Positions 1 to 64,000 of a DNA stretch of 64,000 bases are shown here, piece after piece. Source of the stretch: Apoda limacodes (Eukaryota; Arthropoda; Insecta; Lepidoptera; Limacodidae); NCBI GenBank assembly GCA_946406115.1, contig OX291557.1, positions 3,194,501 through 3,258,500 on the forward strand. The letters are read 5' to 3'. The position numbers and the translations under genes were made by a program. Position 1 is the first letter of the stretch. Each line of letters opens with the position of its first letter. The notes below the pieces were generated by a model. It worked only from the letters and a program-made list of their open reading frames with translations, had not been told where the DNA came from and ran no database searches.

Positions 1-109
1 ACGGTGTATTTAGTCAGCAATAGGGCTTGCACCATTCGATTGATTTTCCTATTCGAAAAATTTTAACGTTTAACTTAACGTTTTTAAATACTTGAGAATG
101 TGTTTTTTT

Positions 110-235
110 AGGGTTCCGTACCCAGAGGGTGCCAATGGAACTCTATTACCAAGCCTACGCTGTCTATCTATCTGTCCGACCTTTAAAAGGCTCTATCGTT
201 TAGACCGAAATAGGTAGAAGACTAAATTAATATAG
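110..235 (+). repeat. GGGTTCCGTAC-family repeat fragment, unit 1
   Basis: AGGGTTCCGTACCCAGAGGG followed by a TCTATCTATCTGTCCGACC stretch matches the start of a dispersed repeat common in moths and butterflies. A fuller member lies at 61790-62208. Copies in the other units begin at 23525 and 46468. Confidence 0.5.
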
Positions 236-286
236 CCATCTAGCTTATTATTAAGAGAAACTGAACACATTTGTTTGTTGGAAACG

Positions 287-450
287 ATAAGTCAAAGTCA
301 AAATGTTTTATTCAAATAAGGATTTTACAATCACTTTTGAATCTTCAAAGTTAAGAAATATTATTTTTTGACCTCCGGTTCACAATGTTGTTGATTTCTA
401 CCGAGAAGAATGCGGAAAGAAACTCGATAGTTACTCTTTTAAAAAAATCA
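287..450 (+). mobile_element. Non-LTR retrotransposon 3' tail-like fragment, unit 1
   Basis: A short GTCAAA repeat is followed by an ATGTTTTATTCAAATAAGG stretch, then ACCGAGAAGAATGCGG and AAACTCGATAGTTACTC. This resembles the 3' tails of lepidopteran non-LTR elements ('cGAGAAGaa-GGC-AGAAACTC-TACTCTTTT'). A related tail is at 16521-16674. Units 2 and 3 have one more GTCAAA copy. The family is named by recall of the pattern, not by a search. Confidence 0.4.
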
Positions 451-559
451 TAAAAACTAAAAATACAATCAATGTTTTAAATAAAAAATTTAAGCTGTAC
501 AATTTTATATTATTTCCATTTTAATTTGGTTTACCTATGCATCCTGTAATTGAGCATCT

Positions 560-625
560 TCAGTCCCAAAGTTAAGCAACGTTGGGATTGGTCAGTACTT
601 GGATGGGTTACTGCTTAGCGGCATA
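560..625 (+). repeat. 5S rRNA-derived fragment, unit 1
   Basis: AAGTTAAGCAACGTTGGG and GTCAGTACTTGGATGGG, then a degenerate GACCGCTT, correspond in order to the middle and 3' part of animal 5S rRNA. The 5' third is missing and the stem residues are degraded, so this is a 5S-derived repeat or pseudogene. Other copies are at 23981-24046 and 46924-46989; a different member is at 60824-60900. Confidence 0.6.
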
Positions 626-662
626 CTTTTTGTTTGTGACTTTGCGTGTTATAACATTGGTT

Positions 663-904
663 AAGTGCAAGTCGGACTAGCGCACCGTGGGTTCAGTAGT
701 AGTAAAAAAATGTGCAACTGTTTATAAAATCTTAATAACATAGTTGCTTTATCGTTCTTTAGCACATACTAGCTTCAATTTTGGCTTAGTCAGTACTTGG
801 ATGGGTGACCGCTTAGCGGCACACATTTTGTTTGTCCTTGTAAATTACGTAAATTGTAGTAGGTAATTGGAGGAACCCTCGGTGCGCGAGTCCAACTCAC
901 ACTT
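663..904. mobile_element. Short inverted-repeat element carrying a second 5S-like piece, unit 1
   Basis: The arm at 663-694 and the reverse complement of 873-904 agree at 27 of 32 positions. The right end reads CTCGGTGCGCGAGTCC, then CACACTTGGCCGG, a termination typical of a dispersed lepidopteran repeat. Inside, at 784-823, is a second 5S-like piece (GTCAGTACTTGGATGGGTGA, then CCGCTT). Counterparts are at 24084-24320 and 47027-47263. Confidence 0.5.
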
Positions 905-1165
905 GGCCGGTCTTTATACTACTAAGGTGGCAAACTAGCTTTACGGTCCGTCTGGTAGTAGGCGTTCACCGCAGGCTAATGGACGCTTGCAACAAACGGG
1001 GCATCACTTCGAAAATCTCATAACTTCTTTCTTGAAGAACCCCATACTGTAGTCCATAGACTTGGCAGGGAGTTCATTCTACAATCTAAGATTCCGCAGG
1101 TGTTGGGTTAGTGGTTTCAAGGCCATTGTTATTCTATGCAGGCTGAAGTCCGGGATATCTTCGGT
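905..1165 (+). repeat. Dispersed lepidopteran repeat (GGTCCGTCTGG...GGCAGGGAGTTCATTC), unit 1
   Basis: The motifs CGGTCCGTCTGGTAGTAGGC, TTCACCGCAGGCTAATGGAC, ATAACTTCTTTCTTGAAG and TTGGCAGGGAGTTCATTC recur in diverged form and the same order at 60545-60720. Two independent copies in one window show a mobile or dispersed family. No coding remnant was recognised. Unit 2 and 3 copies are at 24321-24580 and 47264-47525. Confidence 0.5.
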
Positions 1166-1544
1166 ATAGTGTCAAGTTAATTTTGCTCTGAGTTTTTTCG
1201 CCGTAATGTTGACAAGATCACGAGTTGAGGTGTTTAACTCTCCATGTGAACACTCAATCTCTCTTAATTTCTCAAGTTTGTACGAAACGATTTTGCCAGT
1301 TTTTGACTTTATTAACTAAAGTTGCCTAATAGACAGATCACCGAAAATTATTTTAAGCCTCTATTTCACTCTATTGCCTCTTTAATACGTAATATGTACA
1401 AAAAGCGTTTATTAATTAAGTTCAAGATGCGTAATTCAATAAATTAAATCTAATTAAATATTTGAATATTCATTTATTGGAATTTTAAATTGTAGCGAAT
1501 ATTCGAATAAAATGAATATTCGAATTGCAAGCCCTAGTTAGCAC

Positions 1545-2543
1545 ATAGAGGTTAAGAAACTGTGCTAACTTGCAAACGCTTATATTATGCTAATCAATAC
1601 TAGCACTTTGAAGTTGCTTTGCTTGCGTTTATTATTTAACAAAGAGACAAATTTGCAAGCATTTGTTCGACAGAATAACAATGCTTCAAATTACTTAATA
1701 TTTAAATAATATAAAAAGCATGACTTTTACATACAATAGGTAGGCACCTACAATTATGTACTATAGTATCTACCTACCTACCTATTAAGATTTCAGAAGT
1801 ATTTTTTAGGTTTACGCACACAAAGTTGTACTGTCTATCCGTCTGTGTCTCTGCCCCTAACGTTTAGACCAATGTACCAAAAGCAAGTGCATTATCTTGG
1901 CAAATTTTCTAAGAAATTTTAAAAGAACATGTTTGATGATGACATGATCTCCCTACCAGAAACATGTTTCTGTTACAAAATTATGCTAATATTCTTAATA
2001 GTCTATTCAATTCCAAACCTTCTGTGGGCGATTAGCAATCACACTCGACGACAATCTCAAATTATCTCGTATTAAAACGCAATAACTTTATATAGTTAGT
2101 TACATTGAAATCACATTTAGTGATGTGTAATCTTAATAATACTGCTTGATCTTGTTAAATAATAAGATGTTATAAGTTATTTATTTGCTGCCAAAATAAC
2201 AGTGAAATTGAGTTAAAAAAATTTAATAGTTCAATTCTATTTATGAAGATCAAAAAGACAGTATATTTAAGCATCAAAGCATTACAAAACTTTTCCAGTA
2301 AATTTCATTGGAGATTATATTTATATTTTTCATCCAAAAGACACTGTGTAGATAATAGCATTCGCGTAAATGCAAAGTGATGAACATACAAACTGTCAAC
2401 TCTTCTGTGGTGTAGGTGATGAGTTTCGACCTACCGAAATACTTGTTTTGTTACGAATAGAAAACCAGATTGGTCACTCTTATGTCGCTTTGTGCTTCAT
2501 GCAGACTTAACTTGAAATATATCTGTGAAACGAGTAACATCAA
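1545..2543. other. Upstream region of SDR copy 1; no gene seen
   Basis: AT-rich DNA with no recognisable coding sequence. It contains a TACC/CTAC microsatellite near 1765-1787 and a degraded hairpin near 1650-1693 that is perfect in units 2 and 3. Any SDR promoter must lie here, but no convincing TATA or initiator pair could be fixed. Confidence 0.5.
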
Positions 2544-3311
2544 ATGTCTTTTATAAATAAAGTAGTGCTCGTTACTGGCGCTGGGTCGGGTATTGGAGAA
2601 GCAACTGCGTTAAATTTCGCAAAACTATCTGCGACTTTGGCTTTAGTTGACATAAATACTGAAACCTTAGAGAGGTCTGCTGAAAATTGTAGAAAAATCA
2701 ACAACACGAAAGTTTTGACGGCACAAATCGATGTGGCTAAAGATAAAGAAGTTAAAAATATGATAGAAGACACAGTTAGAGAACTGGGAGGTATAGACGT
2801 GATTGTAAATTGTGCTGGTGTGGTATGCCTTGGGGGACTGTTAGATCCCGATGCAATAGAGAAATACGATAGAACCATGGCAATTAATTTTCGATCAGTA
2901 GTGACAATGACAAGTTTTGCAGCTCCAGCTTTGATTGAAAGAAAAGGATGCATCATCAACATATCTAGTAATGCAGCTATCGCAGTGCTTCCAAATTTCT
3001 TCGCGTACAGTGTGTCAAAGGCTTGTGTAGATCATTTTACGAGATGCGCTGCTCGAGAACTGGCTTCCAAAGGAGTAAGAGTAAACTCTGTTCTACCAGG
3101 TCCAACGAGAACTAACCTTATGATTAATGCAGGAGTAAGTCCAGACATAAACGATGCAATTTTTCATTCAATGGAGAACCAATTGCCTTTGAAGAGAATA
3201 GCAGAACCAGAAGATATAGCTGAGTTGTTGGTGTTCTTGGCTAGTGAAAAAGCTGCGAGTATGACTGGTGGCAGTTATTTAATAGATTCCGGTCAGGTAA
3301 CATTATGTTAA
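2544..3311 (+). CDS. Classical SDR oxidoreductase, copy 1, altered C-terminus
   Basis: A 255-codon intronless reading frame of the classical SDR family (NAD(P)-dependent oxidoreductase; substrate unknown). Visible motifs are the TGAGSGIG nucleotide loop (11-18), D36 after the second strand (favours NAD), NCAG (89-92), N115, S142, Y155, K159 (YSVSK) and PG at 185-186. The start is the ATG shared by all three copies. An 8-bp insertion (3294-3301) after codon 250 shifts the frame, so the last 12 residues of copy 3 are replaced by QVTLC; the original frame would have ended at 3340. Other changes from copy 3 include A94V, W95C, T152F (three residues before the catalytic Tyr) and A209S. The catalytic set is complete, but stability without the normal tail is doubtful. 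It may be a young pseudogene. Confidence 0.75.
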   Translation: MSFINKVVLVTGAGSGIGEATALNFAKLSATLALVDINTETLERSAENCRKINNTKVLTAQIDVAKDKEVKNMIEDTVRELGGIDVIVNCAGVVCLGGLLDPDAIEKYDRTMAINFRSVVTMTSFAAPALIERKGCIINISSNAAIAVLPNFFAYSVSKACVDHFTRCAARELASKGVRVNSVLPGPTRTNLMINAGVSPDINDAIFHSMENQLPLKRIAEPEDIAELLVFLASEKAASMTGGSYLIDSGQVTLC

Positions 3312-3515
3312 CTGATATTCGTGGTGGTCCAGAACTTTAAATGATATTGGGTTATGTTAGTAGTATTTAGAAACATAACGCTAAAAGAGAAAAGAACAGC
3401 TTTACGTTATTCAATAGCTGTATAATGGTATCAAAAGGCACTTCTTCAGTGCAGATAGAACTGTATTATAGGGACTGTGGCTGCCTACACTACTACTATA
3501 ACAGCCATAATACGG

Positions 3516-3521
3516 AATAAA
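3516..3521 (+). terminator. Putative poly(A) signal of SDR copy 1
   Basis: AATAAA about 175 bp past the original stop position. The counterpart is conserved in all units (26918-26923, 49862-49867). A second AATAAA-like site lies near 3644. Confidence 0.4.
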
Positions 3522-3680
3522 ACAGAGTTTTTAAGGGATGAAAGAGTTATAAAGTATATAAATTAAATTTATGTACATATAATCAACATCTAGGATTATG
3601 TTATATCATAAAAAAGTTTATGTAGACTAGAGACTAAAGAAAAAATAAATATTTCAAACATGAAAATTGCTCTAATTAAA

Positions 3681-4172
3681 AAAAAAACAACCAGATTCAA
3701 AAAGATGCACTAAACAGGTAAAAATAATTACTTATTGCCAAAAATCTGATCTGAATTAACGTCTGAAGTTGGTGTCTAATGTCTATGTACCTAACAGTTT
3801 ATAACACACTTCACTTGCATGACACCAACTTCAAACGGTAACTTGAAGCCGGTTGTTTTTTTTTTGTTAAAAATTTTGTTAAAGCTTTTGAGTAACGATT
3901 TGCTTTTTTCTCTCGTGCACTAAAAACATCCATATTTGTAACAAAATTTTATACAATCAACATAAGAGGCGCGTTTTACCAGTTCCAAATTAACATCACT
4001 TATTTTTTTTTTCAAAATTTAAAGTTTTAAATCCACTTTATTAATGCCACCTCAGGGGCATACTCTTTCGAATAAAAAAAGAATTTTTGGAATCGGTTCA
4101 CAATCAAAGGACACACATAAAAAAAATATTCCCGTCGAACCTCCTCCCTTTTTGAAGTCTTTTAAAAATACG
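3681..4172. mobile_element. MITE family 'AACAACC / AACCTCCT', copy downstream of SDR 1
   Basis: Starts AAAAAACAACCAGATTCAAAAAG and ends GAACCTCCTCCCTTTTTGAAG. A diverged relative in the same unit at 12483-12866 shares the order of motifs: CTTTTTTCTC then CACTAAAAA, GCCACC, a GAATAAAAAAAGAATTTT-like stretch, CATAAAAAAA and GAACCTCCT. A hairpin (GAAGTTGGTGTC pairing with GACACCAACTTC) lies near the left end; its loop is longer here than in units 2 and 3. No coding capacity. Confidence 0.5.
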
Positions 4173-4973
4173 GTTGATTTTGAGTTTTTCAACTTAATTC
4201 GTTAGAGTTAACGTCGTTATCATTCTAAGAGGGCGATTTAGGCCAGAAAGTTAATGAACTAAAAATCATTACACAATGTCATATACATTGCTATTAGATA
4301 TATTTGTTAAATACTTCTTTAGTAGATTATTTTATAATGACGCCTTAAAATTTATCTTTTTTTCTATGGGATTTAACGTTTTTACCGTTTTATAGTCACA
4401 TCTCTTTATTTTTTGCTACAACTTAGAGTCTATGCACTAGATAACAAGCTATTCTAATGATTTAATCAACATTCATTACAATAAAATGCAATACACGCTT
4501 AAAAATTTGCACAAGTGTTGAAACAATAGTCACTTCCAGATTTTTTATTGCATTAAATACAATAAATGAAAATCATTCAGTAAGGTAATGCACTAGAAAA
4601 AAGCCAGTTTTATAACATATATTTTTTTCAATCCTGTAGATGCTATAGTTTAGCCACAAAAATTTGCACAAAAACGGCGTATTTTCGCGGTCTAGACTAT
4701 ACCGCAGTCTTAAAAATACAAACTTTATTGAAATTGGAACTAAGATTTGCAACGAATTTGATTCCAGACTTGACTTCAAAGTTTTTGATTTTATAAAAAT
4801 TGACGCAGGTTACTTATTTGATTAGTTAGTATGTAATAACTTTAATAAAATACTATGTTAGTGGTAAAAAGTGCTTTTATTGTCTTACAGAAGTAAAAAG
4901 GAGATTATTTACCTCGGACATAAAGGTGTTGTCCAAGAATCTTTCATTGTAGCCCCTACGTCCTCCGGGTCGT
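4173..4973. other. AT-rich spacer, unit 1
   Basis: No gene or RNA recognised. A few small indels against unit 2 occur here; for example, unit 2 has about 35 extra bases after the position matching 4253, while units 1 and 3 lack them. Confidence 0.5.
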
Positions 4974-5130
4974 CCGGGTTGTGAGAGAGCGTGGTTGTGA
5001 ATTGATGCATTTCCGCCTCAATTCTGTCCATTTCGTGGCGCCACTGTCGCGTACACGTGGTTAAGTGAAACGAATGCTCCCGCTCACCGTCTACTTACCA
5101 GTGTGCACCATTTCTTTTCGTCATTGCGTC
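4974..5130. repeat. Left arm of 157-bp inverted repeat, unit 1
   Basis: Reverse complement of 9360-9517 with only a few mismatches; the arms are 4.2 kb apart. On the minus strand both arms carry GGTGCACACTGGTAAGTAGA or a close variant, which includes a splice-donor-like GTAAGT. The origin is probably a transposon or a duplicated exon; the family was not recognised. Confidence 0.7.
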
Positions 5131-5223
5131 GTTGGATTTTTTCGGCATCGGTACCGCCTCGCAAATTAAAATTGGTTACGGAATTAAAATATTGATATTA
5201 GTTTAGAATAAAGTGTTTTTTTT

Positions 5224-5587
5224 TTAAGTAACCGTGATTCTGTGACAATAGTTAAGCCTTTTGGCGTCGCTTTCGCAATAGACTATTCTCTGGAGATTCG
5301 CGGAGTCCCGTGTAATGTCGTGTTCAAAGACCGCGATGAAGCAAGTGCGAATCCCCCAAATGCGGGCTGGTGACGCTAGCGCCGCTCTTGTTCCAGCAGT
5401 ATCGCAACAGTTTAGCTCGCCAACCTTGTCAAGCTGGCACCAGGCCACAGCGGCTCACTCCAATTACTGCGCCGACACTCCCGTCGGACAAGCCAAGTGC
5501 TTGTCAAAAATAACACGTGGCAAACGAGGTTTGGTCGAATTGAGTGGTCAGGTTAGTACTTTCACAGATTTATCAGTCACTCTGTAG
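5224..5587. other. GC-richer unrecognised block, unit 1
   Basis: This stretch has clearly higher GC than its surroundings and stays open in one frame on each strand for 70-90 codons in all units. On the plus strand the frame starting at 5315 includes ALVPAVSQQFSSPTLSSW, and it ends near GTGGTCAG followed by GTTAGT, a donor-like site in unit 1 (GTTTAGT in units 2 and 3). It may be an old exon or part of a transposon. Units 2 and 3 lack 33 bp (5303-5335) between two CGCG repeats. No function is proposed. Confidence 0.3.
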
Positions 5588-6670
5588 CTTCAGTTACCGG
5601 TCTTCAAACGTTCTAAGGATTCCGAGGGCAATTAGTAATAGTTACTTTTGTGACTTCAGAACTGTTTCATAAGATAAAAAAAAAAAAAAGTGGATAAGCA
5701 GAATAATTTAAAATTTGCATTGGAGTATTTAAAAGCTTACGTTTCTATAACAGAAATGATCGATTTTTTTTTTTATATTAATGGAAATAAAATTTAGAAT
5801 CATATGGCCGCTCCAAATTTTAGGAAAGTAGACACAAATTATGATGATCATGATAACATTCTTGACATTTGGTGTAATTTTTTAATAATAAATGAAAGGT
5901 AATTTTTTAAAAATAATTAAGCTTTGCCACACATGTCCCATTGGCATCTTACAAGTTTATATTTCAAATGAGTCAATATTACAGCGAATCCTATTTAGAA
6001 AAACTGGATTTCGCAATGAAATAACTAACTACACTAACGAAAATTGTTTGAATTCTTATAAAATATGGGTTTTCTGTAATGACTTACAATCATATTAAAG
6101 TTGCAATGCCATAATCGATAAATACTTGTAAATTGGTTTCAATTATGCAAGAAAAATAAACTACCCTCAACCGAGTAGGTACTTACTTACGTACAAAATT
6201 GCATAATTATAATGAATTAACCTATAAGGTGCTAGGAACCCGTGTTAATCATTACAATCCCCGAGTGTTCTTTTTTTTCCTGAAAAGGGCAAACGTATGT
6301 AGTTACATTTAACATTCCGAAATATTTCTTTTGAAAAAGAAGATTAGAATTCAGGGCAAAATGTACAATTAACAGGATTAAAATGACAGGATCTACCTTT
6401 CAAGATATTTATAAATATAGTCTATTTATATTTCTTGGTAACAGATTAAAATAATATAGTCTAAGAAGATTAGGGTTTGACAGTGAATTTGTTTGCTATT
6501 TTTTTTGATAGTGTATCCGTTTACGAGACGTTGTTAATTTTATGGAATTCTAATATTAAACATGTAAAATAAGTCCTTAATGTAAGGTAGACAATCAAGG
6601 GGAATTTTTGAAATTTTCTGGAACGCAAGGAGTTGCAGATTTTAAACGGAATAGAATTTTATATGACGAG
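5588..6670. other. AT-rich spacer, unit 1
   Basis: No gene recognised. It contains poly-A and poly-T runs and a small palindrome near 6405-6440. The similar stretches in units 2 and 3 carry scattered substitutions that close the short reading frames. Confidence 0.5.
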
Positions 6671-7408
6671 TTTGATGGCCCGGGGCGTGCATTTTTCTAG
6701 GAGGGTAAAGTCCATCCTGGGGTTATTACCTGTAGAAAGTTATGTGATCCCTAGCCGCTCGTCCGTCCAAGACCCTAAGTCCCTGCTAGGAAGACTGAAT
6801 TTAACAGGTTTTGTATTCTGGCCGTGCATTCTTCTAGGAGGGTAAAGAGTCTCGTAGGAAGGCTCAATTTGACGAGTGATCAGAGCTTGCACTCTTCCAG
6901 GAGGGTAAAGTCCCTCCTAGGAACTCTGAATTTTACAGCATTTGTATTCTGGCCGTGCATTCTTCCAGGAGGGTAAAGTCCCTTCTGGAAAGGCTAAATT
7001 TGATGAGTGATCAGAGCTTGCACTCTTCCAGGAGGGTAAAGTCCCTCCTAGGGCGTCTGAATTTTACAGCATTTGTATTATGGCCGTGCATTCTTCCAGG
7101 AGGGTAAAGTCCCTTCTGGAAAGGCTCAATTTGACGAGTGATCAGAGCTTGCACTCTTCCAGGAGGGTAAAGTCCCTCCTAGGAAGTCTGAATTTTACAG
7201 CATTTGTATTCTGGCCGTGCATTCTTTCGGGAGGGTAAAGTCCCTTCTAGAAAGACTCAATTTGATGAGTGATCAGAGACTGAAATTTACAGTATTTGTA
7301 TTCTGGCCGTGCATTCTTCCAGTAGGGTAAACTTCTTCCTAGAAAGGCTCAATTTGACGAGTGATCAGAACCTGCACTCACCTAGGAGGGAGTCCCCTGT
7401 AGGGAGAC
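6671..7408. repeat. 131-bp tandem repeat of small hairpins, unit 1
   Basis: GCCGTGCATTCTT recurs at 6822, 6952, 7083, 7214 and 7306 (mostly 131-bp steps, the last one 92). Each 131-bp unit is itself two diverged halves of about 65 bp. Each half carries an inverted repeat of the form CCAGGAGGG-TAAAGT-CCCTCCTAGG, so the block is a row of potential stem-loops about 60-70 bp apart. The outer copies are the most degraded. No coding is evident. Confidence 0.85.
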
Positions 7409-9225
7409 CATATTTTGTGAATTGCTCGTACCAGTCAACATACAGTACATAAGTCAGTGCCGGAGAAGATGGCCGTATAGTGGAATAAGGGACAAAATTA
7501 TTGGCATTTGAATCAGAATCAACGAAATACAACTTTAAGATCCTTATACAATCAGAAAATCAGTGTAAGCTGACTTGAAAAACACTTGGAACCAAGCAAC
7601 CTGCTGTCATAAACACTTATTGACTTTTTGCTAGTCCTTGTGGCTTTAAATACCCTAAAGGAACGTCGAATACAGAGGAAATCCTCTACCAAAATGACAC
7701 ACATGAATGAGTTTTCACACGCTATTCGAGAAACTTTTCAGGAGATTGACCTATCTGCCTCCGAGCGAGATCACATGATCCTATGATGTGTGAAGACCAC
7801 CAATACCGACAGCCTTACCAGCTGCCCTAAGTCTTTCCTCTATCATCCTCGATACTTAAGGTACGTAGTTACCTTGGCGTATTTAATTAAGATTTTAAAG
7901 CCATATTGGGAGCAAACGTTCTGGCGAGCAAACCTACGCGCAAATGCCTTTTGTGACCCACTGCATAACCAGAATAATCAGTATTACTTAGTAAACATAA
8001 ACAATGTGTGGAAATCCCCCGTCGAATGTCGTGCACTCGAATCTGGAAGCATGCTGATTTGGGGACAGAGTTTCTTATGAAAAACTGGACGGAAGAAAAT
8101 GTCGCTTTAGTGACTTACAGTTGTCCATACTTATACTCATATGACCGTGCTTGAGGTAGATGGTAAATTTAGTACATCAATAATATTTTCCATCTTATGT
8201 TGTGTAATTTCTTTATTTTCATGCTCAAGAACGTTAAAAGGGAACGAGCAAGGCAGAAATATTGAAACGGTTCCACCTGGGCACAATATATTTTTGCATT
8301 GAATTGAATTGATTTTTCCTTTAGTGTTAACTTCTGGAAATATTTGTGTTTTTTTAATGCTTACATGGAAAGCACCTCCCACCGACAAGAATTAGCTAGA
8401 GATAATGAAAATGAGTATCGTGTTTTGGTAACGCATAAATTCCCTTGCATCTGATGATATGAAGTCAAATTTGGCATTATTTATTAACTAAACACGTTGT
8501 ATCGTTGGTGTGAAAAATGTAATGTAAAATACTACAGGATGCCGACATTAAAAGCCGACACAGCTAGATCAACGGTCTTTTTAAATTTGTTACATAAGTT
8601 CCAATTGGATATTTGGGACATCTAAATACTTTCTATTGCTTTTATTAATGTTAATTTGACCCTCTGTAGTTTCGCGTAGACTGTAAGCAACATACCGTTC
8701 AATCGCCTGCCAAACTCATAGAAGACATTTGAAAACGTATTCATGCACTGTAGCTCGTAGTCTACGCTCTGAGCTTACAGTCTAGCACTTTAGAAGACTA
8801 CTAGGCTACATATATAATCACTATTTATGTTTTATTTTGTTTTTGTGTGCAATGAAAAATGAAAAAATGAAAATTATTTGAATTCCTTATTTTTCATATT
8901 TTGGAATTTTCAAAAAAATATTAAAAAGGATTAAAATAGGTAATTCAAGAGAAATATAATAAAATAATTTAAAAAGATCAAGGTATTTAATGTAGTTTAG
9001 TTTCGTCTACGATTTTCAACCAGTTTGACTAAGATATATAATAAGTTTTTAATATGTTTTTGATTAAGGTATCTTATCAATAAATCCTAATTTTTTTTGT
9101 GTATAATGATGGATTACGTTCTTTTTGTTTGAATACAGTTGTTTTGCAAAGGTATTTAATCAACAGATCCTTATTCTTTTTGTTTGCATTAATAAAGCAC
9201 TTATTTATAAGCAGACCCGAACCAC
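7409..9225. other. Spacer with no recognised gene, unit 1
   Basis: Short reading frames occur (plus strand 7695-7787 with SHAIRETFQEIDLSASERD, and a following 96-codon frame to 8080), but they have no recognisable domain and shorten in the other units. A separated inverted repeat TAGACTGTAAGC (8677-8688) / GCTTACAGTCTA (8773-8784) is conserved in all three units. Confidence 0.4.
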
Positions 9226-9571
9226 TCACCAGGTGATAACAGACACGTCTCACAACCCGGAGAGGACGTAGGGGCCACAATAGAAAGATTTTACCTACCA
9301 TTAAAATCCTTATTGTGGTCCTGGAGTCCTCTCCGGGCCTATTGAGGCCTACCTGGTGAGACGCAATGACGAAAAGAAATGGTGCACACTGGTACGTAGA
9401 CGGTGAGCGGGAGCATTCGTTTGACTTAATCACGTGTACGCGACAGTGGCGCCACGAAATGGACAGAATTGAGGCGGAAATGCATCGAAATCACAACCAC
9501 GCTCTCTCACAACCCGGAGAGGACTCCAGGACCACAATAAGGATTTTAATGGTAGGTAAAATCTTTCTATT
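9226..9571. repeat. Nested inverted repeats including a perfect 59-bp pair, unit 1
   Basis: 9279-9337 and 9513-9571 are exact reverse complements (59 bp, spacer 175 bp). Inside and around them sit further inverted pieces: CTCACCAGGT / ACCTGGTGAG flanking 9226-9360, and CCCGGAGAGGAC / GTCCTCTCCGGG. The right arm of the 157-bp inverted repeat (9360-9517) overlaps the spacer. RNA from here could fold into long duplexes. Confidence 0.8.
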
Positions 9572-9806
9572 TTACCTGTGCCTCGATATTCAATACAGTG
9601 CCCAAGACATAAGACACTGCTTCTTGATCACCTTGGTGAATAAAATCTAATATTAATAAATATACCTAACCATAGAATGGGAAAAAGGAGTGCCAACAGT
9701 AGCAAGCTACGAGAGTATGGCTGGATATTATGAGTTTTATTTGTCGTTGTTTACTTTGTTTGGAAAGTTGTTGTTTCTGGGTCTGTCTAGAGATTTTAAT
9801 GGCAGG

Positions 9807-9860
9807 CAACCCTACGCAACCTACGCAACTCTACGCAACCCTACGCAACCCTACGCAAAC
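9807..9860. repeat. 10-bp VNTR (CCTACGCAAC), unit 1
   Basis: Five TACGCAA-containing repeats here, one in unit 2 (33163-33178) and seven in unit 3 (56083-56158). Variants CTCTACGCAA and CCCTACGCAA alternate. Confidence 0.85.
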
Positions 9861-12482
9861 CCCGCTCTAGGGTATCTAAGACACAATGTGTGTCGTTTAT
9901 GCTGACGGTGTAATAAGGTCTGAGGCGGATACAACTAGCCCGCGGGCTCAGCCGGGCGGATCGGGACAAACAAACAAACGCACCAACAACACTGGAAGTC
10001 GAGGGCAATAACGTGTGCCGTATGAGGTCCCAGGGTTCTAACAACGTTTACCCGCAGACTGACTGTTGTTTGTTTAGTCTGGCCTGTTTACTATCAAACA
10101 CAGTATCCATCCAATAAAGCCAACTCTAAGAGAGGTCAGTTATACATATAAATTGTGTGATCACAGCTTTTTATAGCTTATGTATAGCTAGAAAGCAGAG
10201 GACGTTAGTACTATTACTTATTAAAATATAAGCTGTTGGTGCATGATACACGTTTACTTAATCAGTACTTCATTAAATAGGTAAATTTAAATCTGTCAAA
10301 AAAAAACTTTGAAACAAAGAAATATAATAAAAATAACGCAATAATATGTTTAAAAGGGTTTTTTTTATCGAAACATTGATGCTTATTGAACTTGTATTTT
10401 TTTTATAAGAAAGTATAATAGTTTAATTGTTATGTTGTTAATCAAATGAAATTTCCAAAAAAGTAACTATTTTCTTACCGGATACTTCTGAGTAGAAATC
10501 TTCATTATGAAACAAGGCTCAAAAAAATAAGCATTTAAATTTTGACGATTCAAATTGTGAGTAAGCTGAACAATTAACTGAACTGGATTATTAACATACT
10601 GATGATCAGCCCACCAGTAGTACTAGGTACCAGGAAACCAAACTGTGTTGAATGGAATAAAAGATGTAGTTTATATTATTTAACCATCATCATATCATGA
10701 ACAAAAATCATAGTTACCAAATAATATACCCGAAGTAACAAAAAGCTAAAACAGCAGTGCCTTATAGGTAACCTTCGCTTGTCTGTCTGTCACAGGTATA
10801 TTTTAGTTTAACACAGTTCTTAAATATATTATGTTAATACAAATTTGTTTGGAAAATATTTTGTGTTGGACCAGTAGGAATGTGAAATTAATTAAAAAGG
10901 AAGTTGTTTTCCCTGTCAACTACCAAATAACTTGTGAGGTCTTTTCTAAGAACTACAGTATAAGGTTCTGCAAGAAGAGAGTAAGAGACTTTTAAGAGTC
11001 GACAACACGCAAGTAATATAATGTTACAAGCGTTCGGAGGCTAGGATGCACTGCTTAACATCAGGCCATATACTTGTGTGCCACCTGTCTTAGTAATATA
11101 GAAAAAATATCCCTTGTTCCGTTGTAAAAGACAGTCGCGGATGACATATGTCTTATCAACTGTTTCTACCTAAAACTTGGCAGGACAAAACTTGATCCGA
11201 AACATTGAAGCGTATTTTAACTTCAAGGTGCCGCTTTGCCTCCCTGACATAACTTGTGAGTGTCGATGGTGTCCTAGGGGTTTTGGTGTCTGCCTCGCGT
11301 TCTGAAGGGCGTTCTGAACTATTTTTGTTGATGTCTCAAGTACATAGAATATTCGCACCACTGATTTTTCAGTGAAGGAAAGACGTATCAGTAGCCTTTC
11401 CCCAAGGTTAATGGTAGGCCGCGTAAAGACTCTCGATTTATCAAAAAAAAAATCGACATGTCATAAATTAGGTTCTAAGGCGTTAACTAGGGCAACTTCA
11501 GCATCACTGTAAATGACGAGTACATGACCCACTTTTGATTTGCCGAAATATTCTGGTTATGGCAGAATCCCTGGAGGACCTTGGCAAAATGCTCGACGCC
11601 ACAATGCTACACAACACTTGACACTACAGCTTCCCAACATATAGACCTCAAGACAAACATGGAAAACCCAAACAAAATGTAGAAATAACAGTTTATGTTG
11701 AAAACTCTTTTCTTCTTCACAATCACATTAAATTTCCCGAAGTGTCCCCCCCACATCGCATAAGTGTCCTCCCCACATCGCATAAGCGCTAACCAGCTAA
11801 CGATTCACATCAATAACGAACAGGTGGTCGTCGAATATGGTGACCAATTTGTTGAACTGTCTACATCATGTGTTACGTGATCGATCGGCGCTAATGTTAA
11901 AGCCTTTGTCAATTAGTAGAACTCAGATTACTATTTGGTTGGCTAATTGCAGTATAACCACAGATAAAAGTTGCTTGATCTTATTATTAATTTAGCCAAA
12001 ACCAGGGATATTTAGTTCCAAGGACGCCCCGCAAAGTACTTAATACTTTGACAGAACTAAAAAAAGTTTTATTACCTCTTACATTAAAAAAATAAGTTTC
12101 CAAATTCTATTTTACCAAAATACGAGTAATTTGCATTCAGTCAAGAAATCCAATCATTTTGGACATATTATCACACACACACACACACATCACACAGAAG
12201 ACAATAATATTTCCTAGTCAAAATTTTACTTTATCAATCGATTTTGATAAATTTCTTTTCTTTAGAAATATTGTTTTTGTCAAATAAATGTCACGTTTCA
12301 GTACAACACAACTTAAATCAGTTACCCTAAGACAGTTAATATTCTTGTATAGAATAAATAAATACATTTTATATGCAACATAATATTTTTCTTCGTTTGA
12401 AACAGAAAATAATTTTACAAAATATTACATTTTTTTGGCGTCAAAATCATGACTATGACGTCACTAATTAAAATAGAAGAAG
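9861..12482. other. Long AT-rich spacer, unit 1
   Basis: No gene recognised. It holds a 22-bp near-duplication around CCCCACATCGCATAA (11742-11786; two copies in units 1 and 2, one in unit 3) and a (CA)n microsatellite at 12172-12189. The last visible clear difference between units 1 and 2 before the near-identical half is around 11415. Confidence 0.5.
12172..12189. repeat. (CA)n microsatellite, unit 1
   Basis: Nine CA dinucleotides. Counterparts are at 35559-35576 and 58453-58470. Confidence 0.8.
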
Positions 12483-12866
12483 AACCGACTTCAAAAAGCT
12501 GCAAGTTTAAAGGTAAAAATAAGTAGTTTCACCTTTTTAGTGGATCTTTTTAAACTCGGTTCTCGTTTTTGTCAAAAAGTTTTTATTTTTTACTTTTAAG
12601 TGACCTTGGCCGTTGGCTTTTTTCTCGTACACTTAAAAAATACCTAAATCGCTTAAGGTACCTATAAAAATTTAAAGAGTTCCTTTTATTTCTCCAGGCT
12701 CCCATTATTATATACTGAACTGATGACCATGCCACCACCTGCGAAGTATATCCTTTTAAACGAAAAAAGAATTTTCCTAATCGGTCAAGGCGTCTTCGAG
12801 TAATGGAAACATTCATAAAAAAAGATTCCGACAGATATAGAACCTCCTTCTTTTTAAAATCGGTTT
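12483..12866. mobile_element. MITE family copy 2, unit 1
   Basis: Begins AACCGACTTCAAAAAGC and ends GAACCTCCTTCTTTTTAAAA followed by TCGGTT, so its ends are inverted (AACCGA / TCGGTT). It is collinear with but well diverged from the copy at 3681-4172. In unit 3 the right end is deleted. Confidence 0.55.
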
Positions 12867-12985
12867 ATTACTAGTCACTTAAATAGACGACAATATTTCC
12901 TAAACAACTCATGATAGCTCTGTAAAGTCAAAGGAACATTGAAGCGTATATATTTATTTATGTGTAAAAAACTCTTTTAAATATA

Positions 12986-13558
12986 CAGTGTAAACTCCTT
13001 ATAAAGTCATTCTTTATAACGATAAATAATTCTCTTTAACGTAGAAAAGAGCACAATTTGGTTGGTTTACCTTAAAACCCACACATTGATGCACTCTTTA
13101 TTGCGCAGCAGCCATTCTCTATAACGAAGAAATGTGTTCATATTTCGACGCAAAAAATATTTATTATCGGTATTATTGTTTATGTTATCTTATAAAGTTA
13201 CAAAACACAGACTAAACCTTTGAGGCCCCAAAACTTCTGAGCTCGTAAACAGCTGCCTTCCTTTTGTCATTGTCAATTACCTTGAACACGTACATCATTA
13301 TGCTTGGTTTCCTTGAAAATGATGGTCTCGCACTAAACACATCAAACTTTGAAAATGTTAACATGGCCAGTAAAAGAAAAGCGTTATGCGTTGACGGTAA
13401 AGTTTGTGTGATACGTGCGATTGAAAAAGGGAGAAAAGAAAAGTAACGTTGGAAGACGTTTTAAACTAAGTCGAGTTTCTTCACTCCATATAACGATAAC
13501 TCTCTATAACGATAAAAATGCTCGGTCCCTTGAGTTTTGTTATAAAGAGTTTACGCTG
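12986..13558 (+). mobile_element. Tigger/pogo-like DNA element, unit 1
   Basis: The ends CAGTGTAAACTCCTTATAA and TTATAAAGAGTTTACGCTG are inverted repeats with two mismatches, and each is flanked by TA, as in the Tc1/mariner-pogo superfamily. TATAACGA motifs recur next to both ends. The 573-bp element keeps only the start of a transposase gene (see 13363), so it is an internally deleted non-autonomous copy. Confidence 0.8.
13363..13446 (+). pseudogene. Tigger/pogo transposase N-terminal fragment, unit 1
   Basis: ATG followed by MASKRKALCVDGKVCVIRAI matches the start of the CENP-B/Tigger N-terminal helix-turn-helix (psq-like, DNA-binding). Relative to unit 3 there is one extra base in the A-run after codon 20, so the frame leaves the family at EKGRKEK and stops. 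The continuing family sequence (KKSNVGRRFKLS) is in the next frame. The catalytic DDE part is gone. Confidence 0.7.
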
Positions 13559-13730
13559 TACCTTTTTTTGTTACATGAAGCTATCTTTACTAGTTTATGA
13601 AGTATTATCATTTGTGTAAATGATTAGTTATTTCTGCTCGTTAACGAACTAAAATATTCTCGACAAAATAAACCGCATCAACATAAATTGGGCGAGTCGA
13701 ACTAATATGTCGCTTAATTAATAACGGATC

Positions 13731-13903
13731 CATGGGGACGACGTCACGGAGTATTCGTTGTATACTCAAACCTTCTCCAGAATGTAACAAATACTTTTCC
13801 GAAAACCGCATATTAAAATCGGTTCAGCCAAACGCGAGAAAATCGCGGACAAACGTCAAACATACGGGTCAAACTGAGAACCTCCTTTTTTTGAAATCGG
13901 TTA
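13731..13903. mobile_element. MITE right-end fragment, unit 1
   Basis: Contains AAAATCGGTTCAGCCAAACG, CATACGGGTCAAACTGAGAA and CCTCCTTTTTTTGAAATCGG. This is the right part of a common lepidopteran non-autonomous element related to the copy ending at 12866. Other copies are at 37118-37290 and 59959-60128. Confidence 0.5.
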
Positions 13904-14390
13904 AAAATATCTTAAAACAGTGACATCACTAATCAAAAACTATTAAGTATATTTTTGTTTAAAATAATTTTATCTTAAATCAAAGCCAATAAAATGTTCC
14001 GTTAAGATAATAATGCTTTGAATTAAATAAAATAATGATATTAACAGAATTTACTGGATTTTTTACTCAAAATCTGATATTTTAAGTGCTGCTGCTTGTA
14101 ATTGACACATATTAATCAGGAAAGAAAATTAAGTAGAAGAAACAATAATCGTAATTAGCACTTTTTTGTTTAATTTTTTTGTTTACACAACACACCAAAG
14201 ATTTAAACAACACAATAGAAATCAATCAAATAGAATGGATATAACAAGTAGAAATAAATTCAAAGGAAAGTTCGTTGTATTCAACAAATGTCAATAATTT
14301 CTATTTGGTGAAACAAAATCTATCAATACCATTTTGGCTAAAATCCTACGGCCACCGGTGAACATGTGGATTGCTATTGGGTTGCTACTA
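13904..14390. other. AT-rich spacer containing the position where unit 3 is cut
   Basis: Nothing coding seen. Unit 3 stays homologous only to 14086; unit 2 continues. Confidence 0.5.
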
Positions 14391-14585
14391 TTAGTTTTTC
14401 CCATCAGTCTTACATGTTTTATAATCATCATGGATGAATTTTATTTTGTTTACTCTAGTAGGGCTCAAGCTAAATCTTTTTGCTGAAATAGTTAATCCAG
14501 CTACCGAAAACACCCTCTCACTCGGTGTGCTTGTGACATGCCCACAGAGTACAGCTTTAGAAGAGTACTGTTTGGCGAAAACGTA
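14391..14585 (-). pseudogene. hAT transposase C-terminal dimerisation fragment, unit 1
   Basis: The minus-strand frame reads STPSERVFSVAGLTISAKRF, then LSPTRVNKI and a stop at 14391-14393. ERVFSxAGxxxxxKR is the signature of the hAT dimerisation tail of BED-finger-type hAT transposases. Upstream, YVFAKQYSSKAVLCGHV fits the preceding helix before a stop at 14586-14588. The rest of the transposase is absent. Unit 2 has Ser where unit 1 has Phe after KR; Ser fits the family consensus, so unit 1 probably carries the newer change. Confidence 0.75.
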
Positions 14586-14924
14586 TTACCTAAATTTTCT
14601 ATTCTTTCGGCGCCCACGTCTAATTGGATCATCTAAATGTCTAGATTTTTAGCTGAGATATAGCTGAAAGGATGAAGAATGAAGGTCCCACGGAAATCGA
14701 TTTTTCGCGATTAAAACCGCAGGACACTATTTCTATACGTTGCAACGGGGTGACATGAGTCTTTGGTTTGTTTGGTTTGTTTTACCTTCAAGCCACAACA
14801 ACTCAACCGATTTAGTTAAAATTTGGAATAGAGGAAGCTTATAGTTACTTGAGGTAGGTGCGAATAACCATTACCGATATATATAGATATATATAATATT
14901 ATAACTAATTATATTATAATTAGC

Positions 14925-14975
14925 TTGTGGTCCGCCTGGTGATAAGCCGTCACCGCAGCCTATGTATTTGATCTG
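14925..14975 (+). repeat. Fragment of dispersed repeat (GTCCGCCTGGTGATAAGCCG), unit 1
   Basis: Same family as 905-1165 and 60545-60720 (GGTCCGCCTGGTGATAAGCC, then GTCACCGCAGCCTATG). An AT-rich palindromic run (14875-14925) precedes it. Counterpart at 38312-38362. Confidence 0.45.
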
Positions 14976-15645
14976 TCTGCCTGTCCTTCAGTATATTCAA
15001 TAAGTCATAATTTTGCCATTATTTCCATCGATTGTTACATAATTTAACAGGCAGGCGTCTTAGTCAGTCAGTCGCCACATAGTTAAGATATAATAAGATA
15101 ATACGTATAAACAGAGACATCACGATTTTACTACGGGTCCTGTTGATCGAGGTAGTGCTTTTTAGTCGAAGTCTTGCAGACAGTTGCTGGAGCGCTGTAT
15201 GTGCTTTGGATATCTGTACAAGAAAATGGCTCCAACAGTCCTCTAAAGGTGTGCACCGTAAGACAGAATTTAGCAGGTTTACTGTAGCCCGATGTTTCTG
15301 CCATTTTAGATAAAAAAATCATACTTAAATACTTAGATAGATACTAAGAAAAAAAGAAAAAGAATAGGTAATAAAATTTCATTGTTATCAGTAAGTAGAA
15401 CATACAAATCCAAATAAAACCAAAGTACCCAATGTGGGCTCATACAATGGAAACCAATAATAATTTGTAATCAACAAACACAACATACAAAATCAAAACG
15501 CAAGTTCGTGGCCAGCCTAATCAAAATACATGCTCGTAACAATCTGAGAGCAACAATGGGCGGTAATAACTCTCTTTGTGCGGGCTCGGATCGCTCCACG
15601 CACCTTTTAATCAGACCGTGTGTTCCGGGGTTAATTCTGTGTAAA
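14976..15645. other. Spacer, unit 1
   Basis: No gene recognised; only short frames without domains on either strand. Confidence 0.5.
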
Positions 15646-15715
15646 CATACCGGTCATTTCGGTTTTGATACCTATACCGTTATACCGGTACTGCGTGGGT
15701 AGAGTTCCCAACACT
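15646..15715. mobile_element. hAT-like terminal fragment, unit 1
   Basis: Contains CCGGTCATTTCGGTTTTGAT, ATACCGTTATACCGGTA and the end AGAGTTCCCAACACT. AGTGTTGGGAACTCT is a typical hAT-type end. It may be the 5' end of the element whose transposase tail is at 14391-14585, but no matching inverted end was found on the other side. Counterpart at 39033-39102. Confidence 0.4.
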
Positions 15716-15754
15716 ATTATTGTGCTATTACTCAAAATATAGTAAATATTCAGT

Positions 15755-16062
15755 CAAGTGCGAGTCGGGCTCACGCACCGTGGGATCCGTACCACCATCT
15801 TACGTTACTTAAAATCAGAAACAAAATCAAAAACAGTGCCGCAATCATCGCTATATGGTGCTCTATCGGTAATTAAGATGGTAATGGCTCAGACCCGCCT
15901 CATACTAGGAAGGTTTTAAGGGTTCCGTAGTCAACAAGGAACCCTTATAGTTTCGCCATGTCCGTCCGTCTGTCTGTCAGCGGCTTAGCTCAGAGACCAT
16001 ACAGAAAGCTGTAATTTGACATGGATATGGATACATATTAATTAGACCGACAAAGTGGTAAA
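15755..16062 (+). repeat. Composite of dispersed lepidopteran repeats, unit 1
   Basis: AAGTGCGAGTCGGGCTCACG at 15755 is the same end as at 663. From 15919, AGGGTTCCGTAGTCAACAAG, CCGTCCGTCTGTCTGTC and AGAAAGCTGTAATTTGACAT belong to a related repeat. The composite is directly followed by the Helitron. Counterpart at 39142-39449. Confidence 0.5.
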
Positions 16063-16476
16063 TCTATACTAATATATAAAGCTGAAGAGTTTTTTTGTTT
16101 GAACGCACTCATCTCAGGAACTACTGGTCGGATTTAAAAAATTCTTTCAGTGTTGCATAGCCCATTTATCGATATATCATCACGCTAACACAAATAGCAG
16201 CGGAGCACTAAAGAAAAATGTTTCAAAATCGGGGTTTTTTTATCCTTTTGAGAGCTTCCGCTGCGTGCGCTGCGTAAACGGTTAGAGTTTCGCAAAAATC
16301 ATGTATGACAGAATTGTTCCCGTATAGAAGTTCTAAAAAAAAGTTCGCGACACCATATGTCGATATTTTAAAAATATTTTACCTTCTTTGTTTTTTTTTA
16401 TAATTGAGGAGTTGCCGTAAGAATCCTATGCCGATAACCAAATTTAGGGCGGGCGAAGCCGCTGGCAAAAGCTAGT
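16063..16476 (+). mobile_element. Non-autonomous Helitron, unit 1
   Basis: Starts TCTATACTAATATATAAAGC and ends GGCAAAAGCTAG. It is preceded by A and followed by T, as expected for Helitron insertion between A and T. A GC-rich hairpin (GGGCGGGCGAAGCCGCTGGC) lies a few bases before the CTAG terminus. At 414 bp with no coding, it is a non-autonomous copy of a family common in Lepidoptera. Confidence 0.8.
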
Positions 16477-16520
16477 TAAATATAAAGACTATAATTTTGT
16501 ATAACCTTAGGTTTTGCAAA

Positions 16521-16674
16521 ATCAAATAGTTTATTTCTCAAAAGGATACAATACCACTTTTTTGACGTCAGTATAATATGCAAGGAATTTATTAACTACT
16601 ACCGTTTCGGAATCAAGATGGCGTTCTGGGGAGAAGAAATGGCGAAAGAAACTCTCCAGCTGTCGCTCTTTTCA
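16521..16674 (+). mobile_element. Non-LTR retrotransposon 3' tail-like fragment 2, unit 1
   Basis: Contains TTATTTCTCAAAAGGATACA, ACTACTACCGTTTCGGAATC and GAGAAGAAATGGCGAAAGAA followed by ACTC. This is the same motif order as 287-450 and typical of moth LINE tails. Counterpart at 39907-40060. Confidence 0.5.
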
Positions 16675-18845
16675 ATTTTGATTATACATATAACGATTGC
16701 CTTTGTTTAAATGATTCGATCTGCGTAAAGATATAAATCACCGACGAAGGAATTAGTGTAGCGATAGCCGCCTTGTGGATTTATCTATTGTTAGGGTTGT
16801 CGATACTGGCTGTTTAAGAAATATCACAAAAAATTTAATATATCTTCTATAATAGAATACAACACAAATTGAAAGAAAAACAGTCTGAACTTTGTAAATA
16901 GCTCTTGTATCGTTAAAAATTCTTTTATTGTAGAAGTTAGTTTAACACACAAGTATGATCTTTTTTTTATTAGTAACTAACCAAACTTTATGCGCTTCAT
17001 TATTTTTTTAATGTTGGTGGACATCTTGATATACGAAGTATAATTAAATAACATGTATAGGTTATGGTTTATTATTTTATGTATTTCTTCATCAAATCAA
17101 ACCATTGACGTATTAGTTTTAACGTTTGAAATATTTTTATGAACTTACTAAATTAAGATTTACTTTATCTACCTATCTATCTAGTAGGAATTTAACTACT
17201 AGAGATAGATAAAAACTAAGGTTCGAGCTATTTGTCATCAAAAGTGATGGTGAAAGCAGAGGAAAGCGATGACAACAACAAATCTTACACTTCTTATTGT
17301 CCACAAGAAGTGTAAGATTTCTTTAGTTATGTAGTGATAACCCTAGTAAAAGAAACATTTAGTAAAGGCGAGTCGGTAATCCAGCACTTCGCTAATGACG
17401 TGTCTAAGAGCGCGATATTTTTTTTTTCGTTTCTTAACTAAATTTCTTCGTTCTCACATTTTCAGCTATTATCGTGTTCTTTCTGAAAGCGCAAAAAGGG
17501 AAATGTAAGTTTGTGTTTGTACGAATTTTTATAGGTTTCAGATATTTGGTTTCTTTTTTAAATCCGTAACGAGTCTGTCTATTTATTGATGCCTGTACTG
17601 CAGATGCAGAGATTAGTGCAATATTTTTCCTAAGTAACCAAACGAAGCCTAAATCCTAGACGGTAAATGGTTTTAAGATAATTATGGACCTATGTACATT
17701 CTTACTGACGGCAAAGAACGCATAGCGCGCGCGGAATGTCGTGGCCCGCCATGATATGCTATTTTCGAACCAATGTCATTTTTATATGGTAAAACAGTAA
17801 CACTTATAATTAAAGGGAAACTTGTAGTTATAGGCAATTTGGGCAGTCTAGGGTGGGATGTTCCTGTTTAGGGTGGGATTGGCAAAGGGGTCCAGGTCTT
17901 TCATTTTACCGCTTATTATTATGAAGCTGGTATTTATGACTCATGGGACATATATAAAGCCCCCGCAGTCCAAATACACTGAATTATTAGCAGTGTCGCG
18001 GCGATGGGATCACCAACTTTCAAGCAAAACTGGTTGATGGAAAGAGGCTTATTTCATTAAGGGTAAATTCCAGCCACTTCTTTCTTCATATATTGATACA
18101 TTATATAAGGTTAACTTCCCAGCCGCTAGTGAGCAATGCCATGGTATAAAGTATCTATCCCCATTGCTTCGTTGTTTGTGTGATCAGTAAGTAATATTCA
18201 TAAAATATTATTCAAATGTATAGATAGATTCCTTGATAAAAGTGTGAGCAATCACTCGTTAACGTGGAATTGCAGTAACTTTATATTAAAATATTCACCA
18301 AGGGGATAAAGCTATCTTATGTGACGGGTGCTTAATTGACTCCCGAGCGTAACGAGGATCCAACGGTTAATACAAGAGTAGAGTTAATTCTAGAATTCCG
18401 GGAATAGAGGGATTCAAGTTCGCAAATAAATAGTGTCAAGAAAAACATTTTTGAAATGTTGATCAAACTCATGTAATTCAGAGTCTGGGAAAAATCACTG
18501 CTTTTTAGGTTTTTTTTTGGTTATCTTCTCAGTTTGATACACTCAAAATAATATTTATCCGATTATTACGTTTAGGTACACAACTTACAATATTTATATT
18601 TAGTTTGATTTTGCGAATAATTTCAGCTGTAAATATATGTATAATACGGGAGTATAGATACTGGTGGTTGTCGCTTGATTACTACTTTCGTGGTACGCAA
18701 TCGCCTAGGTAGGTACGCTTATAAAGTTTTTCATAAAACGATTTTCATCCTTCGTCGTTATGCCTATGCACAGTGATACACAATATGATTGTTAAAAGTA
18801 ATTCCTTTCGAAAAAACACCCGCAATTTGAACTTTATTGCAACCA
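16675..18845. other. Spacer with a hairpin cluster, unit 1
   Basis: No gene recognised. Three neighbouring inverted repeats lie at 17162-17320; the last is perfect and listed separately. GGGTGGGAT repeats occur near 17850-17880. Confidence 0.5.
17280..17320. repeat. Perfect 16-bp stem, 9-nt loop hairpin, unit 1
   Basis: AAATCTTACACTTCTT (17280-17295) is the exact reverse complement of 17305-17320; the loop is ATTGTCCAC. The hairpin is unchanged in unit 2 (40667-40707). Weaker inverted pairs lie just upstream (TGTCATC / GATGACA at ~17232-17272; TATCTATC-AGTAG at ~17165-17212). Confidence 0.85.
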
Positions 18846-18890
18846 AACAAGGGCGTCGCCAGCTTATGACCAAGGGGGGGCAATGGGGCA
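18846..18890. mobile_element. Probable 3' terminus of the hAT element, unit 1
   Basis: GGGCGTCGCCAGCTTATGAC followed by a G-run and CAATGGGGCAA resembles the ends of hAT elements with TTF/DUF4371 transposases, and it lies about 200 bp past the transposase stop on the minus strand. The matching inverted end was not found. Counterpart near 42240. Confidence 0.35.
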
Positions 18891-19086
18891 ATATTATAGA
18901 GGATAAAAAATATGAACGCCTGGTACAGCATAAAGCGTTACACTTTGGAAGTCTTTGTCTCGATGACGATTGTAATAAGAATTCTGATGTCAATGTATAA
19001 AACTTCACAAATCCTCGACAGCACAATAACTAAATCAAACTTTTAGACACAGTAATAATTATTATTTATTTTAACAAAAATAATAT

Positions 19087-21362
19087 TTAATTAAAACATA
19101 ACCTGCGGGGATTTTTTGCAAAACTTTCAACCACTTTATCATTAAAACTATTTAGGTTTTTATTTATTATAGCTCTGTGTACACTCATCATGGCCAGACC
19201 ATTAAGGCGATTTTCTGCCATGATACTTCTTAGCCATGTTTTTAGTCTTCTGAGGCTGCTAAAAGATCGCTCTACTGTACAGGTCGTGCATGGTAAAGCG
19301 ATCAAAATTTTCAATGCTTTGTCCGTTTCGGGAAAGTAGGAATTTGTATCTTTTAGGACATCAACAACTGTAAGATTTGTTAGATTAAGCCTATCGTGCC
19401 ACAATTGCTGCCAAAGTTCGATTTCATTCTTTATGTTCGGTAAATCATAAAACTGGGCAATAGATTCACAAGTTTGTTTCAGATTTTCAGTTGTCATCTT
19501 TTGGATCTGCGCCGAGTGTAACTTAGATAATGCGAATGATGGCGTGTTTTCTTCAGGACTACCCAAGGGAGGTGATATTTGAATCCAAGTATGGTATTAC
19601 TAAAAGTGGTCTTTCTGGCTTTCTGCTGGATGATTGCTTCTATGACGTTGTTTTCCCGTAATACGCGGCATTGATGTAATGTTCTCCTCTAGTTCGACTT
19701 TCTCCGCAACAGCAGTAGCCTCCGGATTTTCACGGTGGTTTTAATTAAAAGTAAAATCATTTTAACGTGTTCCGAGACTTTGACCATGTCCATAGCTACA
19801 GATTTGAGTACGTGATCAACGGGTTCCATCAAAGCCGAGTATTTGGCTACCAACATAATCCCGAGATCGAATGAAGTTCCGGAAGTAGCCGCATGCAGTT
19901 GAAAGGCACTTTTCCGAGTTGCACTTTTTCCTTCCTGAGATAATGTTTGTATGGCTTACAGAATTACTGGAAGATTTTCTTTAAAAACTCTGATGGGTTA
20001 GTGTTTCTTACTCCATCTTGTCTCGCAAAGTCTGGAAATATTAGGTATCAACTTCCTCCTCAAAACTAATTCCCGAAAAAAGTTTATAGTATCTTTGGTG
20101 GTTCCCATGGCATTTTTAATTTCAGGAAGTGAATTTAGATCATCGATAATTAGATTCAGTTTGTGGGACGAGCAATTAAAGTAGAGGGCTTTGGTGTACC
20201 TTTGCGTAAGACCGCTTGTACCCCTCCGTCTTTTCCTGACATTGTTGAATAACCATCAAAACCAAAACCAACGCATTCATTTATATTCAGATCTTCTTTT
20301 GTCAAAAACTCATCTATGCTATGTGCAATTGATTTCGCATCCAAATCTTTTAGCTCAATGAATCCGACAAACATTTCTTTGTCTTCCTGTGTTTCTTCAT
20401 CAAAATATCGCATCCCAATCGATAGTTGTTCAGTGCCAGAAATATAGGCTGTTTCGTCTGCTAGCACACTATATGCTGCTGCTTCTTTCACTTTTTTCAT
20501 AATATCAGCCTTAATAACCCTTCCACAAATACCAATAATTTCATTTTGAATATCCACTGAACGGTAGCTTGCATTCTTTTCCCTTTGCTCAATGTGTTTC
20601 TTTTAAATCAAATCTCCTGCGTCATTTCGCAGCCTGTACAAATCCTCGAGAATACTTTCACCATAATGTTTACCTCTCAGTGCTAAGTCGTGTGACCCGC
20701 AAAACTAAATGCAGGAAATAATAGATTTTATAATTTTGCTATTTTCTTCAATAATTCCCTGGAAATATTTGTTCAGTTGCAAATCGACAGGTTCACCTGC
20801 GAGAAAAGATTTAGCAGCTTTCAATGCCTCCTTATGGAAGTGGGTTTCAATGTGCTTTTTGCACTGCTCGTGAATATCATTGAACTTACAAAAGGGCCTC
20901 ATAGTAAATGATCCCAATATGCATCTAAATGAATTTGGATTTGGTGGGAACAACGTACAATATTTACACAATGGAATGGAATATACCAACCATGCAGAGT
21001 ATGTTTCCAACCAAGAATATTAAATTTTCTCTTTAAATGTTTTGCATCTTCCGCAAAGTTATAGGTCGCGGAAGGGGACTACCAGTTTTCAATGAATTCC
21101 TTCTTCTCTTCGGTTGAAAACATGTGTGCCCGTCCAACTTATCGCCCGATATCATTTTCATTGCAGTCATCCTCATCCATCAATGAATCAGGATTCGGCG
21201 CCAGAGCCAGATATCTAGAGAAACTTGGTCTAGGTAGTTCCTGCGGCTGAATATAACCTGTTGTGGTTGTGTGACCGATGAAGACACATGCGATATTGCT
21301 GTTACTTTGTCCTGTTCATCGCTGTCGCTACTTGATCCATCAGTTTTTTTGTTTCAAACTTC
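19087..21362 (-). pseudogene. Broken hAT transposase (TTF finger / DUF4371-like), unit 1
   Basis: The minus-strand gene is in pieces. 21010-20705 has a TTF-type zinc-finger region (WLVYSIPLCKYCTLFPP, FKFNDIHEQCKKHIETH-like). 20557-20156 has a DUF4371-like core (EAAAYSVLADETAYISGTEQ, GFGFDGYSTMSGKDGGVQAV). After a frameshift comes YFNCSSHKLNLIIDDLN (to ~19970). 19566-19087 carries the dimerisation tail (LPCTTCTVERSFSSLRRLK). Further 5' pieces reach 21362, next to a TTTTGCAG acceptor. Stops and frameshifts lie between the pieces, so the element is inactive. The family cuts and pastes DNA in the nucleus; proteins of this type are common in insects. Confidence 0.85.
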
Positions 21363-21828
21363 CTGCAAAATAAAAGGCTTTGATAAAACTTTATGTAATT
21401 AATTAAATTTTTACGGGAGAGCAGTCTTGTTCAATTACTTATAAACATTATCTCAGGAAGCTTTTTTAGACTTATTTATATCAAGGATCTGTTTTAATTT
21501 GTATTTAATTGAACCACAAATATAATTTATGTTTTGTTTTCATAATTAATTACTGAAATCGAAACCACTGTTTAGTTAACGTTAAATTCATAGAGATTGA
21601 ATCAATAAACTCGTTTTTAATAAAATAATAGTTTTTCTTAACATTTCCCTTCCACATAATCGATCCTTTCTTTCCTCACCAAAAATATGCCAGATAAAAT
21701 CAAAAATGATATTCTTAACGATTATTATACGTCTCTAGCTAGTATATCCGTAACCAAAGCTATTAGCTCAGAGAAATAAAATAAAAAAACTAGCTCTAAG
21801 CCCAAGATAAAAGCAGTACATAACTTAC

Positions 21829-21850
21829 CAAAAAACTTTCTGATGTCCAT
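21829..21850 (-). pseudogene. First coding exon of the hAT transposase, unit 1
   Basis: ATG followed by MDIRKFF and a GTAAGT donor (minus strand, intron 21828-21363, acceptor TTTTGCAG). MDIRKFF is the usual start of TTF/DUF4371 hAT transposases, so the old gene had two exons. Joining at these sites leads to a stop a few codons later in unit 1, consistent with decay. Confidence 0.55.
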
Positions 21851-22303
21851 AATGATAAGATGATGAATGGAGACACACGCAGAAACTTCAAAACTCAACA
21901 CTGAAACACAGGCAAGCCGGTAGTCTTATAATCGCATTCCGATTCGCTTGTTTCGTTGATGGCTTCCAATTGTTCCAATCGCTCGCAGCGGCTCACGTCT
22001 TTATATACCCAAACGAACATCATACAATGTACGGTAACATTCTACCTGGTCTAGTTCTAGTAACTGCTACCAAATTCCAGAGAGATCATTGAACAAGCGC
22101 CATCTAGCGTCGAGTAGCAATACTAGGTTTTACAAGGATTCTAGTCGATTTATTCAACTGTAGGTGTTTCTTATGAACACTTACAGGTGGCATTGTCCAC
22201 AAAACCAATTAAAATTGTATGTTCGTAATAATAACTTCTACTTCAGGTATGCCGCATACAAATTATACAAAACTAACGTGAATGCACACACACACTATAC
22301 CTA
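21851..22303. other. 5' flank of the hAT gene, unit 1
   Basis: No gene. It contains GCGCCATCTAGCGTCGAGTA, a motif seen in moth repeats, and a short (CA)n run near 22286. Confidence 0.4.
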
Positions 22304-22582
22304 CCTCCTGCCTACATATTTTTACACTGTTTAATGGCCTTGCGTTATGGCAAATCTGATATAGTCGTGATGAAAATGGCGGCGATTTTAAAAACGGATG
22401 TCAAAATCTTAATGTTATTCTGAATATTTCAATACTTTCTACAATATACATTAAACCTTGTGAATTTATTTACGTTTTGTCATGGGATGCGGAATTTATT
22501 TATAGGTAAGGAAGTCAATTGCTCGCACTTTGGTCGCTTTGCGGCTAGCTACATTTGATCTCTAGGGTGGGGGGGGGGCAAC
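22304..22582. repeat. Block A (first copy), unit 1
   Basis: A 279-bp block from CCTCCTGCCTACATATTTT to a G10-CAAC end. It is repeated at 22922-23200 in the same orientation and is single in unit 2 (45662-45940). Confidence 0.9.
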
Positions 22583-22921
22583 CCATGGCATTTCTAATTT
22601 CAGGAAGTGAATTTAGATCATCGATAATTAGATTCAGTTTGTGGGACGAGCAATTAAAGTAGAGGGCTTTGGTGTACCTTTGCGTAAGACCGCTTGTACC
22701 CCTCCGTCTTTTCCTGACATTGTTGAATAACCATCAAAACCAAAACCAACGCATATATTTATATTCAGATCTTCTTTTGTCAAAAACTCATCTATGCTAT
22801 GTGCAATTGATTTCGCATCCAAATCTTTTAGCTCAATGAATCCGACAAACATTTCTTTGTCTTCCTGTGTTTCTTCATCAAAATATCGCATCCCAATCGA
22901 TAGTTGTTCAGTGCCAGAAAT
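22583..22921 (-). pseudogene. Inserted hAT transposase piece (block B), unit 1
   Basis: 339 bp equivalent to 20105-20443 in the same orientation, carrying part of the DUF4371-like core (FGFDGYSTMSGKDGG). At both diagnostic positions (CATTTCTAATTT; GCATATATTT) it matches unit 2 (43463-43801), not unit 1's own copy (CATTTTTAATTT; GCATTCATTT). Its ends fall inside the transposase, so it did not arrive by transposition. Confidence 0.9.
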
Positions 22922-23200
22922 CCTCCTGCCTACATATTTTTACACTGTTTAATGGCCTTGCGTTATGGCAAATCTGATATAGTCGTGATGAAAATGGCGG
23001 CGATTTTAAAAACGGATGTCAAAATCTTAATGTTATTCTGAATATTTCAATACTTTCTACAATATACATTAAACCTTGTGAATTTATTTACGTTTTGTCA
23101 TGGGATGCGGAATTTATTTATAGGTAAGGAAGTCAATTGCTCGCACTTTGGTCGCTTTGCGGCTAGCTACATTTGATCTCTAGGGTGGGGGGGGGGCAAC
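22922..23200. repeat. Block A (second copy), unit 1
   Basis: Same 279 bp as 22304-22582, followed by the normal continuation TGCCTAGGTAAATG found in unit 2. With block B it makes a 618-bp A-B-A structure unique to unit 1. Confidence 0.9.
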
Positions 23201-23436
23201 TGCCTAGGTAAATGTATGAACATTAATTCGCTTCTTGGCTATTTTATTACAGCTTCAACTGTTATTCGATAGAAATAGTACGAATGCATACATTTTGAGA
23301 AGAAAAAAAATTATACAGTTTGCTTAAAATAACGGTTAGGTCCATTTCGGTTTGGATTCAATGACCGAAACCGGTTCGAAATTATCTATTTTATTTCCAA
23401 CTATAATAAAAAAATAACGGTGTATTTAGTCAGCAA

Positions 23437-24952
23437 TAGGGCTTGCACCATTCGATTGATTTTACTATTCGAATAATTATAACGTTTAACTTAACGTTTT
23501 TAAATACTTGAGAATGTGTTTTTTAGGGTTCCGTACCCAGAGGGTGCCAATGGAACTCTATTACCAAGCCTACGCTGTCTATCTATCTGTCCGACCATTA
23601 AAAGGCTCTATCGTTTCGACCGAAATAGGTAGAAGACTAAATTACTATAGCCATCTAGCTTATTATTAAGAGAAACTGAACACATTTGTTTGTTGGAAAC
23701 GATAAGTCAAAGTCAAAGTCAAAATGTTTTATTCAAATAAGGATTTTACAATCACTTTTGAATCTTCAAAGTTAAGAAATATTATTTTTTGAACTCCGGT
23801 TCACAATGTTGTTGATTTCTACCGAGAAGAATGCGGCAAGAAACTCGATAGTTACTCTTTTAAAAAAATCATAAAAACTAAAAATACAATCAATGTTTTA
23901 AGTAAAAAATTTAAGCTGTACAATTTTATATTATTTCCATTTTAATTTGGTTTACCTATGCATCCTGTAATTGAGCATCTTCAGTCCCAAAGTTAAGCAA
24001 CGTTGGGATTGGTCAGTACTTGGATGGGTTACGGCTTAGCGGCACACTTTTTGTTTGTGACTTTGTGTGTTATAACATTGGTTAAGTGCAAGTCGGACTA
24101 GCGCACCGGGGGTTCAGTAGTAGTAAAAAAATGTGCAACTGTTTATAAAATCTTAATAACATAGTTGCTTTATCGTTCTTTAGCACATACTAGCTTCAAT
24201 CTTGGCTTAGTCAGTAATTGGATGGGTGACCGCTTAGCGGCACACATTTTGTTTGTCCTTGTAAATTACGTAAATTGTAGTAGGTAGGGAACCCTCGGTG
24301 CGCGAGTCCAAATCACACTTGGTCGGTCTTTATACTACTAAGGTGGCAAACTAGCTTTACGGTCCGTCTGGTAGTAGGCGTTCACCGCAGGCTAATGGAC
24401 GCTTGCAACAACCGGGGCATCACTTCGAAAATCTCATAACTTCTTTCTTGAAGAACCCCATACTGTAGTCCATAGACTTGGCAGGGAGTTCATTCTACAA
24501 TCTAAGATTCCGCAGGTGTTGGGTTAGTGGTTTCAAGGCCATTGTTATTCTATGCAGGCTGAAGTCCGGGATATCTTCGGTATAGTGTCAAGTTAATTTT
24601 GCTCTGTGTTTTTTAGCCGTAATTTTGACAAGATCACGAGTTGAGGTGTTTAACTCTCCATGGGAACACTCAATCTCTCTTAATTTCTCAAGTTTGTAAG
24701 AAACGATTTTGCCAGTTTTTGACTTTATTAACTAAAGTTGCCTAATAGACAGATCACTGAAAATTCTTTTAAGCCTCTTTTTCACTCTATTGCCTCTTTA
24801 ATACGTAATATGTACAAAAAGCGTTCATTAATTAAGTTCAAGATGCGTAATTCAATAAATTAAATTTAATTAAATATTTGAATATTCATTAATTGGAATT
24901 TAAAATTGTAGCGAATATTCGAATAAAATGAATATTCGAATTGCAAGCCCTA
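23437..24952. mobile_element. hAT-type non-autonomous element with nested repeats, unit 2
   Basis: Same ends and same imperfect octamer flanks as in unit 1. Nested are the GGGTTCCGTAC fragment (23525), retrotransposon tail (23705-23862, with an additional GTCAAA), 5S-like piece (23981-24046), inverted-repeat element (24084-24320) with the second 5S-like piece (24206-24245), and the dispersed repeat 24321-24580. Confidence 0.6.
23981..24046 (+). repeat. 5S rRNA-derived fragment, unit 2
   Basis: AAGTTAAGCAACGTTGGGAT then GTCAGTACTTGGATGGG. As in unit 1 only the middle to 3' part of 5S rRNA is present. Confidence 0.6.
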
Positions 24953-24960
24953 GTTAGCAC

Positions 24961-25959
24961 ATAGAGGTTAAGAAACTGTGCTAACTTGCAAACGCTTATA
25001 TTATGCTAATCAGTACTAGCACTTTGAAGTTGCTTTGCCTGCGTTTATTATTTAATAAAGAGACAAATTTGCAAGCATTTGTTCGACAGAATAACAATGC
25101 TTGCAAATTACTTAATATTTAAATAATATAAAAAGCATGACTTTTACATACAATAGGTAGGCACCTACAATTATGTACTATAGTATCTACCTACCTACCT
25201 ATTAAGATTTCAGAAGTATTTTTTAGGTTTACGCACACAAAGTTGTACTGTCTATCCGTCTGTGTCTCTGCCCCTAACGTTTAGACCAATGTACCAAAAG
25301 CAAGTGCATTATCTTGGCAAATTTTCTAAGAAATTTTAAAAGAACATGTTTGATGATGACATGATCTCCCTACCAGAAACATGTTTCTGTTACATAATTA
25401 TGATAATATTCTTAATAGTCTATTCAATTCCAAACCTTCTGTGGGCGATTAGCAATCACACTCGACGACAATCTCAAATTATCTCGTATAAAACGCAATA
25501 ACTTTATATAGTTAGTTACATTGAAATCACATTAAGTGATGTGTAATCTTAATAATACTGCTTGATCTTGTTAAATAATAAGATGTTATAAGTTATTTAT
25601 TTGATGCCAAAATAACAGTGAAATTGAGTTAAAAAAATTAAATAGTTCAATTCTATTTATGAAGATCAAAAAGACAGTATATTTAAGCATCAAAGCATTA
25701 CAAAACTTTTCCAGTAAATTTCATTGGAGATTATATTTATATTTTTCATCCAAAAGACACTGTGTAGATAATAGCATTCGCGTAAATGCAAAGTGATGAA
25801 CATACAAACTGTCAACTCTTCTGTGGTGTAGGTGATGAGTGTCGACCTACCGAAATACTTGTTTTGTTACGAATAGAAAACCAGATTGGTCACTCTTATG
25901 TCGCTTTGTGCTTCATGCAGACTTAACTTGAAATATATCTGTGAAACGAGTAACATCAA
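24961..25959. other. Upstream region of SDR copy 2; no gene seen
   Basis: AT-rich. Contains a perfect 13-bp inverted repeat AATTTGCAAGCAT / ATGCTTGCAAATT (25066-25109, loop 18); the same pair is in unit 3, while unit 1 lost one base of the right arm. Confidence 0.5.
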
Positions 25960-26748
25960 ATGTCTTTTATAAATAAAGTAGTGCTCGTTACTGGCGCTGG
26001 GTCGGGTATTGGAGAAGCAACTGCGTTAATTTTCGCAAAACTATCTGCGACTTTGGCTTTAGTTGACATAAATACTGAAACCTTAGAGAGGTCTGCTGAA
26101 AATTGTAGAAAAATCAACAACACGAAAGTTTTGACGGCACAAATCGATGTGGCTAAAGATAAAGAAGTGAAAAATATGATAGAAGACACAGTTAGAGAAC
26201 TGGGAGGTATAGACGTGATTGTAAATTGTGCTGGTGTGGCATGGCTTGGGGGACTGTTAGATCCCGATGCAATAGAGAAATACGATAGAACCATGGCAAT
26301 TAATTTTCGATCAGTAGTGACAATGACAAGTTTTGCAGCTCCAGCTTTGATTGAAAGAAAAGGATGCATCATCAACATATCTAGTAATGCAGCTATCGCA
26401 GTGCTTCCAAATACCTTCGCGTAGAGTGTGTCAAAGGCTTGTGTAGATCATTTTACGAGATGCGCTGCTCGAGAACTGGCTTCGAAAGGAGTAAGAGTAA
26501 ACTCTGTTCTACCAGGTCCAACGAGAACTAACCTTATGATTAATGCAGGAGTAAGTCCAGACATAAACGATGCAATTTTTCATGCAATGGAGAACCAACT
26601 GCCTTTGAAGAGAATAGCAGAACCAGAAGATATAGCTGAGTTGTTGGTGTTCTTGGCCAGTGAAAAAGCTGCGAGTATGACTGGTGGCAGTTATTTAATA
26701 GATTCCGGTATAATGTTAACTGATATTCGTGGTGGTCCAGAACTTTAA
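25960..26748 (+). pseudogene. Classical SDR, copy 2, stop at the catalytic tyrosine codon
   Basis: Collinear over the full 262-codon length with copy 3, including TGAGSGIG, D36, NCAG, N115, S142, K159, PG and the native C-terminus (DIRGGPEL). Codon 155, TAC (Tyr of YxxxK) in copies 1 and 3, is TAG here (26422-26424). Translation would end after 154 residues, just before the active-site Tyr and Lys, leaving only the nucleotide-binding half. It also has N24I. The rest of the frame is otherwise open, so the change is recent. A sequencing error or stop readthrough cannot be excluded from the sequence alone. Confidence 0.85.
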
Positions 26749-26862
26749 ATGATATTGGGTTATGTTAGTAGTATTTAGAAACATAACGCTAAAAGAGAAA
26801 AAAACAGCTTTACGTTATTCAATAGCTGTATAATGGTATCAAAAGGCACTTCTTCAGTGCAG

Positions 26863-26901
26863 ATAGAACTGTATAGGGACTGTGGCTGCCTACAGTTCTA
26901 T
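26863..26901 (+). repeat. Hairpin in the 3' flank of SDR copy 2
   Basis: ATAGAACTGTA (26863-26873) pairs perfectly with TACAGTTCTAT (26891-26901), 17-nt loop, just before the poly(A) signal. Present in unit 3 and disrupted in unit 1. Confidence 0.6.
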
Positions 26902-26917
26902 AACAGCCATAATACGG

Positions 26918-26923
26918 AATAAA
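26918..26923 (+). terminator. Putative poly(A) signal of SDR copy 2
   Basis: AATAAA 170 bp after the TAA at 26746-26748. Confidence 0.4.
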
Positions 26924-27084
26924 TCAGGGTTTTTAAGGGATGAAAGAGTTATAAAGTATATAAATTAAATTTTTATGTACATATAATCAACATCTAGGAT
27001 TATGTTATATCATAAAAAAGTTTATGTAGACTAGAGACTAGAGAAAAAATAAATATTTCAAACATGAAAATTGCTCTAATTTAA

Positions 27085-27549
27085 AAAAAAAACAACCGAA
27101 TTCAAAAAGATGCACTAAACAGGTAAATATAATTACTTATTGCCAAAAATCTGATCTGAATTACCGTTTGAAGTTGGTGTGAACACTTCACTTCCATGAC
27201 ACCAACTTCAAACAGTAATTTGAAGCCGGTTGTTTTTTTTTTTGTTAAAAATTTTGTTAAAGCTTTTGAGTAACGATTTGCTTTTTTCTCTCGTGCACTA
27301 AAAACATCCATATTTGTAACAAAATTTTATACAATCAACATAAGAGGCGCGTTTTACCAGTTCCAAATTAACATCACTTATTTTTTTTTTCAAAATTTAA
27401 AGTTTTAAATCCACTTTATTAATGCCACCTCAGGGGCATACTCTTTCGAATAAAAAAAGAATTTTTGGAATCGGTTCACAATCAGAGGACACACATAAAA
27501 AAAAACCCCGTCGAACCTCCTCCTTTTTTGAAGTCTTTTAAAAATACGG
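27085..27549. mobile_element. MITE family copy downstream of SDR 2
   Basis: As at 3681-4172, but with a compact near-left-end hairpin (27158-27221: 23-bp arms with two mismatches and an 18-nt loop). Here the left end reads AACAACCGAATTC. Confidence 0.5.
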
Positions 27550-28378
27550 TTGATTTTGAGTTTTTCAACTTAATTCGTTAGAGATAACGTCGTTATCATG
27601 CTAAGGGGCGATTTAGGCCAGAAAGCTAATTTCTGTAATACTAACGTTGTGTATGTTAATGAACTAAAAATCATTACACAATGTCATATACATTGCTATT
27701 AGATATATTTGTTACATACTTCTTTAGTAGATTATTTTATAATGACGCATTAAAATTTATCTTTTTTTCTATGGGATTTAACGTTTTTACCGTTTTATAG
27801 TCACATCTCTTTATTTTTTGCTACAACTTAGAGTCTATGCACTAGATAACAAGCTATTCTAATGATTTAATCAACATTCATTACAATAAAATGCAATACA
27901 CGCTTTAAAAATTTGCACAAGTGTTGAAACAATAGTCACTTCCAGATTTTTTATTGCATTAAATACAATAAATGAAAATCATTCAGTAAGGCAATGCACT
28001 AGAAAAAAGCCAGTTTTATAACATATATTTTTTTCAATCCTGTAGATGCTATAGTTTAGCCACAAAATTTGCACAAAAACGGCGTATTTTCGCGGTCTAG
28101 ACTATACCGCAGTCTTAAAAATACAAACTTTATTGAAATTGGAACTAAGATTTGCAACGAATTTGATTCCAGACTTGACTTCAAAGTTTTTGATTTTATA
28201 AAAATTGACGCAGGTTACTTATTTGATTAGTTAGTATGTAATAACTTTAATAAAATACTATGTTAGTGGTAAAAAGTGCTTTTATTGTCTTACAGAAGTA
28301 AAAAGGAGATTATTTACCTCGGACATAAAGGTGTTGTCCTAGAATCCTTCATTGTAGCCCCTACGTCCTCCGGGTCGT
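27550..28378. other. AT-rich spacer, unit 2
   Basis: No gene. Contains about 35 bp (after 27626, TTTCTGTAATACTAACGTTG onward) not present in units 1 and 3. Confidence 0.5.
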
Positions 28379-28535
28379 CCGGGTTGTGAGAGAGCGTGGT
28401 TGTCAATTGATGCATTTCCGCCTCAATTCTGTCCATTTCGTGGCGCCACTGTCGCGTACACGTGGTTAAGTGAAACGAATGCTCCCGCTCACCGTCTACT
28501 TACCAGTGTGCACCATTTCTTTTCGTCATTGCGTC
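28379..28535. repeat. Left arm of 157-bp inverted repeat, unit 2
   Basis: Reverse complement, with few mismatches, of 32714-32871. Confidence 0.7.
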
Positions 28536-28628
28536 GTTGGATTTTTTCGGCATCGGTACCGCCTCGCAAATTAAAATTGGTTACGGAATTAAAATATTGA
28601 TATTAGTTTAGAATAAAGTGTTTTTTTT

Positions 28629-28929
28629 TTAAGTAACCGTGATTCTGTGACAATAGTTAAGCCTTTTCGCGTCGCTTTCGCAATTGACTATTCTCTGGAG
28701 ATCCGCGATGAAGCAAGTGCGAATCCCCCAAATGCGGGCTGGCGACGCTAGCGCCGCTCTTGTTCCAGCAGTATCGCAACAGTTTAGCTCGCCAACCTTG
28801 TCAAGCTGGCGCCAGGCCACAGCGGCTCACTCCAATTACTGCGCCGACACTCCCGTCGGACAAGCCAAGTGCTTGTCAAAAATAACACGTGGCAAACGAG
28901 GTTTGGTCGAATTGAGTGGTCAGGTTTAG
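28629..28929. other. GC-richer unrecognised block, unit 2
   Basis: Counterpart of 5224-5587 without the 33-bp segment. The plus-strand frame ends in TAG directly at GGTCAGGTTTAG, and the donor-like GTTAGT of unit 1 is lost. Confidence 0.3.
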
Positions 28930-30043
28930 TACTTTCACAGATTTATCAGTCACTCTGTAGCTTCAGTTACCGGTCTTCAAACGTTCTAAGGATTCCGAGG
29001 GCAATTAGTAATAGTTACTTTTGTGACTTTAGAACTGTTTCATAAGATAAAAAAAAAAAAAAAGTGGATAAGCAGAATAATTTAAAATTTGCATTGGAGT
29101 ATTTAAAAGCTTACGTTTCTATAACAGAAATGATCGAAATTTTTTTTATATTAATGTAAATAAAATTTAGAATCATATGGCCGCTCCAAATTTTAGGAAA
29201 GTAGACACAAATTATGATGATCATGATAACATTCTTGGCATTTGGTGTAATTTTTTAATAATAAATAATAAGTAATTTTTGAAAAATAATTAAGCTTTGC
29301 CATACATGTCCCATTGGCATCTTACAAGTATATATTTCAAATGAGTCAATATTACAGCGAATCCTATTTAGAAAAACTGGATTTCGCAATGAAATAACTA
29401 ACTACACTAACGAAAATTGTTTGAATTCGTATAAAATATGGGTTTTCTGTAATGACTTACAATCATATTAAAGTTGCAATGCCATAATCGACAAATACTT
29501 GTAAATTGGTTTCAATTATGCAAGAAAAATAAACTACCCTCAACCGAGTAGGTACTTACTTACGTACAAAATTGCATAATTATAATGAATTAACCTATAA
29601 GGTGCTAGGAACCCGTGTTAATCATTACAATCCCCGAGTGTTCTTTTTTTTCCTAAAAAGGGCAAACGTATGTAGTTACATTTAACATTCCGAAATATTT
29701 CTTTTGAAAAAGAAGATTAGAATTCAGGGCAAAATGTACAATTAACAGTATTAAAATGACAGGATCTACCTTTCAAGATATTTATAAATATAGTCTATTT
29801 ATATTTCTTGGTAGCAGATTAAAATAATATAGTCTAAGAAGATTAGGGTTTGACAGTGAATTTGTTTGCTATTTTTTTTGATAGTGTATCCGTTTACGAG
29901 ACGTTGTTAATTTTATGGAATTCTAATATTAAACATGTAAAATAAGTCCTTAATGTAAGGTAGACAATCAAGGGGAATTTTCGAAATTTTCTGGAACGCA
30001 AGGAGTTGCAGATTTTAAACGGAATAGAATTTTATATGACGAG
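28930..30043. other. AT-rich spacer, unit 2
   Basis: No gene recognised. Confidence 0.5.
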
Positions 30044-30780
30044 TTTGATGGCCCGGGGCGTGAATTTTTCTAGGAGGGTAAAGTCCCTCCTGGGGTTATT
30101 ACCTGTAGAAAGTTATGTGATCTCTAGCCGCTCGTCCGTCCAAGACCCTAAGTCCCTGCTAGGGAGACTGAATTTAACAGGTTTTGTATTCTGGCCGTGC
30201 ATTCTTCTAGGAGGGTAAAGAGTCTCCTAGGAAGGCTCAATTTGACGAGTGATCAGAGCTTGCACTCTTCCAGGAGGGTAAAGTCCCTCCTAGGAACTCT
30301 GAATTTTACAGCATTTGTATTCTGGCCGTGCATTCTTCCAGGAGGGTAAAGTCCCTTCTGGAAAGGCTAAATTTGATGAGTGATCAGAGCTTGCACTCTT
30401 CCAGGAGGGTAAAGTCCCTCCTAGGAACTATGAATTTTACAGCATTTGTATTCTGGCCGTGCATTCTTCCAGGAGGGTAAAGTCCCTTCTGGAAAGGCTA
30501 AATTTGATGAGTGATCAGAGCTTGCACTCTTCCAGGAGGGTAAAGTCCCTCCTAGGACGTCTGAATTTTACAGCATTTGTATTCTGGCCGTGCATTCTTT
30601 CGGGAGGGTAAAGTCCCTTCTAGAAAGACTCAATTTGATGAGTGATCAGAGACTGAAATTTACAGTATTTGTATTCTGGCCGTGCATTCTTCCAGTAGGG
30701 TAAACTTCTTCCTAGAAAGGCTCAATTTGACGAGTGATCAGAACCTGCACTCACCCAGGAGGGAGTCCCCTGTAGGGAGA
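30044..30780. repeat. 131-bp tandem repeat of small hairpins, unit 2
   Basis: GCCGTGCATTCTT at 30194, 30325, 30456, 30587 and 30679: exact 131-bp steps with a final 92, like unit 1. Copy number is unchanged, while single repeats differ (for example GGAACTATG against GGGCGTCTG in unit 1). Confidence 0.85.
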
Positions 30781-32578
30781 CCATATTTTGTGAATTGCTC
30801 GTACCAGTCAACATACAGTACATAAGTCAGTGCCGCAGAAGATGGCCGTATAGTGGAATAAGGGACAAAATTATTGGCATTTGAATCAGAATCAACGAAA
30901 TACAACTTTAAGATCCTTATACAATTAGAAAATCAGTGTAAGCTGACTTGAAAAACACTTGGAACCAAGCAACCTGCTGTCATAAACACTTATTGACTTT
31001 TTGCTAGTCCTTGTGGCTTTAAATACCCTAAAGGAACGTCGAATACAGAGGAAATCCTCTACTAAAATGACTCACATGAATGAGTTTTCACACGCTATTC
31101 GAGAAACTTTTCAGGAGATTGACCTATCTGCCTCCGAGCGAGATCACATGATCCTATGATGTGTGAAGACCACCAATACCGACAGCCTCACCAGCTGCCC
31201 TAAGTCTTTCCTCTATCATCCTCGATACTTAAGGTACGTAGTTACCTTGGCGTATTTAATTAAGATTTTAAAGCCATATTGGGAGCGAACGTTCTGGCGA
31301 GCAAACCTACGCGCAAATGCCTTTTGTGACCCACTGCATAACCAGAATAATCAGTATTACTTAGTAAACATAAACAATGTGTGGAAATCCCCCGTCGAAT
31401 GTCGTGCACTCGAATCTGGAAGCATGCTGATTTAGGGACAGAGTTTCTTATGAAAAACTGGACGGAAGAAAATGTCGCTTTAGTGAGTTACAGTTGTCCA
31501 TACTTATACTCATATGACCGTGCTTGAGGTAGATGGTAAATTTAGTACATCAATAATATTTCCATCTTATGTTGTGTAATTTCTTTATTTTCATGCTCAA
31601 GAACGTTAAAAGGGAACGAGCGAGGCAGTATTATTGAAACGGTTCCACCTGGGCACAATATATTTTTGCATTGAATTGAATTGATTTTTCCTTTAGTGTT
31701 AACTTCTGGAAATATTTGTGTTTTTTTAATGCTTACATGGAAAGCACCTCCCACCGACAAGAATTAGCTAGAGATAATGAAAATGAGTATCGTGTTTTGG
31801 TAACGCATAAATTCCCTTGCATCTGATGATATGAAGTCAAATTTGGCATTATTTATTAACTAAACACGTTGTATCGTTGGTGTGAAAAATGTAATGTAAA
31901 ATACTACATACGACATTAAAAGCCGGCACAGCTAGATCAACGGTCTTTTTAAATTTGTTACATAAGTTCCAATTGGATATTTGGAACATCTAAATACTTT
32001 CTATTGCTTTTATTAATGTTAATTTGACCCTCTGTAGTTTCGCGTAGACTGTAAGCAACATACCGTTCAATCGCCTGCCAAACTCATAGAAGACATTTGA
32101 AAACGTATTCATGCACTGTAGCCCGTAGTCTACGCTCTGAGCTTACAGTCTAGCACTTTAGAAGACTACTAGGCTACATATATAATCACTATTTATGTTT
32201 TATTTTGTTTTTGTGTGCAATGAATGTCTTTATTTTAAATCCTTATTTTCCATATTTTAGAATTTTCAATAAATATTAAAAAGGATTAAAATAGGTAATT
32301 CAAGAGAAATATAATAAAATAATTTAAAAAGATCAAGGTATTAAATGTAGTAAAGTTTCGTCTACGATTTTCAAACCAGTTTGACTAAGATGTATTATTT
32401 AATAAGTTTTTGACTAACGTATCTAATCAATAAATCCTAATTTTTTTTTGTGTATATTTATGATGGATAACCTACTTTATGTTTGAATACAGTTATTTTA
32501 CAAAGGTATTTCATCAACAAATCCTTATTCTTTTTGTTTGCATTAATAAAGCACTCATTTATAAGCAGACCCGAACCA
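30781..32578. other. Spacer with no recognised gene, unit 2
   Basis: Counterpart of 7409-9225. The short plus-strand frame at 31163 is cut by TAG at 31433-31435, which argues against coding. Confidence 0.4.
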
Positions 32579-32925
32579 CTCACCAGGTGATAACAGACAC
32601 GTCTCACAACCCGGAGAGGACGTAGGGGCCACAATAGAAAGATTTTACCTACCATTAAAATCCTTATTGTGGTCCTGGAGTCATCTCCGGGCCTATTGAG
32701 GCCTACCTGGTGAGACGCAATGACGAAAAGAAATGGTGCACACTGGTAAGTAGACGGTGAGCGGGAGCATTCGTTTGACTTAACCACGTGTACGCGACAG
32801 TGGCGCCACGAAATGGACAGAATTGAGGCGGAAATGCATCGAAATCACAACCACGCTCTCTCACAACCCGGAGAGGACTCCAGGACCACAATAAGGATTT
32901 TAATGGTAGGTAAAATCTTTCTATT
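32579..32925. repeat. Nested inverted repeats including a 59-bp pair, unit 2
   Basis: Arms 32633-32691 and 32867-32925; one mismatch (GAGTCATCTCC in the left arm). The right arm of the 157-bp inverted repeat (32714-32871) lies between them. Confidence 0.8.
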
Positions 32926-33162
32926 TTACCTGTGCCTCGATATTCAATACAGTGCCCAAGACATAAGACACTGCTTCTTGATCACCTTGGAGAATAAAAT
33001 CTAATATTAATAAATATACCTACCCATAGAATGGGAAAAAGGAGTGCCAACAGTAGCAAGCTACGAGAGTATGGCTGGATATTATGAGTTTTATTTGTCG
33101 TTGTTTACTTTGTTTGGAAAGTTTTTGTTCTTTCTAGGTCTCTCTAGAGATTTTAATGGCAG

Positions 33163-33178
33163 GCAACCCTACGCAAAC
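33163..33178. repeat. 10-bp VNTR, single copy, unit 2
   Basis: Only one CCCTACGCAA is present where unit 1 has five and unit 3 seven. Confidence 0.8.
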
Positions 33179-35869
33179 CCCGCTCTACGGTATCTAAGAC
33201 ACAATGTGTGTCGTGTATGCTGATGGTGTAATAAGGTCTGAGGCGGATACAACTAGCCGGGCTCAGCCGGGCGGATCGGGACAAACAAACAAACGCACCA
33301 ACAACACTGGAAGTCGAGGGCAATATCGTGTGCCGTATGAGGTCCCAGGGTTCTAACAACGTTTACCCGCAGACTGACTGTTGTTTGTTTAGTCTGGCCT
33401 GTTTACTATCAAACACAGTATCCATCCAATAAAGCCAACTCTAAGAGAGGTCAGTTATACATATAAATTGTGTGATCATAGCTTTTTATAGCTTATGTAT
33501 AGCTAGAAAGCAGAGGACGTTAGTACTATTACTTATTTTAATATAAGCTATGTTAAATATAAGCTGGTCCATGATACACGTATACTTAATTAGTAACTCT
33601 TTTATGGGGCAATGTTTACATTTTACAACAATGTTCCTAATAATATTCAACAGGTACCAATTATAGGTAAATTTAAATCTGTCAAAAAAAACTTTGAAAC
33701 AAAGAAATATAATAAAAATAACGCAACAATATGTTTAAAAGGGTTTTTTTTATCGAAACATTGATGCTTATTAAACTTGTATTTTTTATAATGTAAGATA
33801 TAATAGTTTAATTGTTATGTTGTTAATCAAATGAAATTTCCAAAAAAGTAACTATTTTCTTACCGGATACTCCTCAGTAGAAATCTTCATTATGAAACAA
33901 GGCTCAAAAAAATAAGCATTTAAATTTTGACGATTCAAATTGTGAGTAAGCTGAACAATTAACTGAACTGGATTATTAACATACTGATGATCAGCCCACC
34001 AGTAGTACTAGGTACCAGGAAACCAAACTGTGTTGAATGGAATAAAAGATGTAGTTTATATTATTTAACCATCATCATATCATGAACAAAAATCATAGTT
34101 ACCAAATAATATACCCGAAGTAACAAAAAGCTAAAACAGCAGTGCCTTATAGGTAACCTTCGCTTGTCTGTCTGTCACAGGTATATTTTAGTTTAACACA
34201 GTTCTTAGATATATTATGTTAATACAAATTTGTTTGGAAAATATTTTGTGTTGGACCAGTAGGAATGTGAAATTAATTAAAAAGGAAGTTGTTTTCCCTG
34301 TCAACTACCAAATACCTTTTGAGGTCTTTTCTAGGAACTACAGTATAAGGTTCTGCAAGAAGAGAGTAAGAGACTTTTAAGAGTCGACAACACGCAAGTA
34401 ATATAATGTTACAAGCGTTCGGAGGCTAGGATGCACTGCTTAACATCAGGCCATATACTTGTGTGCCACCTGTCTTAATAATATAGAAAAAAATATCCCT
34501 TGTTCCGTTGTAAAAGACAGTCGCGAATGACATATGTCTTATCAACTGTGTTCTACCTAAAACTTGGCAGGACAAAACTTGATCCCAAACATTGAAGCGT
34601 ATTTTAACTTCAAGGTGCCGCTTTGCCTCCCTGACATAACTTGTGAGTGTCGATGGTGTCCTAGGGGTTTTGGTGTCTGCCTCGCGTTCTGAAGGGCGTT
34701 CTGAACTATTTTTGTTGATGTCTCAAGTACATAGAATATTCGCACCACTGATTTTTCAGTGAAGGAAAGACGTATCAGTCGCCTTTCCCCAAGGTTAATG
34801 GTAGGCCGAGTAAAGACTCTCGATTTATCAAAAAAAAAATCGACATGTCATAAATTAGGTTCTAAGGCGTTAACTAGGGCAACTTCAGCATCACTGTAAA
34901 TGACGAGTACATGACCCACTTTTGATTTGCCGAAATATTCTGGTTATGGCAGAATCCCTGGAGGACCTTGGCAAAATGCTCGACGCCACAATGCTACACA
35001 ACACTTGACACTACAGCTTCCCAACATATAGACCTCAAGACAAACATGGAAAACCCAAACAAAATGTAGAAATAACAGTTTATGTTGAAAACTCTTTTCT
35101 TCTTCACAATCACATTAAATTTCCCGAAGTGTCCCCCCCACATCGCATAAGTGTCCTCCCCACATCGCATAAGCGCTAACCAGCTAACGATTCACATCAA
35201 TAACGAACAGGTGGTCGTCGAATATGGTGACCAATTTGTTGAACTGTCTACATCATGTGTTACGTGATCGATCGGCGCTAATGTTAAAGCCTTTGTCAAT
35301 TAGTAGAACTCAGATTACTATTTGGTTGGCTAATTGCAGTATAACCACAGATAAAAGTTGCTTGATCTTATTATTAATTTAGCCAAAACCAGGGATATTT
35401 AGTTCCAAGGACGCCCCGCAAAGTACTTAATACTTTGACAGAACTAAAAAAAGTTTTATTACCTCTTACATTAAAAAAATAAGTTTCCAAATTCTATTTT
35501 ACCAAAATACGAGTAATTTGCATTCAGTCAAGAAATCCAATCATTTTGGACATATTATCACACACACACACACACATCACACAGAAGACAATAATATTTC
35601 CTAGTCAAAATTTTACTTTATCAATCGATTTTGATAAATTTCTTTTCTTTAGAAATATTGTTTTTGTCAAATAAATGTCACGTTTCAGTACAACACAACT
35701 TAAATCAGTTACCCTAAGACAGTTAATATTCTTGTATAGAATAAATAAATACATTTTATATGCAACATAATATTTTTCTTCGTTTGAAACAGAAAATAAT
35801 TTTACAAAATATTACATTTTTTTGGCGTCAAAATCATGACTATGACGTCACTAATTAAAATAGAAGAAG
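33179..35869. other. Long AT-rich spacer, unit 2
   Basis: No gene. About 80 bp near 33545-33660 are private to unit 2. From about 34810 on, identity with unit 1 becomes nearly complete. Includes the (CA)9 run at 35559-35576. Confidence 0.5.
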
Positions 35870-36253
35870 AACCGACTTCAAAAAGCTGCAAGTTTAAAGG
35901 TAAAAATAAGTAGTTTCACCTTTTTAGTGGATCTTTTTAAACTCGGTTCTCGTTTTTGTCAAAAAGTTTTTATTTTTTACTTTTAAGTGACCTTGGCCGT
36001 TGGCTTTTTTCTCGTACACTTAAAAAATACCTAAATCGCTTAAGGTACCTATAAAAATTTAAAGAGTTCCTTTTATTTCTCCAGGCTCCCATTATTATAT
36101 ACTGAACTGATGACCATGCCACCACCTGCGAAGTATATCCTTTTAAACGAAAAAAGAATTTTCCTAATCGGTCAAGGCGTCTTCGAGTAATGGAAACATT
36201 CATAAAAAAAGATTCCGACAGATATAGAACCTCCTTCTTTTTAAAATCGGTTT
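35870..36253. mobile_element. MITE family copy 2, unit 2
   Basis: Sequence as in unit 1 at 12483-12866. Confidence 0.55.
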
Positions 36254-36372
36254 ATTACTAGTCACTTAAATAGACGACAATATTTCCTAAACAACTCATG
36301 ATAGCTCTGTAAAGTCAAAGGAACATTGAAGCGTATATATTTATTTATGTGTAAAAAACTCTTTTAAATATA

Positions 36373-36945
36373 CAGTGTAAACTCCTTATAAAGTCATTCT
36401 TTATAACGATAAATAATTCTCTTTAACGTAGAAAAGAGCACAATTTGGTTGGTTTACCTTAAAACCCACACATTGATGCACTCTTTATTGCGCAGCAGCC
36501 ATTCTCTATAACGAAGAAATGTGTTCATATTTCGACGCAAAAAATATTTATTATCGGTATTATTGTTTATGTTATCTTATAAAGTTACAAAACACAGACT
36601 AAACCTTTGAGGCCCCAAAACTTCTGAGCTCGTAAACAGCTGCCTTCCTTTTGTCATTGTCAATTACCTTGAACACGTACATCATTATGCTTGGTTTCCT
36701 TGAAAATGATGGTCTCGCACTAAACACATCAAACTTTGAAAATGTTAACATGGCCAGTAAAAGAAAAGCGTTATGCGTTGACGGTAAAGTTTGTGTGATA
36801 CGTGCGATTGAAAAAGGGAGAAAAGAAAAGTAACGTTGGAAGACGTTTTAAACTAAGTCGAGTTTCTTCACTCCATATAACGATAACTCTCTATAACGAT
36901 AAAAATGCTCGGTCCCTTGAGTTTTGTTATAAAGAGTTTACGCTG
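36373..36945 (+). mobile_element. Tigger/pogo-like DNA element, unit 2
   Basis: Same ends and TA flanks as 12986-13558. The transposase fragment at 36750-36833 carries the same one-base frameshift. Confidence 0.8.
36750..36833 (+). pseudogene. Tigger/pogo transposase N-terminal fragment, unit 2
   Basis: MASKRKALCVDGKVCVIRAI followed by EKGRKEK and stop. It has the same extra A as unit 1, so the frameshift predates the separation of these two halves or was copied between them. Confidence 0.7.
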
Positions 36946-37117
36946 TACCTTTTTTTGTTACATGAAGCTATCTTTACTAGTTTATGAAGTATTATCATTT
37001 GTGTAAATGATTAGTTATTTCTGCTCGTTAACGAACTAAAATATTCTCGACAAAATAAACCGCATCAACATAAATTGGGCGAGTCGAACTAATATGTCGC
37101 TTAATTAATAACGGATC

Positions 37118-37290
37118 CATGGGGACGACGTCACGGAGTATTCGTTGTATACTCAAACCTTCTCCAGAATGTAACAAATACTTTTCCGAAAACCGCATAT
37201 TAAAATCGGTTCAGCCAAACGCGAGAAAATCGCGGACAAACGTCAAACATACGGGTCAAACTGAGAACCTCCTTTTTTTGAAATCGGTTA
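37118..37290. mobile_element. MITE right-end fragment, unit 2
   Basis: Counterpart of 13731-13903, apparently unchanged. Confidence 0.5.
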
Positions 37291-37777
37291 AAAATATCTT
37301 AAAACAGTGACATCACTAATCAAAAACTATTAAGTATATTTTTGTTTAAAATAATTTTATCTTAAATCAAAGCCAATAAAATGTTCCGTTAAGATAATAA
37401 TGCTTTGAATTAAATAAAATAATGATATTAACAGAATTTACTGGATTTTTTACTCAAAATCTGATATTTTAAGTGCTGCTGCTTGTAATTGACACATATT
37501 AATCAGGAAAGAAAATTAAGTAGAAGAAACAATAATCGTAATTAGCACTTTTTTGTTTAATTTTTTTGTTTACACAACACACCAAAGATTTAAACAACAC
37601 AATAGAAATCAATCAAATAGAATGGATATAACAAGTAGAAATAAATTCAAAGGAAAGTTCGTTGTATTCAACAAATGTCAATAATTTCTATTTGGTGAAA
37701 CAAAATCTATCAATACCATTTTGGCTAAAATCCTACGGCCACCGGTGAACATGTGGATTGCTATTGGGTTGCTACTA

Positions 37778-37972
37778 TTAGTTTTTCCCATCAGTCTTAC
37801 ATGTTTTATAATCATCATGGATGAATTTTATTTTGTTTACTCTAGTAGGGCTCAAGCTAGATCTTTTTGCTGAAATAGTTAATCCAGCTACCGAAAACAC
37901 CCTCTCACTCGGTGTGCTTGTGACATGCCCACAGAGTACAGCTTTAGAAGAGTACTGTTTGGCGAAAACGTA
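37778..37972 (-). pseudogene. hAT transposase C-terminal dimerisation fragment, unit 2
   Basis: STPSERVFSVAGLTISAKRS, then SLSPTRVNKI. It keeps the Ser after KR that unit 1 changed to Phe. Confidence 0.75.
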
Positions 37973-39032
37973 TTACCTAAATTTTCTATTCTTTCGGCGC
38001 CCACGTCTAATTGGATCATCTAAATGTCTAGATTTTTAGCTGAGATATAGCTGAAAGGATGAAGAATGAAGGTCCCACGGAAATCGATTTTTCGCGATTA
38101 AAACCGCAGGACACTATTTCTATACGTTGCAACGGGGTGACATGAGTCTTTGGTTTGTTTGGTTTGTTTTACCTTCAAGCCACAACAACTCAACCGATTT
38201 AGTTAAAATTTGGAATAGAGGAAGCTTATAGTTACTTGAGGTAGGTGCGAATAACCATTACCGATATATATAGATATATATAATATTATAACTAATTATA
38301 TTATAATTAGCTTGTGGTCCGCCTGGTGATAAGCCGTCACCGCAGCCTATGTATTTGATCTGTCTGCCTGTCCTTCAGTATATTCAATAAGTCATAATTT
38401 TGCCATTATTTCCATCGATTGTTACATAATTTAACAGGCAGGCGTCTTAGTCAGTCAGTCGCCACATAGTTAAGATATAATAAGATAATACGTATAAACA
38501 GAGACATCACGATTTTACTACGGGTCCTGTTGATCGAGGTAGTGCTTTTTAGTCGAAGTCTTGCAGACAGTTGCTGGAGCGCTGTATGTGCTTTGGATAT
38601 CTGTACAAGAAAATGGCTCCAACAGTCCTCTAAAGGTGTGCACCGTAAGACAGAATTTAGCAGGTTTACTGTAGCCCGATGTTTCTGCCATTTTAGATAA
38701 AAAAATCATACTTAAATACTTAGATAGATACTAAGAAAAAAAGAAAAAGAATAGGTAATAAAATTTCATTGTTATCAGTAAGTAGAACATACAAATCCAA
38801 ATAAAACCAAAGTACCCAATGTGGGCTCATACAATGGAAACCAATAATAATTTGTAATCAACAAACACAACATACAAAATCAAAACGCAAGTTCGTGGCC
38901 AGCCTAATCAAAATACATGCTCGTAACAATCTGAGAGCAACAATGGGCGGTAATAACTCTCTTTGTGCGGGCTCGGATCGCTCCACGCACCTTTTAATCA
39001 GACCGTGTGTTCCGGGGTTAATTCTGTGTAAA
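37973..39032. other. Spacer, unit 2
   Basis: No gene. Includes the dispersed-repeat fragment 38312-38362 and the AT palindrome before it. Confidence 0.5.
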
Positions 39033-39102
39033 CATACCGGTCATTTCGGTTTTGATACCTATACCGTTATACCGGTACTGCGTGGGTAGAGTTCCCAACA
39101 CT
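39033..39102. mobile_element. hAT-like terminal fragment, unit 2
   Basis: Same as 15646-15715, ending AGAGTTCCCAACACT. Confidence 0.4.
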
Positions 39103-39141
39103 ATTATTGTGCTATTACTCAAAATATAGTAAATATTCAGT

Positions 39142-39449
39142 CAAGTGCGAGTCGGGCTCACGCACCGTGGGATCCGTACCACCATCTTACGTTACTTAAA
39201 ATCAGAAACAAAATCAAAAACAGTGCCGCAATCATCGCTATATGGTGCTCTATCGGTAATTAAGATGGTAATGGCTCAGACCCGCCTCATACTAGGAAGG
39301 TTTTAAGGGTTCCGTAGTCAACAAGGAACCCTTATAGTTTCGCCATGTCCGTCCGTCTGTCTGTCAGCGGCTTAGCTCAGAGACCATACAGAAAGCTGTA
39401 ATTTGACATGGATATGGATACATATTAATTAGACCGACAAAGTGGTAAA
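39142..39449 (+). repeat. Composite of dispersed lepidopteran repeats, unit 2
   Basis: Same as 15755-16062. Confidence 0.5.
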
Positions 39450-39862
39450 TCTATACTAATATATAAAGCTGAAGAGTTTTTTTGTTTGAACGCACTCATC
39501 TCAGGAACTACTGGTCGGATTTAAAAAATTCTTTCAGTGTTGCATAGCCCATTTATCGATATATCATCACGCTAACACAAATAGCAGCGGAGCACTAAAG
39601 AAAAATGTTTCAAAATCGGGGTTTTTTTATCCTTTTGAGAGCTTCCGCTGCGTGCGCTGCGTAAACGGTTAGAGTTTCGCAAAAATCATGTATGACAGAA
39701 TTGTTCCCGTATAGAAGTTCTAAAAAAAAGTTCGCGACACCATATGTCGATATTTTAAAAATATTGTACCTTCTTTGTTTTTTTTTATAATTGAGGAGTT
39801 GCCGTAAGAATCCTATGCCGATAACCAAATTTAGGGCGGGCGAAGCCGCTGGCAAAAGCTAG
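39450..39862 (+). mobile_element. Non-autonomous Helitron, unit 2
   Basis: TCTATACTAATATATAAAGC to CTAG, between A and T; essentially the unit 1 copy. Confidence 0.8.
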
Positions 39863-39906
39863 TTAAATATAAAGACTATAATTTTGTATAACCTTAGGTT
39901 TTGCAA

Positions 39907-40060
39907 AATCAAATAGTTTATTTCTCAAAAGGATACAATACCACTTTTTTGACGTCAGTATAATATGCAAGGAATTTATTAACTACTACCGTTTCGGAAT
40001 CAAGATGGCGTTCTGGGGAGAAGAAATGGCGAAAGAAACTCTCCAGCTGTCGCTCTTTTC
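39907..40060 (+). mobile_element. Non-LTR retrotransposon tail-like fragment 2, unit 2
   Basis: Same as 16521-16674. Confidence 0.5.
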
Positions 40061-42232
40061 AATTTTGATTATACATATAACGATTGCCTTTGTTTAAATG
40101 ATTCGATCTGCGTAAAGATATAAATCACCGACGAAGGAATTAGTGTAGCGATAGCCGCCTTGTGGATTTATCTATTGTTAGGGTTGTCGATACTGGCTGT
40201 TTAAGAAATATCACAAAAAATTTAATATATCTTCTATAATAGAATACAACACAAATTGAAAGAAAAACAGTCTGAACTTTGTAAATAGCTCTTGTATCGT
40301 TAAAAATTCTTTTATTGTAGAAGTTAGTTTAACACACAAGTATGATCTTTTTTTTATTAGTAACTAACCAAACTTTATGCGCTTCATTATTTTTTTAATG
40401 TTGGTGGACATCTTGATATACGAAGTATAATTAAATAACATGTATAGGTTATGGTTTATTATTTTATGTATTTCTTCATCAAATCAAACCATTGACGTAT
40501 TAGTTTTAACGTTTGAAATATTTTTATGAACTTACTAAATTAAGATTTACTTTATCTACCTATCTATCTAGTAGGAATTTAACTACTAGAGATAGATAAA
40601 AACTAAGGTTCGAGCTATTTGTCATCAAAAGTGATGGTGAAAGCAGAGGAAAGCGATGACAACAACAAATCTTACACTTCTTATTGTCCACAAGAAGTGT
40701 AAGATTTCTTTAGTTATGTAGTGATAACCCTAGTAAAAGAAACATTTAGTAAAGGCGAGTCGGTAATCCAGCACTTCGCTAATGACGTGTCTAAGAGCGC
40801 GATATTTTTTTTTTCGTTTCTTAACTAAATTTCTTCGTTCTCACATTTTCAGCTATTATCGTGTTCTTTCTGAAAGCGCAAAAAGGGAAATGTAAGTTTG
40901 TGTTTGTACGAATTTTTATAGGTTTCAGATATTTGGTTTCTTTTTTAAATCCGTAACGAGTCTGTCTATTTATTGATGCCTGTACTGCAGATGCAGAGAT
41001 TAGTGCAATATTTTTCCTAAGTAACCAAACGAAGCCTAAATCCTAGACGGTAAATGGTTTTAAGATAATTATGGACCTATGTACATTCTTACTGACGGCA
41101 AAGAACGCATAGCGCGCGCGGAATGTCGTGGCCCGCCATGATATGCTATTTTCGAACCAATGTCATTTTTATATGGTAAAACAGTAACACTTATAATTAA
41201 AGGGAAACTTGTAGTTATAGGCAATTTGGGCAGTCTAGGGTGGGATGTTCCTGTTTAGGGTGGGATTGGCAAAGGGGTCCAGGTCTTTCATTTTACCGCT
41301 TATTATTATGAAGCTGGTATTTATGACTCATGGGACATATATAAAGCCCCCGCAGTCCAAATACACTGAATTATTAGCAGTGTCGCGGCGATGGGATCAC
41401 CAACTTTCAAGCAAAACTGGTTGATGGAAAGAGGCTTATTTCATTAAGGGTAAATTCCAGCCACTTCTTTCTTCATATATTGATACATTATATAAGGTTA
41501 ACTTCCCAGCCGCTAGTGAGCAATGCCATGGTATAAAGTATCTATCCCCATTGCTTCGTTGTTTGTGTGATCAGTAAGTAATATTCATAAAATATTATTC
41601 AAATGTATAGATAGATTCCTTGATAAAAGTGTGAGCAATCACTCGTTAACGTGGAATTGCAGTAACTTTATATTAAAATATTCACCAAGTGGATAAAGCT
41701 ATCTTATGTGACGGGTGCTTAATTGAATCCCGAGCGTAACGAGGATCCAACGGTTAATACAAGAGTAGAGTTAATTCTAGAATTCCGGGAATAGAGGGAT
41801 TCAAGTTCGCAAATAAATAGTGTCAAGAAAAACATTTTTGAAATGTTGATCAAACTCATGTAATTCAGAGTCTGGGAAAAATCACTGCTTTTTAGGTTTT
41901 TTTTTGGTTATCTTCTCAGTTTGATACACTCAAAATAATATTTATCCGATTATTACGTTTAGGTACACAACTTACAATATTTATATTTAGTTTGATTTTG
42001 CGAATAATTTCAGCTGTAAATATATGTATAATACGGGAGTATAGATACTGGTGGTTGTCGCTTGATTACTACTTTCGTGGTACGCAATCGCCTAGGTAGG
42101 TACGCTTATAAAGTTTTTCATAAAACGATTTTCATCCTTCGTCGTTATGCCTATGCACAGTGATACACAATATGATTGTTAAAAGTAATTCCTTTCGAAA
42201 AAACACCCGCAATTTGAACTTTATTGCAACCA
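40061..42232. other. Spacer with a hairpin cluster, unit 2
   Basis: No gene. Counterpart of 16675-18845, with only a few substitutions (for example AAGTGGATAAA against AAGGGGATAAA). Confidence 0.5.
40667..40707. repeat. Perfect 16-bp stem hairpin, unit 2
   Basis: Identical to 17280-17320. Confidence 0.85.
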
Positions 42233-42470
42233 AACAAGGGCGTCGCCAGCTTATGACCAAGGGGGGGCAATGGGGCAATATTATAGAGGATAAAAAATAT
42301 GAACGCCTGGTACAGCATGAAGCGTTACACTTTGGAAGTCTTTGTCTCGATGACGATTGTAATAAGAATTCTGATGTCAATGTATAAAACTTCACAAATC
42401 CTCGACAGCACAATAACTAAATCAAACTTTTAGACACAGTAATAATTATTTATTTTAACAAAAATAATAT

Positions 42471-44720
42471 TTAATTAAAACATAACCTGCGGGGATTTTT
42501 TGCAAAACTTTCAACCACTTTATCATTAAAACTATTTAGGTTTTTATTTATTATAGCTCTGTGTACACTCATCATGGCCAGACCATTAAGGCGATTTTCT
42601 GCCATGATACTTCTTAGCCATGTTTTTAGTCTTCTGAGGCTGCTAAAAGATCGCTCTACTGTACAGGTCGTGCATGGTAAAGCGATCAAAATTTTCAATG
42701 CTTTGTCCGTTTCGGGAAAGTAGGAATTTGTATCTTTTAGGACATCAACAACTGTAAGATTTGTTAGATTAAGCCTATCGTGCCACAATTGCTGCCAAAG
42801 TTCGATTTCATTCTTTATGTTCGGTAAATCATAAAACTGGGCAATAGATTCACAAGTTTGTTTCAGATTTTCAGTTGTCATCTTTTGGATCTGCGCCGAG
42901 TGTAACTTAGATAATGCGAATGATGGCGTGTTTTCTTCAGGACTACCCAAGGGAGGTGATATTTGAATCCAAGTATGGTATTACTAAAAGTGGTCTTTCT
43001 GGCTTTCTGCTGGATGATTGCTTCTATGACGTTGTTTTCCCGTAATACGCGGTATTGATGTAATGTTCTCCTCTAGTTCGACTTTCTCCGCAACAGCAGT
43101 AGCCTCCGGATTTTCACGGTGGTTTTAATTAAAAGTAAAATCATTTTAACGTGTTCCGAGACTTTGACCATGTCCATAGCTACAGATTTGAGTACGTGAT
43201 CAACGGGTTCCATCAAAGCCGAGTATTTGGCTACCAACATAATCCCGAGATCGAATGAAGTTCCGGAAGTAGCGAGTTGCACTTTTTCCTTCCTGAGATA
43301 ATGTTTGTATGGCTTACAGAATTACTGGAAGATTTTTTTTAAAAACTCTGATGGTTTTGTGTTTCTTACTCCATCTTGTCTCGCAAAGTCTGGAAATATT
43401 AGGTATCAACTTCCTCCTCAAAACTAATTCCCGAAAAAAGTTTATAGTATCTTTGGTGGTTCCCATGGCATTTCTAATTTCAGGAAGTGAATTTAGATCA
43501 TCGATAATTAGATTCAGTTTGTGGGACGAGCAATTAAAGTAGAGGGCTTTGGTGTACCTTTGCGTAAGACCGCTTGTACCCCTCCGTCTTTTCCTGACAT
43601 TGTTGAATAACCATCAAAACCAAAACCAACGCATATATTTATATTCAGATCTTCTTTTGTCAAAAACTCATCTATGCTATGTGCAATTGATTTCGCATCC
43701 AAATCTTTTAGCTCAATGAATCCGACAAACATTTCTTTGTCTTCCTGTGTTTCTTCATCAAAATATCGCATCCCAATCGATAGTTGTTCAGTGCCAGAAA
43801 TATAGGCTGTTTCGTCTGCTAGCACACTATATGCTGCTGCTTCTTTCACTTTTTTCATAATATCAGCCTTAATAACCCTTCCACAAATACCAATAATTTC
43901 ATTTTGAATATCCACTGAACGGTAGCTTGCATTCTTTTCCCTTTGCTCAATGTGTTTCTTTTAAATCAAATCTCCTGTGTCAATTCGCAGCCTGTACAAA
44001 TCCTCGAAAATACTTTCACCATAATGTTTACCTCTCAGTGCTAAGTCGTGTAACCCGCAAAACTAAATGCAGGAAATAATAGATTTTATAATTTTGCTAT
44101 TTTCTTCAATAATTCCCTGGGAATATTAGTTTAGTTGCAAATCGACAGGTTCACCTGCGAGAAAAGATTTAGCAGCTTTCAATGCCTCCTTATGGAAGTG
44201 GGTTTCAATGTGCTTTTTGCACTGCTCGTGAATATCATTGAACTTACAAAAGGGCCTCATAGTAAATGATCCCAATATGCATCTAAATGAATTTGGATTT
44301 GGTGGGAACAACGTACAATATTTACACAATGGAATGGAATATACCAACCATGCAGAGTATGTTTCCAACCAAGAATATTAAATTTTCTCTTTAAATGTTT
44401 TGCATCTTCCGCAAAGTTATAGGTCGCGGAAGGGGACTACCAGTTTTCAATGAATTCCTTCTTCTCTTCGGTTGAAAACATGTGTGCCCGTCCAACTTAT
44501 CGCCCGATATCATTTTCATTGCAGTCATCCTCATCCATCAATGAATCAGGATTCGGCGCCAGAGCCAGATATCTAGAGAAACTTGGTCTAGGTAGTTCCT
44601 GCGGCTGAATATAACCTGTTGTGGTTGTGTGACCGATGAAGACACATGCGATATTGCTGTTACTTTGTCCTGTTCATCGCTGTCGCTACTTGATCCATCA
44701 GTTTTTTTGTTTCAAACTTC
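42471..44720 (-). pseudogene. Broken hAT transposase (TTF finger / DUF4371-like), unit 2
   Basis: Same broken gene as 19087-21362, in the order TTF region (44368-44126), DUF4371-like core (43915-43514) and dimerisation tail (42950-42471). Extra damage in unit 2: the TTF piece stops 20 codons earlier (DLQLN then stop), and 26 bp are missing near 43274. The core reads NINICVGFGF against NINECVGFGF in unit 1, the same version as block B of unit 1. Confidence 0.85.
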
Positions 44721-45186
44721 CTGCAAAATAAAAGGCTTTGATAAAACTTTATGTAATTAATTAAATTTTTACGGGAGAGCAGTCTTGTTCAATTACTTAT
44801 AAACATTATCTCAGGAAGCTTTTTTAGACTTATTTATATCAAGGATCTGTTTTAATTTGTATTTAATTGAACCACAAATATAATTTATGTTTTGTTTTCA
44901 TAATTAATTACTGAAATCGAAACCACTGTTTAGTTAACGTTAAATTCATAGAGATTGAATCAATAAACTCGTTTTTAATAAAATAATAGTTTTTCTTAAC
45001 ATTTCCCTTCCACATAATCGATCCTTTCTTTCCTCACCAAAAATATGCCAGATAAAATCAAAAATGATATTCTTAACGATTATTATACGTCTCTAGCTAG
45101 TATATCCGTAACCAAAGCTATTAGCTCAGAGAAATAAAATAAAAAAACTAGCTCTAAGCCCAAGATAAAAGCAGTACATAACTTAC

Positions 45187-45208
45187 CAAAAAACTTTCTG
45201 ATGTCCAT
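45187..45208 (-). pseudogene. First coding exon of the hAT transposase, unit 2
   Basis: MDIRKFF plus GTAAGT donor; the intron runs to the TTTTGCAG acceptor at 44721. Confidence 0.55.
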
Positions 45209-45661
45209 AATGATAAGATGATGAATGGAGACACACGCAGAAACTTCAAAACTCAACACTGAAACACAGGCAAGCCGGTAGTCTTATAATCGCATTCCGA
45301 TTCGCTTGTTTCGTTGATGGCTTCCAATTGTTCCAATCGCTCGCAGCGGCTCACGTCTTTATATACCCAAACGAACATCATACAATGTACGGTAACATTC
45401 TACCTGGTCTAGTTCTAGTAACTGCTACCAAATTCCAGAGAGATCATTGAACAAGCGCCATCTAGCGTCGAGTAGCAATACTAGGTTTTACAAGGATTCT
45501 AGTCGATTTATTCAACTGTAGGTGTTTCTTATGAACACTTACAGGTGGCATTGTCCACAAAACCAATTAAAATTGTATGTTCGTAATAATAACTTCTACT
45601 TCAGGTATGCCGCATACAAATTATACAAAACTAACGTGAATGCACACACACACTATACCTA
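45209..45661. other. 5' flank of the hAT gene, unit 2
   Basis: No gene; same content as 21851-22303. Confidence 0.4.
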
Positions 45662-45940
45662 CCTCCTGCCTACATATTTTTACACTGTTTAATGGCCTTG
45701 CGTTATGGCAAATCTGATATAGTCGTGATGAAAATGGCGGCGATTTTAAAAACGGATGTCAAAATCTTAATGTTATTCTGAATATTTCAATACTTTCTAC
45801 AATATACATTAAACCTTGTGAATTTATTTACGTTTTGTCATGGGATGCGGAATTTATTTATAGGTAAGGAAGTCAATTGCTCGCACTTTGGTCGCTTTGC
45901 GGCTAGCTACATTTGATCTCTAGGGTGGGGGGGGGGCAAC
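45662..45940. repeat. Block A, single copy, unit 2
   Basis: 279 bp ending in G10-CAAC and followed by TGCCTAGG. This single form is probably ancestral to the A-B-A structure in unit 1. Confidence 0.9.
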
Positions 45941-46158
45941 TGCCTAGGTAAATGTATGAACATTAATTCGCTTCTTGGCTATTTTATTACAGCTTCAACT
46001 GTTATTCGATAGAAATAGTACGAATGCATACATTTTGAGAAGAAAAAAAATTATACAGTTTGCTTAAAATAACGGTTAGGTCCATTTCGGTTTGGATTCA
46101 ATGACCGAAACCGGTTCGAAATTATCTATTTTATTTCCAACTATAATAAAAAAAAAAA

Positions 46159-46357
46159 TTAGTGTCGGACAACCGTCCGGAATCGTGACAACTTGTGCCT
46201 TTCACTTTTTATGTCTGTCTCTCTCGCTCTTAGGCGGGCTAACCATGCCGCGTGCCTCTCACTCGCTCTCATTGTGAGCGCATAACGTGAGCGGAGCGTA
46301 ACGCAGTTTCTTGAAGTGTCACCCGGCAAACCAATTTATAAGACGTTGTCACGTCAA
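46159..46357. other. 199-bp insert at the unit 2 / unit 3 junction
   Basis: Absent from the unit 1 / unit 2 junction. It is more GC-rich than its flanks. It starts TTAGTGTCGGACAACCGTC and ends AGACGTTGTCACGTCAA; the ends are loosely inverted (GACAACCGTC / GACGTTGTC). It follows an A11 run and precedes TAACGGTG. It could be a small DNA element or the remains of the sequence that flanked the original single-copy locus. Confidence 0.6.
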
Positions 46358-46379
46358 TAACGGTGTATTTAGTCAGCAA

Positions 46380-47895
46380 TAGGGCTTGCACCATTCGATT
46401 GATTTTACTATTCGAATAATTATAACGTTTAACTTAACGTTTTTAAATACTTGAGAATGTGTTTTTTAGGGTTCCGTACCCAGAGGGTGCCAATGGAACT
46501 CTATTACCAAGCCTACGCTGTCTATCTATCTGTCCGACCATTAAAAGGCTCTATCGTTTCGACCGAAATAGGTAGAAGACTAAATTACTATAGCCATCTA
46601 GCTTATTATTAAGAGAAACTGAACACATTTGTTTGTTGGAAACGATAAGTCAAAGTCAAAGTCAAAATGTTTTATTCAAATAAGGATTTTACAATCACTT
46701 TTGAATCTTCAAAGTTAAGAAATATTATTTTTTGAACTCCGGTTCACAATGTTGTTGATTTCTACCGAGAAGAATGCGGCAAGAAACTCGATAGTTACTC
46801 TTTTAAAAAAATCATAAAAACTAAAAATACAATCAATGTTTTAAGTAAAAAATTTAAGCTGTACAATTTTATATTATTTCCATTTTAATTTGGTTTACCT
46901 ATGCATCCTGTAATTGAGCATCTTCAGTCCCAAAGTTAAGCAACGTTGGGATTGGTCAGTACTTGGATGGGTTACGGCTTAGCGGCACACTTTTTGTTTG
47001 TGACTTTGTGTGTTATAACATTGGTTAAGTGCAAGTCGGACTAGCGCACCGGGGGTTCAGTAGTAGTAAAAAAATGTGCAACTGTTTATAAAATCTTAAT
47101 AACATAGTTGCTTTATCGTTCTTTAGCACATACTAGCTTCAATCTTGGCTTAGTCAGTAATTGGATGGGTGACCGCTTAGCGGCACACATTTTGTTTGTC
47201 CTTGTAAATTACGTAAATTGTAGTAGGTAGGGAACCCTCGGTGCGCGAGTCCAAATCATACTTGGTCGGTCTTTATACTACTAAGGTGGCAAACTAGCTT
47301 TACGGTCCGTCTGGTAGTAGGCGTTCACCGCAGGCTAATGGACGCTTGCAACAACCGGGGCATCACTTCGAAAATCTCATAACTTCTTTCTTGAAGAACC
47401 CCATACTGTAGTCCATAGACTTGGCAGGGAGTTCATTCTACAATCTAAGATTCCGCAGGTGTTGGGTTAGTGGTTTCAAGGCCATTGTTATTCTATGCAG
47501 GCTGAAGTCCGGGATATCTTCGGTATAGTGTCAAGTTAATTTTGCTCTGTGTTTTTTAGCCGTAATTTTGACAAGATCACGAGTTGAGGTGTTTAACTCT
47601 CCATGGGAACACTCAATCTCTCTTAATTTCTCAAGTTTGTAAGAAACGATTTTGCCAGTTTTAGACTTTATTAACTAAAGTTGCCTAATAGACAGATCAC
47701 TGAAAATTCTTTTAAGCCTCTTTTTCACTCTATTGCCTCTTTAATACGTAATATGTACAAAAAGCGTTCATTAATTAAGTTCAAGATGCGTAATTCAATA
47801 AATTAAATTTAATTAAATATTTGAATATTCATTTATTGGAATTTTAAATTGTAGCGAATATTCGAATAAAATGAATATTCGAATTGCAAGCCCTA
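46380..47895. mobile_element. hAT-type non-autonomous element with nested repeats, unit 3
   Basis: Same ends and flanking octamers. Nested: GGGTTCCGTAC fragment (46468), retrotransposon tail (46649-46805), 5S-like pieces (46924-46989, 47149-47188), inverted-repeat element (47027-47263) and dispersed repeat (47264-47525). Confidence 0.6.
46924..46989 (+). repeat. 5S rRNA-derived fragment, unit 3
   Basis: AAGTTAAGCAACGTTGGGAT then GTCAGTACTTGGATGGG; equals the unit 2 copy. Confidence 0.6.
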
Positions 47896-47903
47896 GTTAG
47901 CAC

Positions 47904-48903
47904 ATAGAGGTTAAGAAACTGTGCTAACTTGCAAACGCTTATATTATGCTAATCAATACTAGCACTTTGAAGTTGCTTTGCTTGCGTTTATTATTTAATA
48001 AAGAGACAAATTTGCAAGCATTTGTTCGACAGAATAACAATGCTTGCAAATTACTTAATATTTAAATAATATAAAAAGCATGACTTTTACATACAATAGG
48101 TAGGCACCTACAATTATGTACTATAGTATCTACCTACCTACCTATTAAGATTTCAGAAGTATTTTTTAGGTTTACGCACACAAAGTTGTACTGTCTATCC
48201 GTCTGTGTCTCTCCCCCTAACGTTTAGACCAATGTACCAAAAGCAAGTGCATTATCTTGGCAAATTTTCTAAGAAATTATAAAAGAACATGTTTGATGAT
48301 GACATGATCTCCCTACCAGAAACATGTTTCTGTTACATAATTATGCTAATATTCTTAATAGTCTATTCAATTCCAAACCTTCTGTGGGCGATTAGCAATC
48401 ACACTCGACGACAATCTCAAATTATCTCGTATTAAAACGCATTAACTTTATATAGTTAGTTACATTGAAATCACATTAAGTGATGTGTAATCTTAATAAT
48501 ACTGCTTGATCTTGTTAAATAATAAGATGTTATAAGTTATTTATTTGATGCCAAAATAACAGTGAAATTGAGTTAAAAAAATTAAATAGTTCAATTCTAT
48601 TTATGAAGATCAAAAAGACAGTATATTTAAGCATCAAAGCATTACAAAACTTTTCCAGTAAATTTCATTGGAGATTATATTTATATTTTTCATCCAAAAG
48701 ACACTGTGTAGATAATAGCATTCGCGTAAATGCAAAGTGATGAACATACAAACTGTCAACTCTTCTGTGGTGTAGGTGATGAGTTTCGACCTACCGAAAT
48801 ACTTGTTTTGTTACGAATAGAAAACCAGATTGGTCACTCTTATGTCGCTTTGTGCTTCATGCAGACTTAACTTGAAATATATCTGTGAAACGAGTAACAT
48901 CAA
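47904..48903. other. Upstream region of SDR copy 3; no gene seen
   Basis: AT-rich; carries the perfect 13-bp inverted repeat (AATTTGCAAGCAT type) near 48008-48051 as in unit 2. No clear promoter could be fixed. Confidence 0.5.
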
Positions 48904-49692
48904 ATGTCTTTTATAAATAAAGTAGTGCTCGTTACTGGCGCTGGGTCGGGTATTGGAGAAGCAACTGCGTTAAATTTCGCAAAACTATCTGCGACTTTGG
49001 CTTTAGTTGACATAAATACTGAAACCTTAGAGAGGTCTGCTGAAAATTGTAGAAAAATCAACAACACGAAAGTTTTGACGGCACAAATCGATGTGGCTAA
49101 AGATAAAGAAGTGAAAAATATGATAGAAGACACAGTTAGAGAACTGGGAGGTATAGACGTGATTGTAAATTGTGCTGGTGTGGCATGGCTTGGGGGACTG
49201 TTAGATCCCGATGCAATAGAGAAATACGATAGAACAATGGCAATTAATTTTCGATCAGTAGTGACAATGACAAGTTTTGCAGCTCCAGCTTTGATTGAAA
49301 GAAAAGGATGCATGATCAACATATCTAGTAATGCAGCTATCGCAGTGCTTCCAAATACCTTCGCGTACAGTGTGTCAAAGGCTTGTGTAGATCATTTTAC
49401 GAGATGCGCTGCTCGAGAACTGGCTTCCAAAGGAGTAAGAGTAAACTCTGTTCTACCAGGTCCAACGAGAACTAACCTTATGATTAATGCAGGAGTAAGT
49501 CCAGACATAAACGATGCAATTTTTCATGCAATGGAGAACCAACTGCCTTTGAAGAGAATAGCAGAACCAGAAGATATAGCTGAGTTGTTGGTGTTCTTGG
49601 CCAGTGAAAAAGCTGCGAGTATGACTGGTGGCAGTTATTTAATAGATTCCGGTATAATGTTAACTGATATTCGTGGTGGTCCAGAACTTTAA
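48904..49692 (+). CDS. Classical SDR oxidoreductase, intact copy 3
   Basis: A 262-codon intronless frame, usual length for a classical SDR. It would transfer hydride between a small alcohol/ketone substrate and NAD(P); the substrate is unknown. Seen: TGAGSGIG (11-18), D36 (favours NAD), D63, NCAG (89-92), N115, S142, Y155, K159, PG (185-186) and MTGGSYLIDSG near the C-terminus. There is no signal peptide or membrane segment, so it is probably cytosolic. DHFTRCAARELA is typical of the moth 'TM_0325-like / FabG-like' group, which often forms intronless clusters. The start is the ATG conserved in all copies (CATCAAATGT); no earlier in-frame start is shared. An AATAAA lies 170 bp past the stop. 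Of the three copies only this one keeps both the full catalytic set and the native C-terminus (DIRGGPEL). Confidence 0.9.
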   Translation: MSFINKVVLVTGAGSGIGEATALNFAKLSATLALVDINTETLERSAENCRKINNTKVLTAQIDVAKDKEVKNMIEDTVRELGGIDVIVNCAGVAWLGGLLDPDAIEKYDRTMAINFRSVVTMTSFAAPALIERKGCMINISSNAAIAVLPNTFAYSVSKACVDHFTRCAARELASKGVRVNSVLPGPTRTNLMINAGVSPDINDAIFHAMENQLPLKRIAEPEDIAELLVFLASEKAASMTGGSYLIDSGIMLTDIRGGPEL

Positions 49693-49806
49693 ATGATATT
49701 GGGTTATGTTAGTAGTATTTAGAAACATAACGCTAAAAGAGAAAAAAACAGCTTTACGTTATTCAATAGCTGTATAATGGTATCAAAAGGCACTTCTTCA
49801 GTGCAG

Positions 49807-49845
49807 ATAGAACTGTATAGGGACTGTGGCTGCCTACAGTTCTAT
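49807..49845 (+). repeat. Hairpin in the 3' flank of SDR copy 3
   Basis: ATAGAACTGTA / TACAGTTCTAT, 11-bp perfect stem, 17-nt loop, as in unit 2. Confidence 0.6.
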
Positions 49846-49861
49846 AACAGCCATAATACGG

Positions 49862-49867
49862 AATAAA
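49862..49867 (+). terminator. Putative poly(A) signal of SDR copy 3
   Basis: AATAAA 170 bp after the stop codon. Confidence 0.4.
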
Positions 49868-50029
49868 TCAGGGTTTTTAAGGGATGAAAGAGTTATAAAG
49901 TATATAAATTAATTTTTTTATGTACATATAATCAACATCTAGGATTATGTTATATCATAAAAAAGTTTATGTAGACTAGAGACTAGAGAAAAAATAAATA
50001 TTTCAAACATGAAAATTGCTCTAATTAAA

Positions 50030-50494
50030 AAAAAAAACAACCGAATTCAAAAAGATGCACTAAACAGGTAAATATAATTACTTATTGCCAAAAATCTGAT
50101 CTGAATTACCGTTTGAAGTTGGTGTGAACACTTCACTTCCATGACACCAACTTCAAACAGTAATTTGAAGCCGGTTGTTTTTTTTTTTGTTAAAAATTTT
50201 GTTAAAGCTTTTGAGTAACGATTTGCTTTTTTCTCTCGTGCACTAAAAACATCCATATTTGTAACAAAATTTTATACAATCAACATAAGAGGCGCGTTTT
50301 ACCAGTTCCAAATTAACATCACTTATTTTTTTTTTCAAAATTTAAAGTTTTAAATCCACTTTATTAATGCCACCTCAGGGGCATACTCTTTCGAATAAAA
50401 AAAGAATTTTTGGAATCGGTTCACAATCAGAGGACACACATAAAAAAAAAACCCCGTCGAACCTCCTCCTTTTTTGAAGTCTTTTAAAAATACG
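50030..50494. mobile_element. MITE family copy downstream of SDR 3
   Basis: As in unit 2, with the compact hairpin (GTTTGAAGTTGGTGT / ACACCAACTTCAAAC). Confidence 0.5.
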
Positions 50495-51293
50495 GTTGAT
50501 TTTGAGTTTTTCAACTTAATTCGTTAGAGATAACGTCGTTATCATTCTAAGAGGGCGATTTAGGCCAGAAAGTTAATGAACTAAAAATCATTACACAATG
50601 TCATATACATTGCTATTAGATATATTTGTTAAATACTTCTTTAGTAGATTATTTTATAATGACGCCTTAAAATTTATCTTTTTTTCTATGGGATTTAACG
50701 TTTTTACCGTTTTATAGTCACATCTTTTATTTTTTGCTACAACTTAGAGTCTATGCACTAGATAACAAGCTATTCTAATGATTTAATCAACATTCATTAC
50801 AATAAAATGCAATACACGCTTAAAAATTTGCACAAGTGTTGAAACAATAGTCACTTCCAGATTTTTTATTGCATTAAATACAATAAATGAAAATCATTCA
50901 GTAAGGTAATGCACTAGAAAAAAGCCAGTTTTATAACATATATTTTTTTCAATCCTGTAGATGCTATAGTTTAGCCACAAAATTTGCACAAAAACGGCGT
51001 ATTTTCGCGGTCTAGACTATACCGCAGTCTTAAAAATACAAACTTTATTGAAATTGGAACTAAGATTTGCAACGAATTTGATTCCAGACTTGACTTCAAA
51101 GTTTTTGATTTTATAAAAATTGACGCAGGTTACTTATTTGATTAGTTAGTATGTAATAACTTTAATAAAATACTATGTTAGTGGTAAAAAGTGCTTTTAT
51201 TGTCTTACAGCAGTAAAAAGGAGATTATTTACCTCGGACATAAAGGTGTTGTCCTAGAATCCTTCATTGTAGCCCCTACGTCCTCCGGGTCGT
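50495..51293. other. AT-rich spacer, unit 3
   Basis: No gene. Around 50540-50590 it follows unit 1 (no 35-bp insert), although just upstream it follows unit 2. Confidence 0.5.
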
Positions 51294-51450
51294 CCGGGTT
51301 GTGAGAGAGCGTGGTTGTGAATTGATGCATTTCCGCCTCAATTCTGTCCATTTCGTGGCGCCACTGTCGCGTACACGTGGTTAAGTGAAACGAATGCTCC
51401 CGCTCACCGTCTACTTACCAGTGTGCACCATTTCTTTTCGTCATTGCGTC
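51294..51450. repeat. Left arm of 157-bp inverted repeat, unit 3
   Basis: Reverse complement, with few mismatches, of 55634-55791. Confidence 0.7.
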
Positions 51451-51543
51451 GTTGGATTTTTTCGGCATCGGTACCGCCTCGCAAATTAAAATTGGTTACG
51501 GAATTAAAATATTGATATTAGTTTAGAATAAAGTGTTTTTTTT

Positions 51544-51844
51544 TTAAGTAACCGTGATTCTGTGACAATAGTTAAGCCTTTTGGCGTCGCTTTCGCAATA
51601 GACTATTCTCTGGAGATCCGCGATGAAGCAAGTGCGAATCCCCCAAATGCGGGCTGGCGACGCTAGCGCCGCTCTTGTTCCAGCAGTATCGCAACAGTTT
51701 AGCTCGCCAACCTTGTCAAGCTGGCGCCAGGCCACAGCGGCTCACTCCAATTACTGCGCCGACACTCCCGTCGGACAAGCCAAGTGCTTGTCAAAAATAA
51801 CACGTGGCAAACGAGGTTTGGTCGAATTGAGTGGTCAGGTTTAG
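51544..51844. other. GC-richer unrecognised block, unit 3
   Basis: As in unit 2, without the 33-bp segment of unit 1. Confidence 0.3.
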
Positions 51845-52959
51845 TACTTTCACAGATTTATCAGTCACTCTGTAGCTTCAGTTACCGGTCTTCAAACGTT
51901 CTAAGGATTCCGAGGGCAATTAGTAATAGTTACTTTTGTGACTTTAGAACTGTTTCATAAGATAAAAAAAAAAAAAAAGTGGATAAGCAGAATAATTTAA
52001 AATTTGCATTGGAGTATTTAAAAGCTTACGTTTCTATAACAGAAATGATCGAAATTTTTTTTTATATTAATGTAAATAAAATTTAGAATCATATGGCCGC
52101 TCCAAATTTTAGGAAAGTAGACACAAATTATGATGATCATGATAACATTCTTGGCATTTGGTGTAATTTTTTAATAATAAATAATAAGTAATTTTTGAAA
52201 AATAATTAAGCTTTGCCATACATGTCCCATTGGCATCTTACAAGTATATATTTCAAATGAGTCAATATTACAGCGAATCCTATTTAGAAAAACTGGATTT
52301 CGCAATGAAATAACTAACTACACTAACGAAAATTGTTTGAATTCGTATAAAATATGGGTTTTCTGTAATGACTTACAATCATATTAAAGTTGCAATGCCA
52401 TAATCGACAAAAACTTGTAAATTGGTTTCAATTATGCAAGAAAAATAAACTACCCTCAACCGAGTAGGTACTTACTTACGTACAAAATTGCATAATTATA
52501 ATGAATTAACCTATAAGGTGCTAGGAACCCGTGTTAATCATTACAATCCCCGAGTGTTCTTTTTTTTCCTAAAAAGGGCAAACGTATGTAGTTACATTTA
52601 ACATTCCGAAATATTTCTTTTGAAAAAGAAGATTAGAATTCAGGGCAAAATGTACAATTAACAGTATTAAAATGACAGGATCTACCTTTCAAGATATTTA
52701 TAAATATAGTCTATTTATATTTCTTGGTAGCAGATTAAAATAATATAGTCTAAGAAGATTAGGGTTTGACAGTGAATTTGTTTGCTATTTTTTTTGATAG
52801 TGTATCCGTTTACGAGACGTTGTTAATTTTATGGAATTCTAATATTAAACATGTAAAATAAGTCCTTAATGTAAGGTAGACAATCAAGGGGAATTTTCGA
52901 AATTTTCTGGAACGCAAGGAGTTGCAGATTTTAAACGGAATAGAATTTTATATGACGAG
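51845..52959. other. AT-rich spacer, unit 3
   Basis: No gene recognised. Confidence 0.5.
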
Positions 52960-53696
52960 TTTGATGGCCCGGGGCGTGAATTTTTCTAGGAGGTTAAAGT
53001 CCCTCCTGGGGTTATTACCTGTAGAAAGTTATGTGATCTCTAGCCGCTCGTCCGTCCAAGACCCTAAGTCCCTGCTAGGGAGACTGAATTTAACAGGTTT
53101 TGTATTCTGGCCGTGCATTCTTCTAGGAGGGTAAAGAGTCTCCTAGGAAGGCTCAATTTGACGAGTGATCAGAGCTTGCACTCTTCCAGGAGGGTAAAGT
53201 CCCTCCTAGGAACTCTGAATTTTACAGCATTTGTATTCTGGCCGTGCATTCTTCCAGGAGGGTAAAGTCCCTTCTGGAAAGGCTAAATTTGATGAGTGAT
53301 CAGAGCTTGCACTCTTCCAGGAGGGTAAAGTCCCTCCTAGGAACTATGAATTTTACAGCATTTGTATTCTGGCCGTGCATTCTTCCAGGAGGGTAAAGTC
53401 CCTTCTGGAAAGGCTAAATTTGATGAGTGATCAGAGCTTGCACTCTTCCAGGAGGGTAAAGTCCCTCCTAGGACGTCTGAATTTTACAGCATTTGTATTC
53501 TGGCCGTGCATTCTTTCGGGAGGGTAAAGTCCCTTCTAGAAAGACTCAATTTGATGAGTGATCAGAGACTGAAATTTACAGTATTTGTATTCTGGCCGTG
53601 CATTCTTCCAGTAGGGTAAACTTCTTCCTAGAAAGGCTCAATTTGACGAGTGATCAGAACCTGCACTCACCCAGGAGGGAGTCCCCTGTAGGGAGA
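52960..53696. repeat. 131-bp tandem repeat of small hairpins, unit 3
   Basis: Same number and order of repeats as unit 2, with one change in the first hairpin (AGGAGGTTAAAG). Confidence 0.85.
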
Positions 53697-55498
53697 CCAT
53701 ATTTTGTGAATTGCTCGTACCAGTCAACATACAGTACATAAGTCAGTGCCGGAGAAGATGGCCGTATAGTGGAATAAGGGACAAAATTATTGGCATTTGA
53801 ATCAGAATCAACGAAATACAACTTTAAGATCCTTATACAATTAGAAAATCAGTGTAAGCTGACTTGAAAAACACTTGGAACCAAGCAACCTGCTGTCATA
53901 AACACTTATTGACTTTTTGCTAGTCCTTGTGGCTTTAAATACCCTAAAGGAACGTCGAATACAGAGGAAATCCTCTACTAAAATGACTCACATGAATGAG
54001 TTTTCACACGCTATTCGAGAAACTTTTCAGGAGATTGACCTATCTGCCTCCGAGCGAGATCACATGATCCTATGATGTGTGAAGACCACCAATACCGACA
54101 GCCTCACCAGCTGCCCTAAGTCTTTCCTCTATCATCCTCGATACTTAAGGTACGTAGTTACCTTGGCGTATTTAATTAAGATTTTAAAGCCATATTGGGA
54201 GCGAACGTTCTGGCGAGCAAACCTACGCGCAAATGCCTTTTGTGACCCACTGCATAACCAGAATAATCAGTATTACTTAGTAAACATAAACAATGTGTGG
54301 AAATCCCCCGTCGAATGTCGTGCACTCGAATCTGGAAGCATGCTGATGTAGGGACAGAGTTTCTTATGAAAAACTGGACGGAAGAAAATGTCGCTTTAGT
54401 GAGTTACAGTTGTCCATACTTATACTCATATGACCGTGCTTGAGGTAGATGGTAAATTTAGTACATCAATAAAATATTTCCTTCTTATGTTGTGTAATTT
54501 CTTTATTTTCATGCTCAAGAACGTTAAAAGGGAACGAGCGAGGCAGTATTATTGAAACGGTTCCACCTGGGCACAATATATTTTTGCATTGAATTGAATT
54601 GATTTTTCCTTTAGTGTTAACTTCTGGAAATATTTGTGTTTTTTTAATGCTTACATGGAAAGCACCTCCCACCGACAAGAATTAGCTAGAGATAATGAAA
54701 ATGAGTATCGTGTTTTGGTAACGCATAAATTCCCTTGCATCTGATGATATGAAGTCAAATTTGGCATTATTTATTAACTAAACACGTTGTATCGTTGGTG
54801 TGAAAAATGTAATGTAAAATACTACATACGACATTAAAAGCCGGCACAGCTAGATCAACGGTCTTTTTAAATTTGTTACATAAGTTCCAATTGGATATTT
54901 GGAACATCTAAATACTTTCTATTGCTTTTATTAATGTTAATTTGACCCTCTGTAGTTTCGCGTAGACTGTAAGCAACATACCGTTCAATCGCCTGCCAAA
55001 CTCATAGAAGACATTTGAAAACGTATTCATGCACTGTAGCTCGTAGTCTACGCTCTGAGCTTACAGTCTAGCACTTTAGAAGACTACTAGTCTACATATA
55101 TAATCACTATTTATGTTTTATTTTGTTTTTGTGTGCAATGAATGTCTTTATTTGAATTCCTTATTTTTCATATTTTGGAATTTTCAAAAAAATATTAAAA
55201 AGGATTAAAATAGGTAATTCAAGAGAAATATAATAAAATAATTTAAAAAGATCAAGGTATTTAATGTAGTTTAGTTTCGTCTACGATTTTCAACCAGTTT
55301 GACTAAGATATTTAATAAGTTTTTAATATGTTTTTGATTAAGGTATCTTATCAATAAATTCTAAATTTTTTTGTGTATAATGATGGATTACGTTCTTTTT
55401 GTTTGAATACATTTGTTTTGCAAAGGTATTTAATCAACAGATCCTTATTCTTTTTGTTTGCATGAATAAAGCACTTATTTATAAGCAGACCCGAACCA
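53697..55498. other. Spacer with no recognised gene, unit 3
   Basis: Counterpart of 7409-9225. The short frame at 54079 ends in TAG at 54349-54351. Includes the TAGACTGTAAGC inverted pair. Confidence 0.4.
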
Positions 55499-55845
55499 CT
55501 CACCAGGTGATAACAGACACGTCTCACAGCCCGGAGAGGACGTAGGGGCCACAATAGAAAGATTTTACCTACCATTAAAATCCTTATTGTGGTCCTGGAG
55601 TCCTCTCCGGGCCTATTGAGGCCTACCTGGTGAGACGCAATGACGAAAAGAAATGGTGCACACTGATACGTAGACGGTGAGCGGGAGCATTCGTTTGACT
55701 TAATCACGTGTACGCGACAGTGGCGCCACGAAATGGACAGAATTGAGGCGGAAATGCATCGAAATCACAACCACGCTCTCTCACAACCCGGAGAGGACTC
55801 CAGGACCACAATAAGGATTTTAATGGTAGGTAAAATCTTTCTATT
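55499..55845. repeat. Nested inverted repeats including a perfect 59-bp pair, unit 3
   Basis: Arms 55553-55611 and 55787-55845, perfect as in unit 1. The right arm of the 157-bp inverted repeat (55634-55791) lies between and overlaps. Confidence 0.8.
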
Positions 55846-56082
55846 TTACCTGTGCCTCGATATTCAATACAGTGCCCAAGACATAAGACACTGCTTCTTG
55901 ATCACCTTGGAGAATAAAATCTAATATTAATAAATATACCTAACCATAGAATGGGAAAAAGGAGTGCCAACAGTAGCAAGCTACGAGAGTATGGCTGGAT
56001 ATTATGAGTTTTATTTGTCGTTGTTTGCTTTGTTTGGAAAGTTGTTGTTCTTTCTGGGTCTGTCTAGAGATTTTAATGGCAG

Positions 56083-56158
56083 GCAACCCTACGCAACCCT
56101 ACGCAACCCTACGCAACTCTACGCAACTCTACGCAACCCTACGCAACCCTACGCAAAC
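56083..56158. repeat. 10-bp VNTR, seven copies, unit 3
   Basis: Three CCCTACGCAA, two CTCTACGCAA and two CCCTACGCAA units in a row. Confidence 0.85.
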
Positions 56159-58759
56159 CCCGCTCTAGGGTATCTAAGACACAATGTGTGTCGTGTATGC
56201 TGACGGTGTAATAAGGTCTGAGGCGGATACAACTAGCCCGCGGGCTCAGCCAGGCGGATCGGGACAAACAAACAAACGCACCAACAACACTGGAAGTCGA
56301 GGGCAATAACGTGTGCCGTATGAGGTCCCAGGGTTCTAACAACGTTTACCCGCAGACTGACTGTTGTTTGTTTAGTCTGGCCTGTTTACTATCAAACACA
56401 GTATCCATCCAATAAAGCCAACTCTAAGAGAGGTCAGTTATACATATAAATTGTGTGATCACAGCTTTTTATAGCTTATGTATAGCTAGAAAGCAGAGGA
56501 CGTTAGTACTATTACTTATTTAAATATAAGCTGTTGGTGCGTTATACACGTTTACTTAATCAGTACTTAATTAAATAGGTAAATTTAAATCTGTCAAAAA
56601 AAAACTTTGAAACAAAGAAATATAATAAAAATAACGCAATAATATGTTTAAAAGGGTTTTTTTTATCGAAACATTGATGCTTATTGAACTTGTATTTTTT
56701 TTATAAGAAAGTATAATAGTTTAATTGTTATGTTGTTAATCAAATGAAATTTCCAAAAAAGTAACTATTTTCTTACCGGATACTCCTCAGTAGAAATCTT
56801 CATTATGAAACAAGGCTCAAAAAAATAAGCATTTAAATTTTGACGATTCAAATTGTGAGTAAGCTGAACAATTAACTGAACTGGATTATTAACATACTGA
56901 TGATCAGCCCACCAGTAGTACTAGGTACCAGGAAACCAAACTGTGTTGAATGGAATAAAAGATGTAGTTTATATTATTTAACCATCATCATATCATGAAC
57001 AAAAATCATAGTTACCAAATAATATGCCCGAAGTAACAAAAAGCTAAAACAGCAGTGCCTTATAGGTAACCTTCGCTTGTCTGTCTGTCACAGGTATATT
57101 TTAGTTTAACACAGTTCTTAAATATATTATGTTAATACAAATTTGTTTGGAAAATATTTTGTGTTGGACCAGTAGGAATGTGAAATTAATTAAAAAGGAA
57201 GTTGTTTTCCCTGTCAACTACCAAATAACTTGTGAGGTCTTTTCTAAGAACTACAGTATAAGGTTCTACAAGAAGAGAGTAAGAGACTTTTAAGAGTCGA
57301 CAACACGCAAGTAATATAATGTTACAAGCGTTCGGAGGCTAGGATGCACTGCTTAACATCAGGCCATATACTTGTGTGCCACCTGTCTTAATAATATAGA
57401 AAAAAATATCCCTTGTTCCGTTGTAAAAGACAGTCGCGAATGACATATGTCTTATCAACTGTGTTCTACCTAAAACTTGGCAGGACAAAACTTGATCCCA
57501 AACATTGAAGCGTATTTTAACTTCAAGGTGCCGCTTTGCCTCCCTGACATAACTTGTGAGTGTCGATGGTGTCCTAGGGGTTTTGGTGTCTGCCTCGCGT
57601 TCTGAAGGGCGTTCTGAACTATTTTTGTTGATGTCTCAAGTACATAGAATATTCGCACCACTGACTTTTCAGTGAAGGAAAGACGTATCAGTCGCCTTTG
57701 CCCAAGGTTAATGGTAGGCCGCGTTAAGACTCTCGATTTATCAATAAAAAAATCGACATGTCATAAATTAGGTTCTAAGGCGTTAACTAGGGCAACTTCA
57801 GCATCACTGTAAATGACGAGTACATGACCCACTTTTGATTTGACGAAGATATTCTGGTCATGGCAGAATCCCTGGAGGACCTTGGCAAAATGCTCGACGC
57901 CACAGTGCTACACAACACTTGACACTACAGCTTCCCAACATATAGACCTCAAGACAAACATGGAAAACCCAAACAAAATGTAGAATTAACAGTTTATGTT
58001 GAAAACTCTTTTCTTCTTCACAATCACATTAAATTTCCCGAAGTGTCCCCCCCACATCGCATAAGCGCTAACCAGCTAACGATTCACATCAATAACGAAC
58101 AGGTGGTCGTCGAATATGGTGACCAATTTGTTGAACTGTCTACATCATGTGTTACGTGATGGATCGGCGCTAATGTTAAAGCCTTTGTCAATTAGTAGAA
58201 CTCAGATTACTATTTGGTTGGCTAATTGCAGTATAACCACAGATAAAAGTTGCTTGATCTTATTATTAATTAAGCCATATTCAGGGATATTAAGTTCCAA
58301 GGACGCCCCGCAAAGAACTTAATACTTTGACAAAACTAAAAAAAGTTTTATTACCTCTTACATTAAAAAAATAAGAGTTTCCAAATTCTATTTTACCAAA
58401 ATACGAGTAATTTGCATTCAGTCAAGAAATCCAATCATTTTGGACATATTATCACACACACACACACACATCACACAGAAGACAATAATATTTCCTAGTC
58501 AAAATTTTACTTTATCAATCGATTTTGATAAATTTCTTTTCCTTAGAAATATTTTTTTTGCCAAATAAATGTCACGTTTCAGAACAACACAACGTAAATC
58601 AGTTACCCTAAGACAGTTAATATTCTTGTATAGAATAAATAAATACATTTTATATGCAACATAATATTTTTCTTCTTTTGAAACAGAAAATAATTTTACA
58701 AAATATTACAATTTTTTGGCGTCAAAATCATGACTATGACGTCACTAATTAAAATAGAA
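56159..58759. other. Long AT-rich spacer, unit 3
   Basis: No gene. One copy of the CCCCACATCGCATAA duplication (two in units 1 and 2); (CA)9 at 58453-58470. Confidence 0.5.
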
Positions 58760-59060
58760 GAACCGACTTCTAAAAGCTGCAACTTAAAAGGTAAAAATAA
58801 TTAATTTCACCTTTTTAGTGGATCTTTTTAAACTCGGTTCTCGTTTTTGTCAAAAAGTTTTAATTTTTTACTTTTAAGTGACCTTGGCCGTTGGCTTTTT
58901 TTCTCGTACACTAAAAAAATACCTAAATCGCTTTAGGTGCCTTTAAAAATTTAAAGAGTTCCTTTGATTTCTCCAGGCTCCCATTATTATATACTGAACT
59001 GATGACCATGCCACCACCTGCGAAGTATATCCTTTCAAACGAAAAAAGAATTTTCCTAAT
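58760..59060. mobile_element. MITE family copy 2, right end deleted, unit 3
   Basis: Begins AACCGACTTCTAAAAGC. After GAATTTTCCTAAT the terminal part with GAACCTCCT is missing, a deletion of the right ~85-90 bp compared with units 1 and 2. Confidence 0.5.
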
Positions 59061-59183
59061 TTATATTACTAGTCACTTAAATAGAAGACAATATTTCCTA
59101 AACAACTCATGATAGCTCTGTAAAGTCAAAGGAACATTGAAGCGTATATATTTATTTATGTGTAAAAAACTGTTTTAAATATA

Positions 59184-59784
59184 CAGTGTAAACTCCTTAT
59201 AAAGTCATTCTTTATAACGATAAACTCTCTTTAACGTAGAAAAGAGCACAATTTGGTTGGTTTACCTTAAAACCCACACATTGATGCACTCTTTATAGCG
59301 CAGCAGCCATTCTCTATAACGAAGAAATGTGTTCATATTTCGACACAAAAAATATTTATTATCGGTATTATTGTTTATGTTATCTTATCAAGTTACAAAA
59401 CACAGACTAAACCTTTGAGGCCCCAAAACTTCTGAGCTCGTAAACAGCTGCCTTCCTTTTGTCATTGTCAATTACCTTGAACACGTACATCATTATGCTT
59501 GGTTTCCTTGAAAATGATGGTCTCGAACTAAACACATCAATCTTTGAAAATGTTAACATGGCCAGTAAAAGAAAAGCGTTATGCATTGACGGAAAAGTTT
59601 GTGTGATACGTGCGATTGTAAAGGGAGAAAAGAAAAGTAACGTTGGAAGACGTTTTAAACTAAGTCAATCTACTGTTGTTTTTCTGGTTTGGTTGTTTTT
59701 CTTTCTTCACTCAATATAACGATAACTCTCTATAACGATAAAAATGCTCGGTCCCTTGAGTTTTGTTATAAAGAGTTTACGCTG
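59184..59784 (+). mobile_element. Tigger/pogo-like DNA element, unit 3
   Basis: Left end CAGTGTAAACTCC after TA. The right end GAGTTTACGCTG is followed by TT, so the right TA is mutated. About 28 bp longer than the unit 1 and 2 copies because more of the transposase start remains. Confidence 0.8.
59558..59719 (+). pseudogene. Tigger/pogo transposase N-terminal fragment, in frame, unit 3
   Basis: MASKRKALCIDGKVCVIRAI, then VKGEKKSNVGRRFKLSQSTV, extends the helix-turn-helix in one frame. The one-base insertion of units 1 and 2 is absent, and additional bases (TCAATCTACTGTTG...) are kept. So unit 3 holds the more ancestral version. It ends at 59719 without a DDE domain. Confidence 0.75.
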
Positions 59785-59958
59785 TTCCTTTTTTTTGTTA
59801 CATGAAGCTTTCTTTACTAGTTTATGAAGTATTATATTTTGTGTAAATGATTAGTTATTTCTGCTCGTAAACGAACTAAAATATTGTCGAAAAAAATAAA
59901 CCGCATCAACAAAAATTGGGCGAGTCGAACTAATATGTCGCTTAATTAATAACGGATC

Positions 59959-60128
59959 CATGGGGACGACGTCACGGAGTATTCGTTGTATACTCAAACC
60001 TTCTCCAGAATGTAACAAATACTTTTCCGAAAACCGCATTAAAATCGGTTCAGCCAAACGCGAGATAATCGCGGGCAAACGTCAAACATACGGGTCAAAC
60101 TGAGAACCTCCTTTTTTTGAAATCGGTT
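59959..60128. mobile_element. MITE right-end fragment, unit 3
   Basis: As 13731-13903 with small differences (AATCGCGGGCAAACG). Confidence 0.5.
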
Positions 60129-60312
60129 AAAAATATCTTAAAACAGTGACATCACTAATCAAAAACTATTAAGTATATTTTTGTTTAAAATAATTTTATC
60201 TTAAATCAAAGCCAATAAAATGTTCCGTTAAGATAATAATGCTTTGAATAAAATAAAATAATGATATTAACAGAATTTACTGGATTTTTTACTCAAAATC
60301 TAATATTTTAAG

Positions 60313-60544
60313 CTGAAACTGTTGTTTTTGTCGAAACAAATAAAATACTTTTATAAAGTATAAAACATTATTGTTTAAATAAATCAGCCAGTATCGCTTT
60401 AAACGTTTATATGTTTAAAACTGAATCAACCACATCACTGTCCTTTACAGGAATTCGTCAAGGGTTTTAATTTCAAATAATTGTGTTTGTACAAACAAAT
60501 TAGTTGTAGTTAATGCAATAAACCTAAAGTTATTGTTTTTTAAT
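60313..60544. other. Single-copy AT-rich DNA after the array
   Basis: No gene seen. Begins directly at the end of homology (CTGAAACTGTTG). Confidence 0.5.
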
Positions 60545-60720
60545 ACCACTAAGCCCGCCTGAGGGTAAGTGGTCACCGTGGCCTATGGACGCTTGTCACT
60601 CGCGCGTTGCCGACCCATCAAATATCCAATAACTTCTTTCTTGAAAACCTTGGCAGGGAGCTCATTCCACAACCCAAGCGTTCGTCTGTACACTGTACGC
60701 GACTATTTCGGTTCTAGATT
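60545..60720 (+). repeat. Dispersed lepidopteran repeat copy
   Basis: CCCGCCTGAGGGTAAGTGGT, CACCGTGGCCTATGGACGC, GCGCGTTGCCGACCCATC and TTGGCAGGGAGCTCATTCC. Same family as 905-1165. Confidence 0.55.
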
Positions 60721-60823
60721 CGAGTGAGAGAATGAATTCCCTGCCGATGGCGATGGTATGATGGTAGAAATTAGTCGTGGGCATTATTATGTGAGAATTG
60801 AAAAGCTCGTGACTTAGTCGCAT

Positions 60824-60900
60824 TCGTCTATCGGAAACTAAAAGCGAAGTTAAGCAACGTCGAGCGTGTTCAGAACTAGGATGGGCGACCACTAGTGGCA
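60824..60900 (+). repeat. 5S rRNA-derived fragment after the array
   Basis: GCGAAGTTAAGCAACGTCGA then GTTCAGAACTAGGATGGGCG and ACCACT align in order with the 5S rRNA mid/3' region. The preceding CATTCGTCTATCGGAAACT may be the degraded earlier part. It is an independent, differently mutated member of the 5S-like repeats of the array. Confidence 0.55.
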
Positions 60901-61394
60901 TATTTTTCTGATTTCGTTCGTATGTCAACGTTAAACCGTTGATTCTTATGACTGTGTTTGTGTCACATAACAGTCAGTACTGTTCGTGTCACATAAGACA
61001 GTATTTGCGAATTGAAAACACTGTAGATACATATAGTAAACTAAAAGCGATTAAATAGCTACTGGCTCGACAAACGTCCAATTCGCACTAAGGCAATGCG
61101 GTGGGGTAGACTCTATATGGCCTTATCCTCCAGAAACGGCTTATAAAATTTAATTTAAAATAATTAACTATATTTGGTTTATTTTTTATTATATTTTATT
61201 AATTAACTAAGAAATAATGTTATTAATTTAAGAGCTGCGGTATTCAAGTTAAGAGCACTATTGTTGTGTAATGAACCTTATGGCAGCCATTTTTTTTTCT
61301 CTTCGCCAGAATGAAATCTAAGTCATAATTAGAGAACCATATAACAAATTAAGTCTCTAACCTGTAACCATATCGCTGTATAACGGGCTAAATA
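60901..61394. other. Spacer
   Basis: No gene recognised; contains the near-repeat GTGTCACATAA (60960, 60985). Confidence 0.5.
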
Positions 61395-61640
61395 ATCGCT
61401 ATTATTCTTTCCAAGGCCTTATATTTATATTGAAAATACTAGGTTTTGCTCGTAACTTCGTTCGCGTAGACTTGTATATATATACCGTATATCTATACTC
61501 GGATAATAATTTATATCTCTGCCAAGTTTCATTGTAATCGATTTAATGATTTGGCCGTAACAACTGATAAACAGACAAGGAAGTAGGTATAAAAAAGTAA
61601 AGTACATTAGGCGACACATCAACCTAACCTTAATGGACTT
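61395..61640. repeat. Dispersed repeat (TATATCTCTGCCAAGTTTCA)
   Basis: CGTAACTTCGTTCGCGTAGA, TATCTATACTCGGATAATAA, TATATCTCTGCCAAGTTTCA and GGCCGTAAC are motifs of a common lepidopteran repeat. A short frame inside has no domain. Confidence 0.4.
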
Positions 61641-61789
61641 TGAACCCAAGGCGCAACAGAGCGAAAAAGTCGCTAAAGAGAGATAGTCGTAATTTATTAT
61701 TTCGTCTCACACTGGCTGCTATCTTATGCGTAGTATTCCCACTGCATCACTTCGCAACCGTAAATTATGAATGAATATATCAGTGTGGT

Positions 61790-62208
61790 AGACCCTATTA
61801 CTAAAACTTCGCTGTCCGTCCGTCCGTCCGTCTGTTCGTCTGTCACCAGGCTGCATCTCATGAACCGTGATAGTTAGACAGTTGCAATTTTCACAGAAGA
61901 TGTATTTCTGTTGCCGCTATAACAACAAATACTAAAAAACAGAATAAAATAAATATTTAAGGGACTCCCATTCAACAAACGTGATGTTTTTACTCGTTTT
62001 TGCTCGATATTGATAACAGCAACAGGCAAATGCTTAAAATATTCACAGAACATTTAGTTATATAGTCACTATAAAAATAAGAAATTAAATTTAAATCAAA
62101 AAAATATTTAAGGGGGCTCCCATACAACAAACGTGATTTTTTTGACGTTTTTATAGTTAATGGTACGGAACCTTTGGTGCGGCAGTCCGCCTCGCACTTG
62201 ACCGATTT
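61790..62208 (+). repeat. GGGTTCCGTAC / CACTTGGCCGG family member, near complete
   Basis: GACCCTATTACTAAAACTTC, a CCGT microsatellite, CTCATGAACCGTGATAG, TATTTAAGGG-ACTCCCAT, ATGGTACGGAACC and CGCACTTGACCGATTTTT follow in the usual order of this moth repeat. The middle contains a partial duplication (ACAACAAACGTGAT / CAACAAACGTGAT). Confidence 0.6.
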
Positions 62209-62392
62209 TTAGGATTTTTCGGCCTCAATCGGGCTCCGCCGACTTACTTCACTTACTCAAAGACGGTAAACAAGCACTTTTATCGTAGGTCGCAGTAGCC
62301 TCAAACAACAGGCGGCTTGTTGTGCTCAAAGTCACCATTTTTTTACCCATAAAAAATTGCTCCCAGTTACCTATTACCTAGATAATGAATAA
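62209..62392. other. Spacer
   Basis: No gene seen. Confidence 0.4.
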
Positions 62393-62583
62393 CACTATAA
62401 TATTATATAGGCGAAAGTTTGGGAATGTGTTTGAATGTTTGTTTCTTCTTCACGCTCAAACGGCTGAACCAACATATAGGTATGATAATTTTTATCCTGA
62501 AAATATATAGTGTTTTCGTGGGATGAGCAAGGAATCAGATCCCTATGGCTCGATAACTGAATTTAGCGCGGCGGGGACAGCTA
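62393..62583 (+). mobile_element. Helitron-like fragment
   Basis: TATAATATTATATAGGCGAA, ACGCTCAAACGGCTGAACC, GAATTTAGCGCGGCGGGGAC and AGCTAG then T. The 3' end with a GC-rich stretch and CTAG fits a non-autonomous Helitron. The 5' end is not a clean TC start, so it may be partial. Confidence 0.45.
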
Positions 62584-62677
62584 GTAACATTATAAAATAA
62601 CAAAAGTTTTCCGGCCAGCGCGGCGTGCATGTTTAGTAACTAGCTATAATGGGAACAGTGTTTAAATCCATAACAAT

Positions 62678-62739
62678 TACCATTGCCGCGCCCGTCTGTC
62701 ATTCAATACCACAACATATCTACGCGAGCGGCAATGGTA
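62678..62739. repeat. 12-bp inverted repeat
   Basis: TACCATTGCCGC (62678-62689) / GCGGCAATGGTA (62728-62739). Confidence 0.6.
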
Positions 62740-63081
62740 TAAAGGGCATAAAAAATAATACGTAAAGGCTAAACAAAGGATTTTTAACATCAATTTCCTT
62801 GAAATTACAAAATAAGCACGCCGATTACCGTGTCATGTCTATTTTTTTTATATATAAAATCGACGACCCATGACATCTCCAATCAATCAGTCGCTCAATA
62901 TCTTTTATTCTGTAGCCCGCTTCTCCACTGCACTTGGATAAGTTCAGGTGCCATTTTTAATTTAAATAAGTAGCGATGCAACAATCGATAAAGCGCGCGC
63001 CTAATCGTGTCAAAGTCACGGACAACACTAAGTTTTGATTTATTTTATTTTACCTAGATGTTGATTGAGCTCTGTACTTAA

Positions 63082-63121
63082 GCCGCCGCCCCGCCGCCGC
63101 CGCTCCGCCCGCCGCGCCGGC
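63082..63121. other. Isolated GC-rich GCCGCC run
   Basis: GCCGCCGCCCCGCCGCCGCC and CCGCCCGCCGCGCCGGC in otherwise AT-rich DNA. It lies about 60-100 bp upstream of an initiator-like site and may belong to a promoter region. Confidence 0.4.
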
Positions 63122-63150
63122 TTTCATTCAAGTTTGTAATATACATATAC

Positions 63151-63228
63151 CTATAGATATGTTCGCAGACGCAGCTGTGTTCAGTCTCTTTCCTACGATT
63201 TATCTATAGCGAAACGTTTTAGTTATAG
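63151..63228 (+). promoter_or_regulatory. Possible promoter and non-coding first exon
   Basis: CTATAGATAT (63151-63160) lies about 27 bp upstream of TCAGTC (63181-63186), which matches the arthropod initiator TCAGTY. At 63229 GTATGT follows ATAG, a fair splice donor. Together these suggest a short 5' exon (about 63183-63228) of a gene whose body lies beyond the window. This is an inference from motif order only. Confidence 0.3.
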
Positions 63229-64000
63229 GTATGTTTTCGTGGGTAACTTGATGTGTCGCCTAGTGTACTTAGTATTTTTACGTTCATTAAGTATTTGTTA
63301 CATGGTTTTTTTTTTTCATATTCTGCGCAAGAGACAAAGCCACACCGATGACGTAAACCGCGCACAAAGCAATAAGCAGAATTGGGTGCGATGGGATAGG
63401 GTTACAAACAAAGACTACAATTATTTACAAATTCCTCTATCACCACTGGCCTGTCACTCACCTTCTTACTTCAGATAATGTGCGTGATTATTGCTATTTA
63501 TGTGTGTGTTTTTACGACTTGGCTTTCCCTACTGTACTCCGTTTACGTTTTGAATTTTGACCTGCGGGTCGATTCCGTAAAAAGAATGCTAACCTTTTTT
63601 GAAAGAAATAAGATATACATTGCGGTTTTGCGACAATCGGTTAGTGATCCCACTCCTTCTACATACTTCTTTCTTTGTTCTACTCTAAAAAATATAAACA
63701 TTACTATTTCAATAGACCTGCTTAAAATTCCTTTTGCTCAAATATTAAATATGCTAAAGAAAAATATGAAAATGCTATGAAAAACACTTATGCGATCGAC
63801 GGCGACACAGCTTCTATTGTTTCCCATGTCTTTTGTAGTTACAAATTGCCATTTATGCTAGACCTCTTCTTTTGTTGGAAATTGCACCTGCTGATTTATA
63901 AAAGATAGGTCAAGTATATCTGGTAGATCGTGTAGAACTCGAGCGCCCTCTGTGTGTAGTGGTCCACAGTACATGCCTTGGGGGGAACTCGAGATATTTC
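63229..64000. other. Possible intron or intergenic end of window
   Basis: Short frames (for example 63239-63478 and 63478-63780) have no domain and are AT-biased, with chance hydrophobic runs. A small inverted pair GAACTCGAG occurs near 63935 and 63985. Confidence 0.4.

What the first reader, a model, noticed from the sequence alone, without database searches (positions are those of the whole stretch)
1..60312. Direct tandem amplification of a ~22.8-kb segment carrying an SDR gene
Two full units and a truncated third, all in the same orientation, share about 25 ordered landmarks. High identity means a recent expansion. An array of this size around a possible detoxification or hormone-type SDR could be an adaptive copy-number change, a W- or B-chromosome ampliconic repeat, or an assembly artefact.
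Basis: seen in the sequence. Interest (0 to 1): 0.8.

Follow-up and report, generated by a model that had tools for sequence, protein, structure and literature searches.

The report
Six-copy tandem SDR gene array
A 23-kilobase stretch of what is most likely a butterfly or moth chromosome, carrying one enzyme gene, has been copied head to tail six times and partly blended by recombination; two of the six gene copies have stop codons, so this looks like an ordinary ageing duplication rather than a new adaptation.

Summary
The tandem repeat is really in the sequence and is larger than reported. The window lies at C20:3194501-3258500 of an 800-Mb, 31-contig genome (lepidopteran, by its protein matches). 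The array spans C20:3093975-3254812, about 161 kb, with six same-direction units; three reach into the window. Both array ends show that the natural unit starts at window 14087 and ends at 14086/37473/60312. The "truncated third unit" is thus a complete unit read in the wrong phase, and 23416 and 46158-46360 are not unit junctions. Pairs of units differ by 0.24-2.48% substitutions, arranged in blocks: outer ends of the terminal units are the most diverged and inner parts are homogenised. That fits repeated unequal exchange, not one recent burst. Each unit carries one SDR gene readable in a single frame. Four are open; two have stops, one replacing the catalytic tyrosine (window 26422-26424). 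Coding sequence changes about as fast as its flanks, and dN/dS is 0.30-1.52 on few changes, so selection for extra copies is not supported, nor excluded. C20 carries ordinary genes and Tpi lies on another contig, so W or B origin is unlikely. Read depth could not be tested. New member of a known kind.

The parts
1..14086 (+). Unit 4 of 6, right-hand part; the rest lies left of the window, from about C20:3187576
14087..37473 (+). Unit 5 of 6, complete (23387 bp); mosaic of unit-3/6-like, unit-2-like and unit-4-like blocks
37474..60312 (+). Unit 6 of 6, complete (22839 bp), last unit before the right flank; its right end differs 2.0-2.1% from units 1, 2, 4 and 5 (unit 3 lacks that part)
14086..14087 (.). 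Ancestral duplication junction (unit end | unit start)
   Evidence: same junction at 4 of 5 internal borders: C20:3123754/5, 3172523/4, 3208586/7, 3231973/4; the unit 3/4 border is deleted
37473..37474 (.). Ancestral duplication junction, second one in the window
60312..60313 (.). Right end of the array; non-unit flank begins at 60313
   Evidence: within the window the flank shares only short matches (60-62 bp) with the unit, and one 83% match of about 310 bp lies further right
2544..3311 (+). SDR gene copy of unit 4, open frame of 255 aa; an 8-bp insertion changes the C-terminus
   Evidence: PF13561 4e-58, PF00106 1e-49
25960..26748 (+). SDR gene copy of unit 5, in-frame TAG at codon 155 (26422-26424), the catalytic tyrosine position
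48904..49692 (+). SDR gene copy of unit 6, open frame of 262 aa
   Evidence: PF13561 1.5e-58
19090..21019 (-). Decayed hAT transposase remnant of unit 5
   Evidence: PF05699 1.2e-9 (19090-19596) and PF14291 1.1e-11 (20159-20602); the third piece tested, 20708-21019, had no Pfam match
22304..22921 (+). 618 bp found only in unit 5: a 279-bp duplication plus a 340-bp copy of hAT sequence (22582-22921)
   Evidence: the 340 bp are 100% identical to unit 6's hAT and 99.1% to unit 5's own
46158..46359 (+). 202-bp piece in units 6 and 3, absent from the matching place of unit 5 (23416/23417); part of it is a dispersed repeat
6777..7404 (+). 131-bp minisatellite inside the unit (also at 30150-30777 and 53066-53693)

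Best explanation
This is a segmental tandem duplication, most likely on an autosome. Shown: six direct units of one roughly 23-kb segment in one place of the assembly, with the same junction at four of the five internal borders and block-wise mosaic identity. Inferred: the first duplication joined two points that share almost no sequence (one G), so it arose by end-joining or a replication-based copying error; later units arose and were partly homogenised by unequal crossing-over and gene conversion, with one deletion fusing units 3 and 4 and one inter-unit template switch in unit 5. Inferred: the SDR gene came along as a passenger and its copies drift under weak or no constraint. If made, the intact proteins would be NAD(P)-dependent oxidoreductases of the classical SDR type; the substrate is unknown.
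For: Six units and both array ends. Left flank ends CCTG and units end TAAG: one shared base. Mosaic: 368 informative sites among units 4, 5 and 6 fall in 87 runs; shuffled mean 223.9, minimum 191, none of 10,000 shuffles as low. Unit 1's left 9 kb differ 2.7-3.3% from the five other units, its right end 0.7-0.8% from units 2, 4 and 5; unit 6's left 9 kb differ 0.2-0.3% from units 5 and 3, its right end 2.0-2.1% from units 1, 2, 4 and 5. Unit 5's odd block at unit position 18-20 kb matches unit 2 at 0.1-0.4%. Shared insertions sort the units: about 2 kb at unit position 2625 in units 1 and 2 (and partly before unit 4), 573 bp in units 2 and 4 (98.4% alike), 202 bp in units 3 and 6. Two of six SDR copies have stops; coding and flanking divergence are alike.
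Against: Four of six SDR frames are open, and the nine defined pairs among units 2-6 give dN/dS 0.30-0.90, so weak purifying selection is possible. Unit 1 is more rearranged than a plain copy: parts of the unit are missing and one 366-bp piece is inverted. No reads, no second individual and no outgroup assembly were available, so copy number in the animal and the order of events are inferred.
Confidence: 0.85

Rival explanations
1. Assembly artefact: unmerged haplotypes, or a repeat graph walked wrongly, laid end to end.
For: Block-wise near-identity, for example 0 substitutions between units 4 and 5 in five consecutive 500-column windows near the unit's right end, could also come from a wrongly walked graph. 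Read depth was not available.
Against: Unit-specific differences elsewhere: a 20.8-kb insertion in unit 2 that units 3-6 lack, a deletion fusing units 3 and 4, a 618-bp insert in unit 5 only; the same junction at four internal borders; no N in 208 kb. Six diverged copies in one line are more than two haplotypes can give.
Confidence: 0.07
2. Adaptive amplification: a higher dose of the SDR enzyme was selected, for detoxification or hormone metabolism.
For: Four open frames; dN/dS 0.30-0.90 among units 2-6; a separate tandem array of relatives on C11, four units of 4.8 kb at 99.8% identity, shows that the family amplifies repeatedly.
Against: Two of six copies have stops, coding sequence is no slower than its flanks, dN/dS is 1.06-1.52 for unit 1 against the rest, and units 2 and 4 share an altered C-terminus. 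No expression or population evidence was available.
Confidence: 0.08
3. Ampliconic repeat of a W or B chromosome.
For: Large direct repeats are typical of such chromosomes (recalled).
Against: C20 is a 28.8-Mb contig with 5 of 108 Ras-family matches, at about three loci; Tpi marks C28, not C20, as the Z (linkage recalled). Coverage by sex was not testable.
Confidence: 0.02
4. Transposon-driven amplification, with hAT or another element as the moving agent.
For: The unit contains a hAT remnant and a weak CENP-B-like piece.
Against: The hAT remnant is internal and broken; the large Foldback-like element sits in unit 2 and not in units 3-6; I recognised no element end at the breakpoints, but no repeat library was at hand.
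Confidence: 0.03

Closest known systems
Tandem segmental duplications homogenised by unequal crossing-over and gene conversion (concerted evolution)
   Same: Direct units, shared junctions, mosaic blocks, terminal units most diverged at their outer ends
   Different: Only six large units, homogenisation incomplete, one recognised gene per unit
Classical SDR enzymes (PF13561/PF00106), FabG-like or butanediol-dehydrogenase-like
   Same: Pfam matches over cut-off; TGAGSGIG and YSVSK (residues 155-159) in the unit 6 copy, the tyrosine and lysine aligned with those of solved 2,3-butanediol dehydrogenase 6xex
   Different: At most 54% identical to any of the 120 homologs listed of 5712 found; below the curated cut-off of each of the 25 NCBIfam families listed of 233, so the substrate is open
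SDR genes readable in one frame, elsewhere in the same genome
   Same: The 49 best matches each span at least 247 of 262 residues in one frame: 6 on C20 and 43 elsewhere, 37 of those 43 without stops, many clustered on C18, C26, C13, C3 and C11 (lower bounds)
   Different: The C20 copies form their own 100/100 branch in a 60-protein tree that includes five paralogs, among them the nearest one (52%, on C18); deeper forks are open

Membership tests
Tandem segmental duplication array | Two or more direct adjacent copies of one segment | tested here: met
   six units
Tandem segmental duplication array | Same junction between successive copies | tested here: met
   4 of 5 internal borders alike; the unit 3/4 border is deleted
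Tandem segmental duplication array | Copy number above one in reads | not testable with these tools
   no read data
Concerted evolution by unequal exchange | Block-wise mosaic, and end units more diverged outside than inside | tested here: met
Classical SDR enzyme | Pfam match over curated cut-off | tested here: met
   PF13561 197.2 and 198.6 bits against 27, units 4 and 6
Classical SDR enzyme | Catalytic YxxxK and glycine-rich cofactor motif (motifs recalled) | tested here: met
   in units 1, 3, 4 and 6 (unit 1 reads YNVSK); unit 2 has a stop upstream of it, unit 5 a stop at the tyrosine
Classical SDR enzyme | Enzyme activity | not testable with these tools
   no assay
Adaptive gene amplification | Copies kept intact by selection | tested here: inconclusive
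   4 of 6 open, 2 with stops; coding change no slower than flanks; dN/dS 0.30-1.52 on 2-18 changes
W-chromosome ampliconic repeat | Location on the W, few ordinary genes | tested here: not met
   ordinary Ras-family matches on C20; coverage by sex not testable

The most novel reading that the evidence does not exclude
The array is a live copy-number polymorphism in which a lineage-specific SDR enzyme, with altered C-termini and changes near the active site among its copies, is being diversified and dosage-tuned in this species.
Probability: 0.08. Interest if true: 0.5.

Novelty: new member of a known kind. Interest (0 to 1): 0.22.

Why it matters
It is a clear worked case of how a large tandem duplication ages: end units keep old differences, inner parts are rewritten by exchange, and a passenger gene breaks in some copies. 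If copy number varies between individuals, it would be a good place to measure unequal exchange in Lepidoptera. It also shows that reading a tandem array without its ends gives a wrong unit phase and a false truncated copy.

Tried and rejected
Rfam and tRNA searches of the window found nothing. Pfam on ten window frames found only SDR, hAT pieces and a CENP-B-like piece below cut-off; the other short frames listed were not searched, so short exons of a second gene in the unit could be missed. I considered that the window began at a contig end, because position 1 corresponds to the place of the 202-bp piece; the genome shows this is chance. A single unequal crossover as the origin of unit 5 was rejected as insufficient, because unit 5 has a block shared with unit 2. 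A first tree (58 proteins) lacked two paralogs, the nearest one included, because my script looked at one strand only; it was redone with both. A search for other copies of window 10600-12100 did not complete, so the only genome-wide DNA probe is window 1000-2500: six full-length hits, all in this array, and otherwise short repeat-like hits. Papers: six searches on SDR genes, tandem arrays or duplications (one search gave none) and one on foldback elements; I saw listings and starts of abstracts only, opened no paper, and nothing in those listings describes this array.

Full report
Where it is. The window is C20:3194501-3258500 of an 800.3-Mb genome in 31 contigs. Every named protein among the first 50 homologs listed for the SDR is lepidopteran; the best identity listed is 54% (120 of 5712 hits listed, and only the 7998 candidates sharing most words were scored). 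So the organism is a butterfly or moth (inference). The four Tpi-family matches lie on C28; Tpi is Z-linked in Lepidoptera (recalled), so C20 is not the Z. Five of 108 Ras-family matches, at about three loci, are on C20, so it carries ordinary genes.

The observation. The direct repeat is confirmed. The neighbourhood shows the whole array, C20:3093975-3254812: unit 1 3093975-3123754, unit 2 3123755-3172523, unit 3 from 3172524 to about 3185731, unit 4 from about 3187576 to 3208586, unit 5 3208587-3231973, unit 6 3231974-3254812. The left flank meets the array at the same unit position where the right flank leaves it, so the natural units are window 14087-37473 and 37474-60312. Unit 1 is the most rearranged: several stretches are missing and one 366-bp piece is inverted.

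Divergence. Over six units, laid on unit 5, pairs run from 0.24% (units 3-5) to 2.48% (units 1-3). The pattern is a mosaic: 368 informative sites among units 4, 5 and 6 give 87 runs against a shuffled mean of 223.9, and none of 10,000 shuffles was as low. Unit 5 is nearest to units 3 and 6 over most of its left 18 kb, to unit 2 at about 18-20 kb, and to unit 4 at its right end. Unit 1's left end and unit 6's right end, the outer edges, stand apart from the other units. Unequal crossing-over and conversion explain this; a single recent burst does not. With a recalled Heliconius rate of 2.9e-9 per site and generation, 3% and 0.2% would mean roughly five million and 0.35 million generations; this is rough.

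Junction and events. The left flank ends in CCTG and units end in TAAG, both followed by TGCTGCTG; after unit 6 the right flank continues CTGAAACTG. One shared base suggests end-joining or a replication error for the first duplication (inference). Insertions sort the units. About 2 kb at unit position 2625 is in units 1 and 2, and its right-hand part precedes unit 4; units 3, 5 and 6 align without it. A 573-bp piece near unit position 4690 is shared by units 2 and 4 (98.4%), and a 202-bp piece by units 3 and 6 (100%) but not unit 5. Unit 5 carries 618 extra bases: a 279-bp duplication and a 340-bp hAT piece identical to unit 6's copy and 99.1% to its own, which reads as an inter-unit template switch.

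The gene. Six SDR copies are present. Units 1, 3, 4 and 6 are open; unit 2 has TGA at codon 117 and unit 5 TAG at codon 155, the tyrosine of YSVSK, which aligns with the YxxxK tyrosine of a solved butanediol dehydrogenase. Units 2 and 4 share an 8-bp insertion that changes the C-terminus. dN/dS over 250 codons is 1.06-1.52 for unit 1 against the others and 0.30-0.90 among the others, undefined for units 3-6, on 2-18 changes a pair. Coding divergence exceeds that of the 1.6 kb upstream in 7 of 15 pairs and of the 1.6 kb downstream in 7 of 15. So the copies look nearly unconstrained; weak purifying selection is not excluded.

The family. The 49 best matches in the genome each span at least 247 of 262 residues in one frame: 6 on C20 and 43 elsewhere, 37 of those 43 without stops (lower bounds). 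Many cluster, and on C11 four units of about 4.8 kb are 99.8% identical and carry relatives, three open and one broken. One-frame genes are therefore common in this family, and this copy needs no special retroposition. In a 60-protein tree the four open C20 copies form one branch (100/100) apart from five paralogs and 51 listed homologs, with deeper forks open.

Verdict. Artefact is unlikely but untested by reads; adaptive value is not shown; W or B origin is unlikely.

Noticed in passing
C20:3131371-3152179 (L015-L017), left of the window: A 20.8-kb insertion in unit 2 whose inverted ends are built of about 847-bp tandem repeats (16 full copies and a part one way, 5 the other; 95-98% identical to the first), with termini ACCGGTGTAAAG and CTTCACACCGGT and an apparent AATAATTAT target duplication; Foldback-like by anatomy (Foldback features recalled). 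An endonuclease-like frame (PF03372, 3e-6) lies in the inner part.
   Followed up: partly
C11:26407693-26426968 (L036-L038): A second tandem array, four units of about 4.8 kb at 99.8% identity, carrying relatives of the same SDR family, three open and one broken.
   Followed up: partly
window 46158-46359; C20:3181235-3181436, 3087448-3087621, 3088178-3088351, 3104902-3105075: A 174-bp stretch of the 202-bp piece is 100% identical at five places of the fetched region, three of them on the other strand: a small, apparently young dispersed repeat.
   Followed up: partly
window 9279-9571 and 4973-5130: Inverted-repeat (MITE-like) element with 59-bp inverted ends, and a 159-bp piece repeated in inverted orientation 4.4 kb away, in each of the window's three units.
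   Followed up: no
window 9806-9858 and 56083-56156: 10-bp repeat GCAACCCTAC, 5.4 copies in unit 4 and 7.4 in unit 6, not listed in unit 5.
   Followed up: no
window 59444-59716: Frame with a CENP-B_N match below cut-off (18.9 bits against 21.2), possibly a pogo-type transposon remnant.
   Followed up: no
C20:3096764-3097537 (L011): Reverse transcriptase frame (PF00078, 5e-16) in an insertion of unit 1.
   Followed up: no
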